From: Prorocentrum cordatum
Lineage: Eukaryota > Sar > Dinophyceae > Prorocentrales > Prorocentraceae
Length of the DNA stretch: 64,000 bases
NCBI GenBank assembly: GCA_963575745.1
Contig: CAUYUJ010001750.1
Location: forward strand, 1-64,000
Reading direction: 5' to 3'
Shown here piece by piece: positions 1 to 64,000 of this stretch. The notes under the pieces were generated by a model. It was given only the letters and a program-made list of their open reading frames with translations, searched no databases and had not been told where the DNA came from. The position numbers and the translations under genes are program-made. Position 1 is the first letter of the stretch, and each line of letters begins with the position of its first letter.

Positions 1-399
1 GGCCGCGGCCGCGGCTGCGGCTCTGGCTGCGGCTGCGGCCGCGGCTGCGGCTCTGGCTGTTGCTGGGAAACTATTGCGATTTTTTCGCGGTGGTTTTCTT
101 CTTCCAGCCGCGGCCGCGGCCGCGGCCGCGGCTGCGGCTGCGGCTGCAGCTGGGAGGGGGAAATTATCGCGAATTTTTCGCGGTGGTTTTCTTCTTCCAG
201 CCGCGGCCGCGGCCGCGGCTGCGGCTCTGGCTGTGGCGTCGGCCGCGGCTGGGAGGGGGAAAGTATCGCGAATTTTTCGCGGTGGTTTTCCTTTTCCAGC
301 CGCGGCGCAGCCAGAGCCGCAGCCGTGGCCCCGCCGCCGCCCAGCCGCGGCCCCGGCTGCGGCTCCGGCCGCGGCCGCGGCCGGGTGGCGGCGGGGGGG

Positions 400-400
<1 letters not shown>
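1..400. repeat. GC-rich (GGCCGC/GGCTGC) low-complexity tract with embedded hairpin motif
   Basis: The tract is almost entirely GGC/GCC/GCT trinucleotide-like sequence. It is interrupted three times (about 63-105, 150-197 and 252-297) by an A/T-containing block of the form GGGAGGGGGAAA-TATCGCGAATTTTTCGCG-GTGGTTTTC. The block contains the inverted repeat CGCGAA-TTT-TTCGCG. The same block recurs around 2,085-2,600. All frames are open only because the sequence is low in complexity; no coding claim is made. Confidence 0.8.
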
Positions 401-1244
<844 letters not shown>

Positions 1245-4200
1245 ATGGCGGGGCACCTGGTGAAAGCCCAGGACCTGCTGCTGCCTCCGGGTGGCGGTGG
1301 GGGAGCTGGTGCAAGCCTAGCAGAGTCGTGCGTCCCTGCGCGGAGTGCGGCGCGTCCGGTGCAAACCCGCGACGACCTTCTGCTGCTTCCTCCGGGAGGC
1401 GGTGGGGGAGTTGGTGAAAGCCCAGCAGAGCTGTGGCTCCCTCCGGGGACTGCGGCGTGCCCGGTGAGAACCCGGGAACCTCTCTCTTCAAGACCTGGGC
1501 TCTCCTGCCCGGGCCGCCCTTCGGGGTGTGCCTCAGAGCAATCTGAGGAAACGCTGGAGCCCGCAGAAGCTTTCGAGCACGCTGTGGGGGAAGGCTCGGC
1601 CGCGTACGCGGTTGTGCTCTCGAGTGATCGAGAGAAATGCTGGGTTGATGCCGGCTCTCCCTCCGCGGGTGCGATGCGCGGACACCCCCGGGTTAACCAC
1701 ACCGGGGTTCATCGACACTTCACGGCAGTCGCTCGGGAGTCTCCACTCTCCGAGAGAGATAGTAGTGAAGGGCACCTCGATCCTACCGAGGCTAAACAAA
1801 GGACCTATGCAGCGGGCGCTCGGGAGTCTCCTCTCCCTTGGCAGCTAGCTGTTGTGGAAGCCCCAGCTCCGGCTGGGCGCCTGGCCGCGCCACGCTGTGC
1901 GGCCGGGGAAAGTCCCGCGAAAGCGGGCCCTGGTTCCCCTCCAGGTGGGCCTCGTGCCAAGGGGACCCGGTGGTTCATCACATCGGGTTACACTGAAGGA
2001 AACGAAGGTTTGGAGAGAATGTCTGTATGTGCGGAAGCGTGGTGTGGCGGTGGCGCGGCGGGTGCGGTGGGCGGACGCGACTGCGGTCTGCGCTGGGAGG
2101 ACGAAACGCTCGCGAATTTTTCGCGGGCGTTTTCGGCGCCAGCGCGGGCTGTGCGGCGCGGGGAGGAGGCCTCTGGGTCAGTGCGCTGGGAGGGGGAAAC
2201 TATCGCGAATTTTTCGCGACGGTTTTCTGCTTCGGCGTGTGGCCTGTTGGGCCGAGCGGGCGTCTCGGGAATGGCGCCCTCGGAGGGGGAAACGCTCGCG
2301 GATTTTTCCCGAGGGTCTTCTGCTCCGGGGGCCGCTCGGTGCGGATGTGTCTCTTCGGAGGCAGCGCGCTGGGAGGGGGAAACTATCGCGAATTTTCCGC
2401 GAGAGTTTCTCGATTCTGCGCGTGCGGCGGGCGCGGTGGGCGGACGCGACTGCGGTCCGCGTTCGGAGCAGGAAACGCTCGCGAAATTTTCGCGGCCGTC
2501 TTCGGCTCTGGCGCGGGCTGTGCGCTGCGGAGAGGAGGCTACTGGGTCAGGGCGCTGGGAGGGAGAGTTTCTTTCGGACTTTTCGCGGGAGGTTCCGGCT
2601 GCGTCGCGGGCTTCGGCTCCGGTCTTGCCAGGCGGGATCGCGCGGGCCTCGGATTCCGTCGCTGTGCCCGTCCCAGCGCGGCTCGCTGATCATTCGCCGT
2701 GGGAAAGCAGTGATGGCCGTGAATTTATAGAGGATTTCGACGCGGGGGAACTTGATGCTTTTGCCGCCAGCGATTGTGACGACGACGACGAGAATGGCGA
2801 TGACGACGATTGGTTTGGAGCTGACGACGTCGTCTGGTCAGCCCCGGTCTCGGCTTCCTCTTTGGCAGTGGCGTTGGCCTCGGCTTCTGTCGCGGCCGTG
2901 GTCTCGGTCCGGGCTCCGTCTGTGCGGGGCGCGGAGCGCGCCCCGCAGCTGGGGGGATCTGTGGAGTGGGAGGACCGGCTGCGTGAGAGCTTGCGCGCAG
3001 AGCACGACGTGATCAGGGAGGAAGTCGTGGATGATGCCGCCTGGGAGGCAGCGCAGCGCGAGCAGAAAGCGCATCGCAAGGCGTGCCGCGCGTCGCTTCG
3101 GAGGTCGCGCTGTGCGCGGCGGGAGGCGGAGTGGGCGCGGCGGACGGAGGCGGCGGCGGCGCGTAACGAAGAGATGGCGGTCCGTGTCCCGCTTCCAGTC
3201 GTGCCGCGCCTTCTTCCGCGCGATGAGTCGCCGCGTGCGCGCGATGAGTCGCCGCGGCGTGCCCGGGTGTCCCGCGCGGCGCTGGGGGGGCGGAGAAGCG
3301 CGCGACTGCAGCAGTTTCTGAATGCCCGAGCGGCGCGGGCTGTCGATTCGGTGTCCACCCCGCGCGTGGCGCTGTCGTCTCTGGAAGCGCGGGTGTCTGC
3401 GCTGTCAGTCGGGGAGGTTGCGCTGATTGCAGTTTCAGTTTTTGCTGCGCTGGGTCTGTTCCCGCCAAGGCCACAAGTTCTTTCGGGTGGCCGCGCTGTG
3501 ACGCGCGCGATGGCGCGCGCGCGGATGTGGAAAGAGAGAGAGAGCTTCTGGCGCGACGTGGACGCTCCGTCCGATGCGGCGCCGTCTGCCGCGAAGGTTC
3601 GGGTCGCCAAGTGGTTTTACTGTGGCCTGCGTGGGCTCTCCGCGCGGAGGTGCGGGGGGCGGCGCGTGTGCGCGCGCAGGTTCTCCCCCGGCATTGGCAT
3701 CGGCGCTGCCAAGGCCAGGGCGGGCCGGGGCGCGGACGAGTGCGTGGGGGGCGCTGCCTGGAGGGCGTCGCAGAGGGCGGGGCAGTGCGTTGGCGATGCG
3801 GCTTTGCGCGTGGCCTGTGTCTTCGCCGCGCTGGGCGGTGTGTCCTGCGATGTGTGTTCCCGCGTGGGACGACTCGGTGCTGCTGGGGGGTTTGGCGCGT
3901 CCCGTGCGTGGAGGCGGCGCCTTCGACGTGGCGTCGCGTCGGGGCGACTCGGAGTTGTTGATGCGGGAGATCGCCTGGGGCCGTGGCGGAATAAGTGTCT
4001 GCAATTGAGTGTCGCTCGGTGCGGGGGTGCTGGCGCGCGCGCGCAGGCGGAGGGCTTCTTCGAGTTGCAGTGCGCTAATGATTCCGGAGCTGGGGCGTGC
4101 GGTGACGCGGCGGAGAAGGCGAACTTTGCTCTCGTGCAGGATTGGCTGGAGGCGCGCCGTTCGAGGATGCGAGTCTATGAGGCGGAGAGTGCAGATGGTT

Positions 4201-7200
4201 TACTGCGTGGGGAGTGTTCCGGCGCGTGGTTTTTGGGTTCCGCGGGGGGGGCCGAGATCGGCAGCGTTGTGTGGTACCCAGAGGGCCATGTCGCGACGGT
4301 CGTTGATGTGGACGGTCGCTTGGCCGCTGGCGTATCTCTCGGAGCCGCAGGCGCCGCGCCGTGGCTGCGGTCGATTGCAGGCGCGCCGAAGAGGAGTGCG
4401 CCGAAAAAGAAGGCCGCCGCGAAAAGCCAGCGAGGTGCGCATCTCCGCGGTGCGCAGAACCCGAACGTCATGGCGGGCGTTGCTGCGCGGGAGCGACGCG
4501 CGACCGGTGAGGATGGGGCGCCGTCGTCGTCTGGCGAGGACATGCCAGTCATCCAGGGAGTCACCGTCGACGATGCCGATTCGGGCGATGCCGCGGGGGC
4601 GTCCGTGCTTCGTCGACCCGCAGCTGCGGTCGCCACGCGCGGCCGTGCGTCTGGGGACGAGAGCGATTCGGGTGAGGACATGCCGATGCTTCCAGGGGTT
4701 ACGGTGGAAGAGGATGACGCGGGGGCTGCTCGGGCGCGATCGGACGCCGTCGCACCGCAGGCAGCGGCTGCGAGGCGCGCTCTTCGGGGCGCGGCTTCGG
4801 CCGCGGCGCCGCCGAGCGATTCTGATGGCGAGGAGATGCCTGTCATCCCTGGAGTGACCGTGGACGTCGGGGGTGCTGACGATGGCGCAAGCGATGGCAG
4901 CGGGCCGGCCGCGCGTCCGCGCGGTGCCCGGAGAGCACGCCGGAAGCGCGGGGCCGCGGACGGGGTGCTTGCGTCCGAGGCAGAGTCCCGGCAGTTCCAG
5001 CCGGATTACGTGGACGAGGACCGCTGCAAAGGGCTGACGTGGGGGGGGGGCTGGGGGCGAGAGCAGTGCCGGTTTCGGCCGAAGACGGGGGGCGACGTGT
5101 GCGGGAAGTGCGCTCGATATGGGTGCCCGCACGGGCGCGTCAGGGGCCCGATTCCTGCAGGCGCGTTGGATAAGTTCAAGGAGTTCGCGCTCAAGGCAAA
5201 CAAGCCATCTAAGCAGTGGTACGCGCGGCACGCGATGTGGGACGTGGCGTCGAAGATGAAGCCTGAGCTGAAGTCCTTGTGTGATGTGGACGAGCACAAG
5301 CGATTTGTGTTAACGAACAGCGAGTACGAGCAGTGCCTCAAGCAAGTCCATGACAATCTCCGAACTAATAAGAACCATGGCCGTTCTGGCTTCGTATACG
5401 AGAAGGGGGCAGGGGTGCGGACACTGCAGGATCGCTGCGGGGAGGGAACTACTCGGTTCGGATCGGAGAGGGAGTCCTACAATGGGCAGCAGGGGGGGAA
5501 GGTGTTCATGTGGTACAGCAGGGCGGTCTTCAACAAGTACCTGGGGCAGCTGCAAGCTTCCGAAATGGATTGTAGCGAGAAGGACTGCGTGGAGGCGTTG
5601 CGGTTGACCAGCGAGGAGATCCGGCGGTACCCAATGAAGCAGCAGTATCTGAAGCCGTACGCAGGCCCGCAGTGCTATCCGCACATTGATCCGCGTTCGA
5701 AGGAGAACAGGCTGCACGCGAACGAGAAAATGGGGCATGCGCCCGGAGAGGATCCGCAGGGGGGCGGCGACGGCGGCGCCGGGCCCGAGGCGTGCGGGGG
5801 AGCCGACGACGGGGCGTCGCACTTGTTCTGTATGCGGAATTGGGCGCAGTGCGATCGGTGCCACTGCTGGCGCCTGCTTCTGCCTGCCTGCGCTGCGCGC
5901 GCGCGAGGGGATGAGTACTACAGGGTTCGCGACACCGACTTGGATTGGGAGGGGTGGTTGAGGGGGGCGGCGCATCGGTGTGCGGCGGCGGCTGGTGCGT
6001 CGAGAGACCAGGACGCTGCGCTCGGTGGGGGGGGCGGCGACGCCGTGGAGGGTGCGATGCAGCAGGGCGGCGGCGCGGACGAGGGCGGGGGTGGGGGGGG
6101 GGTGCGCGGCGGCGCTCGGAAGCGGCGCCTGGGGCGGAAGACGTCCGAGGCGGAGGCTGCCGAGCCCGCCGCGGTGCGCGGCGGGGCGCGGAAGCGGCGG
6201 CTGGGGCGCAAGACGTCCGAGGCAGAGGCTGCTGGGGGCGACGCGGGGCGCAGGGGCGCGGAGGAGGGGCGAGCTGGCGAAGGGGGCGCGGAGGTGCCGG
6301 AGGCGCGCCGGGGGCGCCGGAGACTCGAGCGCAAGACGTCCGCCGAAGAGAGGGCCGAAGCGGGCGGTGCGGTCCGCGGTGCCGTGGACGAGGAGGGCGG
6401 TGGTGACGAGGCTTGCGGCGGCATGGCGGAGTTATCGGCATCGGATTGCGACGACGAGCGTTCTGCGTCAGATCATGAGTGCGCCTCGGAAGAAGACGCG
6501 GCACCGCTGCCGCGCGAGCTGCGCAGCGCGCTCGATGCGGAGCTGGTGCGTTTCGCTGGTGCTGGGCCGCCGACGGAGGCAGACTGGGCAGAGGCGCGAG
6601 CGGCCGAGGAGGGGCGCGGGAGCGCGCCGCGTCGCGCCGGAGGTGGGGATGCGCGGGCGTGGGCAGTTGCGTCCGTGCCCCACCTCAAGGACAAGCGCAT
6701 GTTGGCATTGGTCGGTGCCGTCCGCGAGTACCTGGTGTCGTGTCGTCAGTGCGACCGGGGTAGTTTTCGGATCCAGGGGTCGGACGGCGACAAGTTGTGG
6801 GGTGCGCTGATGGAGCCGGGGCGGCCAGGGCGGTTCGGGCGCGTGCTGCTGGAGATGGAGGATCGCGCGCGCGGTCGTGATCCGAGCGCGGAGCGTTCGT
6901 CTTGGGAGGCGATAGCCGTGGAGGAGGATTTTCGTCGTCGCTCGAAGTGGCCCCGAGTGCGTTTCGAGTGTAGTATGTTGCAGACGCCGGTCGTGTCCGA
7001 GAGCGGCGGGACGCAGTGGCGGGCGGTGCGGTGCTGCGACGACCCGGACGGGGGCGATGCGGACGATTTCCAGGCTCTGTGGCAGCGCGAGTCGCGTGTC
7101 GCGGCCGGGTTCGCAGCGAACGTGGTTCGGGATGACGACGTGCTCGTGTTGCCTGTGGAGCGGCCTGCCGGGTGGACAGAGCCCGCGCACATGGCGGGGG

Positions 7201-10200
7201 CGTGGTGGCGGGGTCAGGGCCCGCGGGAGCGCAGAGCGGAGGAGGGGGAGAACCCTGGGCGCGTCTGGGTGGGCCAGCTGCAGGAGGACGCGGCCGTGGC
7301 GGGGCTGCTGCCTGAGGGCTGCGCGGGCGAGCGCACTGCGAAAGAGGGGCTCGACGCGTTGCATCGGGCCGGTCAGGAAGCGCGGGGGGCGGGTCGCGCG
7401 GGGCGTGGTCGAGGGCGCCCGGCGAAGAAGCGCGGTCGGTACGGGAATGACTTGAGGGTTGTGCTCCGAAGTCGGTGGGCCCCGGGCGACCGCGCGCGCC
7501 CAGGGAAGCGGGAAGTGTTTGTGTTTGCAGGCGCGCCAGAGGCTGGCCACTGGGAGTTCCGACCGCAGGCGGAGTTGCGCGATGCGTTTGGAACCGCGGG
7601 AGCGTTGACGCCCAAACTGGATCACCGAGGCCGTGTCGAGGCAGGGGACGTACACCAGAAGTGCATGCTGCTGGCGCTGAAGACGGTGCCGCTGCGCGTG
7701 GCGAAGTATGACGTGCAGCTGCGCGATGCGTCCGTGCGGGCCGTGCAGGCGGCGCAGGCGATCCTGACGCGCATGGTGAAGTTCACGTGCCACGAGTGCC
7801 AGGAGCGGTTCCCGGCGTTCCACCCTGCCTTCGAGCCGCCGGACCAGCTGGCGGATGAGATGCTGCTGCTGCGTCGCGGCGGGGACGGGCTGGCTGCGTG
7901 CAGCACGGAGGTGGCCGAGTGGGACGAGGTGCCGCCGAGCGACCCGCCGGATGGCTTCGCCCTGGAGTGCGCGGGCGTGTGCATGCGGTGTAGGCGGGAT
8001 CTGGACAAGCAGGCGGCGGCCGCGCCCACGGAAGACGACCTGTATCAGGTGGTGGGTCTCCGCACCGCGCAGAATCACATGGACCCGTGCTTCCGGTTCC
8101 CCTCCGATGACCTGCGCGACCTGTTCGACCAGGCCACGCTCACGGAGAGCCTGCTCATTGCTCTGGACCACATGCAGGTGCATCTGGCCACCGTGTCCCG
8201 GACAGGGCTGCGCAAGTTCCGCAAGAACATCATCTCGTTCCCGCAGGATGTGGCCGGGTTCGCGCGGCGTCATGAGCTAATGAAGGGGTACCGCGTCGGG
8301 GATCGCGTGAACTCGGTGCGCGGACCTGGCGAGCGCCCCGACGACCCGCACCGCCCGGAGCGCATTGCCGCGGGGGGCACGGACGAGGAGCGGCAGCGCT
8401 TCGGCGTGGACGTGTACGGGCGCCTGGTGTTTCCCGGTCGGGTCGCGGAGGTGCTGCTCAGTGGGGAAGTGATCATCGACTACGACCATGGCTGCAGGGG
8501 GAGGGAGCTTCAGGAGAACGTGGAGCCGCGGGTGATGCTGCCCTGGCACCCGAGGAAGGTGCCCTTCAGTCTGATGCTGCGGCGGAACGTTGGTTTCGGG
8601 AAGGAGGTGGTCGAGGGCCTGCACGTGCGCTGGCGCTACTGTGGGCACGTGCTGCGGGCGCTGTGCGCGTTCGCCGGCACGTACGGGCCCTGGCGCCTGG
8701 GCGGCACTGCGAATGAGCCCATGCACAAGTACTACGACCCGCGTTTGTTTGATGTGCTGCCGGACGACGACATCATCTGGTGCTATGCGCCGAAGGAGAG
8801 CGACGACGGCGCCGTGCTGTCGGGGGACGAGGCGGGGGAAGCCGAGGGGCCCGAGCCGGTGACTCGGGCGGAGGCCATTGCCAGGGATGCTGTTCCGTGT
8901 GGCGTCGACGTCGTCACGCCGCGGCAGTTTATTGCCGCGGGCTTCGACGTGCACTTCGTGGGGCCGCGTGACGAGGCTCAGCGCGGGGCAAGAGTCCGCG
9001 ACGGCGACGGCGCACAGCGTGGCGACGAGGGCGGCCAGGACGCCGCGGGCGACGGTGGTGCCGAGGAGGCAGATGAGGACCAGTTCGATGTCGGGGACGG
9101 AGACGAGGCCATGGCCGTCGATCACGATGTGTTCAGTGCTTGGCTTGAAAAGGCGCAGTTCAGGTACGGCGGGGCTGTGCAGCGATGGTGGGCGGGGCTG
9201 CAGCCGGAGGCGGAGGGTCATTTGGAGGGGCTGAAGTTTGGTGACGACGAGACGACGGAGGACCTGTTCGGGCGCTTGCTGGACGCGGCGCGGGGGGAGA
9301 GCAAAGTGGTGGCCGTGCAGAGGGATCGGGTTCCCGTGGAGTGCGTGTGCGTCGATTTCCTCGTGCACTGGATGGGGCCGCGGGTCGGGGGGCCGTTCTC
9401 TGACCCGGGCGGGGGCGTGACTCCAGAGGCGGTCCTGGACGATGTGATGCTGGAGTTGGCCATGGCTGGCAGGTTCGTGGGAGCTGCTCAGGACAAGGAT
9501 ACGGGGTGCGTGGAGGAGAATTTGCCGGAGTTTGACGAGGACGAGGAGGTCGCGCGGACGGGGGAGCGGATGATTTACGGGTGGCCTGGCCAGAGTGACG
9601 ACCCGATCCCGGCGCGTTCTGTCGGTCGCTTCGCGAGGGCGTTCCCGTTGGAGTTCCCGATGGGCATCGGCGACCTTTTCGAGGACCGCCCTCGCCGGGT
9701 CTCCGTGCAGGAGTGGGTGCAGCACCTGATGCGCTACCGCACCGGGCAGTTCGTTGGTGGTCCGCGTGGGCAGCGCGTGATGTGGGCCATGGTGAACGTG
9801 CTGCTCCTGAACGAGGCCCGGGCGAAGGGTTTCGGCGTGTATCGGACCATGTACAGGCGGGCGGGGCTCGCGGTGCAGGGCCCGAGTGTGATGACCAAGG
9901 GTGGGCTTAGGCAGATCTTGGAGAGCGAGGACCGTGTGCGGATCCTGGTGGGTCAGCTGGCGAACGTTGGGCGCGACGTGCCCTCGACCACGATGCATTG
10001 GTCCTATGAGTCTAAGAAGTTGCAGAGTACTGTGAAGCACTTGTCCTGGCACCCGCCCTGGGTCGAGGGCCCTCTGGCGGACGGCGCGGAGCATGTCGGC
10101 AGGCGGTTCCTGCGCGAGATGGACCTGCCGGCGGGGAACGGTCGGACTCAGCGCAGGCGGCCTCTCGTGCCGGATGTTGTCGGGCTCGGCCGGCACCCGT

Positions 10201-12923
10201 CCATCTGGTGGACGCAGAATCCGTTCTACAATGCCGCGTTTGACATTCAGCGCATGGGAGGAGGCCGGGGGGCGCGGGCGGCAGGGGAGCGCGCTCTCGG
10301 GGATTGGGTGGGTGACGGGCGAGAGGAGCGCTTTCGGTTCGCTCGGGACAACCCGGACCTGGTGGCGTACATGATGGCCCTGCGGGTGGAGCTGAACATG
10401 CGGATGGTGATGCCCGCAGTGCTGCCGCACTCTGAGCAGTTCAAGTACATGGCCATGGCCAGGGCCGAGTGTGGCGCGGGAGGGAATCTGCACTACCACG
10501 GGTTCAGCGTAGGGTTGCCGGGGCCCGAGGTTGCGCGGGTGCGTGCGGACGTGGACGGGGAGGGCGACATGCTCCCGCCGAGCGTGACCAGCGACTTGGC
10601 GGCGTGTTTGCCATCGCTGGAGGCGGGGCCGATGGCTTGGCCCCCGCAGGAGCAGAAGCGCCGCGCCGCTGCTCTCGCGGTCCTGGAGCGGGTGCTGCGC
10701 GCCGCTGCCGGCCGGCCAGGCGCGCGTGCATCCAGGGGTCGCGGGGGTGAGGATACGGCGGCTTCAGGGTCTGGGAGTGAGGATGGCGCGGACGACGACG
10801 ATGAGGATGAGTTCGTGGGCAGGGCTGATGCGCTGCTTGACGCGCTGGTGGATCGCGGGTGGTTGGTGATCGTGGATGTTGATGAGGGTGCGCGCGGTCG
10901 GGGAGGCGACCGAGATGTTGCGTTCGAGCGTGTCGGCCGAGAGATTTCCGCGCCTGTGGACGCGCTGGGAGAGAGTCCTGTGGAGGATGGTGAGGGCGGT
11001 GACGGCGCAGAGGACGCGGGTGCGGGTTGGCCTGGTCCCGCGGGGGTCCGCTTGCAGCGCTTGACGGGTGCTGGCGCTGATTTCGGCGTGCTGAAGCCAG
11101 AACACGAGAACGTTTCGCTGCAGAGCGTTCTGGAGAAGCGGTTCTATGAGTTCTTCGGGCACGTGGTCTCGGAGTGGAACCCCTGCTACGATGACGCGGG
11201 CGCGTGCAGATACACGTGGGACGACGAGGTTGGGGCCTTCGATGTTGACGTGGAGATGGAAGACCAGGCTGCTGCTGAGACGTCGGAGGCCCGGGCGGTC
11301 CGGAGCGTGCCTGCGTCTGCGCCGGAGTGCTTGAACTTGCGGAAGGTTCTGGACGAGGCCTTTCAGTCCGAGGCAGCAGGGACGTTGGACGTGCAGCCGG
11401 TTCGGAGAATGGTGTCCGCGCTGGTGAACAGGGTTGCGCGCCACACGAAGCATGGCATGGGCCCGCCGAAGCTCGGGGTACATGCGTGTGCGCGCGGAAA
11501 GGAGGGGTGCGTGTTCTGCCGGTATGATTTTCCGCGAGAGAGGTGGGGCCGCGTCGGGCCGAGACCGTTCCGGATGGAGAAGGGGCGCAGGGAGGGCCAC
11601 TGGCAGGCGGTGTTTCCGAGGAACGACCGGCTCTGCAACAGCTACGAGGAGCACGTGCTCCTGGCCAATATGGGGAACATCGATTGGCGTCCTGTCCTGA
11701 ACCTGTGGGCCGTCGTGGAGTACGTCACGAAATATGCGACGAAAGCGCCCAAGGGCTCGCGGAAGATCAAGGAGGTGCTGGACGACGCCGTCAACGAGGT
11801 CTGCGCGTACGTTCCCGACGGCGAGGGCACCGACTTCCTCCGACGCTCGATCCAGAAGTTCTTCGCTCGGATGCTCGGGGAGAGGGATTACCATTGTTAC
11901 GAAGTGGCGCTGCTGGGGTTGCGCTTGCCAATGGTCTTGTCCATGATGCCCGTCGTGACTCTGAACACGACGGGCGCGCGTGCCCTGAAGCCTGCGTCCG
12001 CACTGCGGGACAAGTCGGAGGATGAGCCGGTTCACTGGGATAGCAAAGTGGACAAGTTCGACAAGCGCCTGGAGTTCGTGCGGCGCCAGCGGGCCCGGGG
12101 AGACGGGTCCATCACGGAGGAGGAGGTGCGCGATGTGTCACTCTTTGAGTTTTACTGGAAGTACGCCGTGTATCGAGGGAAGCTGAGGCGCGGGAACCCT
12201 GCGGTGTGCCTGCAGGTGACGCCCGGCTATAGCGCGGAGTGTGCGAACGTGGAGCACGCCTGCCACGAGGCGTACGCGCGGGCGAACGTCATCGCGCACT
12301 GGCGGCACATGGCGACGGCGGACCGCAGAGCCATGATCGGTGCAGAGATGCGGCGCGACGTCCGCCCTGTGCCGGAAGTCTGCATTGGGGCCGCGGATTT
12401 CGTGCCCCATGCTGGGGGCGATCGGTTCCTGGGAGTGCAGGATTTGTGGTTCAAGTCGGGGGGGGCGGCTTGGAGGGGCAGGGAGGATCGGTTCTGGGGA
12501 GATATGTTGATGGAGATGCTCACGGACCCCATGCTCCGACAGTGGGTGCCGGCGTGGGTCGTGGAGCAGTACGAACGCGCGAATCCGTTCTACAAGGAGG
12601 TGCTGGGCGCAATCTTGGAGGCTGGTGGGGTGCGGACCAACCGCGAGCTGCTGAGGCGGACGCGCCGCGAGATGGTGCGTCGGCACCGGGCGCGGCAGCA
12701 GGGGCGTGACGCTGGGGCGGGCGACGCCGCGGGCGACGTGGGGGGCCAGTATTCCGACGGTGGCTCGAGGGAGGGTGACGCTGGCAGAGAGAGCGATGCG
12801 GCGGAGTCGGGGGAGGACGTGGAGGAGCTGGTGGACAGACTCGCGCAGAACACCAGGGGAGGGTGTGGAGGGTGCCGCCGGTGCGGGGGAGGTGTCCGAG
12901 TGGGATCGCCGCCCAGCGGATGA
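1245..12923 (+). CDS. Helitron replication initiator (Rep) polyprotein with zinc-finger N-terminus
   Basis: The 3,892-residue frame opens with ATG at 1,245; the true start may be further in, because the first ~500 residues are repeat-derived. Recognisable parts in order: a Cys/His block from C1261 (CKGLTWGGGWG...CGKC...GRVRGPIP); a CW-type zinc finger (W1533-x2-C1536-x2-C1539-x2-W1542-R); a region resembling DUF6570, which commonly precedes Helitron Rep, from C2182 (CHEC...CMRC...FPQDV, to about 2330); the Rep 'FLT-like' motif HPSIWWTQNP near 2984; the HUH motif H3083-Y-H3085; and the paired tyrosines Y3493-VTK-Y3497-ATK, followed by GERDYHCYEVALLGL, typical of Helitrons. Family knowledge says this protein nicks and joins single-stranded ends during rolling-circle transposition. 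It overlaps the helicase frame by 218 nt and was probably once continuous with it. Domain calls come from motif reading, not a search. Confidence 0.85.
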   Translation: MAGHLVKAQDLLLPPGGGGGAGASLAESCVPARSAARPVQTRDDLLLLPPGGGGGVGESPAELWLPPGTAACPVRTREPLSSRPGLSCPGRPSGCASEQSEETLEPAEAFEHAVGEGSAAYAVVLSSDREKCWVDAGSPSAGAMRGHPRVNHTGVHRHFTAVARESPLSERDSSEGHLDPTEAKQRTYAAGARESPLPWQLAVVEAPAPAGRLAAPRCAAGESPAKAGPGSPPGGPRAKGTRWFITSGYTEGNEGLERMSVCAEAWCGGGAAGAVGGRDCGLRWEDETLANFSRAFSAPARAVRRGEEASGSVRWEGETIANFSRRFSASACGLLGRAGVSGMAPSEGETLADFSRGSSAPGAARCGCVSSEAARWEGETIANFPREFLDSARAAGAVGGRDCGPRSEQETLAKFSRPSSALARAVRCGEEATGSGRWEGEFLSDFSREVPAASRASAPVLPGGIARASDSVAVPVPARLADHSPWESSDGREFIEDFDAGELDAFAASDCDDDDENGDDDDWFGADDVVWSAPVSASSLAVALASASVAAVVSVRAPSVRGAERAPQLGGSVEWEDRLRESLRAEHDVIREEVVDDAAWEAAQREQKAHRKACRASLRRSRCARREAEWARRTEAAAARNEEMAVRVPLPVVPRLLPRDESPRARDESPRRARVSRAALGGRRSARLQQFLNARAARAVDSVSTPRVALSSLEARVSALSVGEVALIAVSVFAALGLFPPRPQVLSGGRAVTRAMARARMWKERESFWRDVDAPSDAAPSAAKVRVAKWFYCGLRGLSARRCGGRRVCARRFSPGIGIGAAKARAGRGADECVGGAAWRASQRAGQCVGDAALRVACVFAALGGVSCDVCSRVGRLGAAGGFGASRAWRRRLRRGVASGRLGVVDAGDRLGPWRNKCLQLSVARCGGAGARAQAEGFFELQCANDSGAGACGDAAEKANFALVQDWLEARRSRMRVYEAESADGLLRGECSGAWFLGSAGGAEIGSVVWYPEGHVATVVDVDGRLAAGVSLGAAGAAPWLRSIAGAPKRSAPKKKAAAKSQRGAHLRGAQNPNVMAGVAARERRATGEDGAPSSSGEDMPVIQGVTVDDADSGDAAGASVLRRPAAAVATRGRASGDESDSGEDMPMLPGVTVEEDDAGAARARSDAVAPQAAAARRALRGAASAAAPPSDSDGEEMPVIPGVTVDVGGADDGASDGSGPAARPRGARRARRKRGAADGVLASEAESRQFQPDYVDEDRCKGLTWGGGWGREQCRFRPKTGGDVCGKCARYGCPHGRVRGPIPAGALDKFKEFALKANKPSKQWYARHAMWDVASKMKPELKSLCDVDEHKRFVLTNSEYEQCLKQVHDNLRTNKNHGRSGFVYEKGAGVRTLQDRCGEGTTRFGSERESYNGQQGGKVFMWYSRAVFNKYLGQLQASEMDCSEKDCVEALRLTSEEIRRYPMKQQYLKPYAGPQCYPHIDPRSKENRLHANEKMGHAPGEDPQGGGDGGAGPEACGGADDGASHLFCMRNWAQCDRCHCWRLLLPACAARARGDEYYRVRDTDLDWEGWLRGAAHRCAAAAGASRDQDAALGGGGGDAVEGAMQQGGGADEGGGGGGVRGGARKRRLGRKTSEAEAAEPAAVRGGARKRRLGRKTSEAEAAGGDAGRRGAEEGRAGEGGAEVPEARRGRRRLERKTSAEERAEAGGAVRGAVDEEGGGDEACGGMAELSASDCDDERSASDHECASEEDAAPLPRELRSALDAELVRFAGAGPPTEADWAEARAAEEGRGSAPRRAGGGDARAWAVASVPHLKDKRMLALVGAVREYLVSCRQCDRGSFRIQGSDGDKLWGALMEPGRPGRFGRVLLEMEDRARGRDPSAERSSWEAIAVEEDFRRRSKWPRVRFECSMLQTPVVSESGGTQWRAVRCCDDPDGGDADDFQALWQRESRVAAGFAANVVRDDDVLVLPVERPAGWTEPAHMAGAWWRGQGPRERRAEEGENPGRVWVGQLQEDAAVAGLLPEGCAGERTAKEGLDALHRAGQEARGAGRAGRGRGRPAKKRGRYGNDLRVVLRSRWAPGDRARPGKREVFVFAGAPEAGHWEFRPQAELRDAFGTAGALTPKLDHRGRVEAGDVHQKCMLLALKTVPLRVAKYDVQLRDASVRAVQAAQAILTRMVKFTCHECQERFPAFHPAFEPPDQLADEMLLLRRGGDGLAACSTEVAEWDEVPPSDPPDGFALECAGVCMRCRRDLDKQAAAAPTEDDLYQVVGLRTAQNHMDPCFRFPSDDLRDLFDQATLTESLLIALDHMQVHLATVSRTGLRKFRKNIISFPQDVAGFARRHELMKGYRVGDRVNSVRGPGERPDDPHRPERIAAGGTDEERQRFGVDVYGRLVFPGRVAEVLLSGEVIIDYDHGCRGRELQENVEPRVMLPWHPRKVPFSLMLRRNVGFGKEVVEGLHVRWRYCGHVLRALCAFAGTYGPWRLGGTANEPMHKYYDPRLFDVLPDDDIIWCYAPKESDDGAVLSGDEAGEAEGPEPVTRAEAIARDAVPCGVDVVTPRQFIAAGFDVHFVGPRDEAQRGARVRDGDGAQRGDEGGQDAAGDGGAEEADEDQFDVGDGDEAMAVDHDVFSAWLEKAQFRYGGAVQRWWAGLQPEAEGHLEGLKFGDDETTEDLFGRLLDAARGESKVVAVQRDRVPVECVCVDFLVHWMGPRVGGPFSDPGGGVTPEAVLDDVMLELAMAGRFVGAAQDKDTGCVEENLPEFDEDEEVARTGERMIYGWPGQSDDPIPARSVGRFARAFPLEFPMGIGDLFEDRPRRVSVQEWVQHLMRYRTGQFVGGPRGQRVMWAMVNVLLLNEARAKGFGVYRTMYRRAGLAVQGPSVMTKGGLRQILESEDRVRILVGQLANVGRDVPSTTMHWSYESKKLQSTVKHLSWHPPWVEGPLADGAEHVGRRFLREMDLPAGNGRTQRRRPLVPDVVGLGRHPSIWWTQNPFYNAAFDIQRMGGGRGARAAGERALGDWVGDGREERFRFARDNPDLVAYMMALRVELNMRMVMPAVLPHSEQFKYMAMARAECGAGGNLHYHGFSVGLPGPEVARVRADVDGEGDMLPPSVTSDLAACLPSLEAGPMAWPPQEQKRRAAALAVLERVLRAAAGRPGARASRGRGGEDTAASGSGSEDGADDDDEDEFVGRADALLDALVDRGWLVIVDVDEGARGRGGDRDVAFERVGREISAPVDALGESPVEDGEGGDGAEDAGAGWPGPAGVRLQRLTGAGADFGVLKPEHENVSLQSVLEKRFYEFFGHVVSEWNPCYDDAGACRYTWDDEVGAFDVDVEMEDQAAAETSEARAVRSVPASAPECLNLRKVLDEAFQSEAAGTLDVQPVRRMVSALVNRVARHTKHGMGPPKLGVHACARGKEGCVFCRYDFPRERWGRVGPRPFRMEKGRREGHWQAVFPRNDRLCNSYEEHVLLANMGNIDWRPVLNLWAVVEYVTKYATKAPKGSRKIKEVLDDAVNEVCAYVPDGEGTDFLRRSIQKFFARMLGERDYHCYEVALLGLRLPMVLSMMPVVTLNTTGARALKPASALRDKSEDEPVHWDSKVDKFDKRLEFVRRQRARGDGSITEEEVRDVSLFEFYWKYAVYRGKLRRGNPAVCLQVTPGYSAECANVEHACHEAYARANVIAHWRHMATADRRAMIGAEMRRDVRPVPEVCIGAADFVPHAGGDRFLGVQDLWFKSGGAAWRGREDRFWGDMLMEMLTDPMLRQWVPAWVVEQYERANPFYKEVLGAILEAGGVRTNRELLRRTRREMVRRHRARQQGRDAGAGDAAGDVGGQYSDGGSREGDAGRESDAAESGEDVEELVDRLAQNTRGGCGGCRRCGGGVRVGSPPSG
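1265..1480 (+). repeat. Two-copy ~107-bp tandem repeat at the 5' end of the Rep frame
   Basis: CTGCTGCCTCCGGGTGGCGG-type sequence at about 1,275 recurs at about 1,382 with its flanks conserved (gtgggggagctggtg... / gtgggggagttggtg...). Translated, it reads LLLPPGGGGGxGxSxAE twice. It is probably not a functional domain and argues that the authentic start of Rep may lie downstream. Confidence 0.6.
2085..2600 (+). repeat. Six-copy ~94-bp repeat carrying a CGCGAATTTTTCGCG-type hairpin
   Basis: Blocks begin near 2,092, 2,189, 2,283, 2,369, 2,464 and 2,560. Each has GGGAGG-GGAAAC-(T/G)(A/C)TCGCGAATTTTTCGCG-like sequence with substitutions. In the Rep frame they encode variants of E-T-(L/I)-A-(N/D/K)-F-S-R. 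The related blocks at 63-297 fall in other frames, so conservation is at the DNA level (inverted repeat CGCGAA/TTCGCG with a TTT loop) rather than at the protein level. Confidence 0.7.
4530..4870 (+). repeat. Three-copy acidic-hydrophobic peptide repeat in Rep N-terminal region
   Basis: The motif (S/D)-G-E-(D/E)-(D/E)-M-P-(V/M)-(I/L)-x-G-V-T-V occurs at residues about 1098, 1144 and 1196, each followed or preceded by Asp/Glu runs. The spacing is 46 and 52 residues. A hydrophobic V-I-x-G-V-T-V core beside acidic residues resembles a SUMO-interacting motif, but this is only a resemblance. Confidence 0.6.
6105..6350 (+). repeat. Three-copy basic repeat RKRRLGRKTSEAEAA in Rep
   Basis: Copies at residues about 1625 and 1649 are nearly identical at protein level; a diverged third lies at about 1690 (RRRLERKTSAEE). 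Each has a cluster of Arg/Lys followed by T-S in a basophilic-kinase-like context. It probably serves nuclear import or DNA binding, by inference from composition alone. Confidence 0.6.
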
Positions 12924-15900
12924 GCGTGTTAGCGCGGCGGGCCCCGCGGTGCAGGCGACAGACGTGCGCGTCGGGGATGTGGCGCGGGAGGACGTTCGCG
13001 GGAGGGTGCGTGTGAACCCGAAGGATTTCAATTGGCTGGATGAACCGTGCAATGTGTCCACAGGGGAGAAGCGGCGCCTCGAGGAGCTGCGCGATGTCTG
13101 GTACGGCAAGGCCAACGTGGGTGACGGGGCCGAGGTCGTCTTGCGCGAAGACCTGGACCCCTGGCAGAAGTTTGCCCACGACATCGTTATGGATGGACGC
13201 CACTCCGAGAAGGACCCGCTCCGCCTGATGGTCACGGGCGTGGCAGGCACGGGGAAGTCGCGCACGGTGCGTAGTTTTGTGGCGGCGAGGCGACAGAGGG
13301 CGCGTCAGACGGCTCCGCGGACCAGAATGGATCGGGTGCCGGGCCTCCGGGGTGGGATGCGCGAGGGAAGGCGCTCTCAGTCGGAGATTGATGAGGAGGT
13401 GCGGAATTGCTGTTTGCTGGCTGCTCCGACAGGGTGCGCCTCGTTCCAGTTGAAGTATGGGGCGACTACTCTGCACAGGGCTTTCGGTGTTCCGGTGGGG
13501 TACTGCGGGCCTTGGAAGCAAAAGGGCGGTGAACGCTTCTTGCGGACGCGGGACCGGTTGCGGCAGGCGAAGCTGTTTGTGTTGGATGAGATGAGTATGA
13601 TCGGGCGGCAGATGTTGGGGAAGATCGAGTACAAGGTGCAGGACACTCTGGGCACGGATGCGAAGTTTGCGGCACGCGGAGGAGGCGGACAAGGAGGAAA
13701 GGGGAGGAAGATGGAGGAGGACGAGCCAGTGTATCTCGGCGGGAAGGATGTCGTGCTGGCAGGAGATCCGCAGCAGGCGCCGCCCATCGGCGACGATCCG
13801 TTGTATCGAATGGGCAAGTATGAGGGGCATGGGAAAAATAAGCCGAGGGGGGCGGAGCGCACTCCAGACGATGCGTGGAGCACGGAGAAGTTGGTGGCCA
13901 CGGGCCAGTTTGTGCGCAATACGTTCCAGGACGTCGCCGTGCTACGGCGCGTGCACAGATGGAGTGGGAAGAAGGAGGGTCTGTCCGCCGAGCGGCAGGC
14001 GGAGTACCGGCGGGATGCCGATCGTTTTCTGGAGGTGACCAAAGGAATGGCGCAGTGCACGTGGGACCAGTCGGATCATGCGTGGTTGAGGCGCCGGAAC
14101 AGGTCGGTGCTGCAGATGACGAAGGAGGGCAGGGAGGAGCTCGCAGCGTTCGAGACGGCGCCGCTGCTGATGGATGGCAGGAAGGATCGGGCGTCGGGTG
14201 CCTGCGGCGCGGATAGGGTGAACCTGGAGAGGCTGTACCAGGTGGCGGCTGCCAGTGGCAAGCCCATTGCGTCTCTGCGCGCCTATCACAATTGGAAGGA
14301 TAAAAGTAAATCTCGGCCGGAAGAGATGGCGGCCGACGATTTCCGAGGGATCGAGAACGAGCTTCACATGTGTGAAGGGGCGCGCGTGCTGCTGACGCAG
14401 AACTTGTGGGTCGAGGCGGGGTTGATGAACGGGGCGATGGGCACGCTGCGCGGGTACATGTGGCCGGACGGGGCGGACCCGCACAACAGTGCGCGCCCGG
14501 ACTTGCAGGCGCCCATTTGTGTTTTTGTCGAGTTCGACGACGTCGATCTGGGAAAAGACGAGAATGGCGAGCCGCGGTCTTTCTTCAAGAACGATCCTGT
14601 GCGCAAGAACTGGGTGCCCATCTGGAGGCAGACTGTATCGTCCACGACGGAGGACGGCCTCGCGCGCGAGAACTACCCGCTGCAGCTGGCGTGGGCTTTG
14701 ACGCACTGGAAGGCGCAGGGGATGACGTTGGCGAAAGTCCGCGTGCACATGTCGGCGAAGACCGCGGCCGTCGCTGGGATCGGGTTCGTCGCAACGACGC
14801 GCGTCAGGCATCCGTGGGACTTGGTGTTCGAGGAAGACTTGCCGGAGTACGCGGACTTCATGCGGGCCAGGCACGCGACGGCGTTCCGGGAGCGCCGTCG
14901 GTTCGAGCTGCGGTTGGAGGCGCGCGCTTCGTCAACGTTGCGGAAGTATGGGTACTGCGAGGCGGATTTGTGGACTGCAGAGGAGAGGTGTGCGGCGGGG
15001 AGATTGTTGGGCCGTCTCGAGACCGTCCGTGCGGCGCAGGCGGAGAGGCTCAGAGGTCTGAACAGAGTGGTGGATGATGACACTTGGCTCTGGGGTGAGG
15101 ACGGCGCGCCGTGCGTGTCCGCGTTGGCTGAGGCTGTCGATGCCGAGGCGGGGGGTGATGACGTCGCGCGGCGGCGTCTGACCGCCGTGGCTGACAGGCT
15201 CCTGGACCGGAAGAGGGTGCGCGGTGTGACGTTGGAGGAACGTGAGGCCGCGCGGGAGCTGGCGGGTGGGGATGCAGAGGATTTCTATGGTGTTGACACG
15301 GTGGAAGAGTTGCGGGGGCGTTTGAGGGCTGCCGCTGCGCGTCTGTCCCGGGAGCGCCCGGACGACGACGGAGTGGAGTTGTTGGGCCGTGTCGCTGACA
15401 TGATGGTGGATCGGTGGGTGGCGTGTGGGCGGTGGGATGGTCGCGTGTTCGATGTCGTGGAACCGAGCCTGGGCCCGCTGCACATGAGCGCTGTGAAGGA
15501 GGCCATGGGTGCGCTGGTGCCGCCGAGACTGCACGGGAGCTTGGATAAGGCGGCCAGGAAGATGAAGGATGCGTTCGGGGATGTTCGCGGTGGCTGCGCG
15601 CTGCGGATGGACAAGTGGGTCGTGAACGTGCGGTCGGAGAGCGCTCTGGCGGAGGGCAGACTGGAGCGTCAGGCGTTGGAGTTCTTCCTGAAGGTGGCGC
15701 GACAGCTGTGCTCAGGGTTAGACCTGTCGATGACTGTGGCCTCGGCAAAGGTGGGCGAGCACGTCGGCGCGGAGGAGAACCCAGAGCATTTTGCTCGGGT
15801 GGCGCACAACTGGACGAGCGTTTGGGACGCGAGCTGCGTCAGCGATAAGAAGGAGTTGCTGATGGTTGCTGCCGTGGACGCTCTGAGCGTGTCTGGCGTT

Positions 15901-17019
15901 CCCCAGGATTGGATCTTTGTGCGCGTCCAGGCTGGTCGGGCGGGGGAGGCGCTCGGGCGTGCCGAGTCTCTGACCGTGCGCGTGTACGATCGAGGCCGCA
16001 GGGAGGCGGTTGCAGGGCGAATCGCTCGGAATATCGACGCGCTGCTGCGGCCGATACAGGCCAGTGATGGGCGGCGCCCGCCACCAGCGGTAGAGTTTGG
16101 GGAGGCGCCGCACGTTCGGGTGCCTTCGCAGAGGATCGCCAGCGCACTCGGGCTCCTGCTGGGCCACGTTGGTCGCGGGGCCGGGGCCGGGGTGCTGGAT
16201 GCGTCGGCGGAGTCGTTCGTGCCAGACGTGTGTCGTGCGTTGCGGGGCGCGTTCGCGTCTTTTCGCGCGGGTGTCGGCGCGCGGGGTGCGCGGGATGTCA
16301 TGGAGTTGTTGCTCTCGGACCAGGAGTGCCGTGACGCTCTGGACCTCTTCGGCGTCGTCCCGCGCGCGGATGTGTCCGGGCCCAGTGCGGCGGGCGCGGG
16401 TCGGGCGATGGCGGGTGTGGTGAGGAGGGCCGCGGACGAGGCAGGCGAGGGAGACGGCCTTGAGGGCGCGTCGACGTTGTCGTTTGCGACGTGGAACATT
16501 GCTGGTGGGCATCGCGCTGCCGTGGCCCCGCATTCCTGGACCGCGCGGGATCAGCGCGCCGCGCTTCTTGGCGAGGTGCTCCGTTGGAGGCAGGCGCGCG
16601 GGTGTGACGTCGTTGCCTTGCAGGAGTGCGAGGGCGGGGGCGCGTACGAGGAGCTGTCAGGGGAGTTTCAATTGGCGGGCGTTGCGCAGGCGCAGGAGTC
16701 CAGGGGGTATGTGCATCTGTACGTCAGGCACGGTCTGCGGGCGGAATCTGTGGCTGTGCCAGGGCAGGATCCGGTCGTGCTGTGCCGTGTCCAGGTGCCC
16801 GGAGACGGCGGCGCCGGCGGCGATGGGCATGTGCACGTGGCGGCGGTGCACCTGCCCACGGACGCGTCATGGGAACGGCGTCGTGCGATACTTGGGAAGA
16901 TTGTGGCGAAGTGCGGTGGACGAATGCCATCGGCTGCTCATCGTGGGCGACATGAACAGCACGGATGCGCAGATGCAGGCAGCCGTGGAGCAGTTGCGTC
17001 TGAGGGACGCATGGTATGA
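12706..17019 (+). CDS. Helitron PIF1-family helicase fused to N-terminal half of EEP endonuclease
   Basis: The frame is open from 12,706, but sequence that looks authentic begins near 12,860, where it takes over from the Rep frame. Helicase motifs, numbered from 12,706: Walker A GVAGTGKS at 178-185; motif Ia APTGCASFQL near 244; Walker B DEMSM at 294; motif III AGDPQQ near 353; ARVLLTQNLWVEAGLMNGAMG; and motif VI VATTRVR at about 695. This is the SF1B PIF1-like helicase that unwinds DNA in Helitron transposition. After ~530 residues without a recognisable domain, an exonuclease-endonuclease-phosphatase domain begins with TWNIAGG (~1262) and LQECEG (~1306). The domain breaks near 16,905-16,918; its second half continues in the next frame. 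The last ~35 residues in this frame are therefore out-of-frame. Confidence 0.85.
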   Translation: MTLGRATPRATWGASIPTVARGRVTLAERAMRRSRGRTWRSWWTDSRRTPGEGVEGAAGAGEVSEWDRRPADERVSAAGPAVQATDVRVGDVAREDVRGRVRVNPKDFNWLDEPCNVSTGEKRRLEELRDVWYGKANVGDGAEVVLREDLDPWQKFAHDIVMDGRHSEKDPLRLMVTGVAGTGKSRTVRSFVAARRQRARQTAPRTRMDRVPGLRGGMREGRRSQSEIDEEVRNCCLLAAPTGCASFQLKYGATTLHRAFGVPVGYCGPWKQKGGERFLRTRDRLRQAKLFVLDEMSMIGRQMLGKIEYKVQDTLGTDAKFAARGGGGQGGKGRKMEEDEPVYLGGKDVVLAGDPQQAPPIGDDPLYRMGKYEGHGKNKPRGAERTPDDAWSTEKLVATGQFVRNTFQDVAVLRRVHRWSGKKEGLSAERQAEYRRDADRFLEVTKGMAQCTWDQSDHAWLRRRNRSVLQMTKEGREELAAFETAPLLMDGRKDRASGACGADRVNLERLYQVAAASGKPIASLRAYHNWKDKSKSRPEEMAADDFRGIENELHMCEGARVLLTQNLWVEAGLMNGAMGTLRGYMWPDGADPHNSARPDLQAPICVFVEFDDVDLGKDENGEPRSFFKNDPVRKNWVPIWRQTVSSTTEDGLARENYPLQLAWALTHWKAQGMTLAKVRVHMSAKTAAVAGIGFVATTRVRHPWDLVFEEDLPEYADFMRARHATAFRERRRFELRLEARASSTLRKYGYCEADLWTAEERCAAGRLLGRLETVRAAQAERLRGLNRVVDDDTWLWGEDGAPCVSALAEAVDAEAGGDDVARRRLTAVADRLLDRKRVRGVTLEEREAARELAGGDAEDFYGVDTVEELRGRLRAAAARLSRERPDDDGVELLGRVADMMVDRWVACGRWDGRVFDVVEPSLGPLHMSAVKEAMGALVPPRLHGSLDKAARKMKDAFGDVRGGCALRMDKWVVNVRSESALAEGRLERQALEFFLKVARQLCSGLDLSMTVASAKVGEHVGAEENPEHFARVAHNWTSVWDASCVSDKKELLMVAAVDALSVSGVPQDWIFVRVQAGRAGEALGRAESLTVRVYDRGRREAVAGRIARNIDALLRPIQASDGRRPPPAVEFGEAPHVRVPSQRIASALGLLLGHVGRGAGAGVLDASAESFVPDVCRALRGAFASFRAGVGARGARDVMELLLSDQECRDALDLFGVVPRADVSGPSAAGAGRAMAGVVRRAADEAGEGDGLEGASTLSFATWNIAGGHRAAVAPHSWTARDQRAALLGEVLRWRQARGCDVVALQECEGGGAYEELSGEFQLAGVAQAQESRGYVHLYVRHGLRAESVAVPGQDPVVLCRVQVPGDGGAGGDGHVHVAAVHLPTDASWERRRAILGKIVAKCGGRMPSAAHRGRHEQHGCADAGSRGAVASEGRMV

Positions 17020-17677
17020 GGGCCGATCCTGGGGTTGCCCCGGCAATAAGTTCTATTCGGGTCTCGGCGAGAGGGGGGCTGTTGGCCAGAGACGTGACCG
17101 GGTGCTCTTCGGAGCGGACCTCTGGTCCGAGGTGCACTTGGTAGGGAAAGGGAAGGTGTTCTTCGAGGGTTCCGAGTTCCACATGTCCGACCACTATGGG
17201 CTGTTCGGGTATGTGCGTGCCCACGCGTGCTTTGGATCTCGGGAGCAGAAGATGAGGGCCGTGGCGCAGCGCGCGAGAGTCGTGCTGCAGGCGACGCGCG
17301 ATCAGTCACAGAGACTGGAGGGTGTGGAGGTTCAGAGTCGGTTACAGCGTGGTCGAGAGTCCGCGGCGCTGGCCCGGCAGCAGGCGCAGGAACGAGATCG
17401 AGAGGCGTACTTGCGGGCGCAGCAGCGGGCTGCCGGCCGCCGACAGCGCCGTCGGGAACAAGCGATATCCGCAGCGTTCGGGCCACAGAGTTTGTTTGCT
17501 TTGGGGCGCCCGTTCCGCCGCCGCCGAGCCCCTGCCCGCCTCGGCCGCCACTGTGCCCGGCAGACATGGATGTTCCGAACGTGGCTGGCATTCGCGCGGC
17601 TTCGTGGGACAGCGTGCGGTGCGTGCCCGTCCGAGGGATGCCGCGGCCATGGCACACCTGCTACTTGGTCAGTGTGA
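16910..17677 (+). CDS. C-terminal half of Helentron EEP endonuclease plus charged helical linker
   Basis: This segment continues the EEP domain one frame over: VDECHRLLIVGDMNS (Asp-Asn pair of the catalytic GDxN motif, GAC at 16,949) and FHMSDHYGLFG (terminal SDH catalytic motif, about 17,187). Together with the upstream WN and QE motifs every EEP catalytic element is present, so only the frame is broken. A ~90-residue Arg/Gln/Ala-rich, probably helical stretch follows (RAVAQRARVVLQATRDQSQ...RDREAYLRAQQ). From about 17,480 the sequence in this frame loses sense while the frame used by the protease becomes meaningful, marking another frame change. The frame then stops at 17,677. Confidence 0.7.
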   Translation, partial: SAVDECHRLLIVGDMNSTDAQMQAAVEQLRLRDAWYEGRSWGCPGNKFYSGLGERGAVGQRRDRVLFGADLWSEVHLVGKGKVFFEGSEFHMSDHYGLFGYVRAHACFGSREQKMRAVAQRARVVLQATRDQSQRLEGVEVQSRLQRGRESAALARQQAQERDREAYLRAQQRAAGRRQRRREQAISAAFGPQSLFALGRPFRRRRAPARLGRHCARQTWMFRTWLAFARLRGTACGACPSEGCRGHGTPATWSV

Positions 17678-19020
17678 CGCAGCTGATGTTGCGGACGCCT
17701 GCCGTCTTGGAGTGGCTTCGATGGCATTCAGAGCAGCAGTGCGAGGACCGGGGCACGGGGCGTTGTTGCGTGTGCGGGATGTGGGAGACGTACAACCAGT
17801 TGTGCTCGCGACGCTGGCAGCAGGGACCTGTGAGTGTGCTGCGGCGTACGAGCGTTGACTGCGACGACGATGTGATGGGGCGGCCGAGTGAGTTCGACGA
17901 CCCGTGGCAGCAGCAGGATGTGTTTGCGTATTGGGGTAAGCTGATGGTGGCTGCGCGTGACGCAGAGATGTTGGCAGGTCGGTTTGCGCAGCGGGACCTC
18001 GGTAGTATCCGGGCGCTGAATCTGCGGGTGACGTGCGTTGATCAGATCTTCGGGTTTGTCCTGGAGAAGCGGGAGAAGTGTGACGTGTGTAATTACGAGA
18101 CTGTCGCGTACGAGGCTGAGGATGTACTGAAGCTGCGTGTTCATGGACGTCCAGGTGGGCCCTTGATGCTGCAGGAGTTGTACTGCGATTTCTGTGCTCC
18201 TGAAGAAATCGAGAAGAGCTGCCCGGGGTGTTGCCGCGACGAGCACGACCGGGTTAAGCACGTGAGGCAGACGAGAGCCACTGGTGTGCCACGAGTTCTG
18301 GTGGTTCAATTGAGGAGGGGCACCGAGGCGCGGGAGGCAGTGTGGGTGGAAGAGCACCTGAGGCTGCCAGGGCTTCCCCAGATGCAGTTGGTCGGTGTGG
18401 TTTACCACAATGGGCGGTCAATTTATAGCGGCCATTACACGACTCTGTGCCGCGTTCATGATGGGAGGTACTTCATGTTTGACGACGACCAGCCACCGCG
18501 CTTGATCCGAGACGAGCCGGCGCACATCAAGCAGAAGGAGGCGTACATGGCAGTGTATTGCCGCCTGGGCCGCGGTCAGGGGCAGGGCGCGGGCGCAGAT
18601 GCGACAGAGGTGGGCGCAGCGCGTGAGGGGCAGGGCAGTGGCGGGAGTGGGCCGGGGGGCGGTGATGCGAGTGCGTCTGGTGGCGGCGGATGGGGCGGGG
18701 GTGGGGCTGTTGGCGGTGACGCCGACGGAGCGACGGAGCGCGAGGGGGGGAGTGGGCCGTCGGCGGCCCGAGGGATCGGGCGCGCGCGCGGCGTCGCTGG
18801 CGATCGGGCCGGGGCTTCGGCCTCTGTCGGGTCGGGGGGTGAGCCTACGTCCGGCGGTGGAGTTGGTGCAGGGCCAGGCCGTGGAGGACGCAGGGGGGGC
18901 GTTGTCTCGGTTGCCGCCGCCGAGCCGCGTTCCGCGAGCAGGCGCCTGCGGAGGAAATTTGCGGTTTCCGAGTCAGGGGGGGGCGCGCCGTCGATGGTGA
19001 TGGTACCGCTGGGCGGCTAG
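17566..19020 (+). CDS. Ubiquitin-specific protease (USP, peptidase C19) domain of the Helentron
   Basis: The frame is open from 17,227, with authentic-looking sequence from about 17,490; the first ATG near the domain is at 17,566. The Cys box reads WHTCYLVSVTQLML (catalytic Cys codon 17,659-17,661; the usual GNTCY Asn is His here). The His box reads IYSGHYTTLCRVHDGRYFMF (His at 18,433) followed by the Asp run DDDQPP at 18,481. Three CxxC pairs (CDVC, CDFC, CPGC) sit between them as in the USP fingers zinc ribbon. Spacing from Cys to His is about 258 residues, short for a USP but complete. Known function of the family: removal of ubiquitin from proteins. A Gly/Ala-rich tail of ~150 residues ends at TAG 19,018. 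It is probably fused to the EEP part in the intact element. Confidence 0.8.
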   Translation: MDVPNVAGIRAASWDSVRCVPVRGMPRPWHTCYLVSVTQLMLRTPAVLEWLRWHSEQQCEDRGTGRCCVCGMWETYNQLCSRRWQQGPVSVLRRTSVDCDDDVMGRPSEFDDPWQQQDVFAYWGKLMVAARDAEMLAGRFAQRDLGSIRALNLRVTCVDQIFGFVLEKREKCDVCNYETVAYEAEDVLKLRVHGRPGGPLMLQELYCDFCAPEEIEKSCPGCCRDEHDRVKHVRQTRATGVPRVLVVQLRRGTEAREAVWVEEHLRLPGLPQMQLVGVVYHNGRSIYSGHYTTLCRVHDGRYFMFDDDQPPRLIRDEPAHIKQKEAYMAVYCRLGRGQGQGAGADATEVGAAREGQGSGGSGPGGGDASASGGGGWGGGGAVGGDADGATEREGGSGPSAARGIGRARGVAGDRAGASASVGSGGEPTSGGGVGAGPGRGGRRGGVVSVAAAEPRSASRRLRRKFAVSESGGGAPSMVMVPLGG

Positions 19021-19944
19021 CGGTCACGACGAAGGGCGCGGCTTCGGGCGCAGCCGAGTCAAGGGGCGCGGCAGGCGTCCGCGACTTGACCGCTGGGGTT
19101 GGCGGGGGGGCGGTGTCTCCGAGAGAGGGGGGGGGCTCTGGCTCGCCGGGTGGCGCCGCTCCGCGTTCTGCCGCGCGGCGCGCACGGGGGAAGACGGCGG
19201 CGCCTCGCTTGGATGCAGGGGCGGCGGGTGGCGCGGTGACCGCGGTTGGAGTTAGGGATGTCGGCGGGGAGCGCGACGTCGCTGGGCCAGGCCGCGTCCG
19301 AGGTGCTCGAGGGCCCGCGGGGGCGCGCGCGGGCGGCGGGGGTCTAGGTGGCGATGTGGCGTGCGCGAGTGTCGCGGGGGGGAAAGATGTGGCAGCGGAG
19401 GAGACGGGGGGCGGCGCTGAGGGGGTAAGACTGGGGGCGGGGAGGGCTCCAGCGTCGGGGCAGCGAAAGGTGGGGCCTCGGTCAGAGGCGGAGGTCCCTC
19501 GGAGGAGGTCGGCGCGTTTGGCGGCGCGACCTGCGCCCGGCCCCGTCGCGGTCGAGGAGGGGGCTGCCGCGGGCGAGGGCGCGTATATACGAGGGGGGGT
19601 GTTGGTGCGCCCGAGGCGCGCGGAGCCGCCTGGACCGTCGAGTGGCGGCGGCGCCGCGCGAGTGGTCACAGGTTTCGGCGCGGGAAGGATCGAGAACTTG
19701 GCTGCGTTCCAGCGCAGCTGCGATTTGGGGGATGCGACGCGCGCGTCGCAGCGGGTCTCGGAGGGGGCCCGAGGGGGGGGCGTGGATATGCAGGGGAATG
19801 AGCTGGATCCGTCTGCGGGGTCCGCCTGGCATGCGGGTCGATAGGGCGGGGGGTGCGGTGGGGGCTGGGTTTTGAGGGGGCAAGAGAGGGGAAGCAAGAC
19901 GGGGGGGGGGGGCGGAGCGGGCAGACTAGGGCAAGGCTGCGCTG
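19021..19944 (+). other. GC-rich 3' region of the Helentron, open frame of doubtful coding value
   Basis: A Gly/Ala/Arg-rich frame is open from 19,086 (a TTG, no ATG) to the TAG at 19,842-19,844. It resembles in composition the low-complexity tail of the protease, so it may be the continuation of that tail after another frame change. No domain is visible. GTATATAC at 19,582-19,589 is the only short palindrome noticed. A Helitron terminus should lie between here and the TG array, but I could not define it. Confidence 0.4.
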
Positions 19945-22060
19945 CGAGTGTCTGTGTATCTGGTGCTGTGTGTGTCAGTGGGCTTGAGTGTATGTGCGTG
20001 CGTGTCTGTGTGTTTGTGTATTTGTGTGTCTGTATGTCTGTGTGTTTGTTTGTCTGCGTGTTTGTGTGCCTGTGTGTCTGTGTGTCTGTGTGTCTGTGTG
20101 TCTGTGTGTCTGTGTGTCTGTGTGTCCGTTTGTCTGTGTGTCTGTGTGTATGTGTGTCTGTGTGTCTGTGTTTCTGTCTCTCTGTCTTTCTGTGTGTCTG
20201 TGTGTCTGTGTGTCTGTGTGTCTGTGTGTCTGATTGTCCGTGTGTCTGTGTGTCTGTGTGTCTGTGTGTCTGTCGGTCTCTGTGTCTATGTGTCTGTGTG
20301 TCTGTGTGTCTGTGTGTCTGTGTGTCTGTGTGTCTGTGTGTCCTGTGCCTCTGTGTCTGTCTTTCTGTCATTCTTTGTGTCCGTGTGTGTCTTTCTGTGT
20401 GTCGGTGTGTCCGTGCGTCAGTGTGTTTGTGTGTCTGTGTTTCTGTGTGTCAGTGTGTCGGTGTGTCCGTGTGTATGTGTGTCTGTGTGTCTGTGTATCT
20501 GTGTGTCTGGTTTTCTGTGTGTCTGTGTGCTTGTGTGTCTGTGTGTCCCTGTGTGTGTCCGTGTGTCTGTGTGACTGTGTGTCTGCGTGTCCGTGTGTCC
20601 GTGTGTCTGCGTGTCTGTGTGTCTGTCAGTCTTTGTGTGTCTGCGTGTCTGTGTGCCTGTGTGCCTGTGTTTCTGTCTCTCTGTGTGTCTGTGTGTCTGT
20701 GTGTCTGTGTGTCTGTGTGTCTGTGTGCGTGAGTGTTTCTGTGTCTGGGTGTCTGGGTGTCCGTGTGTCTGTGTGTCTGTGTGTCTGTGTGTCTGAGTGT
20801 CTGTGTGTCAGTGTTTTTTTTTTGCGTCTGTGTGTCTGTGTGTCAGTGTGTCAGTGTGTCTGTGTATCTGTTTGTCTGTGTGTCTGTGTGTCTGTGTGGC
20901 TGTGTGCCTGCGTGTCTGTGTGCTCTTGTGTCTGCGTGTCTGTGTGTTGGTGTTTCTGCGTGTCTGCGTGTGTCTGTGTGTCTGTGTGCCTGTGTGTCTG
21001 GTGCCGTGTGTGTCAGTGTGCCTGAGTGTCTGTGTGTCTGTGTGTTTGTGTATTTGTGTGTCTGTATGTCTGTGTGTTTGTTTGTCTGCGTGTTTGTGTG
21101 TCTATGCGTCTGTGTGTGTGTGTGCCTGTGTGTTTGTGTGTTTGTGTGTTTATGTGTCCGTTTGTTTGTGTGTCTGTGAGTCTGTGAGCCTGGTTTTCTG
21201 TCTTTCTGTCTTTCCTCGTGTCTGTGTGTCTGTATGTCTGTGTGTCTGTGTGTCTGAGTTTCCGTGTGTCTGTGTGTCTGTGTGTCTGTGTGTCTGTGGG
21301 TCTCTGTGTCTGTGTGTCTGCGTGTCTGTGTGTCTGTGTGTCCCTGTGCTTGTGTGTCTGTTTTTTCTGTCTTCCTTTGTGTCCGTGTGTCTGTGTGTCT
21401 GTGTATCTGTGTGTCCGGTTGCCTGTGTGTCTGTGTGTCCGTGTGTGAGTGTGTCTGTGTGTCTGTGTTTCTGTGTGTCAGTGTGTCAGTGTGTTAGTGT
21501 GTCTGTGTGTGTATGTGACTGTGTGTCTGTGTGTCTGTGTGTCTGTGTGTCTGTGTGTCAGTGTGTCTGTGTGTCCCTGTGTGTGTCCGTGTGTCTGTGT
21601 GACTGTGTGTCTGCGTGTCCGTGTGTCCGTGTGTCTGCGTGTCTGTGTGTCTGTCAGTCTTTGTGTGTTGGTGATGCTGTGTCTGTGTGTCTGAGTGTTG
21701 GTGTCAGTGTGTCCGTGTGTCCGTGTGTCTGTGTGTCTGTGTGTCTATGTATCTGTATGTTTGTGTGTCTGTTTGTCTGTGTGTCCGTGTGTCTGCTTGT
21801 CTGTGTGTTTGTGTGTCTGTGTGTCTGTGTGTCTGTGTGTCTGTGTGTCAGTGTGCCTGTGTGTCTGTATGTCCGTGTGTCTTTTGTGTCCGTGTGTCCG
21901 TGTATCCGTGTCTGTGTGTCTATATGTCTGTGTGTTTGTGTGTCCGTGTGTCTGTGTGTCTGAGTGTCTGCGTGTCTGGGTGTCTGTGTGTCCTTGTGAC
22001 TGGTTTTCTGTGTGTCTGTGTATCCATGTTTCTGCGTGTCTTTGTGTCTGTGTGTGTGTG
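19945..22060. repeat. TGTGTGTC octanucleotide array with ~1.03-kb higher-order periodicity
   Basis: The basic unit is 8 bp (TGTGTGTC) with many single-base variants. Distinctive variant strings recur about one kilobase apart: the block with ...TTTGTGTATTTGTGTGTCTG... at about 20,010 and 21,045; the block ending GTCTGTCAGTCTTTGTGTGT at about 20,620-20,640 and 21,646-21,668; and runs containing TCTTTCTGTC/TCTTCC at about 20,360 and 21,360. So the array contains at least two diverged copies of a ~1.03-kb segment. Because 24 bp is 8 codons, all frames stay open in both directions; these are not genes. Confidence 0.9.
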
Positions 22061-23434
22061 TGTGTGTGTGTGCGGGTTCGTGCTTGCGCGCGCGGCGCGC
22101 GATATGTGCGGACGTCACGTTTGCATCTTGAATGTGCGTTGGGTGTGGCAGTCGGTGGCGTGTTGGCGTGAGCGCGCGCGCGTGTTCGGCTTGTAGGCGC
22201 TGGCGTCTGGTCGGTGCTTTACACGGTGTGTGTGTGTGTGCGTGTGTTCGCGTGCGTGCGTATGTGTGCGGGTGTGTTTGCGTCTGTGCGCGTGTGTGTG
22301 TGTGTGTGTGTGTGTGCGTGTGTTTATGTGTGTGCGTGTGTGTTTGTGTTCTGGGTGCGTGCGTGTGTTGCTGAGGGGGTTTTGGGTGTGTGCGTGTGGC
22401 TGCGTGTGTGTGTGTGTGTGTCTGTGTGTGCGTGTGTGCGTGCGTGGCCGTAGGTTTGTGGTCACTGATGTAGGGTGCATTTCGAGTGTGCCTTTCTGTG
22501 TGTATGTGTGTGTCTCTCAGTCACTGTGCGTGCGTCCGCGTGCACCTGTGTTTTCGTGTGTTGGGGTGGGGTGGGGGGCGGCTTGTGTGTTTGTACGTGT
22601 CGGCGTCCGTGTGCATGTGTGCGTCTCCGCGTGTGTGGGAGTTTGTGTGTGAGAGAGAGTGAGAGGATGTGGTCGGCGTGTGTGTGTGTGTCTGTGCGTG
22701 CCTGCGTGGCAGGTTGCGTGTGATTACCGTTTTAGCCTGCACCTGGAGTGTGTCTTGTTCGCGTTTGTCTTTCCGTCTGTGTGCGTGCCTGTGCGTGCGC
22801 ATGGGGGGGGGCATTTTATTTTGCATTTTGAATGTGCGCGCGCGTGTGCGGCAGCTTGTTTGCGAGTTCGCGCGTGCGTCTTTTGCTTGCTCGCTCGCGC
22901 GAGGGCTTGTGCAAATGTTTTCGTTCTGGCTGTGATTGGCTGTCTGTGTGCGGGTGTGCGTGCGTGCGCGTGTGTGTGTGTGTGTGTGTGTGCGTGTGTA
23001 TTTTCTGTTTGTGTGTTTGTGTGTTCGCGTGTGTGCGTGTGTGTGGGCGTGGTTGTGGGTGTGTGCGTGCGTGTGTGTGTGTGTGTGGCCGGTGTGTGTG
23101 TGTGTGTGTGTGTGTGTGTATTCGTGTGCTTTGTGTGCGCGCGTGGTTGTTTGCAACTCGCTCTGTCGGTGTTTTTGTGCGTTTGTGTGTGTGTGTGTGC
23201 GTGCGTCTCTCCGTGGCTGTGTGTGTGTATGTGTGTGTGCGTGTGTGTGTGTGCGTGCGCGCAGGAGGCGTGTGTGGACGTGTGTGTGTGTGAGTGTGTG
23301 TGAGAGCGTGTGTCTGTGCGTGTGTGTATGTGTGTGTGCTTGTGCGCGTCTGTGTGTGTGCGTGTGTGTTTATGTTTGCGTGTATGTGCATGTGTGTCTG
23401 TGCTTGTATACGTGTGCGTGTATGCGCATGTGCT

Positions 23435-23465
<31 letters not shown>

Positions 23466-23691
23466 TCGGGTGCGTGTGCGTGTGTGTGTGTGTGTGCGTG
23501 TGTGTGTGTGTGTGTGTGTGCGTGCGTGGGTGTGCGTGTGTATGTGTGCGTTTGTGTGCATGTGTGTGCGTGTATGTGTGTGCGTGTGTTTGTGCGTGTG
23601 TGTATGTGTGTTTGTGTGTTTGTGCGCGTCTGTGTGTGTGTGCGGGTGTGTTTATGTTTGCGTGTATGTGCATATAAATATATATGTGTGT

Positions 23692-23727
<36 letters not shown>

Positions 23728-23889
23728 CTACGTGTGCGTGTATGCGCATGTGCTTGCTTGCGTGTGTGCGTGTGTGTTTGTGTGTGTGTGTTCGGGTGCG
23801 TGTGCGCGTGTGTGTGTGTGTGCGTGTGTGTGTGCGTGTGTGTGTGTGTGTGCTTGTGTGTGCGTGGGTGTGCGTGTGTGCGTGTGTGT
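22061..23889. repeat. TG/CG-TG dinucleotide-rich array with short interspersed motifs
   Basis: Predominantly GTGTGTGCGTGTG. Short non-repetitive islands carry the motif GCAT(T/C)T(T/C)GA(A/G)TGTGCG at about 22,121, 22,477 and 22,823, with a weaker match at 22,740. A segment beginning GTGTTTATGTTTGCGTGTATGTGCAT near 23,366 is repeated near 23,647, so a ~281-bp duplication is present. No gene is seen. Confidence 0.85.
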
Positions 23890-24720
23890 GCGTGCGCGCA
23901 CGGTGCTGGCGCCGCCTGCGCCCGCCTCCTTCCCTCCCCCTCCGCCCTTTCCTCCGGCGCTCCGCGAGGGCGGAGTGGATGGAGTGGAGGGAGGGCCGGC
24001 CCCGACATGGGGCGGTGCCTCCCCCCCCCGGAGCGCCGGCGGGAAGAGCAGGGGGGGCGGGGCGCGCAGGGGCGGCAGGGGGGTGGCGGGGGCGGAGAGC
24101 GCTGACCAGTGTGGGGCGTCAGTGTGTCCGTGTCTGTGGATTGTGTGTGTGTGTGTGTGTCTGTGTGCGTGTGTGTGTGCGTGTGCGTGTGCGTGTCTGG
24201 CAGGTGGTGTGTGTGGGGGCGCGTGTGTGTGTGTGTGTGGCTGTGTCTGCGTTTGTCTGTTTGTGTCTGTGTGTGTGTGCGTGCGTGTGTGTGTGTGTGT
24301 GCGTTTGCGTGCGTGTGCGCGCGCGGTGCAGGCGCCGCCCGCGCCCCCCCCCACCCCCCCATCCCCCCCCCCAGCGCTCCGCGAGGGCGGAGTGGATGGA
24401 GTGGAGGGAGGGCCGGCCCCGACGTGGGGCGGTGCCTCCCCCCTCCGGAGCGCCGGCGGAAAAGGGGGGGGGGGGGCGGGGTGCGCGGGGTCGCGAGGAT
24501 TTCGCGGGGAAATGAGAGCGCTGAGCAGCGGGGGATCGGTTTGTGAGTGCGAGGGCGTCGGTCCGTCTGTGTCTGTAGATGTTTGCGTTTGTGTGTGTGC
24601 GTGTCTGGCAGGCAGGTGTGTGTGTGTGTGTGTGCGTGTGTGTGGCCGCGTCTGTGTGTGTGTGTGTGCGTGTGCGTGCGGGTGTGTCTGTGTCTGTGTC
24701 TGTGTTCGTGTCTTTCTGCG
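23890..24720. repeat. Two-copy ~425-bp tandem duplication with non-repetitive GC-rich core
   Basis: A ~200-bp GC-rich core, including CGCTCCGCGAGGGCGGAG and GGGAGGGCCGGCCCCGAC, occurs at about 23,897-24,105 and again at 24,322-24,520. Each copy is followed by TG-rich sequence containing GTGTCTGGCAGG. The copies differ by scattered substitutions and homopolymer lengths. No coding or RNA gene signal was recognised in the core. Confidence 0.8.
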
Positions 24721-24723
24721 CGC

Positions 24724-24779
<56 letters not shown>

Positions 24780-25181
24780 GATTTTTTGTTGGTGCGTGTG
24801 TGTGTGTGTGTGTGTGTGTGTTTGTGTGCGTGTGTGTGTGTGTGCGTGTGTGTGTGTGTGCGTGAGGGGGTGCCCGCGCGCGAGTGAGCGCGCGTGGTTG
24901 TGAGTGCGTGCCCGCGTGAGATTTTGTGTATATTCGCGTGCGCGCGCATGTGCGTGCGCGCGCTCGTGCCCGGTGCGTTGCCGCGCCTGCTGACGTCGAT
25001 CGTATTTTCGCATGCTTGTCCATCTGTACATGTCTACCTACATGTTCGCTGCCGCGGCAGCATCGCTCTCGCGCGCTGAAAGACGCACTACAACTCGTAC
25101 ATGTATGTGTCCATGTTATTATTGGAAATATTTCACCGTGCCCACTCCAGAGATACGCGTGGACTTATGACACGTGGCTAG
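24721..25181. other. End of TG array and transition to less GC-rich repeat landscape
   Basis: TG repeat continues to about 24,870. From 24,900 to 25,181 the sequence is apparently unique and contains no open frame worth reporting. The hairpin-module landscape begins at 25,182 and base composition changes clearly here. Confidence 0.6.
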
Positions 25182-25257
25182 GAGCTCTACGAGGTCCCCG
25201 GCGGTAACCAGGTTGACGGTTTACCGCCGGCGCCCAGTTCCGGGGAGCTGGAGGGCT
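25182..25257 (+). repeat. Hairpin module, first copy of about 31
   Basis: Consensus read across the window: GAGCTCTACGAG, then CCGGCGGTAA, a 13-15 nt loop containing AGGTTGACGG, then TTACCGCCGG, GCGCCCAGTT, and often CCGGGGCGCTGGAGAGCTAGTTGG. The 10-bp stem is perfect here. Other copies start at about 26249, 27366, 28806, 29787, 30449, 30801, 31379, 37722, 38868, 40017, 41159, 41502, 42667, 43071, 43414, 44743, 45884, 47099, 48335, 48642, 49556, 49915, 51057, 53592, 54693 and 55117. Three more are split by retroelements (32507/34767, 51401/53539, 55465/63647). Modules cap nearly every repeat block and all have the same orientation. Confidence 0.9.
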
Positions 25258-26331
25258 AGTTGGCAAGAAAAATCTCGACGGACCTTTTGCTGACTTTTGG
25301 TCGGTTGAAAATTTTGTTCTCAAAATTTGACCATTCGTTAGAGCTCTAGTATTTTTTCCCATGATATTCGATCTTATTCCCGCTCGCCATCTTGATCTCA
25401 GCTCGATCGGGTAACTTTGAAGGCCAAAAAGCAGGCAGGCGGGAACGGCCGTTTCGAGTCATCTTGATACGCGCTGTCGGTTTTCTCAAGATAACTCGAG
25501 CTTCAGGACAACTACAGAGCTGGTCAGCACAGCTAATGCATTCAGAATGATCAGGCGCGCTCGCCTGTTGAATCCAGAGGTCTGAACTCGGTCTGCTAGC
25601 CGAGCTAGGGTCGCAAACCTATTCGTATTATTCGAGTCATTGTAGCAGACGCTCTCGGTTTTTCGTACTTAACTCGATCTGTAGGGCAGCCACAGAGCTG
25701 ATAATCACAGAAATCGATTGAGAATTATCAGGCGCGTTCGTCTGTTGAATCAAGAGCTCTGAACTCGGCCTGCTCCCCGAGCTAGGTTCGCGAACCTATT
25801 GGTATTGTTCGAGTCATCTTGAGAAGTGCTCTCGGTTTTCTGTACTTAAATCGTGCTGGGGGAGGGCTACAGTGCTGCTGGTCACAGGAATCGATTTCGA
25901 GACATCAGGCGCGTCCGTTCGTCGAACCGAGAGCTCGGAACTCGGTTTGCTGCTCGAACGAGATTCGCGAAACTGTTGTATATTTCGAGTCATCCTGAGA
26001 GGTACTCTCGGTTTTCTGCACTTAACTCAGGCTGTATGGGGGGCTGCAGAGCTGGTAATCACAGGAATCGATCCGCAGACATCAGACGCGTCCGCCTGTC
26101 GCATTCAGAGGTCTCAACTCGGTTTCATACTCGAGCTCGATTGGAAAACTGTTCGTTTATTTTGTTAGAGTCATCTTGAGAGGTCTATAATCGCTTGGGC
26201 TGAAAAACTAGTCGTTCTCTGAAATTCTTTTGCACATTATATATTGTCAGGAAGCTCTACGAGTCCCCCGGCGGTAAGAAAGGTTGACGGTTTACCGCCG
26301 GCGCCCAGTAATAACTCGTAGAGCTTCCCTT
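25258..26331 (+). repeat. Satellite block 1 (about five ~177-bp monomers) ending in hairpin module
   Basis: The block opens with GGCAAGAAAAATCTCGACGG and a ~150-bp lead (...CCCGCTCGCCATCTTGATCTC...), then monomers each starting near GAGTCATCTTGA. The terminal module (26,249-26,329) is enclosed by a longer outer inverted repeat, GGAAGCTCTACGAGT / ACTCGTAGAGCTTCC, giving a nested foldback. Confidence 0.85.
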
Positions 26332-27450
26332 AGCAAGTTATTGCTGGAAGCTTAAGAGTAATTCCGGGGAGCTGGAGAGCTAGTTGGCAAGAAAAATCTC
26401 GACGGACCTTTTGGTGACTTTTGGTCGGTTGAAAATTTTGTTCTCGAAATTTGACCATTCGTTAGAGCTCTAGTATTTTTTCCATGATATTCGATCTTAT
26501 TCCCGCTCGCCATCTTGATCTCAGCTCGATCGGGTAACTTTGAAGGCCAAAAAGCAGGCAGGCGGGAACGGCCGTTTCGAGTCATCTTGATACGCGCTGT
26601 CGGTTTTCTCAAGATAACTCGAGCTTCAGGATAACTACAGAGCTGGTCAGCACAGCTAATGCATTCAGAATGATCAGGCGCGTTCGCCTGTTCCAGAGGT
26701 CTGAACTCGGTCTGCTAGCCGAGCTAGGGTCGCAAACCTATTCGTATTATTCGATTCATTGTAGCAGACGCTCTCGGTTTTTCGTACTTAACTCGATCTG
26801 TAGGCATCCACAGAGCTGATAATCACAGAAATCGATTGAGAATTATCAGGCGCGTTCGTCTGTTCAATCAAAAGCTCTGAACTCGGTCTGCTCCCCGAGC
26901 TAGGTTCGCGAACCTATTGGTATTGTTCGAGTCATCTTGAGAAGTGCTCTCGGTTTTCTGTACTTAAATCATGCTGGGGGAGGGCTACAGTGCTGCTGGT
27001 CACAGGAATCGATTTCGAGACATCAGGCGCGTCCGTTCGTCGAACCGAGAGCTCGGAACTCGGTCTGCTGCTCGAGCGAGATCCGCGAAACTGTTGTATT
27101 ATTCGAGTCATCCTGAGAGGTACTCTCGGTTTTCTGCACTTAACTCAGGCTGTATGGGGGGCTGCAGAGCTGGTAATCACAGGAATCGATCCGCAGACAT
27201 CAGACGCGTCCGCCTGTCGCATTCAGAGGTCTGGACTCGGTTTCATACTCGAGCTCGATTGGGAAAATTTTTCGTTTGTTTTGTTAGAGTCATCTTGAGG
27301 TCTATAATCGCTTGGGCTGAAAAACTAGTCGTTCTCTGAAATTCTTTTCCACATTATATATTGTCAGGAAGCTCTACGAGTCCCCCGGCGGTAAGAAAGG
27401 TTGACGATTTACCGCCGGCGCCGAGTTCCGGAGCGCTGGAGAGCTAGTTG
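26332..27450 (+). repeat. Satellite block 2 ending in hairpin module
   Basis: Very close copy of the preceding block, with the same order of monomers and small indels, implying a recent ~1.1-kb duplication. It is preceded by the short AGCAAGTTATTGCTGGAAGC spacer seen after other outer inverted repeats. The module at 27,366 has a T-to-A change in the loop (TTGACGATTT). Confidence 0.85.
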
Positions 27451-28905
27451 GCAAGAAAAATCTCGACGGAACTTTTGGTGACTTTGGGTCGGTTGAAAAT
27501 TCGGTTCTCGAAATTTGACCATTCGTTAGAGGTCTAGTATTTTTTCCGTGATATTCGATCTTATTCCCGCTCGCCATCTTGATCTCAGCTCGATCGGGTA
27601 GCTTTTACTGCCAAAAAGCACTGTGGCGGGAACGGCCGTTTCGAGTCATCTTGATACGCGTTATCGGTATTTTGTACCTAACTCGAGCTGTAGAGCAGCC
27701 ACAGAGCTTGTAAGCACACCTATCGCACTCAGAATCATTAACGGCGTTCGCCTGTTGAATCTAGAGGCCTGAAATCGGTCTGCTAGCCGAGCTAGGTCTG
27801 TAAACCTATTGGTATTATTTGGGTAATCTTGATAGACGCCCTCGGTTCTCTGTACTTAACTCGAGCTAGAGGACAGCTACAGAGCTGGTAAGCACGCCTA
27901 TTGCATGTAGAATCATGCACCGCGTTCTGTTGAATCTAGAGGTCTGAACTCGTTCTGCTAGCCGAGCTAGGTCTGCAAACCTATTGGTATTATTTGGGTA
28001 ATCTTGATAGACGCCCTCGGTTCTCTGTACTTAACTCGAGCTAGAGGACAGCTACAGAGCTGGTGAGCACACCTATCGCATTTAGAATTATTAACCGCGT
28101 TCGCCTGTTGGATCTAGAGGTCTGAACTCGGTCTGCTAGCCGAGCTAGGTCTGCAAACCTATTGGTATGATTTGGGTCGTCTTGATAGACGCCCTCGGTT
28201 CTCTGTACTTAACTCGAGGTACAGGACAGCTGACGAGCTGGTAAGCACGCCTATCGCATTCAGAATCATTAGGCACGTTCGCCTGTTGAATCTAGACGTC
28301 TGAACTCGTTCTGCTAGCCGAGCTAGGTCCGCAAACATATTCGTATCATTTTCGTTATCTTCACAGACGCCCTCGGTTTTCTGTACTTAATTCGAGCTCT
28401 AGGGCAGCTACAGAGCTCATAGTCACAGAAATCGATTGGGAATCATCAGGCGCGTCCGTGCGTCGAATCGAGAGCTCTGAACTCGGCCTGTTGCCCGAGC
28501 TAGGTTCGCGAAACTATTCGTATTGTTCGAGTTATTCTGAGAAGTGCTCTCGATATTCCGCACTTAACTCGTGCTGGGGAGGGCTACAGTACTGCTGGTC
28601 ACGGAAATCGATTCTGAGACATCAGACGCGTCTGTCTGTCGAACCTAGAGCTCGGAACTCGGTCTGCTGCTCGAACTAGATCCGCGAAACTATTGTATTA
28701 CTGGAGTTGTTCGTTTTTTTGTTAGAGTGATCTTGAGAGGTCTGAAATCGCTTGGGCTGAAAAACTAGTCGTTCTTTGGATTTTTTTTTCACTTCCCTAC
28801 GAGTCAGGAAGCTCTACGAGTCCCCCGGCGGTAACAAAGGTTGACGGTTTACCGCCGGCGCCCAGTTCCGGGGAGCTGGAGAGCTAGTAACTCGTAGAGC
28901 TTCCC
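27451..28905 (+). repeat. Satellite block 3 (longer, extra monomers) ending in nested hairpin module
   Basis: Contains additional ~177-bp monomers of a locally homogenised subtype (CTTGATAGACGCCCTCGGTTCTCTG at about 27,830, 28,005 and 28,183), then the usual terminal monomer. The end module 28,806-28,905 again carries the outer CTCGTAGAGCTTCC arm. Confidence 0.8.
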
Positions 28906-29848
28906 TGAGCAAGTTATTGCTGGAAGCTTGAGAGTAATTCCGGGGAGCTGGAGAGCTAGTTGGCAAGAAAAATCTCGACGGACCTTTTGGTGACTTTTGG
29001 TCGGTTGAAAATTTCGTTCTCAAAATTTGACCATTCGTTAGAGCTCTAGTATTTTTTCCCATGATATTCGATCTTATTCCCGCTCGCCATCTTGATCTCA
29101 GCTCGATCGGGTAACTTTGAAGGCCAAAAAGCAGGCAGGCGGGAACGACCGTTTCGAGTCATCTTGATACGCGCTGTCGGTTTTCTCAAGATAACTCGAG
29201 CTTCAGGACAACTACAGAGCTGGTCAGCACAGCTAATGCATTCAGAATGATCAGGCGCGTTCGCCTGTTGAATCCAGAGGTCTGAACTCGGTCTGCTAGC
29301 CGAGCTAGGGTCGCAAACCTATTCGTATTATTCGAGTTCATTGTAGCAGACGCTCTCGGTTTTTCGTACTTAACTCGATCTGTAGGGCAGCCACAGAGCT
29401 GATAATCACAGAAATCGATTGAGAATTATCAGGCGCGTTCGTCTGTTGAATCAAGAGCTCTGAACTCGGCCTGCTTCCCGAGCTAGGTTCGCGAACCTAT
29501 TGGTATTGTTCGAGTCATCTTGAGAAGTGCTCTCGGTTTTCTGTACTTAAATCGTGCTGGGGGCGGGCTACAGTGCTGCTGGTCACAGGAATCGATTTCG
29601 AGACATCAGGCGCGTCCGTTCGTCGAAGCGAGAGCTCGGAACTCGGTCTGCTGCTCGAACGAGATCCGCGAAACTGTTGTATTATTCGAGTCATCCTGAG
29701 TGTTAGAGTCATCTTGAGAGGTCTATAATCGCTTGGGCTGAACAACTAGTCGTTCTCTGAAATTATTTTCCACATTATATATTGTCAGGAAGCTCTACGA
29801 GTCCCCCGGCGGTAAGAAAGGTTGACGGTTTACCGCCGGCGCCCAGTT
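28906..29848 (+). repeat. Satellite block 4, internally deleted, ending in hairpin module
   Basis: Near-identical to block 1 up to about 29,700, where a monomer is joined out of register (CCTGAGTGTTAGAGTCATC), deleting roughly one monomer. It ends with the module at 29,787. Confidence 0.8.
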
Positions 29849-30230
29849 TCCCAATGCGCGTGGCGGCGGCGTTGCCGAAGCTCCCAGCTCGCAAGCTCCT
29901 ACGCAGCGCTTGCGCGGTCCTCACGCAGCGCTCCAGGCATCGTCCAAGGCGCCGTTCCAGGCGTCTCCGACGACGTTTCGAGCGCCTAATGCTATCCGGG
30001 TTTTGGACATAGCAAGTTCTTCCAGGCACCTAGGCAGATCTTCCTTGCGTGCTTTGCAGGGCCCCACGCATCGTAAACGGCGCCCCTGCAAGCGTCTCCT
30101 GCGAGGTTTCCAGCGTTCCGCGCATCGTTTCAGGCGGTCTGGCTTGGCTTCGCTATGCGGGTTTTGGACGCTTATAATGTGTGTGTGCTCTTTCCTCTTC
30201 GGGTTTTGCACACTACGGAAATGCTAAGAT
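29849..30230. other. GC-richer island with dispersed CGGGTTTTGGAC motif, no gene
   Basis: This sequence is unlike its neighbours. It has two diverged segments of ~150 bp rich in GCGCTCCAGGC/GCGTCTCC motifs, each ending in CGGGTTTTGGAC (about 29,997 and 30,157), with a variant at 30,199. The same string appears at 30,871. Short open frames exist but nothing suggests a product. Confidence 0.5.
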
Positions 30231-30856
30231 TTGAAAGATATTTGGCAATTTATTTCAGAAACTATATTTTCTCACCTATAGTAATGACGCGTCTGCTCTT
30301 CAAATTTTTAAGTCCGTAACTGCAGTATAACTATAGAACGATCTGCTTGAACCGTTTTCTGATGGGAACCAGAAACTTGTATTTTTTCGAGTTTTCGGCT
30401 GTCACTTCAAAAGCTTTCTCGATGTGTTTGGAGCGCTGTGCACGGAAAGAGCTCTACGAAGTGCCTGACGGTAACCTGGTTGACGGTGTACCGGCGGTTC
30501 CCAGTTCGGGCGCAGGGTGAAGCTAGTTGGCCGACTCAAAGAAAAGATAATATGATAACCTGGGATGCGTTTTTCACTAAATAGAAAATTTTCAAGTTCG
30601 TTTTTAGAATAAGATTTTTCCCCTGTAGAAAGCTATGGCGCACTTGCTGGTAATTCTTCTATGGCTGTAGGTCCAGTACTATTATGAAAACACTTGGAGA
30701 GCCCACTGTATGAAAACCGAAAAATCGTTATTTTTCGAATTTTCTGGCTCTGGCTTCAGAAGCTTCCTTCACGTGTCTCGAGGAGCGCTGTGTAAGAAAG
30801 GAGCTCTACGAGGTGCCCGGCGGTAACTTGTTTGATGGTTTACCGCAGGCTCCCAG
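30231..30856 (+). repeat. Two ~290-bp B units, each ending in a diverged hairpin module
   Basis: B units are recognised by TTTGAAAGATATTTGACAATT, TTTTTCGCACCTGTAG, a TACTATCAAAACACTTGG stretch and a final GAGCTCTACGAGGT module. Here the modules at 30,449 (stem CTGACGGTAA/GTACCGGCGG, imperfect) and 30,801 are the most eroded of the window. Confidence 0.65.
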
Positions 30857-31432
30857 CCGCTCTTCGGGTTTTGGACGCTATCAAGTCGGGGTGTAGAGGG
30901 CTGCCTGGCTGGTAATGTCTGGAATCGATTCGGAGACATCAGGTGCGTGTGCCTTTCGAATCCAGAGCTCTGGACTCTCTCTGCTGCCCGAACTCGGTGT
31001 GCAAAACTGTTTGTATTGTTCGATTCATCCTGAGAGGTGCTGTCGGTTTCCTGCACTTAACTCGGGCTGTAGGGGGGGCTGCAGGGCTGGTAATCACAGA
31101 AATCGATTCAGAGACATCAGACGCGTCCGGCTGTCGCATGCAGAGATCTGAACTCGGTCTGATACTCGAGCTAGGTTTGATTAACTATTCGTATTGTTCG
31201 AGTACTCTTCAGAGGTGCTGTCGATTCACGTAACTCGGGCTGTAGAAGAGCTACAGAGCTCGTGCAGAAAACAATTGAAGCATCAGGGGCGTTGGGCAAT
31301 TACATTGGAGAGATCTGAAACTGCTTCCGCCGCAAACATATTTTTTAGTGTAATTTTTGTTCGACATTATATGTTGTAAGGAAGCTGTACGAGTGCCCGG
31401 CGGTAGAAAAGGTTGACAGTTTACCGGCAAGG
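30857..31432 (+). repeat. Partial satellite block (three monomers) ending in degenerate module
   Basis: Starts with CGGGTTTTGGAC then satellite monomers from about 30,890. The module at 31,379 has lost part of its right stem (TTTACCGGCAAGG). Confidence 0.65.
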
Positions 31433-31610
31433 GTTTAATATTGGAAGCCAGACGGTAGTGGTGCCCGACAGGAGCTTCTTCACGGCGGTCCACGTTCCTC
31501 GCAGCGGCTTTTTCGAGCCGGAACTGGTCCGGGAGAGCTTCCGGCAAGCTTCCATGCGTGCCTCAACGCGTGCTGGCACGCGCGCACGCGTGTAGCGTTT
31601 CTGCCAGCGA
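31433..31610. other. Unassigned spacer
   Basis: Not recognisably part of the satellite. It has a weak resemblance to the 29,849 island (GCTTCCGGCAAGCTTCC, GCGTGCTGGCACGCGCGC). A palindromic GCGTGCTGGCACGC lies near 31,566. No gene is seen. Confidence 0.4.
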
Positions 31611-32529
31611 GTTGGCTCGAACAATCTCGACAGAACTTTTGCTGACTTTTGCTCGCTTGAAATTTTGTCCTCGAAATTCAATAATTCGTTTGAGCTCTAG
31701 TATTTTTTCCCGTGATATTCGATCTTATTCTGGCTCGCCATCTTGATTCCATCGGGTGAATATTACTATCGAAAAGCACTGTGGCGGGATCGGCTGTTAT
31801 AAGTCATCTTGATACGCGGTGATGGTTTTCTGAAAATAACTCGAGCTTTTGGACAGCTACAGATAAGCACAGCGAGTCGATGTAGAATATTTAGGCGCGT
31901 TCGCCTGTTGAATCCAGAGGTCTGAACTTGGTCTGTTAGCCGAGCTAGGTCCGCAACCCTATTCGTATTATTCGAGTGATCTTGAGACACTCTCGGTTTT
32001 CTGTACTTAACTCGAGCTGTAGGACAGCTACAGAGCTGATATTTACAGAAACCGATTCAGAATCATCAGTTGCGTTTGTCTATCGAATCCGGAGCTCTGA
32101 ACTCGGTCTGCTGCCCGATCTAGAATCGCGAAACTTCGTATTGGTCGAGTCATCTTGAGAAGTGCTCTCGGTTTTCCTTGCCTAACGCGCTGAGGAGGGC
32201 TACAGTGCAGGTGGTCACAGGAATCGATTCGAAGACATCAGGCGGGTTCGCCTGTCGAATCCAGAGCTCGGAACTCGGTCTGCTGCCCGAATTAGGTCTT
32301 CGAAACTACTGTATTGTTCGAGTCATTCTGAGAGGTGCTGTCGGTTTTCTGCACTTAACTCGGGCTGTAGGGGCCTGCATGGCTGTGACAGGAGTCGATT
32401 CGCAGACATCAGACGCGTCCGCCTGTTGCATTCAGAGGTCGAAAAATATTCACTATGAGTCGGAATGTGGGTAGGTGCTATCGGTTTTCTCAACTTAAGT
32501 CGAGCTAGGAAGCTCTACGAGTCTCCCGG
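31611..32529 (+). repeat. Satellite block 5, ending in the left half of a split hairpin module
   Basis: Diverged lead and monomers, then AGGAAGCTCTACGAGTCTCCCGG at 32,507-32,529. There the module stops abruptly because a LINE copy begins. Confidence 0.75.
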
Positions 32530-34707
32530 GGATTCGAATGGAAGATCGAGTCGCTCGAGGTCGCGTTTATCGGTTTCTCGGAGAAGCCAAAACAGCCTAT
32601 CCTGGTTCGGGTTCAGGATCAGATGGTGCCGTTCAAAGTAGTTGACGAGATGAATGTCTTGGGGAACAGCATATACTGTAGCTATAGGGAGGCACACCAA
32701 GACCTTCGGCGACGGATCGGGTCCGCACGACGAGCCTTCCATGCGCATGCAGCCTATTTTAGATCGAAGGCAGTCCCTTTTTCGGCCAAGTGTAGGAGTT
32801 ATATCACTCGGGTTCAGAGCATCCTCACCTATGGAAGTCAAGGTATTAGTTGGGACAGGGACTCTTTGCATAGCCTGAATGTCTTTGAGGGAAATTGCCT
32901 TTACCAGATGACGTCACCCCAAAAGCCTGCCTCCGAAAGTTGGGTAGTTTGGAAGCCAGCTCGACTCAGAATTGCTAGACGGATGTTCTTTGAAGCCAAG
33001 TGCCAGAGTGCAGTGCAGAGAGTCCTTTATTCCTTGTGGCAGCTCGGAGCGGACATAGCATCATATTTCGGAGCCAATGTCGATAGCGGATATCAGATTC
33101 CTGAGTCGGAGCTGAGCCCAGGGATGGTCGCGGTCTCTTCAGTTACCAATGGGATGGTGGAGGTCTCTTCAGTTACCAATGGGATGGGTGCTGTCTCTTC
33201 AGTTACTAATGGGATGGGTGCGGTCTCTTCAGATACGAAGGGGATGGGTGTGGTCTCTTCTGATATGCATGGGATGGTCTCTTCTTCAGTTACCAATGGG
33301 ATGGGTGTGGTCTCTTCAGTTACTAATGGGATGGTGGAGGTCTCTTCAGTTACCAAGGGGATGGGTGCTGTCTCTTCAGTTACTAATGGGATGGGCGCGG
33401 TCTCCTCAGATACGAATGGGATGGGCGCGGTCTCCTCAGATATGCATGGGATGGTCTCTTCTGCTATGCCCTCTGATAGGGCCTCTTCTTCTCGAGATAT
33501 TGAAGTTCCCTGTGAGCGGGGGGGGCCTAGGGATCCCCCCAGGCCCCCCCCGAAGCGTCGGAGGATGGCAGTTCCTGGACCTGGACAACAGACGGTGTTT
33601 CCTCGTGCGCATCGAGACGCACGCCGGCTTCTGATGTGCTGTACCCCGAGGTGGGAGGAGAAAAGGACACTTGAGTCAAAATATTTGCGTTCCCAGTGGA
33701 AGTGGAAGGAGGCCTCGAAACTGACACGATTAGGCAGTGCTAAGGGGCAGGCGACGGGTGAACATCCTTGGTGTTTCATGTTCCAGACGATATTTCCCTC
33801 GTTTGTGAATCTGGAGGATCGTTGGTGGAGGGCGTGTTCTTTCTCTTACTCTGACTTCGTTCAGTATTGCAGGCAGTTCCTGGAAGCTTGTACTTTGGGT
33901 TCTCTGTTTGACTTGTTTGTTGTCCGTGGAGGAACTGGAGGACGAGGAAACTACATGAAGGAGAGGGGGGAGGAGATGATGGCTCGTCCGTTGTCGGTGA
34001 AGGAGTCTGAGAAGCTGGCCCAGAGATTGGCCTCGAACAATGAACAGGAGCCGACTTGGGATCTGAGTGATGACGGGATCGGTCTGGAGCTGACGGGAGA
34101 TTCGCTTCTTATCTGTAATTGGATCAACGGTCTCTGGAAGGTTGAGGGTGGAGAAGGAGGAGATGGGGCTTCTTATCGTAGGCGGGTTGCAAATATTATT
34201 TCTCTGTTGGAAGAATTGGAGGAGGAAGGAGTACGACCCCCCTCATGGGGCAACGACTTTATTCGACACATATATCGGGAGAGTAACACAGTAGCTGATG
34301 AACTTACCCATCTAGCACGGGAAGGCCAGATATTCAGAGAGCTGTTCCACCACCATATCTTTCGCCCTGATGTTCAAGACAACTTTCGAGTTATTGGCCT
34401 CCGCGGATCCTTCGACGGCGGAGTGTGTGCCCAAGGTGTGGGCGTCGGCTGGTTTCTGCAGATTGGATATATCCCTCGCTTCCATGATCCGTACCCTGAC
34501 CCTGAACATAGAGATAAGAGAGCTCGGGTAGTCTCCCTCTTCCCCCAAGCCTCCTCTCCTTGTCCAATCATATGGGAAGTAGTAGGGCGTTGTGCACAGG
34601 CACTCCCCTCCCATAGCAGTATCACTGACGCTGAGCTTTCGGGTCTCGAGGGCCTCTTGCGGGCCGCAGCCCAGGTGGCCCAAGACCTCCAGCTGCAGAG
34701 AGACTAG
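32530..34707 (+). pseudogene. LINE ORF2 C-terminal fragment with permuted RNase H-like domain
   Basis: The frame is open across the 5' junction: GFEWKIESLEVAF aligns by eye with GFNWKASSMEFLA, which follows the RT active site in the complete LINE at 59,480. RT palm is absent. After the thumb-like region (VLGNSI...R.RI..A...F) comes a 10-residue tandem repeat region (33,121-33,470), then an RNase H-like domain with motifs in the order LTGDSLLICNWI, IYRESNTVADELTHLA, LRGSFDGGVCAQGVGVGW, DAELSGLEGLL. The first three carry Asp and the last Glu, in permuted order. It stops at TAG 34,705. There is no internal disruption over ~725 codons, so it is a young or selected copy, but as a 5'-truncated copy it probably has no promoter. 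Confidence 0.8.
33121..33470 (+). repeat. In-frame 30-bp minisatellite in the LINE fragment
   Basis: Twelve copies of GGGATGGGTGCGGTCTCTTC-AGTTACTAAT with variants; two copies are shortened. They encode (G-M-G-A-V-S-S-V-T-N). Copies 3-6 and 9-12 share the same variants (T-K/T-N, D-M-H, shortened unit), so a six-unit block was itself duplicated. Confidence 0.9.
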
Positions 34708-34766
34708 GTAGGCACTTAACGGGCGCTGGGGCGCTCGGTGCCTGGTCAGCCTCCCCAAAAAAAAAA

Positions 34767-34863
34767 CGAAGGTTGACGGTTCACCGCCGGCGCCCAGTCG
34801 TAGAGCTTCCCTTAGCAAGTTGTTGCTGGAAGCTTAGAGTAATTTCGGAGCGCTGGAGAGCTA
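34767..34863 (+). repeat. Right half of split hairpin module plus spacer
   Basis: AACGAAGGTTGACGGTTCAC... completes the stem (CACCGCCGG) and is followed by TCGTAGAGCTTCCCTTAGC, the outer inverted-repeat arm, and the usual GGAGCGCTGGAGAGCTAGT end. Confidence 0.8.
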
Positions 34864-36890
34864 GTGCCTCGTAGAACTCTGACGGTAGAAGGGCTAGAGG
34901 AATTCGGCGACAGGGTGGAGCTAGTTGGCGAAATGTCGAAAAGGGACGCGATCATACCTTCCGCGGCCTGGCTCAGCCGATTTTGCAGTTCTAACAATTC
35001 GTTTGGGCTGCTATTTGCGCAGAGCGAAGCTTGGCATTACAGAAGTTACCTCACAAATTCTTAGTTCATTCCGTCGAAAAATTCTCCCGAGCGAAGCCAG
35101 GGACCGACTTCACGTTGGCAGTCCAAAAATGCAATTTTCCAGTTTTGCAGAAAATGCCATCAGAAGCTATCTGCTTGCACTTCTAGTTCTCTCAGGCGCC
35201 TGCTTGCACTTCTAGTGCCTCGTAGAGCTCTGATGGTAGAAGAGCTAGAGGAATTCGGCGACAGGGTGGAGCTAGTTGGCGAAATGTCGAAAAGGGACGC
35301 GATCATACCTTCCGCGGCCTGGCTCAGCCGATTTTGCAGTTCTAACAATTTGTTTGGGCTGCTATTTGCGCAGAGCGAAGCTTGGTATTACAGAAGTTAC
35401 CTCGCAAATTCTTAGTTCATTCCGTCGAAAAATTCTCCCGAGCGAAGCCAGGGACCGACTTCACGTTGGCAGTCCAAAAATGCAATTTTCCAGTTTTGCA
35501 GAAAATGCCATCAGAAGCTATCTGCTTGCACTTCTAGTTCTCTCAGGCGTCTGCTTGCACTTCTAGTGCCTCGTAGAGCTCTGATGCTAGAAGAGCTAGA
35601 GGAATTCGGCGACAGGGTGGAGCTAGTTGGCGAAATGTCGAAAAGGGACGCGATCATACCTTCCGCGGCCTGGCTCAGCCGATTTTGCAGTTCTAACAAT
35701 CGTTTGGGCTGCTATTTGCGCAGAGCGAAGCTTGGCGTTACAGAAGTTACCTCACAAATTCTTAGTTCATTCCGTCGAAAAATTCTCCCGAGCGAAGCCA
35801 GGGACCGACTTCACGTTGACAGTCCAAACATGCAATTTTCCAGTTTTGCAGAAAATGCCATCAGAAGCTTTCTGCTTGCACTTCTAGTTCTCCCAGGCGT
35901 CTGCTTGCACTTCTGGTGCCTCGTAGAGCTCTGATGGTAGAAGAGCTAGAGGAATTCGGCGACAGGGTGGAGCTAGTTGGCGAAATGTCGAAAAGGGACG
36001 CGATCATACCTTCCGCGGCCTGGCTCAGCCGATTTTGCAGTTCTAACAATCGTTTGGGCTGCTATTTGCGCAGAGCGAAGCTTGGCATTACAGAAGTTAC
36101 CTCACAAATTCTTAGTTCATTCCGTCGAAACATTCTCCCGAGCGAAGCCAGGGACCGACTTCGCGTTGGCAGTCCAAAAATGCAATTTTCCAGTTTTGCA
36201 GAAAATGCCATCAGAAGCTATCTGCTTTCACTTCTAGTTCTCTCAGGCGTCTGCTTGCACTTCTAGTGCCTCGTAGAGCTCTGATGGTAGAAGAGCTAGA
36301 GGAATTCGGCGACAGGGTGGAGCTAGTTGGCGAAATGTCGAAAAGGGACGCGATCATACCTTCCGCGGCCTGGCTCAGCCGATTTTGCAGTTCTAACAAT
36401 TCGTTTGGGCTGCTATTTGCGCAGAGCGAAGCTTGGCATTACAGAAGTTACCTCGCAAATTCTTAGTTCATTCCGTCGAAAAATTCTCCCGAGCGAAGCC
36501 AGGGACCGACTTCACGTTGGCAGTCCAAAAATGCAATTTTCCAGTTTTGCAGAAAATGCCATCAGAAGCTATCTGCTTGCACTTCTAGTTCTCTCAGGCG
36601 TCTGCTTGCACTTCTAGTGCCTCGTAGAGCTCTGATGGTAGAAGAGCTAGAGGAATTCGGCGACAGGGTGGAGCTAGTTGGCGAAATGTCGAAAAGGGAC
36701 GCGATCATATCTTCCGCGGCCTGGCTCAGCCGATTTTGCAGTTCTAACCAGTCGTTTGGGCTGCTATTTGCGCAGAGCGAAGCTTGGCATTACAGAAGTT
36801 ACCTCACAAATTCTTAGTTCACTCCGTCGAAAAATTCTCCCGAGCGAAGCCAGGGGCCGACTTCACGTTGGCAGTCCAAAAACACCTCGT
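34864..36890 (+). repeat. ~351-bp tandem satellite, six copies
   Basis: Copies start at about 34,864, 35,215, 35,566, 35,916, 36,266 and 36,617 (the last is truncated near 36,882). Each begins TGCCTCGTAGAGCTCTGA, contains GAGCTAGAGGAATTCGGCGACAG, and ends with two TCTGCTTGCACTTCTAG-like strings. Copies are almost identical. The lengths 351/351/350/350/351 explain why short frames recur. The 5' part resembles the D module (GAGCTAGAGGAATTCCGGCG) found elsewhere. Confidence 0.95.
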
Positions 36891-37115
36891 AGAGCTCTTC
36901 GGCATCGATGAGCTAGAGGAATTCCGGCGCGGGGTGGAGCTAGTTGGCCGACCCGACCAAAAGAGACAATGTGATAACCTTGGGTCGGTTTTGCTTTGAT
37001 TTGAAAGATATTTGACAATTCATTTAGAGAACCGGTATTTTTCTCACGTGTAGTGGGTTATGCCGCGTCTGCCAGTTAAATTCTCAGGTCCGTAGCTGCA
37101 ATATTACTATCAAAA
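36891..37115 (+). repeat. D module plus partial B unit
   Basis: CTCTTCGGCATCGATGAGCT-AGAGGAATTCCGGCGCGGGGTGGAGCTAGTTGGCCGACCC, then B-unit sequence (GACAATGTGATAACC, TTTGAAAGATATTTGACAATT). Other D modules are at 42,733, 54,793, 63,681 and 63,743. Confidence 0.75.
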
Positions 37116-37783
37116 GACTTGCTGGAACCAATGCGTTCCGAGTCATCTTGACACGCGTTCGCGGTTTTCTGTACTTAACTCGAGATTCCGAGAGCTACAG
37201 AGCTGATACTTACAGAAACCGATTCAGAATGATCAGGCGCGTTCGCCTGTTGCATCCAGAGGCCTGAACTCGGTCTGCTACTCGAGCTAGGTCCGTAAAA
37301 GTCATCTTCACCAGTGATGCCGGTTTTCTGTACTCAACTCAAGATTCAGAGGAGCTACAGAGCTGGTGCGCACATAAACTGATTCAGTATCACCAGGCGC
37401 TTGCGTCTGTTGCATCGAGAGGCCTGAACTCGTTCTGCTAGTCGAGCTAGGTCCACAACACTATTCGTATTTCTCAAGTTCTCTTTAGAGGCGCTGTCGG
37501 TATTCTGCACTTAACTCTAGCTGTAGCACAGCTACAGAGGTGGTACGCACAGAAACCGATACATAATCATCAAGTGCGTTTGGCTGAAGCATCTAGAGCT
37601 CTGAACAGAGTCTGCTTCTCGAGCTAAGTCTGCAAAACTATTTGTATGCGGTCGATTTTTTAGAGTTTTTTGGTTCTCGCTTTAGCTTGCTTCACGTGTT
37701 CCGAGGAGCTGGGCAAGAAAAGAGCTCTACGAGGTCCCCGGCGGTAATTAACCAGGTTGACGGTTTACCGCCGGCGCCCAGTT
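37116..37783 (+). repeat. Partial satellite monomers ending in hairpin module
   Basis: Three diverged ~177-bp monomers starting near the GAGTCATCTTGA at 37,139, fused to the last ~70 bp of a B unit, then a module at 37,722 with a 3-nt longer loop (AATTAACCAGGTTGACGG). Confidence 0.7.
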
Positions 37784-38951
37784 GGCAAGAAAAATCTCGA
37801 CGGACATTTTGAGGAATTTTGGTCGGTTGAAAATTTTGTTCTCGAAATTCAACAATTCGTTAGGGCTCTAGTATTTTTTCCGTGATATTCGATCTTATCC
37901 CCGCTCGCCATTTTGATCTCAGCTCGATCGGGTACCTTTTACTGCCAGAAAGCGTCCAGGCGGGATCAGCCGTTTCGAGTCATCTTAATACGCGCTGTCG
38001 GTTTTCTGAAGATAACTCGAGCTTTAGGACAGCTACAGAGCTGGTAAGCACAGCTAATCGATTCAGAATGATCAGGCGCGTTCGCCTGTTGAACCCAGAG
38101 GTCTGAACTCGGTCTGCTAGCCGAGCTAGGTCCGCAATCCTATTCGTATTATTCGAGTCATCTTGACAGACGCTCTCGATTTTCTGTACTTAACTCGAGC
38201 TACAGGACAGCTACAGAGCTGATGCGTACAGAACCTGATTCAGAATCATCAGTGGCCGTTGTCTGTTGAATCTAGAGCTCTGAACTCGGTCTGCTGCCCG
38301 ATCTAGAATCGCGAAACTATTCGTATTGTTCGAGTCATCTTGAGAGATGCTGTCGGTTCTCTGCACTCAACTCGGGCTGTGGGGGGGCTGCATGGCTGGT
38401 AATCACTGGAATCGATTCGGAGACATCAGGTGCGTCCGCCTTTCGAATCCAGAGCTCCGAACTCTGTCTGCTGCCCGAACTAGGTCCGCGAAACTATTCG
38501 TATTGTTCGAGTCATCCTGAGAGGTGCTGTCGGTTTCCTGCACTTAACTCGGGCTGTAGGGGGCTGCAGGGCTGGTAATCACAGGAATCGATTCAGAGAC
38601 ATCAGACGCGTCCGCCTGTCGCATGCAGAGGTCTGAACTCGGTCTGATACTCGAGCTAGGTTTGCCAAACTATTCGTATTGTTCGAGTCATCTTGAGAGG
38701 TGCTGTCGATTTACGCACGTAACTCGGGCTGTAGGAGAGCTACAGAGCTCGTACAGAAGACAATCCAGAAGCATCGGGGGCGTTCGGCTGTTACATCGGA
38801 GAGGTCTGAAATTGCTTGGGCTGAAACACTACTTTATCAGTGTTTTTTTTCGACATTATATGTTGTCAGGAAGCTCTACGAGTCCCCCGGCGGTAACGAA
38901 GGTTGACGGTTTACCGCCGGCGCCCAGTTCCGGGGCGCTGGAGAGCTAGTT
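37784..38951 (+). repeat. Satellite block 6 ending in hairpin module
   Basis: Used to measure the monomer: GAGTCATC starts at 37,977, 38,155, 38,332, 38,509 and 38,685, i.e. 176-178 bp. Within monomers, CTGTAGGAGAGCTACAG-like inverted repeats recur. Confidence 0.9.
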
Positions 38952-40078
38952 GGCAAGAAAAATCTCGACGGACCTTTTGGTCACTTTTGGTCGGTTGAAA
39001 ATTTTGTTCTCGAAATTCCTCAATTTGTTTGAGCTCTAGTATTCTTTCCCGTGATATTCGATCTTATCCCCGCTCGCCATCTTGATCTCAGCTCGATCGG
39101 GTACCTTTTACTGCCAAAAAGCACACGGGCGGGATCGGCCGTTTCGAGTCATCTTGATACGCGCTGTCGGTTTTCTCAAGATAACTCGAGCTTCAGGACA
39201 GAGCTGGTAAGCACAGCTAATCGATTCAGAATGAGCAGGCGCGTTCGCCTGTTGAAACCAGAGGTCTGAACTCGGTCTGCTAGCCGAGCTAGGTCCGCAA
39301 ACCTGTTCGTATTATTCGAGTCATCTTGACAGACGCTCTCGGTACCTAACTCGAGCTACAGGACAGCTACAGAGCTGATGCGTACAGTTTTTGATTCAGA
39401 ATCATCAGTGGTTATTATCTGTTGAATCCAGAGCTCTGAACTCGGTCTGCTGCCCGATCTAGAATCGCGAAACTATTCGTATTGTTCGAGTCATCTTGAG
39501 AGATGCTATCGGTTCTCTGCAATTAACTCGGGCTGTAGGGGGGCTGCATGGCTGGCAATCACTGGAATCGATTCGGAGACATCAGGCGCGTCCGCCTTTC
39601 GAATCGAGAGCTCTGAACTCTGTCTGCTGCCCGAACTAGGTCCGCGAAGCTATTCGTATTGTTCGAGTGATCCTGAGAGGTGCTGTGGGTTTCCTGCACT
39701 TAGCTCGGGCTGTAGGGGGGGCTGCAGGGCTGGTAATCACAGGAATCGATTCAGAGATATCAGAACGCGTATGCAGAGGTCTGAACTCGGTCTGATACTC
39801 GAGCTAGGTTTGCCAAACTCTTCGTATTGTTCGAGTCATCTTGAGAGGTGCTGTCGATCTACGCACGTAACTCGGGCTGTAGGAGAGCTACAGAGCTCGT
39901 ACAGAAGACAATCCAGAAGCATTGGGGGCGTTCGGCTGTTGCATCCGAGAGGTCTGAAATTGCTTGGGCTGAAAAACTATTTGTTCAGTGTATTTTTTTC
40001 GACATTACATGTTGTCAGGAAGCTCTACGAGTCCCCCGGCGGTAACAAAGGTTGACGGCTTACCGCCGGCGCCCAGTT
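38952..40078 (+). repeat. Satellite block 7 ending in hairpin module
   Basis: Same monomer order as block 6, with short deletions (for example near 39,198 and 39,770). The module at 40,017 has one loop-side change (GACGGCTTACC). Confidence 0.85.
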
Positions 40079-41220
40079 GGCAAGTCAAATCTCATCGGAC
40101 CTTTTGCTGACTTTTGGTCGGTTGAAAATTTTGTTCTTGAAATTCCTCAATTCGTTTGAGCTCTATTTTTTTCATGATATTCGATCTCATTCCCGCTCGC
40201 CATCTTGATCTCAGCTCGATCGGGTACCTTTTACTGCCAAAAAGCGTCCAGGCGGGATCGGTCGTTTCGAGTTATCTTGATACGCGCTGTCGATATATCG
40301 AACTTAACTCGAGATATAGGACAGCTACAGAGCTGGTAAGCACACCTTATCGATTCAGAATGATCAGGCGCGTTGGGCTGTTGCAACCAGAGGTCCGAAC
40401 TCGGTCTGCTAGCCGAGCTAGGTCCGCAAACCTATTCGTATTATTCGAGTCATCTTGATAGGCGCTCTCGGTTTCTGTACTTAACTCGAGCTTTACGACA
40501 GCTACAGAGCTGATACTTACAGAAACCGATTCGGAATCGTCAGTCGCGTTCGTCTGTTGACTCCAGAGCTCTGAACTCGGTCTGCTGCCCGATCAGAATC
40601 GCGAAACTGTTCGTATTGTTCGAGTCATCTTGAGAGGTGCTGTCGGTTTTCTGCACTTAACTCGGGCTGTAGGCAGACTACAGGGCTGGTGATCACAGCA
40701 ATCGATTGGGAGACATCAGGCGCGTCCGCCTGTGGAATGCAGAGCTCCGAACTCGGTCTGCTGCCCGAACTCGGTCCGCGAAGCTGTTCGTATTGTTCGA
40801 GTCATCCTGAAAGATACTGTCGGCTTTCTGCACTTAACTCGGGCTGTAGGGGGGCTGCAGGGCTGGCAATCGCAGGAATCGATTCAGAGACATCAGACGC
40901 GTCCGCCTGTCGCATTCAGAGGTCTGAACTCGGTCTGATACTCGAGCTGGGCTTGCCAAACTCTTCGTTTTGTTCGAGTCATCTTGAGAGGTGCTCTCGA
41001 TTGACGCACGTAACTCGGGCTATAGGAGAGCTATAGAGCTCGTACAGAAGACAATCCAGAAGCATCGGGGGGCGTTCGGCTGTTGCATCGAGAGGTCTGA
41101 AATCGCTTGGGCTGAAAAAATATTCGTTCTCTGCAATTTTTCAATATTATATATTGTCAGGAAGCTCTACGAGTCCCCCGGCGGTAACAAAGGTTGAGGG
41201 TTTACCGCCGGCGCCCAGTT
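40079..41220 (+). repeat. Satellite block 8 ending in hairpin module
   Basis: Five monomers with lead. The module at 41,159 has TTGAGGG in place of TTGACGG in the loop. Confidence 0.85.
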
Positions 41221-41584
41221 GGCCGACCCGACCAGAAGAGACAATGTGACAACTTTCGGTCGGTTTTTGCTAAGATTTGAAAGATATTTGACAATTCATT
41301 TTGAGAAAGCAGATTTTTCGCACCTGTGAACAATTATGAGGGCCTCTGCGTCTTAATATGAGCTCTGTAGGCGCACATTTACTATCAAAACACTTGGCGG
41401 AACCAATTTCATATCGACATGAAAAAAATCAATTTTGCCTTTTTCGCGAAATGCTTCCAGAAGCTCTCTCTGTCGATTCTAAGCACTCTCACCCGTGGAA
41501 GGAGCTCTACGAGGTTCCCGGCGGTGACCAGGTTGACGGTTAACCGCCAGCGCCAGTAATTCCGGCGCGCTGGAGAGCTAGTTG
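41221..41584 (+). repeat. B unit ending in an unoccupied GACCAGGTTG hairpin module
   Basis: The module at 41,502 reads GGCGGTGACCAGGTTGACGG with no insertion. It is the empty-site counterpart of the LINE-occupied module at 55,465/63,647. Its right stem carries two changes (TTAACCGCCAGCGCC). Confidence 0.8.
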
Positions 41585-42740
41585 GCAAGAAAAATCTCGA
41601 CGGACCTTTTGTTGATTTTTGGTCGGTCGAAAATTTTGTTTTCAAAATTCAACAATTCGTTTGAGCTCTAGTATTTTTTTCTGACCATATTCGATCTTAT
41701 TCCCGCTCGCCATTTTAATCTCAGCTCGATCGGGTAAGTATTTCTGCAAAAAATCGTCGCGGCGGGATCGGCTGTTTCGAGTCATCTTAATAGGGGTTGT
41801 CGGTATTTTGTACTTAACTCGAGCTGTAGGGCAGCTACAGAGCTGATTCTCACAGAAATCGATTGCGAATCACCAGGCGCGTTCGTCTGTTCCATTTAGA
41901 GGTCTGAACTCGGTCTGCTGCCCGAGCTAGGTTTGCGAAACTATTCGTATTATTCGAGTCATCTTGAGAGATGCTGTCAGTTTTCTCCACTTAACTCGGG
42001 CTGTAGGGGGGCTACAGGGCTCGTACTCACAGGAATCGATTCGGAGACATCAGAGGCGTCCGCCTGCCAAATCCAGAGCTCAGAATTCGGTGTGCTGCCC
42101 GAGCTAGATCCGCAAAACTATTTGTATTCTTCGAGTCATCTTGAGAGGTGCTGTACGTTTTCTGCACTTAAGTCGAGCTGTGAGGGGGCTCCAGGGCTGG
42201 TAATCACTGGAATCGATTCGGAGACATCAGTCGCGTCCGCCTGTCGCATTCAGAGCTCTGGACTCGGTCTGCTGCCCGAGCTAGGTCCGCGAAACTATTT
42301 GTATTGTTTGAGTCATCTTCAGAGGTGCAGTCGGTTTTCTGCACTTAACTCGGGCTCTACGGGGGCTGCAGGGCTGGTTATCACAGGAATCGACTCGGAG
42401 ACTTCAGGCGCGTCCGCCTTTCGCATTCAGAGGGCTGAACTCGGTTTGATACTCGAGCTGGATTCGCGAAACTATTTGTATTGTTCGAGTGATCTTGAGA
42501 GGTGCTGTCGATTTTCGCACGTAACTCGGGCTGCAGGAGAGCTACGAACGCACAGAAACATATCCAGAAGCATGAGGGGCGTTCGGCTGTTGCATCGAGA
42601 GGTCTGAAATCGCTCAGGCTGACAAACTATTCGTTCTCTGTAATTCTTTCGACATTCTATATGGTCAGGAAGCTCTACGAGTCCCCCGGCGGTAAGAAAG
42701 ATTGACGGTTTACCGCCGGCGCCCAGTCCCTCGTAGAGCT
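41585..42740 (+). repeat. Satellite block 9 ending in hairpin module
   Basis: Monomers here happen to stay in one frame for 224 codons because the period (177 bp) is a multiple of three. Frames of other blocks are interrupted, so this is not a gene. Confidence 0.85.
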
Positions 42741-43498
42741 CTTCGGCATCGATGAGCTAGAGGAATTCCGGCGCGGGGTGGAGCTAGTTGGCCCACCCGG
42801 CCGGTGCGGACAATGTGACAACTTTTGGGTGATTTCGCGAATATTCGAAAGATATTTGACCATTTATTTTGAGAAAGCAGATTTTTCGCCCCTGTGGGCG
42901 ACTATGAGGGCCTCTGCGTCTTAATATGAGCTCTCTAGCTGCATTTTTACTATCCAAACACTTGGCGAAACCAACTTTATGTCGACCTGAAAAAAATCAT
43001 GTTTTCTCTTTTTCGAGAAATGCTTCGAGAAGCCCTCTCTTTTGATGCTGAGCACTCTTTGGTGTGCAAGGAGCTCTACGAGGTTCCCGGCGGTGACTAC
43101 GTTGACGGTTCACCGCCGGCGCCAGTTGGCCGACCCAGCGAGAAAGGACAAAGTGATAACTTTTGGGTTGTTGTACGAAAAATTGAAGGATATGTGACAA
43201 TTAATTCATTTTGAGAAACCAGATTGTTCGCACCTGTAGTGGGTTTTGCCGCGCTCGCCAGTAAAATTTTCAGGTCCGTAGGTGCAAAATTACTATCAAA
43301 ACACTTGGGGGAACCGACGTTCGATAAAACCAGAAAAACGTGATTTTTCGAGTTTCTCAGGTCTTGCTCTAGACGCTTTCTTCATGCTCACCGAGGAGCG
43401 CCGTGCAATAAAAGAGCTCTACGAGGGCCCCGGCGGTAACCTGGTTGACGGTTTACCGCCGGTTCCCAGTAATTCCGGGGCGCTGGAGAGGTAGTTGG
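42741..43498 (+). repeat. D module and two B units, each with hairpin module
   Basis: The module at 43,071 has CCGGCGGTGA paired with TCACCGCCGG. The module at 43,414 has CCGGCGGTAA paired with TTACCGCCGG and the CCTGGTTGACGG loop type that is occupied by a retroelement at 51,401/53,539. Confidence 0.8.
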
Positions 43499-44803
43499 CA
43501 AGAAAAATCTCGACGGACCTTTTGCTGACTTTTGGTCGGTTGAAAATTTTGTTCTCGAAATTCAACAATTCGTTTGAGCTCTAGTATGTTTCCCATGATA
43601 TTCGATCTTATTACCGCTCGCCATCTTCATCTCAGCTCGATCGGGTAGCTTTTACTGCCAAAAAGCAGGCAGGCGGGATCGGCCGTTTCGAGTCATCTTG
43701 ACACGCGATATCGGTTTTCTGAACATAACTCGAGCTTTAGGACAGCTACAGAGCTGGTAAGCACAGCTAATCGATTCAGAATGATCAGGCGCGTTCGTCT
43801 GTTGAATCCAGAGGTCTGAACTCGGTCTGCTAGCCGAGCTGGATTCGCAAACCTATTCATATGATTCGAGTCATCTTGACAGACGCTATCGGTTTTCTGT
43901 ACTTAACTCGAGCTACAGGACAGCTACAGAGCTGATGCGTACAGAAACCGATTCAGAATCATCAGTGGTAGTTGTCTGTTGAATCCAGAGCTCTGAACTC
44001 GGTCTGCTGCCCGATCTAGAATCGCGAAACTATTCGTATTTCTCGAGTCATCTTGAGAGCTGCTGTCGGTTTTCTGTACTTAGCTGGGGCTGCAGGGGGG
44101 CTACAGTGCTGGTAGTCACAGAAATCGATTTGGACATCAGGCGCGTCCGCCTGCTCAGAACTCGGTCTGCTGCCCGAACTAGGTCCGCGAAACTATTCGT
44201 ATTGTTCGAGTCATCTTGAGAAGTGCTCTCGGTCTTCTGCACTCAACTCGGGCTGAGGGGGGCTACAGTGCTGGTGGTCCCAATAAGCGATTTACAGACA
44301 TGAGGCGCGTCCGCCTGTCGAATCCAGAGCTCGGAACTCGGTCTGCTGCCCGAACTAGGTTCGCGAAACTATTGTATTGTTCGAGTCATCCTGAGAGGTG
44401 CTGTCGGTTTTCCGCACTTAACTCGGGCTGTAGGGGGGCTGCAGGGGTGGTAATCACAGGAGTCGATTCGCAGACATCAGATGCGTCCGCCTGTCGCATT
44501 CAGAGGTCTGAATTCGGTTTTATACTCGAGCTGGGTTGCCAACCTATTTGTTTTTTTAGAGTCATCTTGAGGGGTGCTGTCGATTTACGCACGTAATTCG
44601 GGCTGTAGGAGACCTACAGAGCTCGTTAGGAAGACAATCCAGAAGCATCGGGGGCGTTCGGCTGTTGCATCGAGAGGCCTGCAATCGCTTGGGCTGAAAA
44701 ACTATTCGTTCTCTGCAATTTTCTTCCACATTATATATTCTCAGGAAGCTCTGCGAGTCCCCCGGCGGTAACAGAGGTTGACGGTTTACCGCCGGCGCCC
44801 AGT
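43499..44803 (+). repeat. Satellite block 10 ending in hairpin module
   Basis: A six- to seven-monomer block. The module at 44,743 has CTGCGAG in place of CTACGAG. Confidence 0.85.
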
Positions 44804-46014
44804 TGGTAAGAAAAATCTCGACGGCCCTTTGGATGACTTTTGGTCGGTTGAAAATTTTGTTCTCGGAATTCAACAATTCGTTTGAGCTCTAGTATTTTTT
44901 CCCGTGATATTCGATCTTATTCCCGCTCGTCATCTTGATCTCAGCTCGATCGGGTACGTTTTACTGTCAAAAAGCAGGCAGGCGGGATCGGCTGTTTCAA
45001 GTTATCTTGATACGCGATGACGGTTTTCTGAACATAACTCGAGCTTCAGGACAGCTACAGAGCTGGTAAGCACAGCTAATCGATTCAGAATGATCAGGCG
45101 CGTTCGCCTGTTGAACCCAGATGTCTGAACTCGGTCTGCTAGCCGAGCTAGGTCCACAAACCTATTCGTATTCTTCGAGTCATCTTGACAGACGCTCTCG
45201 GTTTTATGTACTTAACTCGAGCTATAGGACAGCTGCAGAGCTGATACGTACAGAATCTGATCGGGAATCATGAGTGGTCGTTGTCTGCTGAATCCAGAGC
45301 TCTGAACTCGGTCTGCTGCCCGATCTAGAATCGCGAAACTATTCGTATTGTTCGAATCATCTTGAGAGATGCTGTCGGTTTTCTGCACTTACCCCGGGCT
45401 GTAGGGGGGCTGCATGGCTGGTAATCACTGGAATCGATTCGGAGACATCAGGCGCGTCCGCCTTTCGAATGCAGAGCTCCGAACTCTGTCTGCTGCCCGA
45501 ACTAGGTCTGCGAAACTATTCGTATTGTTCGAGTCATCCTGAGAGGTGCTGTCGGTTTCCTGCACTTGACTCGGGCTGTAGGGGGGGCTGCAGGGCTGGT
45601 AGTCACAGAAATCGATTCAGAGACATCACACGCGTCCGCTGTCGCATGCAGAGGTGTGAACTCGGTCTGATACTAGCTTTGCCAAACTATTCGTATTGTT
45701 CGAGTCATCTTGAGAGGTGCTGTCGATTTACGCACGTAACTCGGGCTGTAGGAGAGCTACAGAGCTCGTAGAGAAGACAATCCAGAAGCATCGGGGGCGT
45801 TCGGCTGTTGCATCTGAGAGGTTTGAAATTGCTTGGGCTGAAAAACTATTCGTTCTCTGCATTTTTCCACATTATGTATTGTCAGGAAGCTCTACGAGTC
45901 CCCCGGCGGTAACAAAGGTTGACGGTTTACCGCCGGCGCCCAGTAACTCGTAGAGCTTCCCTTAGCAAGTTATTGCTGGAAGCTTAAGAGTAATTCCGGG
46001 GCGCTGGAGAGCTA
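44804..46014 (+). repeat. Satellite block 11 ending in nested hairpin module
   Basis: The module at 45,884-45,960 is flanked by the outer arms GGAAGCTCTACGAGT and ACTCGTAGAGCTTCC. It is followed by the AGCAAGTTATTGCTGGAAGC spacer and a second GGGGCGCTGGAGAGCTAGTT end. Confidence 0.85.
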
Positions 46015-47266
46015 GTTGGCAAGGAAAATCTCGACGGACCTTTTGCTGACTTTTGGTCGGTGGAAAATTTCGTTCTCAAAATTCAACAATTCCTTTGAGC
46101 TCTAGTATTTTTTCCCATGATATTCGATCTTATTCCCGCTCGCCATCTTGGTCTCAGCTCGATCGGGTACCTTTTACTGCCAAAAAGCAGGCAGGCGGGA
46201 TCGGCCGTTTCGAGTCATCTTGATGCGCGATGACGGTTCTCTGAACATAACTCGAGCTTTTGAACAGCTACAAAGCTGGTAAGCACAGCTAATCGATGTA
46301 GAATGATTAGGCGCGTTCGACTGTTGAATCCAGAGGTCTGAACTCGGTCTGTTAGCCGAGCTAGGTCCGCAAACCTATTCGTATTATTCGAGTCATCTTG
46401 AAAGACGCTCTCGGTTTTCTGTACTTAACACGAGCTGTACGACAGATACAGAGCTGATATTTACAGAAACCGATTCAGTATCATCAGTTGCGTTCGTCTG
46501 TCGAATCCAGAGTTCTGAACTCGGTCTGCTGCCCGATCTAGAACTGCGAATTTATTCGTATTGGTCGAGTCATCTTGAGAAATGCTCTTGGTCTTCTTCG
46601 CTCAACTCGGGCTCGGGGGGGCTATAGTGCTGGTGGTCACAGGATTCGATTTGCAGACATCAGGCGCGTCCGGCTCTCGAATCCAGAGCTCGGAACTCGG
46701 TCTGCTGCCCGAACTAGGTCTGCGAAACTATTGTATTGTTCGAGTCATCCTGAGAGGTGCTGTCGGTTTTCTGCACTTGACTCGGGCTGTAGGGGGGCTG
46801 CAGGGCTGGTAATCACAGGAGTCGATTCGCAGAGATGAGACGCGTCCGCCTGTCGCATTCAGAGGTCTGAACTCGGTTTGATAGTCGAGCTGGGTTGTCA
46901 AACTATTCGTTTTGTTAGAGACATCTTGAGAGGTGCTGTCGATTTACGCACGTAACTCGGGCTGTAGGAGGGCTACAGAGCTCGTAAAGAAGACAGTCGA
47001 GAAGCATCGGGGGCGTCCGGTTGTTGCATCGAGAGGTCTGAAATCGCTCGGGCTGAAAAACTATCCGTTCTCTGCATTTTTTCACATTAAATATTGTCAG
47101 GAAGCTCTACGAGTCCCCCGGCGGTAAGGAAGGTTGACGGTTTACCGCCGGCGCCCAGTTGGTCGACCCGACCAGAACGGACAAACTGATAACTTAACTC
47201 GTAGAGCTTCCCTTAGCAAGTTATTGCTGGAAGCTTAAGAGTAATTCCGGGGCGCTGGAGAGCTAG
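46015..47266 (+). repeat. Satellite block 12 plus mosaic junction
   Basis: The block ends in the module at 47,099. It is followed by ~35 bp of B-unit start (GGTCGACCCGACCAGAACGG) that is interrupted by AACTCGTAGAGCTTCCC, so modules and spacers have been shuffled. Confidence 0.8.
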
Positions 47267-48395
47267 TTGGCAAGAAAAATCTCGACGGACCTTTTGCTGA
47301 CTTTTGGTCGGTTGAAAATTTTGTTCTCGAAATTCAACAATTCGTTTGAGCGCTAGTATTTTTTCCCGTGATATTCGATCTTAATCCCGCTCGCCATCTG
47401 GATCTCAGCTCGATCGGGTACATTTTACTGTCAAAAAGCAGGCAGGCGGGATCGGCCATTTCAAGTCATCTTGACACGCGCTGACGGTTTTCTGAACATA
47501 ACTCGAGCTTCAGGACAGCTACAGAGCTGGCAAGCACAGGTAATCGATTCAGAATGATCAGGCGCGTTCGCCTGTTGAAACTAGAGGTCTGAACTCGGTC
47601 TGCTAGCCGAGCTAGGTCCTCAAACCTATTCGTATTATTCGAGTCATCTTGACAGACACTCTCGGTTTTCTGTACTTAACTCGAGCTATAGGACAGCTAC
47701 AGAGCTGATACTTACAGAAACCGATCCAGAATGATCAGTCGCATTTGTCTGTTGAATCCAGAGCTCTGAACTCGGTCTGCTGCCCGATCTAGAATCGCGA
47801 AACTATTCGTATTGTTCGAGTCATCTTGAGAAGTGCTCTCGGTTGTCTGCACTCAACTCGAGCTGGGGGGGGGCTACAGTGCTGGTGGCCACAGGAGTCG
47901 ATTTGAGGACATCAGGCGCGTCCGCCTGTTGAATCCAGAGCTCGGAACTCGATCTGCTGCTTGAACTAGGTCCGCAAAACTATTGTATTGTTCGGGTTAT
48001 CCTGAGAGGTGCTGTCGGTTTTCTGCACTTAACTCGGGCTGTAGGTGGGCTGCAGGGCTGGTAATCACAGAAGTCGATTCGGAGACATCAGACGCGTCCG
48101 CCTGTCGCATTCAGAGGTCTCAACTCGGTCTGATACTCGAGGTTTGCCAAACTATTCGTATTGTTCGAGTGATAGATGCTGTTGATTTACGCACGTAACT
48201 CGGGCTGTAGGAGAGCTACAGAGCTCGCAAAGAAGACAATATCGGGGGCGTTCGGCTGTTGCATCGAGAGGTCTGCAATCGCTTGGGCTGAAAACTATTC
48301 GTTCTCTGCATTTTTCTCCACTTTATATATTGTCAGGGAGCTCTACGAGTCCCCCGGCGGTAAGGAAGGTTGACGGTTTACCGCCGGCGCCCAGT
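47267..48395 (+). repeat. Satellite block 13 ending in hairpin module
   Basis: Standard block with a short last monomer (deletion near 48,170). The module is at 48,335. Confidence 0.85.
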
Positions 48396-48722
48396 TTGGG
48401 TGGTTTTGCGAAAATTTCAAACATATTTGACCATTTATGTTGAGAAAGCGGATGTTTACGCGTAGCATTTGTATCTAAACTTCATTCTCAGAGCATCTCA
48501 GTTCTCTGGAGAGAGTTTTACTATCCGAAAATGAGCGGGAACCAACATTGGAGTGACGTCGAAGAATGAAAAGTTGATGTTTTTCGAGAACGGCTGCGAG
48601 AAGCTGTCTGCTTCGATTCTGAGCACTTTCGTGCCTGTAAGGAGCTCTACGAGGTTCCCGGCGGTGACTAGGTTGACGGTTCACCGCCGGCGCCAGTTCG
48701 GACGCACTGGCGGGCTAGTTGG
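48396..48722 (+). repeat. B unit (variant) ending in hairpin module
   Basis: B-unit landmarks are diverged (ACGCGTAGCATTTGTATC). The module at 48,642 has the CCGGCGGTGA/TCACCGCCGG stem and a GACTAGGTTGACGG loop. Confidence 0.75.
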
Positions 48723-49640
48723 CTCGAAAAATCTCGACGGAACTTTTGGTGATTTTTGCTCAGTTGAAAATTATGTTCTCAAAATTTGAACATTCGTTAG
48801 ATCTCAGTGCGACTCGCCATCTTGATGTCAGCTCGATCGGGTGAATATTATAATCGAAAAGCACTGTGGCGGGATCGGTTTGCGAGTACTATGTTGGTAG
48901 GTGCTGTCGGTTATCTCAACTTATGGCAAGCACAGCTTTCGGGTTCAGAATGATGATGCGCGTCTACATGTGACGGGAGAATATTCAGCGCTGGATATGT
49001 AAGAAATTATGATCGAAAAACCTCTTTGCATTAGTATTACACTTGATTGAGTGATTTGGTTTTCTCAACTTAACTCGAGCTGTAGGGCAGCTACAGAGCT
49101 CTGCGCATAGCGCCGGAGCTCTCGAAGTGAGCTAGAATTCGAGAATCGATTGAAAAACTTATTGACTATGAGTCGGAATGTTGGTAGGTTCTCTCGGTTT
49201 TTTTTCAGCTTAACTCGAGCTGTAGGCGAGCTACAGAGCTCCTAGGCGCAGCAATCGGAAGAGAATGATCAGGCGCGCTATTTGACAGTATCTAGACATC
49301 TGAACTCAGTCTGCTATCAGCGCTCGGACTGAACAACTGTTCGTACTCTGCTAATTTCCTGGAGATGGTATTGGTTTTCTTGGTTTTACTTGTGCTGCAG
49401 ATGGGCTACAGAGCTGGTCAGCAGAGCAATTGAAAGGGAAGGAAATCATCAGGGGCGCTAGTGCAATGTATCTATACACTTGAAATCAGTCTGCTATCAG
49501 CGCTCGGGCTGAAAAAATTCGTTCTCTGCTGATTCTTTGGAGATGATATATGGCAAGGAAGCTCTACGAGTCTCCCGGCGGTAACCAAGGTTGACGGTTT
49601 ACCGCCGGCGCTCAGTTCCGGCGACGGGTGAAGCTAGTTG
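48723..49640 (+). repeat. Diverged satellite block ending in hairpin module
   Basis: The lead is recognisable (AAAAATCTCGACGGAAC), but the monomers are a distinct subfamily with CAGCGCTCGG(A/G)CTGAA and GAGCTGTAGG(G/C)... elements. The module at 49,556 has a CCAAGGTTGACGG loop. Confidence 0.65.
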
Positions 49641-49973
49641 GTCGACCCGACCAGAACGGACAAACTGATAACTTTTGGGTGGTTTTGCGAATATTTGAAA
49701 GACATTTGACCATTCATTTTGAGAAAGCAGATTTTTACGCGTAGCATGTGTATCTAAACTTCATTCTTAGAGCAGCTCAGCTCTCTGGAGAGAGTTTTAC
49801 TGTCCGAAAATGAGCGGGAACCGACATCGAGTGACATCGAAAAATGAAAAGTTGATGTTTTTCAAGAAAGGCCGCGAGAAGCTGCTTCGATTCTGAGCAC
49901 TTCCGTGCCTGTAAGGAGCTCTACGAGGTTCCCGGTGGTAACTAGGTAAACGGTTCACCGCCGGCGCCAGTTG
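49641..49973 (+). repeat. B unit ending in a hairpin module with mismatched stem
   Basis: Close to the B unit at 48,396. The module at 49,915 reads CCGGTGGTAA against TCACCGCCGG, i.e. one arm has changed and not the other. Confidence 0.7.
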
Positions 49974-51118
49974 GCAAGAAAAATCTCGACGGACCTTTTG
50001 CTGACTTCTGGTCGGTTGAAAATTTCATTCTCGAAATTCCTCAATTCGTTTGAGCTTTAGTATTCTTCCCCGTGATATTCGATCTTATTCCCGCTCGCCA
50101 TCTTGATCTCAGCTCGATCGGGTACCTTTTACTGCCAAAAAGCACACAGGCGGGATCGGCCGTTCCGAGTCATCTTGTTACGCGCTCTCGGTATACTGGA
50201 CTTAACACGAGATAGAAGATAACTACAGAGCTGGTAAGCACATCTCATCGATTCAGAATGATTAGGCGCGTTCGCCTGTTGCACCCAGAGGTCTGAACTC
50301 GGTCTGCTAGCCGAGCTAGGTCCGCAAACCTATTCGCATTATTCGAGTCATCTTGACAGGCGCTCTCGGTTTTCTCTACTTAACTCGAGCTATATGACAG
50401 CTGCAGAGCTAATACTTAGAGCAGCTGATTCAGTATGATCAGTCGCGTTCGTCTGTCCAATCCAGAGCTCTGAACTCGGTTTGCTGTCTGATCTAGAATC
50501 CCAAAACTATTCGTATTGTTCGAGTCATCTTGAGAGGTGCTGTCGATTTTCTGTACTTAACTCGGGCTAGGGCGGCTACAGTGCTGGTAGTCACAGACAT
50601 CGATTTGGAGACATCAGCCGCGTCGTCTGTCAAATCCAGAGCTCGGAACTCGGTCTGTTGCCCGAACTAGGTCCGCAAAACTATTCGTATTGTTCGAGTC
50701 ATCCTGAGAGGTGCTGTCGGTTTTCTGCACTTAACTCGGGCTGTTGGGGGGGATGCAGGGCTGGTAATCATAGGAATCGATTCAGAGACATCAGGCGAGC
50801 CCGCCTGTCGCATTCAGAGGTCTCAACTCGGTTTGATACTCGAGCTAGGTTTGCCAAACTGTTCGTATTGTTCGAGTTATCTTGAGAGGCGCTGTCAATT
50901 TACGCACGTAACTCGGCTGTAGGAGAGCAGAGAACTCGCACAGAAGAGAATCCAGAAGCATCCGGGGCGTTCGGCTGTTGCATCGAGAGGTCTGAAATCG
51001 TTTGGGCTAAAAAACTAGTCGTTTTCTGCAATTTTTTCTCGGCATTATATATTGTCAGGAAGCTCTACGAGTCCCCCGGCGGTAGGAAAGGTTGACGGTT
51101 TACCGCCGGCGCCCAGTT
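49974..51118 (+). repeat. Satellite block 14 ending in hairpin module
   Basis: Standard five-monomer block; module at 51,057 (CCGGCGGTAG on the left arm). Confidence 0.85.
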
Positions 51119-51433
51119 GGTCGACCCGGCCTTAAGAGACAAAGTGGTGACTTTGGGTCGGTTTTGCAAAGATTTGAAAGATATTTGACAATTCATTTTG
51201 AGGAACCAGATTTTTCGCACCTGTAATGGGTTATGACGCGTGCGCCTCTAAAATTTCCAGGCCAGTAGGTACAGTATTACTACCAAAACAATTGGAGCAA
51301 CCGACGTCATATCAAAATCGAAACACGTAATTTTTCTAGTTTTTCGGGGCTCGCCCTAGAAGCTTCCTTCATGTGTTCCGAGGAGCGCGGTGTCAGAAAA
51401 GAGCTCTACGAGGGTCCCGGCGGTCATGTTGAT
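51119..51433 (+). repeat. B unit ending in the left half of a split hairpin module
   Basis: GAGCTCTACGAGGGTCCCGG-CGGT at 51,401-51,424 is followed by CATGTTGAT, a diverged CCTGGTTGAC, and then the inserted element begins. Confidence 0.75.
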
Positions 51434-51842
51434 CCGACAGCTTCGCTGCACACGTACAGTCAGGCTCACACACATGTCCATTCGTCTTTGCCTGTGCCTC
51501 AGTTGTCTGGCCAACGTTCTTTGGAGTCCGCGCCCAGCTTTATTCAGACAGCTACGCTGCACACTCACAGTGATGATTCAACACATGTCCATTCTTTGTT
51601 GCCTGTGCCGCAGGTGGATGACCGTTCTTTCGACACGTTGCCCAGTTATATTCAGACAGCTACGCTGCACACGAACAGTGGAGTGCATACACACCCTCGT
51701 TCGATGTCTTCTGTGCCGCAGGCTGAGAGAGGAAGTTCTTTCGATCAGTTGCCTTGTTATATTCCGACAGCTACGCTGCACACACACAGTACACACTCTA
51801 TTCATTCTCATTGTCCGCCTCGTGCTTTGTCTCAGAGTGAGT
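51428..51842 (+). repeat. Four ~112-bp tandem repeats with CAGCTNCGCTG hairpin
   Basis: CAGCTTCGCTG or CAGCTACGCTG, followed by CACAC and CACATGTCCATTC-like strings, recurs at about 51,429, 51,550, 51,657 and 51,769. Read in the frame open at 51,371-51,853 this gives repeats of Q-T-A-T-L-H-T-H-S. The CAGC-TNC-GCTG inverted repeat also marks the 3' regions of the two following elements. Confidence 0.75.
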
Positions 51843-53538
51843 GTTTCGCCTGAGCCCCAGAGACCTGCGGCTATGTTTGATAGCCGTGGGGGACTGACGG
51901 AGCACAAAAAAGATTGTCAACGTTCTTCTGGTCGTGTGTCGTCTGCGTCCAGTATAAGAGTTTCTTTGGAGCCGAACAAAAAGGATGCTCATTGTTCTTC
52001 TGGTCGTGTGTCGTCTGCGTCCAGAATAAGAGTTCCTTTGAGTGATCCGCTGCAGGTGGCGCATCTGTTTGAGTGCGCCAGGCTCCTGGAAGAAAGGAGC
52101 AGCCAGCGCGAATCCCAAGGCGCTGTCAGTCCTGCGGCCACAGCCCCCCCAGTCGAAGGCGAGAGCGACCCCACGCCCGCGGCCAAGAACCGTCGCAGGC
52201 AGATTGTGGAGACCCGTCTGGCCGCCAGGGGAGAGAAGCGGTGCCCTGGCCCGAGTCTCACGGCGAGCCAGGAGGAGCTCGCCAAGCGTGTCAGACAGCC
52301 CCAGCGCCCATGCGACAAAAGAGATCGGGATGAAATATGTTCGCCAAGGGGCAGTCAAAAGAGACGGTGTATTGCTCAGGTGAATGATGACCCCATCGCT
52401 TCCGCCGATAGTCTGTCTGCTGCCCCACAGGGAAGTAAGCGACCACGGGACCCCCCCTCTTCTAACCATGATAGTGAGCCGCGAGAGGCACGACCCTCTG
52501 GCGCAAACGTGAATGTCTTCAAACTCAACGCCTACTCTCAGGCGCGGTTGGGCATGATGCATGCGTCAGGTGACTGGGCCGCTCATCGTCGCGCGTTCGC
52601 TGCACGCTCGAGGGATTCCCAGGCTGCTCTTCTTGGATGGCGTGGTGGTACTAAATACGTCGGTTGGAGAAAATGGGAAGATGTCTTCATTGCGGATCAA
52701 GATGGCAATACTAAATGGTGGGAGACTATGACGTTTGGGAAAGAAGATTGGTCGATTTTCGTTGAGAAGTTGCTCAAAAGATTGCACCTGCCCGCCATTC
52801 TTGACTATCTGGCCAAACCTAGAGTTTCGGTTGCCCGTACGGAGGAGGAGGAGACGAAAGTTAATAATGATAGGATTGCGCGTCGCATTGCTCATAACTT
52901 TGAAAATGAGACTATCTTTGACTATGAGGCGGATAAGATTCCATTTGAAATACTGGGTGACAGCTTGTGTGTGGTCCAATGGATAAGAGGGCACTGGAGG
53001 TGCACGAACATGGGCTATAATAACACCTTGGAGGCGGCACAAAACACTCTTGATGCTATAACGGACACCTGTTTGAGAACTGCGTGTGCGGGGGCTGACC
53101 CAATCAAACATCTTTATAGGGAGGGTAACAGTTATGCTGATGAACTCACGTGGGCTTGCAGAGCTTGCCCACACACATCGAAGAGAAACGAGTATCTTGC
53201 CCCTTTATATACTTCGAAAGTGTTAGGATTGAGGGGTTACTTCGACGGAGGCACCTCGGATATTGGGGCTGGGGGAGGCTGGTGGCTGCAGGCTTTTGTA
53301 GAACATAAAAATGCTATACAGTGTCACGTGATTGCCGAGGAGGCGTTTGGCCTCGATAGGGAGTCAACCGTGACGGTCTGTGAGTTAACGGCCGCCTCGA
53401 AGCTAATTCACGCAATCTCGCAGATTGCGTCTGTTATAGATAGCGTCTCACACGCTCGGTAGAGCCACTTGCGCCTGGTGGCCGCGGGGAGCACCGCTGC
53501 TTGCATGTGCTGGAGGACCCCACCGCAAAGCCCGCAAA
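51434..53538 (+). mobile_element. RNase H-only LINE relative inserted in a hairpin module
   Basis: Flanked left by GGCGGT-CATGTTGAT and right by AACCTGGTTGACGG-TTTACCGCCGG, i.e. placed in the module loop. The 3' end is CCGCAAAGCCCGCAAAAA, a short A-rich tandem like the tails of the elements at 61,620 and 63,640. No endonuclease or RT is present, so it is either 5'-truncated from a diverged LINE or a non-autonomous derivative. Confidence 0.75.
51873..53462 (+). CDS. Protein with basic N-terminus and circularly permuted RNase H-like domain
   Basis: ATG at 51,873 gives 529 residues; the frame is also open upstream. The first ~200 residues are polar and basic (RSSGRVSSASxIRV twice, then Arg/Lys-rich). 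A shared module MMHASGDW (near residue 229; MMHASGEW in the complete LINE) and a W/L-rich stretch lead into the RNase H-like domain: ILGDSLCVVQWIRGHW, HLYREGNSYADELTWA, LRGYFDGGTSDIGAGGGW, CELTAASKLI. In canonical RNase H the DGS/GxG strand and the ELxA helix come first; here they come last. Asp, Asp, Asp and Glu are all kept, so catalysis is possible. It stops at TAG 53,460. No RT is present, so any role depends on another element or on host use. Confidence 0.75.
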   Translation: MFDSRGGLTEHKKDCQRSSGRVSSASSIRVSLEPNKKDAHCSSGRVSSASRIRVPLSDPLQVAHLFECARLLEERSSQRESQGAVSPAATAPPVEGESDPTPAAKNRRRQIVETRLAARGEKRCPGPSLTASQEELAKRVRQPQRPCDKRDRDEICSPRGSQKRRCIAQVNDDPIASADSLSAAPQGSKRPRDPPSSNHDSEPREARPSGANVNVFKLNAYSQARLGMMHASGDWAAHRRAFAARSRDSQAALLGWRGGTKYVGWRKWEDVFIADQDGNTKWWETMTFGKEDWSIFVEKLLKRLHLPAILDYLAKPRVSVARTEEEETKVNNDRIARRIAHNFENETIFDYEADKIPFEILGDSLCVVQWIRGHWRCTNMGYNNTLEAAQNTLDAITDTCLRTACAGADPIKHLYREGNSYADELTWACRACPHTSKRNEYLAPLYTSKVLGLRGYFDGGTSDIGAGGGWWLQAFVEHKNAIQCHVIAEEAFGLDRESTVTVCELTAASKLIHAISQIASVIDSVSHAR

Positions 53539-53653
53539 AACCTGGTTGACGGTTTACCGCCGGTTCCCAGTTTTCGACATTAGATATTGTCGGGAAGCTC
53601 TACGAGTCCGCCGGCGGTAAGGAAGGTTGACGGTTTACCGCCGGCGCCCAGTT
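53539..53653 (+). repeat. Right half of split hairpin module plus an intact module
   Basis: AACCTGGTTGACGGTTTACC-GCCGGTTCCCAGT closes the split module. About 20 bp later an intact module (53,592) begins, joined through TTTTCGACATTAGATATTGT, the usual 3' end of a satellite block. Confidence 0.8.
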
Positions 53654-54753
53654 GGCAAGACAAACTCAACGGACCTTTTGGTGACTTTTGGTCGGTTGAA
53701 AATTTTGTTCTCGAAATTCAACAATTCGTTTAAGCTCTTGTATTTTTTCGCATGATCTTCGATCTTATTCCTGCTTGCCATCTTGATTTCAGCTCGATCG
53801 GGTACCTTTTACTGCCAAAAAGCAGGCAGGCGGGATCGACCGTTTCAAGTCTTCTTGATACGCGCTCTCGGTATATTGGACTTAACTCGAGATGCAGGAG
53901 AGCAATAGAGCTGGTAAGCACACCTTATCGATTCAGAATCAGGCGAGTTTGTCTGTTGCTTCCAGAGATCTGAACTCGGTCTGCCAGCCGAGCTAGGTCC
54001 GCAAACCTATTCGTATTATTCGAGTCATCTTGACAGGCGCTCTGGGTTTTCTGTATTTAACTCAAGCTATACGACAGCTACAAAGTTAATACTTAGAGAC
54101 ACTGATTTGGAATAATCAGTCGCGTTTGTTTGCTGAATACAGACCTCTGAACTCGGTCTGCTGCCTGATCTAGAATCGCGAAACTATTCGTATTTGATCT
54201 TGAGAGGTGCTGTCGGTTTTCTTTATCTAACTCGGGCTATAGAGGGGCTGCCTGGTAGTCACAGGAATCGATTTAGAGACATCAGGCGCGTCCGCCTTTC
54301 GAATCCAGAGCTCCGAACTCTGTCTGCTGCCCGAACTAAGTCCGCGAAACTATTCGTATTGTTCGAGTCATCCTGAGAGCTTTCGGTTTTCTGCACTTAA
54401 CTCGGGCTGTAGGGGGGGCTGCAGGGCTGGTAATCACAGGAATCTTTTCAAAGACATCAGGGGCGTCCGCCTGTCGAATCCAGAGCTCTGAACTCGTCTG
54501 ATACTCGAGCTAGGTTTGCCACTATTCGTACTGTTCGAGTCATCTTGAGAGGTGTTGTCGATTTACGCACGTAACTCGGGCTGTAGGAGAGCTACAGAGC
54601 TCGTACAGAAGACAATTTAGAAGCATCGGGGGCGTTGCGTGGGCTGAAACACTATTCGTTCTCTCCAATTTTTTTCGACACTATATATTGTCAGGAAGCT
54701 CTACGAGTCCCCCGGCGGTAAGGAAGGTTGACGGTTTACCGCCGGCGCCCAGT
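53654..54753 (+). repeat. Satellite block 15 ending in hairpin module
   Basis: Standard lead and five monomers with small deletions (54,193, 54,380, 54,635). Module at 54,693. Confidence 0.85.
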
Positions 54754-55174
54754 GATCGACCCGGCCAGAAAGGACTATGTAGCACCTTACCTCGTAGAGC
54801 TCTTTGGCATCGATGAGCTAGAGGAATTCCGGCGCGGGGGGCAGCTAGTTGGCCAACCCGGCCCAGGCGGACAATGTGGTGACCTCGGGTCGGTTTTTCA
54901 AAGATTGCGAGAGATTTTGAAATTCGTTTTGAGAATTCGAATCTTCATTCTATGCAGTGAATCATAGCGCTTTCGATGGTGCAATCCTCAGGGCTCTAGC
55001 TGCATTACCATAAAAATACTAGGGGGAACCAGCATTGTAACACCGAAAACAATATATCTTTGTTTTATTGAGAAGCGATTCGCTGCTGTTATCTGGAAGC
55101 GAACTTGGTCTATTCAGAGCTCTACGAGGGTTCCGGCGGTAACCTGGTTGACGGTTTACCGCCGGCTCCCAGTT
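54754..55174 (+). repeat. D module and diverged B unit ending in hairpin module
   Basis: The D module at 54,793 has one loss (GGGGGGCAGCTAGTT). The B unit is diverged. The module at 55,117 is of the CCTGGTTGACGG loop type. Confidence 0.75.
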
Positions 55175-55498
55175 GGTCGACCCGGCCAGAAAATAAGATG
55201 TGATAACTTTGGGTCGGTTTTGCTGGGATTTGAAAGATATTTGACAATTCATTTTGAGAAAGCAGATTTTTCGCACCTGTAGACGACTATGAGAGCCTCT
55301 GCGTCTTAGTTTGAGCTCTGTAGGCACATTTTTACTATCAAAACACTTGGCGCAACCAACTTCACGTCAACGTTTTTTTTTTTTTTTTTTTTTTTTTTGT
55401 TTCTTTCCAAGAAATGCTTCGAGAAGCTCTCTCTTTCGATTCTGAGCAATCTCACGCGTGCAAGGAGCTCTACGAGGTTCCCGGCGGTGACCAGGTTG
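55175..55498 (+). repeat. B unit with T26 tract, ending in left half of split hairpin module
   Basis: A 26-nt T run (55,373-55,398) replaces the ATATCGACATGAAAAAAATC found at this place in other B units. The left half-module is GAGCTCTACGAGGTTCCCGG-CGGT, then GACCAGGTTG at 55,489-55,498, followed directly by the LINE. Confidence 0.8.
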
Positions 55499-55578
55499 CT
55501 GCTGTCCCTCCTCGGGGATCTCAGCGGTGGCCTGGCCCGTCGGGGGCCTCCTCAAGCCTGTCTCCTCAGGCTGCCCCC
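55499..55578 (+). ncRNA. Structured 5' end of the LINE RNA
   Basis: Stem CTGCTG (55,499-55,504) with CAGCGG (55,522-55,527), enclosing TCCC-TCCTCG-GGGA-like hairpin; then GGGGGC (55,542-55,547) with GCCCCC (55,573-55,578), enclosing AGCCTG-TCTCCT-CAGGCT. The same fold is kept in the copy at 61,633 with CCGCTG against CGGCGG, where base changes preserve pairing through G-U/G-C exchange. Pairings found by eye; no folding program was run. Confidence 0.5.
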
Positions 55579-55619
55579 TGGGCGGCCGTGGGCGCGCGTG
55601 GGTGCGCGCTGGCCCATAA

Positions 55620-57122
55620 GTTGTGTACTTCGTCGGCTGCAACCTCCTGGACGTGCTGCGCATAGGTCGCTGCATTTGTTCTCTGCTTGTGTTAGTGGGT
55701 GAGCCCACACGTGCCGCTGGAGGCGCAAGGCCGCTACTTGTTGCACTTGTATCTTTGCTGTTTGCTTGTGATACTCTTGGGAGCCCAGCACTTACCAGTT
55801 TTGCTCTGGCAGTTGAGAAGGACACTTTGACCGTATTTGTTGCAGCAGATCTCATCACGTACCGACATTCACCTTCACGGGGTTGGGATAAGTTTCTTGA
55901 AGAACTCGAGAACGAACACTATCGTGATCTGGAGGCTAGTAGGTGCCCTACTTGTCGAGCTTATCGGTATTCTACTTCCAGTTGTGGGCAGTGTGATCTT
56001 AAGAGAAAAATGGTTCCGACTTCTGATGATGATATGGGAACTGAGGGCAACGGAGAGAAACGACAGAGGAAGCTCCTGGAAGATAGACGTCTTCTTGGTG
56101 ATGCCGAGGGAGGTGGAGGAGGGGCAGGTAGTGGGAATGGAAGTGGTAGTAGTGGAGGAGGAGGAGGTGAAGCTGGAGATCTGGCCACTATGCTCCGTGC
56201 ACAGTTCGATGCCATGCGTGAAGATATGCAGAGGATGCTTATGCAGAACTCTGTTGACATCAAAGAGCAGATTCAAACGAGGGTATCAGAGCAGGTTGCC
56301 CCTATTGCTTCGTCGGTGCAGGAGATTCGTTCAGCTCAGGAGGCCCAGGCGAAAGAGATCAAAGCACTTCAGTCCCAGATGAACTCTAGGGATCCCTGGG
56401 CAGATTCAGCATCTCTGGGAGGTGCGTCTACTCGTGATTCTCGTACTGCTGACTTCCACAGGCCCTTTGTACCACATGTTCCGACTTGGATCCAGGTGAG
56501 CGGCTTCGCGCAAGAGGACCCCCGAAAGGTTGAAACTCGAGATAAGGCCAAGATCCAGGTCACCACGGTTAGGAACATGATAGGTAAGTTGTACACACTA
56601 TCGCAAGCACGGGAGAGTGACGTTACTAAGATCTTCGACAGGGGTAGGACGGACGGGGACATCGCTTCCAATCGATTTGGTGTGACCAAGTTTCGCATAT
56701 ACTTCATGCCAGGGACTTCGAAAGAGACGGTCTGGGAAGTACGCAACGAGTGGGCCTCAGCCTGGTCCAATTCGTGCCCTGATCTGGTCGGTTGTCAGAA
56801 CAGTTTTGGACCATACAAAGATCGACACCTCGGTTGGTTTGTCCAACCTGCACCACAGGACCGACGTCGAGTGGGGCAGACTCGCAAGGCGACTGCGATC
56901 TTTCATAAGCTCAAGACTGTTGCCACCGCTCTCATCACTTTTGAGCCTGAAGGGCCTGCAAAGGCTTGGGCATACCTGCAGAAGGATAGTCAGAGTGATA
57001 AAGTTTGTGTAGGTACGTGGACGGATACCGTGGGATGGAAGTTCGTGGCCGAGCGGGTCCAGCACATCGATTCAGATCTGGACTGCAAGACTTGGGAGAG
57101 GCAGGTGAATAGCAGCTCGTGA
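55620..57122 (+). CDS. LINE ORF1: CxxC zinc-ribbon and coiled-coil protein
   Basis: The frame is open from the codon after TAA 55,617 to TGA 57,120, about 500 codons. The first ATG is only at 56,010, downstream of a convincing zinc-ribbon-like block CPTC-x(9)-CGQC at about 55,955-56,000, so initiation is upstream at a non-AUG codon, by splicing, or the ribbon is lost. After a Gly/Ser linker (GGGGGAGSGNGSGSSGGGGG-type) comes a likely coiled coil (DLATMLRAQFDAMREDMQ..., then IRSAQEAQAKEIKALQSQM) and a ~200-residue C-terminal domain that I do not recognise. Zinc ribbon plus coiled coil is compatible with a LINE ORF1p RNA-binding, trimerising role. ORF2 follows in the same frame after a single UGA. 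Confidence 0.7.
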   Translation, partial: VVYFVGCNLLDVLRIGRCICSLLVLVGEPTRAAGGARPLLVALVSLLFACDTLGSPALTSFALAVEKDTLTVFVAADLITYRHSPSRGWDKFLEELENEHYRDLEASRCPTCRAYRYSTSSCGQCDLKRKMVPTSDDDMGTEGNGEKRQRKLLEDRRLLGDAEGGGGGAGSGNGSGSSGGGGGEAGDLATMLRAQFDAMREDMQRMLMQNSVDIKEQIQTRVSEQVAPIASSVQEIRSAQEAQAKEIKALQSQMNSRDPWADSASLGGASTRDSRTADFHRPFVPHVPTWIQVSGFAQEDPRKVETRDKAKIQVTTVRNMIGKLYTLSQARESDVTKIFDRGRTDGDIASNRFGVTKFRIYFMPGTSKETVWEVRNEWASAWSNSCPDLVGCQNSFGPYKDRHLGWFVQPAPQDRRRVGQTRKATAIFHKLKTVATALITFEPEGPAKAWAYLQKDSQSDKVCVGTWTDTVGWKFVAERVQHIDSDLDCKTWERQVNSSS

Positions 57123-57125
57123 CGG
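57120..57125 (+). promoter_or_regulatory. UGA-CGG between ORF1 and ORF2: candidate readthrough site
   Basis: ORF1 ends TCG-TGA-CGG and the next codons stay open in the same frame for 1,423 codons. UGA followed by CGG or CUA is the context of one known class of stop-codon readthrough in RNA viruses. ORF2's first essential motif, WNVRRL (57,147), lies 24 nt after the stop, while the first ATG in frame (57,186) lies beyond it. Translation must therefore enter from ORF1 or a non-AUG start. No 3' stem-loop was verified. Confidence 0.5.
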
Positions 57126-60100
57126 TGCCCAGCTTCTGTTGGAGGTTGGAACGTTCGGAGGTTGGGAAGATACACCTCCGAGTGCATGAATCACATTGCC
57201 GAATTAAAGATTTCCATCGTCGGGGTCCAAGAGAGCCAGTTCTTACACGACTTGGATCTTGCAGATGCGGGTTGGGATATACATCGCTCGGCAGATGAAG
57301 GGGAGAACGTGGGGAGACGGGCTGCCATCTTGTGCCGAGGTGTATGGAGACATCTGCTTATCGATGTTGTGTGTGGTCGTCGCTGGGTCATTGCGATCTT
57401 TCGCAAGCTCATCTTCGTTTCTGTCTATCTCCCTCATAAGGAGTCTGAGCGGGGTGCACAGGGTGAAGCACGCCGTTCTCCTGAAGGGTTTCTCGCTAGT
57501 TTCAAGCTCTATACGGACGTGTTATCGGATCTTGTTGCACATGTCTCTGCGGCCAAAAAGCGATTTCACATTGAGGAGGTTGTTATCTCGGCTGACGCCA
57601 ACGTGGAGGTTTTCCCGCACCACAGGATCAATGGGGTGGAGGTTACGGGGGAGGCGGTGAATGGGCCTATACGTAAGAGGGGGAGGTCTAGTGGAGGTGA
57701 CGAAAGTAGAGCCAACAGGATGAGGGAGATGTACTCGGGGGCCTTTCTGAAGACCATGGGGGCCCTCAAGTTGCAGCTAGCCAACACTTTTGGGAATCGT
57801 CAGCCTACTTGGAGACACAATTCGAGCACATACGAGCACGTCTATGATTATCTTGCGGTCCCAGCTTCCTGGATGACTCCAGAGGTGACTTGTTCTTGGG
57901 TTGTGCCGTCCCAGGTCCCACGGTCGGAGGCGACGGAAAGGACGTTCAGCGATCACAAGCTCTTGTGTGCCGAGATGCCCGCCCAGCATGCTCAGTTGAG
58001 GTATCGACGCCGGCCTCAGCTCAAGACCTGGAAGCTTCAGCCAGGGTTCGAGCTCCAGCAAACAGCCGGCTTGGAGAGAGCGATCTGCCAGCCCGAGCTC
58101 GTGAATCAGATCCACACGGACGTAGGTTTTGAGGTCATGACACAGAGTATACTTGAGGGTGCCAGTGAGACTTTGGATATCTCCCGTTCTCGTGGTCAGC
58201 CTGTTTCAGACTATCCCAGATATTCGGAGGAGGATTTACTGATAAAGGAGGAGTTCTTTAAGGTCAGGAAGAGGTGGAGGATGGCACGATGTGGTGGGGC
58301 TAACGTGGGACAGGAGGAGTACGAGAGAGTCCAGGAGGAGTATAAGGGGACAGCTAGGAGGTGGCGTCGAGTACGTAAGCGTCATGATCGTGCATGTGAG
58401 CTTTATCGTATTCGTGACGGTGTCCGTCGTAGGCCTGTTATTACGCACATGTATGTGGACGGGGTCCTCACGCGTGACCAGGAGAAGTGGATTGAGGGCC
58501 TTCGGCGTCATGGGCTCCTGAGGTACTCTAGCGATCCCCACCGACAGGACACCAACGCGTGCTTGGATGAGCTTAAGAACCAGTGTAAGGCCCTGCGAGA
58601 CTCTGGAGAGCCCCACCGCAACCCGATCAACATGGGTCTCTTGCTGGAGGCACGGTCTAGACTCAGGGAAGGACGGGCAACAGGTGCAGACGGGGTGACG
58701 TCATCGGTGCTCAAAGCATTGCCATGGGAAGCCCTCCGACACATACTTACCCTATTCCGTTTGCTGTATGATCAGAAACATGTTTCACCGAAGTCCTGGA
58801 GAGAGATCTTGGTATGCTTGATGCCTAAGAATCCCAAGGCTCGTGATTTTGAAGAAACGCGGGCCCTTTCACTTCTTTCTCATTTTGGTAAGTGGTATAG
58901 CAGTTGTCTATGTGTACTTCTAGAGCACCGCGTTCGGCAGGCTGCACCGCCAGGTTGCAACTTATATGGCTTTATCGCGGGGCACAAATGTTATGAGGTC
59001 ACGGCCCCCCTCAAACGTCTTGCTCAACACGGCGTTGTGTGGGGGAAGGAGGAGAGTCTTTATCTTGCAAGTGCTGATATTGAAAAGGCGTTTGATAATT
59101 TCACGGTGAGATGTGCAGCAGAGGCGCTTTTATTCCATCATGTCCATCCTGCCCTTGTGTATGCTGTCTTTGAGAGTTATGCTTGTAATACGGCAGAGAT
59201 CAGCTTCCAACAGTGTTCTACGACCATCTCGTGGGATACTTGCATACGTGCAGGTTCCTTGGAGGCGCCTTTGCTATTTGTTGCCCAGACACTCCGTATG
59301 CTTGCACCAGTGACGGCAGGTTGGAGGCAGTCTGGATACGGCGTCAGGCTCACTGATGAGGCATCCAATCTTATGGTCAACCACTGGTTGTGGGCAGACA
59401 ATATTTTGCTGGCAGCAGCTTCCAGGCGAGAATTGACCCATATGCTCGAGGACTTGACTGGGGTCCTCCATCGCTTCGGTTTCAACTGGAAAGCATCTTC
59501 GATGGAGTTCTTGGCTTGTGGCGTCCAAGGTCCATTGCAGGATATCCGCCTGCCGGTGCCGGGGCTCCTGCCTGCTGAGATGGGTAGGAAGCGTTCTCGT
59601 GGGGCTTCCCAGAGCGCCGCAGGCCCTTCGGAGGAGATGATAGTGAGGCAGGTGGAGAGGATGGAGGTTCTTGGCACGCTATTGGACGTACGATTTCAGG
59701 ATCATGAGGACATTAAGCACCGACTGGAGAAAGCACGGCGGGTCTTTATGAGTGAGATTTCTTTTTACTCGTCGCCCGTGGTTCCGCTTCGTTGTAAGTT
59801 TCAGCGTTATGATAGCAGGGTCAGAAGTTGCTTTCTGTACGGTTTGGAGGGTACGACTCTGGATTCGAGTAGTCTCCAACAGATACATGCAGCTGAAGGC
59901 AACTTCTTGTCCACCATGAGACGTCTCAAAAAGAAGATCACGGAGTCTTGGGGAGAGTACTGGGGCAGGAGGATTAAAGGTGGTCGTCGCTTATTGAAGT
60001 GGGCCCGTAAGCCTTCGATGGTCCAGCTCGCCCTTCATCGCCAGTGGCTCTTCGCCAAACATGTTGTGAGCACGATCCATGAGGAGCATAGTCGGGTGGA

Positions 60101-61391
60101 TGAGGACGCACTCAGTCAGGGCATTCTTTATCATGAACCACGAGATCCTGATATTTTTGGTGGTTCGCAGCGTTCCTTGGAGTTATCGGCTCCCTCGCCT
60201 ACCCCGAATGCCAGACAGCTCAACAGTTCGTGTAGGAGAAAGGCACAGAGCGCATCTTCCTTGGAAAATAGGTCAGTTCGCAGACGTATATCGGAGAACA
60301 CAGCACATGAGCATCATGATTCACAACATGTACATGAGCCTGTTCGTAAGCGGGTACGCCATACCTATGCACGGGAGGAGGAAGGAGGATTGCCCACTGC
60401 CAGTATGCAGAGCGCCTTGACGATGATGCACGCGTCGGGGGAGTGGACTGAGCAGCGTGACGTACATGTTAGAGCTCTCCCTGGGGGCCGAAGGTTTACC
60501 AGAGCCTGTCGTCATCGAGTCTTGACGGGACTTAGGCCTTGGTTCGAGGTCTTCGAGCACACGCACGGGGTTCATTGGGATCGTACGATGGTCTGGAATG
60601 AAACTGGCTGGCGTTCTTTCCTGGTGGGTACCCTGGCCGCCCTGGACTTGGATGATCTTCTCGAGTTCTGCCTTCTTCGGGATCCCTTCACGGGTGAGTT
60701 CAAGCAGGAGGAGGAGGGGGAGGAGAAGTCAGAGGAGCAGCAACGACGGGAAAATGAACGGGTGGCGAAACGACTGGCCGCGATAAATGATGATGAAACC
60801 ACTTGGCGTGGGGAAGGGGGTGGATATGGCTTGGAGCTCCGTGGGGATAGCCAGTGTGTTGTGCGCTGGCTTAATGGACGATATCGCTGTCACAATGAAG
60901 TATATCGCCGCACGATCAAGGGTATGCAGAACCGCCTTCACAGAATGAGTGAGGACCATCATCTTGTCACGGCTGAAGTGGGAAGGGATATGTGGAAATG
61001 GGTGTATAGGGAGGGCAACGATGAGGCGGACCATGAGACACATCTTGCACGTGAGGGTAAAGTAACTTCTGATGTTCGTTGGAATCATAACATTCTTTAT
61101 CATATTAGATCGGGTCATTATATTGTTCGTGCACTTAGAGGAGCTTTTGACGGTGGGCGGTGTGAACGTGGCACTTCGTGTGGTTGGGTTATGGATGCTT
61201 ATCTTGTTCCCTCTCTTCCTCCTCACCAACTTCCCCCTGGACTTGTGCAGGGCGGATGGCACCCTGGAGTTGGCCGCAGAGGTTTCATGGTCCCTAGCCA
61301 CTGCACGATCACACAGGCTGAGTTAGCAGCTGCACATTCGCTTCTCAATGGCATTGCCGAGATGTGTATACACGTACAGCTTGGCCGGTGA
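57123..61391 (+). CDS. LINE ORF2: EEP endonuclease, reverse transcriptase, permuted RNase H
   Basis: About 1,423 residues in the same frame as ORF1. EEP (APE-like) endonuclease: WNVRRL, VQESQF, SADANVEV and SDHKLL, all catalytic elements present, about 57,138-57,970. RT: motif A SADIEKAFDNF (59,070), motif B-like RAGSLEAPLLF (59,248), motif C WADN (59,391-59,402), where the second Asp of the usual (F/Y)ADD is Asn. Then GFNWKASSMEFLA, a thumb region, a low-complexity linker, MMHASGEW (~60,424), and an RNase H-like domain with D at 60,846 (RGDSQCVVRWL), D at 61,029 (YREGNDEAD), D at 61,149 (LRGAFDGG) and E at 61,320 (QAELAAAHSLL). The order is permuted relative to classical RNase H. The EEP presumably makes the first nick inside the hairpin module. 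Confidence 0.85.
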   Translation, partial: RCPASVGGWNVRRLGRYTSECMNHIAELKISIVGVQESQFLHDLDLADAGWDIHRSADEGENVGRRAAILCRGVWRHLLIDVVCGRRWVIAIFRKLIFVSVYLPHKESERGAQGEARRSPEGFLASFKLYTDVLSDLVAHVSAAKKRFHIEEVVISADANVEVFPHHRINGVEVTGEAVNGPIRKRGRSSGGDESRANRMREMYSGAFLKTMGALKLQLANTFGNRQPTWRHNSSTYEHVYDYLAVPASWMTPEVTCSWVVPSQVPRSEATERTFSDHKLLCAEMPAQHAQLRYRRRPQLKTWKLQPGFELQQTAGLERAICQPELVNQIHTDVGFEVMTQSILEGASETLDISRSRGQPVSDYPRYSEEDLLIKEEFFKVRKRWRMARCGGANVGQEEYERVQEEYKGTARRWRRVRKRHDRACELYRIRDGVRRRPVITHMYVDGVLTRDQEKWIEGLRRHGLLRYSSDPHRQDTNACLDELKNQCKALRDSGEPHRNPINMGLLLEARSRLREGRATGADGVTSSVLKALPWEALRHILTLFRLLYDQKHVSPKSWREILVCLMPKNPKARDFEETRALSLLSHFGKWYSSCLCVLLEHRVRQAAPPGCNLYGFIAGHKCYEVTAPLKRLAQHGVVWGKEESLYLASADIEKAFDNFTVRCAAEALLFHHVHPALVYAVFESYACNTAEISFQQCSTTISWDTCIRAGSLEAPLLFVAQTLRMLAPVTAGWRQSGYGVRLTDEASNLMVNHWLWADNILLAAASRRELTHMLEDLTGVLHRFGFNWKASSMEFLACGVQGPLQDIRLPVPGLLPAEMGRKRSRGASQSAAGPSEEMIVRQVERMEVLGTLLDVRFQDHEDIKHRLEKARRVFMSEISFYSSPVVPLRCKFQRYDSRVRSCFLYGLEGTTLDSSSLQQIHAAEGNFLSTMRRLKKKITESWGEYWGRRIKGGRRLLKWARKPSMVQLALHRQWLFAKHVVSTIHEEHSRVDEDALSQGILYHEPRDPDIFGGSQRSLELSAPSPTPNARQLNSSCRRKAQSASSLENRSVRRRISENTAHEHHDSQHVHEPVRKRVRHTYAREEEGGLPTASMQSALTMMHASGEWTEQRDVHVRALPGGRRFTRACRHRVLTGLRPWFEVFEHTHGVHWDRTMVWNETGWRSFLVGTLAALDLDDLLEFCLLRDPFTGEFKQEEEGEEKSEEQQRRENERVAKRLAAINDDETTWRGEGGGYGLELRGDSQCVVRWLNGRYRCHNEVYRRTIKGMQNRLHRMSEDHHLVTAEVGRDMWKWVYREGNDEADHETHLAREGKVTSDVRWNHNILYHIRSGHYIVRALRGAFDGGRCERGTSCGWVMDAYLVPSLPPHQLPPGLVQGGWHPGVGRRGFMVPSHCTITQAELAAAHSLLNGIAEMCIHVQLGR

Positions 61392-61622
61392 TTGTTTGTG
61401 TACTATATCTGCACAGCTCCGCTGTTGTAAGATACATGCTTAGCCCCACTGTTTCTTTGATGTGTGTATATTCCTGTGCAGCTACGCTGTTGTATCATAT
61501 CTGCACAGCTACGCTGACTTGTATATCACACAGCTCCGCTGTTAGTGCTTAGGTTGCCTGTAGGTAATCCTACCGCTGGCCCTGCCCCCTAAGGGGGCTC
61601 GAATCGGGCCCCGCAGACCGCA
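61392..61622 (+). other. LINE 3' UTR with mini-hairpins and terminal stem-loop
   Basis: CAGCTCCGCTG (61,412), CAGCTACGCTG (61,480 and 61,506) and CAGCTCCGCTG (61,531) each form CAGC/GCTG with a 3-nt loop. The terminal hairpin is GCCCCC (61,584-61,589) TAA GGGGGC (61,593-61,598), followed by TCGAATCGGGCC and the tandem CGCAGAC tail. The terminal stem and the TCGAA(T/C)CGG box are shared with the next element. Confidence 0.7.
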
Positions 61623-61632
61623 GACCAGGTTG

Positions 61633-61712
61633 CCGCTGTCCCTCCTCGGGGATCTCGGCGGTGGCCTGGTCCGTCGGGGGCCTCCTCAAGCCTGTCTCCT
61701 CAGGCTGCCCCC
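61633..61712 (+). ncRNA. Structured 5' end of the non-autonomous element
   Basis: CCGCTG (61,633-61,638) pairs with CGGCGG (61,656-61,661); the inner TCCC/GGGA hairpin and the GGGGGC/GCCCCC plus AGCCTG/CAGGCT stems are identical to the LINE copy. The two changed positions relative to the LINE keep pairing. Confidence 0.5.
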
Positions 61713-61824
61713 TGGGCGGCCGTGTGCGCGCGGGCGGGCCGTGCGATGGCGGCTTGAGCACCTCTTGTCTCTGCAGTGGGTGGAGTCAGATTTGTTGTGT
61801 GAGTACCCCTTGCTGTGTGTTGCC

Positions 61825-63087
61825 ATGACAACGCAATTTTGTACCTCGTCGACTTCTACTCTGTATGCCATCTCCTATCCCGTTTCTTCTTCCCCATCCT
61901 CGTCGTGGCGGCGGAGAGCGAAAAGGCTGAGACTCGCCATGTTTCGACAAGCCCTCTTTGACATCCATCCTCTGCGGTGCGTTCCAGTGGGGATGCAGTC
62001 TCCAGAGGTGGTGCAGTCTCCAGCCGTGGTGCAATCTCCAGAGATCCGTGTGCTAGAGGCTCTTGATGTGATGACTGAGTCTTTCGACGGAGTCGCTAAA
62101 CCCGATGGGCCAACTGAACGTGGGAAAGCTTTGTCGTCCTATTCTGTTGCTTGTTCTCCAGATGCGGTGCAGTCTCCAGATGGTGTGCTGGGTTCTGTCT
62201 CTTTTCTTCCTGGTGTTCAGAATGAGGAGTTGCAGGACGAGGATTTGCAGAATGAGGATTTGCAGAGTGAGGAGGTGCTGAATGAGCAGTTGCATTATTC
62301 TCAGCATACTGTTTCTTTGGATTCCAGCTCTGAAGTTTGCCGCGCTTCATCTCCGGACGCTCCGTCGGATTGTCTTGGGAAGGCTGGGCAGGAAGATCTT
62401 AAGGTGTGGAAGGAGGTGGAGGAGTCTCCTGATGTGGTGCAGCCTCGAGATGTGCTGCAGTCTTCGGAGGGTGTGCTGCAGTCGATACTGGTTTCTGTCT
62501 CTATTGACCCTGCGGTTCTGAATGAAGATTGGCAGGACATTCTTAATAAGGTGATTGACGATGAGGTCGCGCATGTTCAGTCTGATGCTGCGGTTGACTG
62601 GAGCTCTTCAGTAACTATCAACAACAACAAAAACTCGGAAGTGGTTTCTGTTTCTGTTGATCCAGGTGTTCTGAAAGAGGAGTTGCATGATGAGGAGTTG
62701 CAGGGTGAGGAGTTGCAGAATGAGGAGTTGCGGAATGAACAGTTGCATTTTTCTCATTATAAAGATTCTATGACTTCACACCCTGGGAGTTCCACGACTG
62801 GGAGTTTATCTAATGCAGTTGTGAGTTCAGCAGTGACGGAGGACGAGTGTCAAGCTGCCAGGGACTGGGCCCTTGCCGGTGTCGATGTCAGTGCTCTTTG
62901 GCGTGAGCTACACCGACTCCCGAGGCAGGAGCTTCAGCGTAGGACTGAGGCTCTTCATGCACACAGGCTGCAAATGGGAATTGAAAGTTCCGAGGAGGAT
63001 GATTCGCAACAAGGGGGTCCTCAGAGTTCTACTTCCAGGAGTGCATTGACGCGGAGCGGCAAGAAGCATCGGAAACGGCACAGATGA
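61825..63087 (+). CDS. Hypothetical repeat-containing protein of the non-autonomous element
   Basis: ATG at 61,825 gives 420 residues; the frame is open from the element start. Not recognised. Features: repeats of (V)VQSP(E/A/D) (about 61,990-62,190); two diverged copies of an acidic repeat E-E-L-Q-(N/D)-E (62,221-62,310 and 62,671-62,760), each preceded by VSVS(I/V)DP or SVSFLPG and followed by a His/Tyr-rich end (QLHYSQH, QLHFSHY); and a C-terminus with W-R-E-L-H-R-L and a basic tail GKKHRKRHR that could bind nucleic acid. It could serve an ORF1-like role, by position only. Confidence 0.5.
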   Translation: MTTQFCTSSTSTLYAISYPVSSSPSSSWRRRAKRLRLAMFRQALFDIHPLRCVPVGMQSPEVVQSPAVVQSPEIRVLEALDVMTESFDGVAKPDGPTERGKALSSYSVACSPDAVQSPDGVLGSVSFLPGVQNEELQDEDLQNEDLQSEEVLNEQLHYSQHTVSLDSSSEVCRASSPDAPSDCLGKAGQEDLKVWKEVEESPDVVQPRDVLQSSEGVLQSILVSVSIDPAVLNEDWQDILNKVIDDEVAHVQSDAAVDWSSSVTINNNKNSEVVSVSVDPGVLKEELHDEELQGEELQNEELRNEQLHFSHYKDSMTSHPGSSTTGSLSNAVVSSAVTEDECQAARDWALAGVDVSALWRELHRLPRQELQRRTEALHAHRLQMGIESSEEDDSQQGGPQSSTSRSALTRSGKKHRKRHR

Positions 63088-63646
63088 TGCACATGTGATT
63101 GATCCTGCACGCTTGATTTGTCATTGCGTTGCCTTTCTTCATGCCTGTGTGTTGTCGTGCATGCGCGTGTGTTGCTTCCTTGATTTGAGTGCTCATTGAC
63201 CTTTGAACGTGACTTTCCGTGATTTGTCACGTGGTGCCTCAAAGTAGGCCTTTGATCTGGTCGACACCAGGTTTCACTTAGACATGGTTTCACACGTCCA
63301 GGTTCCACTTAGGCATGGTGTCAAAGCACGCTCGCTATCTCAGTTCTCTTAGTTCCGTGTTCTTTCTCAGTGGTGTTGAGACGGTAATCGCTGTATAAAC
63401 CAGTGGTTACTGTATGGTCTCTCACTGCTTCTTGCTGTCTTGTACAGCTTCTTTGATCATCTTTGTCGTTTTGTATTCTAGTGTATTGGCAGTCTTGTGC
63501 ATATCTGTACAGCTTCGCTGTTTGATGCACCTCTGCTTTTATCTTTGCAGCTTCGCTGTCTTCCTGTACAGCTTCGCTGTTTAGGTTCTTTGTGTTTAGG
63601 CCTGCTCCCATGGGAGCTCGAACCGGCCTTCGCAAAAGACGCAAAA
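63088..63646 (+). other. 3' UTR of the non-autonomous element
   Basis: Contains a ~31-bp direct repeat CCAGGTTTCACTTAGACATGG / CCAGGTTCCACTTAGGCATGG (63,268 and 63,299), three CAGCTTCGCTG mini-hairpins, and the terminal stem-loop described for the element. No gene is seen. Confidence 0.6.
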
Positions 63647-64000
63647 GACCAGGTTGACGGTTCACCGCCGGCGCCAGTCGGCATCGATGAGCTAGAGGAA
63701 TTCCGGCGCGGGGTGAAGCTGGTTGGTCGACCCGACCAGAAAGCTCTTCGGCATCGATGAGCAAGAGGAATTCCGGCGCGGGGTGGAGCTAGTTGGTCGA
63801 CCCGACCAGAAAGGACAATGTGATAACTTTGGATCGTTTTTTGCGAATATTTGAAAGATATTTGACCATTTATTTTGAGAGAGCAGATTTTTCCAACCTG
63901 AAGAAGGTTATGAGAGCCTCTGCGTCTTAATTTGAGCTGTCTAGGCGGACTTTTTCAACCGAAACACTTGGCGGAACCAACTTCGCTTCGACATGAAAAA
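63647..64000 (+). repeat. Right half of split hairpin module, two D modules and start of a B unit
   Basis: GACCAGGTTGACGGTTCACC-GCCGGCGCCAGT closes the module opened at 55,465. Two D modules (63,681 and 63,743; GGCATCGATGAGC(T/A)(A)AGAGGAATTCC) follow, then B-unit sequence running off the window. Confidence 0.8.

Follow-up and report, generated by a model that had tools for sequence, protein, structure and literature searches.

Tx1L, a LINE of Xenopus, inserts specifically at a site in the DNA transposon Tx1D. More generally, the strict targets known for LINEs include rRNA, tRNA and spliced-leader genes, telomeric repeats, microsatellites and transposons, and the R1 and Tx1 clades are of the APE type (excerpts of PMC4640811). 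Among retroelements, the group IIC-attC introns, which are ribozyme-based, bacterial and usually inserted opposite to the cassettes, home to hairpin recombination signals at the ends of cassettes in tandem arrays (excerpts of PMC7923331). Helentrons combine a PIF1 helicase with an AP endonuclease (excerpts of PMC4067079), and Helentron, Helitron2, HINE and DINE-1 elements share with this coding capacity the possession of asymmetric inverted repeats (ATIRs), a 3' hairpin and central tandem repeats (excerpts of PMC4067079 and PMC3627910). A search of the open-licence literature, at listing level, turned up no description of LINEs that have Helitron ends as their specific target.

Here, we analysed a window of 64,000 nucleotides from Prorocentrum cordatum (contig CAUYUJ010001750.1, positions 1 to 64,000), in which four retroelements, E1, E2, E3 and E4, occupy the same point of a ~60-bp hairpin "module". 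We consider it very likely that the modules are the 3' termini of Helentron/Helitron2 elements and of their non-autonomous, tandem-repeat-bearing derivatives, and that one site in these termini is the main target of several diverged LINE families. An autonomous Helentron, whose 5' end lies off the contig, occupies 1-25 kb of the window next to the array of modules:

1245-12923, + strand: giant Rep-bearing Helentron ORF of 3892 aa, with weak DUF6570 and no Pfam Rep match
12706-17019, + strand: PIF1 helicase carrying an AP-type endonuclease (Exo_endo_phos) at its C-terminus, the arrangement of Helentrons
17227-19020, + strand: UCH-type ubiquitin hydrolase ORF (E 4e-16)
25178-25240, + strand: first hairpin module, probable 3' end of the Helentron copy
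26249-55175, + strand: 25 further intact modules, each closing the 3' side of a non-autonomous unit (~1.14 kb or ~0.35 kb), the units being arrayed head to tail
26313-26360, + strand: example of a 5' ATIR with 5' hairpin (CTCGTAGAGCTTCC...GGAAGCTTAAGAG)
28891, 34797, 34868-36886, 42730, 45947, 47198 and 54791: other 5' ATIRs with 5' hairpins

In the 3892-aa ORF, we take the HUH-like 'GGNLHYHGF' and the two-tyrosine 'EYVTKYATK' to be Rep motifs, Rep being assigned by these motifs only. PIF1 (E 1.3e-10) and Exo_endo_phos (E 3e-5; 24.3 bits, slightly below the 24.5 cut-off) lie in one ORF, as in Helentron/Helitron2 elements. The UCH ORF is probably part of the same Helentron, and in two relatives (P0034 and P0035) UCH is fused to PIF1 and endonuclease. 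This element differs from the described Helentron, Helitron2, HINE and DINE-1 elements in having UCH instead of an OTU protease, in its very large Rep ORF and in the use of its end as a LINE target.

The 26 intact modules, located with a regular expression, are all on the + strand; when 25-64 kb was mononucleotide-shuffled five times, the expression gave 0 matches. The module pattern also gave 0 matches in viral contigs. The module seems to be the hairpin with which Helentron/Helitron2 elements terminate on their 3' side, because an autonomous Helentron adjoins the modules, because the hairpin is flanked by ATIRs, the arrangement of Helitron2, and because 7 of 12 copies diverge directly after CAGT. 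Specifically, the non-autonomous units have a 5' ATIR with a 5' hairpin and a 3' ATIR just before the 3' hairpin: each of the 7 clean units that carry a 5' ATIR shows complementarity of 12-16 bp between this ATIR and the arm preceding the unit's module, and the three 5' ATIR segments tested form hairpins on folding. The spacer (24985-25178) plus module was recovered in 40 scored places. Of the 12 spacer copies read, 7 continue across an intact module and diverge once past ...CAGT, as dispersed copies with a fixed 3' end do, and 5 are interrupted at the module by other sequence; the only junctions seen fall between CAG and T. A GT block precedes the spacer in 3/3 other copies read. These ATIRs, hairpins, fixed ends and shared upstream blocks make it unlikely that the modules represent satellite DNA, or some palindromic repeat of other origin, lying beside the Helentron by coincidence, although the array does have a 177-bp tandem periodicity and no second copy was read with Helentron coding sequence before the module, the sequence read upstream of a second spacer copy (L168-L171) being GT repeat. 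Integron-like attC sites, considered by analogy only, were likewise rejected.

The retroelements and the module halves around them are as follows:

32511-32529, + strand: left half of the E1-occupied module, class A, shortened
32530-34765, + strand: E1, a 5'-truncated LINE with the end of the RT region, an RNase H-like C-terminus and a 3' A tail (genome copies L001-L020)
34766-34797, + strand: right half of the E1 module (AACGAAGGTTGACGG...CAG)
51400-51424, + strand: left half of the E2-occupied module, class C
51425-53538, + strand: E2, a 5'-truncated LINE
53539-53572, + strand: right half of the E2 module
55463-55498, + strand: left half of the E3-occupied module, class B, with the first GACCAGGTTG at 55489-55498
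55499-61622, + strand: E3, a full-length LINE
61623-61632, + strand: second GACCAGGTTG, the target-site copy between E3 and E4
61633-63646, + strand: E4, a 2-kb element
63647-63678, + strand: third GACCAGGTTG and right half of the E3/E4 module

The 3' junctions lie where the initial annotation had placed them, at 34,766/7 (E1), 53,539 (E2), 61,623 (E3) and 63,647 (E4), and its proposal of one shared insertion site is confirmed: based on 26,339 non-LINE bases to the right of 25,178 and on 29 modules (26 intact and 3 filled), the chance of four hits on one 1- to 10-bp site is about 1e-12 to 1e-8. Its description of the left flank as the left half of the module holds for all four elements, directly or, for E4, via E3 as it had allowed, with the amendment that the half at E1 is shortened. 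The module subclass is the same on the left and right of each element (A for E1, C for E2, B for E3 and E4), and, in line with the empty sites that had been reported, empty modules of the occupied subclasses exist. All four copies run the same way as the units. The left junction of E1 is within the left stem (between CCCGG and GGATT, 32,529/30), and that of E2 is directly after GGCGGT (51,424/5) with no clear duplication. GACCAGGTTG is present in three copies around E3 and E4, at 55,489, 61,623 and 63,647, so two insertions took place, each duplicating 10 bp, and the later one struck a half module.

The assignment of the four elements to one LINE family did not hold. Over their overlapping parts, the E1, E2 and E3 proteins share only 24-33% identity, and E4 has little in common with E3 beyond the first 102 bp (96%); with its own 485-aa ORF and no RT match, E4 is a candidate non-autonomous element. 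In E3, ORF1 extends to 57122, with an in-frame TGA-CGG, and ORF2 then spans 57123-61391. ORF2 contains an RT domain (RVT_1, E 7e-8), for which the two best matches in a profile search of the PDB are 8c8j ("RNA-directed DNA polymerase", E 1e-7) and LINE-1 ORF2p 9k6g (E 1.7e-7), a weak RNase H-like region and, at its N-terminus, probably an AP-type endonuclease. For this N-terminus, a Pfam search gave no endonuclease even at E 10; 50/50 listed Foldseek matches are AP endonucleases (E about 1e-5), obtained with a poor model (pLDDT 44), and the N, QE, DAN and SDH motifs are presumably those of AP-type endonucleases. The Helentron endonuclease was rejected as the origin of the LINE endonuclease, BLASTP of one pair giving no meaningful similarity. 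With Rfam, no RNA family matched the window at gathering thresholds, and none matched 55440-55680 (module and LINE 5' end) at E 1. Searches for relatives elsewhere returned 16 pattern matches for the LINE alignment and 3 for the Helentron protein, with no confirmed relative among them.

The site preference is valid outside the window too. As the initial annotation had suggested, copies were scored for half-module flanks across the 4.13-Gb genome, the best-scored places being read for each query; because several of these places share flanks, some are probably duplicated loci. With tail-only queries (3' ends alone), the right half of the module came next, in register, in 34/40 places for E3, 18/20 for E2 and 17/20 for E4, so that among the best-scored places most copies are at one site, as in target-specific LINEs. 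The other E3 places have a recognised element (2/40) or neither this nor a module (4/40; L036, L040, L074, L075), 2/20 E2 places are off-target, and 3/20 E4 places have neither a module nor a recognised element (L146, L152, L155). Right halves were found in 20/20 places for E1, for which the query itself included the module. Upstream of the E3 5' ends besides the window copy, the left half was present in 35/39 and another element's tail in 4/39. For E1, alignment of the left junctions placed the start 12-34 bases past the start of the left arm in 18/20 copies; in L016 it is preceded by ~30 bases of filler, and L017 shows no such start. The 247-bp tail of E2 was identical in 25/40 scored places, window copy counted.

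Among the E1 copies, the varying letters of the loop agree between left and right in 7/9 distinct events, with unequal loops in 2/9; the loop is a 10-11-bp target-site duplication. The elements have the 5' truncation, target-site duplication and 3' A-rich tail of APE-type LINEs. The initial annotation had predicted a sequence- or structure-specific LINE endonuclease; this prediction is supported, and the insertion sites favour sequence. Tandem insertions into half modules that had lost one stem arm are present in the window (E3/E4), beside a recognised element in L030, L069 and L090 and beside an unrecognised element in L036, L061 and L084, and one E2 copy (L093) lies inside the ORF of another E2 at ATACTGGGTGACAG, which resembles AACCTGGTTGACGG and where there is no palindrome. 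Because of the insertions into half modules and the look-alike without a hairpin, we infer that the targeting enzyme would read the linear sequence rather than an extruded hairpin. An endonuclease that cuts at the stem-loop border of a terminal hairpin in extruded or single-stranded form, e.g. on Helentron intermediates, would agree with the position of the inferred nick at this border and with the location of on-target copies in a palindrome able to pair (97.7% of cells, 26 window modules), and rolling-circle transposons do expose single strands; however, these half-module and look-alike insertions, as well as the preference of each LINE family for one loop class, render it improbable. Covariation in the stem is slight (1 pair changed on both sides, a value reached by 167/500 shuffles), and for three individual modules the gain in folding over shuffled sequences is only modest (z -1.7, -0.7, -3.6).

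That the half modules are the LINE's own ends and the array modules solo LINE remnants is scarcely credible, even if most copies read are flanked by module halves: because the loop letters vary among copies of one family and are duplicated, mostly equal on both sides, and because the right halves beside E2 copies are of class A, B or C, which already makes this reading hard to hold, the half modules are not part of the LINE, and neither the left halves retained by 5'-truncated copies, the dispersed units that end in modules without a LINE, the two off-target E2 copies without a right half, the empty modules of the same subclass nor the sequence beyond the module, which differs between most copies, fits this outcome, named as refuting by the initial annotation.

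To the observed positions, flanks, duplications, copy counts and RT, we add a model in which the action of the enzyme and the order of cuts are as we infer them. The predicted ORF2 endonuclease would recognise double-stranded sequence around (R)ACCNGGTTGAC and nick the bottom strand at the stem-loop border (top strand, between GGCGGT and RA). The 3' end released there would serve as primer for reverse transcribing the RNA tail, which is A-rich or CGCAAAA-rich, and a top-strand cut after GGTTG would generate the 10-11-bp loop duplication. Incomplete copies would become 5'-truncated elements, in which the duplication, or some of the left stem, is often missing. Because the half module left by each insertion would still be a usable target, elements would pile up in tandem.

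With a probable AP-type endonuclease and an RT in ORF2, two ORFs, a strict multicopy target, target duplication and 5' truncation, these LINEs resemble the R1 and Tx1 clades, from which they differ in the RT motif (LWADN) and in having the 3'-terminal hairpin of a rolling-circle transposon as target. Compared with Tx1L, the transposon is of another kind, and at least three diverged families use one terminal, probably functional, signal. In contrast to group IIC-attC introns, the elements are LINE-type, the four window copies are in unit orientation and the hairpin is apparently not required.

Because diverged LINE families occupy the module and the module appears to be a Helentron 3' end, the data support that these LINEs are specialised on Helentron ends. 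Tentatively, this could reflect a long-standing association, in which an assemblage of LINE lineages specialised subclass by subclass on Helentron terminal hairpins, LINEs disable or ride on Helentron ends, arrays are a safe haven for LINEs, and loops and LINE target preference co-diverge; we regard this as possible rather than probable. The hairpin end of one genomic parasite, apparently of Helitron type, is the landing site for another; this site looks like a rolling-circle transposition signal, and the LINE families using it have about one third or less protein identity. Loop classes A, B and C with their matching LINE families and off-target sites form a natural series on how the specificity of an AP-type endonuclease is gained and shifted, and the system supplies a candidate enzyme for insertion whose natural site is short and well defined. 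In a giant genome, it also connects satellite growth with Helentrons and LINEs.

From 25.2 kb onward, the window carries an array of units, most of which terminate in a ~60-bp hairpin module (left arm, loop, right arm). All 26 intact modules lie on the + strand and can be sorted into subclass A (AGGAAGCTCTACGAGTCCCCCGGCGGTAAnnAAGGTTG...), subclass B (...GGTTCCCGGCGGTGACCAGGTTG...TTCACCGCC), and subclass C (...GGCGGTAACCTGGTTG...TTTACCGCCGGTTCC), plus intermediates. In the module stem, 97.7% of cells pair and one pair has changed on both sides (modest covariation); long units also contain 177-bp internal repeats. A Helentron, i.e., a rolling-circle transposon, lies upstream, and four retroelements (E1-E4) are each inserted in a module loop:

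1245-19020, Helentron coding region: giant ORF, PIF1 helicase with C-terminal AP endonuclease, UCH hydrolase
32,530-34,765, E1: 5'-truncated LINE
51,425-53,538, E2: 5'-truncated LINE
55,499-61,622, E3: full-length LINE
61,633-63,646, E4: 2-kb element, first 102 bp in common with E3, own ORF, no RT match

E3 ORF2 contains an RT (best PDB matches by profile, 8c8j and LINE-1 ORF2p) and, at the C-terminus, an RNase H-like match below threshold (RVT_3, E 0.042). Its N-terminus has no Pfam match, and a Foldseek search with a poor model of it (pLDDT 44) gave AP endonucleases in 50/50 matches listed. The RT box, usually (F/Y)xDD, reads LWADN in E3 (57123-61391) and four aligned relatives. E3 ORF1 and ORF2 are in the same frame with TGA-CGG between them (57120-57128) and, because TGA-CGG is kept in 12/12 other copies read, the arrangement suggests stop-codon read-through or reinitiation. 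The E4 ORF (61630-63087) encodes 485 aa with internal repeats and matches no Pfam family; the element is a candidate non-autonomous partner of E3. Within the window, LINE sequence is confined to E1, E2, and E3 (protein search, E 1e-3, with E3 ORF2 and four relatives as queries), and these share only 24-33% protein identity across their overlaps. By sequence, at least three diverged LINE families use the same module target.

The initial annotation had placed all four retroelements at one site in the module loop, and scoring flanking half modules across the genome bears this out: most best-scored E2, E3, and E4 places adjoin a module. Specifically, we searched the 4.13-Gb assembly (21,875 contigs) with the last ~250 bases of each element without the module and read the bases after each match. 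For E3, the best 40 of 154 candidates were scored and all 40 read; a module right half followed in register in 34, a recognised element in two (the window's own E4 and, in L030, the 5' end of an E1-type element) and other sequence in four (L036, L040, L074, L075). The sequence in L036, which is not a recognised element, also begins at a module in L167. (G)ACC(A/T)GGTT was retained after the E3 tail in 39 of these best 40 places, with one base changed in L072. Flanks in common (L022/L023, L038/L050, L043/L046, L074/L075) suggest duplicated loci and, therefore, ~36 distinct places among the best 40, 31 of them with a module. For E2, the best 40 of 206 candidates were scored, and 20 of the 39 others were read, every one from a set of 25 places (window included) identical across 247 bases (53290-53536); 18/20 had a module right half (class C, B or A) and two were off-target. 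This identity points to very recent activity. For E4 (best 40 of 724 candidates scored), 17 of 20 places read among the 39 others (16 best and four weaker) had a module right half, and three had other sequence following GACCAGGTT(G). The E1 loci came from a search biased by a module-containing query (best 40 of 2399 candidates scored), and the right half was present in 20/20; L001/L004, L007/L008, and L014/L015 look duplicated.

At the 5' side, the E1 alignment begins 12-34 bases past the left-arm start in 18/20 loci (two being the reference copies themselves), with element lengths of ~0.2 to ~6.2 kb among the 20; in L016 it begins after ~30 extra bases, and in L017 there is no start after a left arm, the nearest arm being part of an empty module. 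Among E3 5' ends (best 40 of 224 candidates scored, 39/39 besides the window's read), the module left half was present in 35/39 of these best-scored places, including L088 and L118, in which a broken arm (reduced to GAGCT in L118) adjoins a 5'-truncated element. Another element's tail precedes E3 in the other four, E3-type in L069 and L090 and A-rich of no identified element in L061 and L084; L086 and L115 have the same flank.

As for how the site is recognised, the variable loop letters before AGG are equal left and right in 7/9 distinct E1 copies keeping the left loop (L012, L013, L014, L016, L018, L019, and L020; not L002 and L007). Because chance agreement is ~0.32 per copy (hand estimate from the letter frequencies of those copies), the loop is most likely a target-site duplication. 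The bottom strand would be nicked at GGCGGT|RA and the top strand cut after GGTTG. The 10 bases GACCAGGTTG are present three times around E3/E4 and, therefore, the second insertion of this tandem used a half module, unless the tandem arose by unequal exchange. In L093, an E2 copy lies inside another E2 copy's ORF at ATACTGGGTGACAG, similar to AACCTGGTTGACGG but without a palindrome. The endonuclease had been proposed to be sequence- or structure-specific; because of these two insertions, we favour recognition of the sequence around GGTTGAC, and the alternative that the hairpin itself is read is less favoured.

The modules resemble Helentron 3' ends. The Helitron2 5' asymmetric terminal inverted repeat (ATIR) folds as a 5' hairpin and the 3' ATIR lies directly upstream of a 3' hairpin (PMC3627910). 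Subterminal inverted repeats are described for DINE-1/HINE elements, together with central repeats and a palindrome at the 3' end (PMC4067079); the window units match this pattern of ATIRs, hairpins, and repeats. Of 14 5' ATIR sites, seven stand at the head of clean units, and each of the seven has 12-16 bp of complementarity to the arm immediately upstream of the same unit's module. The remaining seven, complementary over 9-14 bp to the next module, lie in a 351-bp tandem array (34861-36882; 5.8 copies) or the stub preceding it; the array monomers have the 5' ATIR hairpin without the 3' hairpin, resembling one-ended Helitron repeats. All three 5' segments tested form hairpins (z -5.8, -1.8, -2.2), and the 5' ATIR is absent from many units.

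Using the 194-bp spacer preceding the first module as query (best 40 of 193 candidates scored, 12 read), we found that 7/12 copies extend across a whole, uninterrupted module as far as CAGT, beyond which they diverge, and 5/12 are interrupted at the module. The interrupting sequence matches LINE ORF2 in L161, L162, and L164 (E 1e-3 to 1.6e-4; L162 and L164 have the same flank) and weakly in L156 (E 4e-3), with no convincing protein match in L167. A GT-rich block lies upstream of the spacer in 3/3 other copies read, as in the window, where a ~5 kb GT-rich microsatellite (19948-24864) separates the Helentron genes from its 3' end; within this GT-rich sequence, coding sequence was not reached in a second copy.

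Helentrons have an AP endonuclease located after the helicase (PMC4067079). The metagenomic relatives P0034 and P0035 (59-61% identity) combine PIF1, endonuclease, and UCH. Helentrons as described carry OTU proteases, whereas the window Helentron has a UCH-type ubiquitin hydrolase (17227-19020). Its giant ORF carries Rep-like motifs. An Oscarella relative (P0078, 27% identity) has PF14214 and PF02338, which we take to be Helitron_like_N and OTU, as well as PF05970 and PF20209.

The hairpin into which the LINEs insert very probably forms the 3' terminus of Helentrons. We consider it highly likely, taking both parts jointly, that the modules are Helentron 3' termini and that diverged LINE families target one site there.
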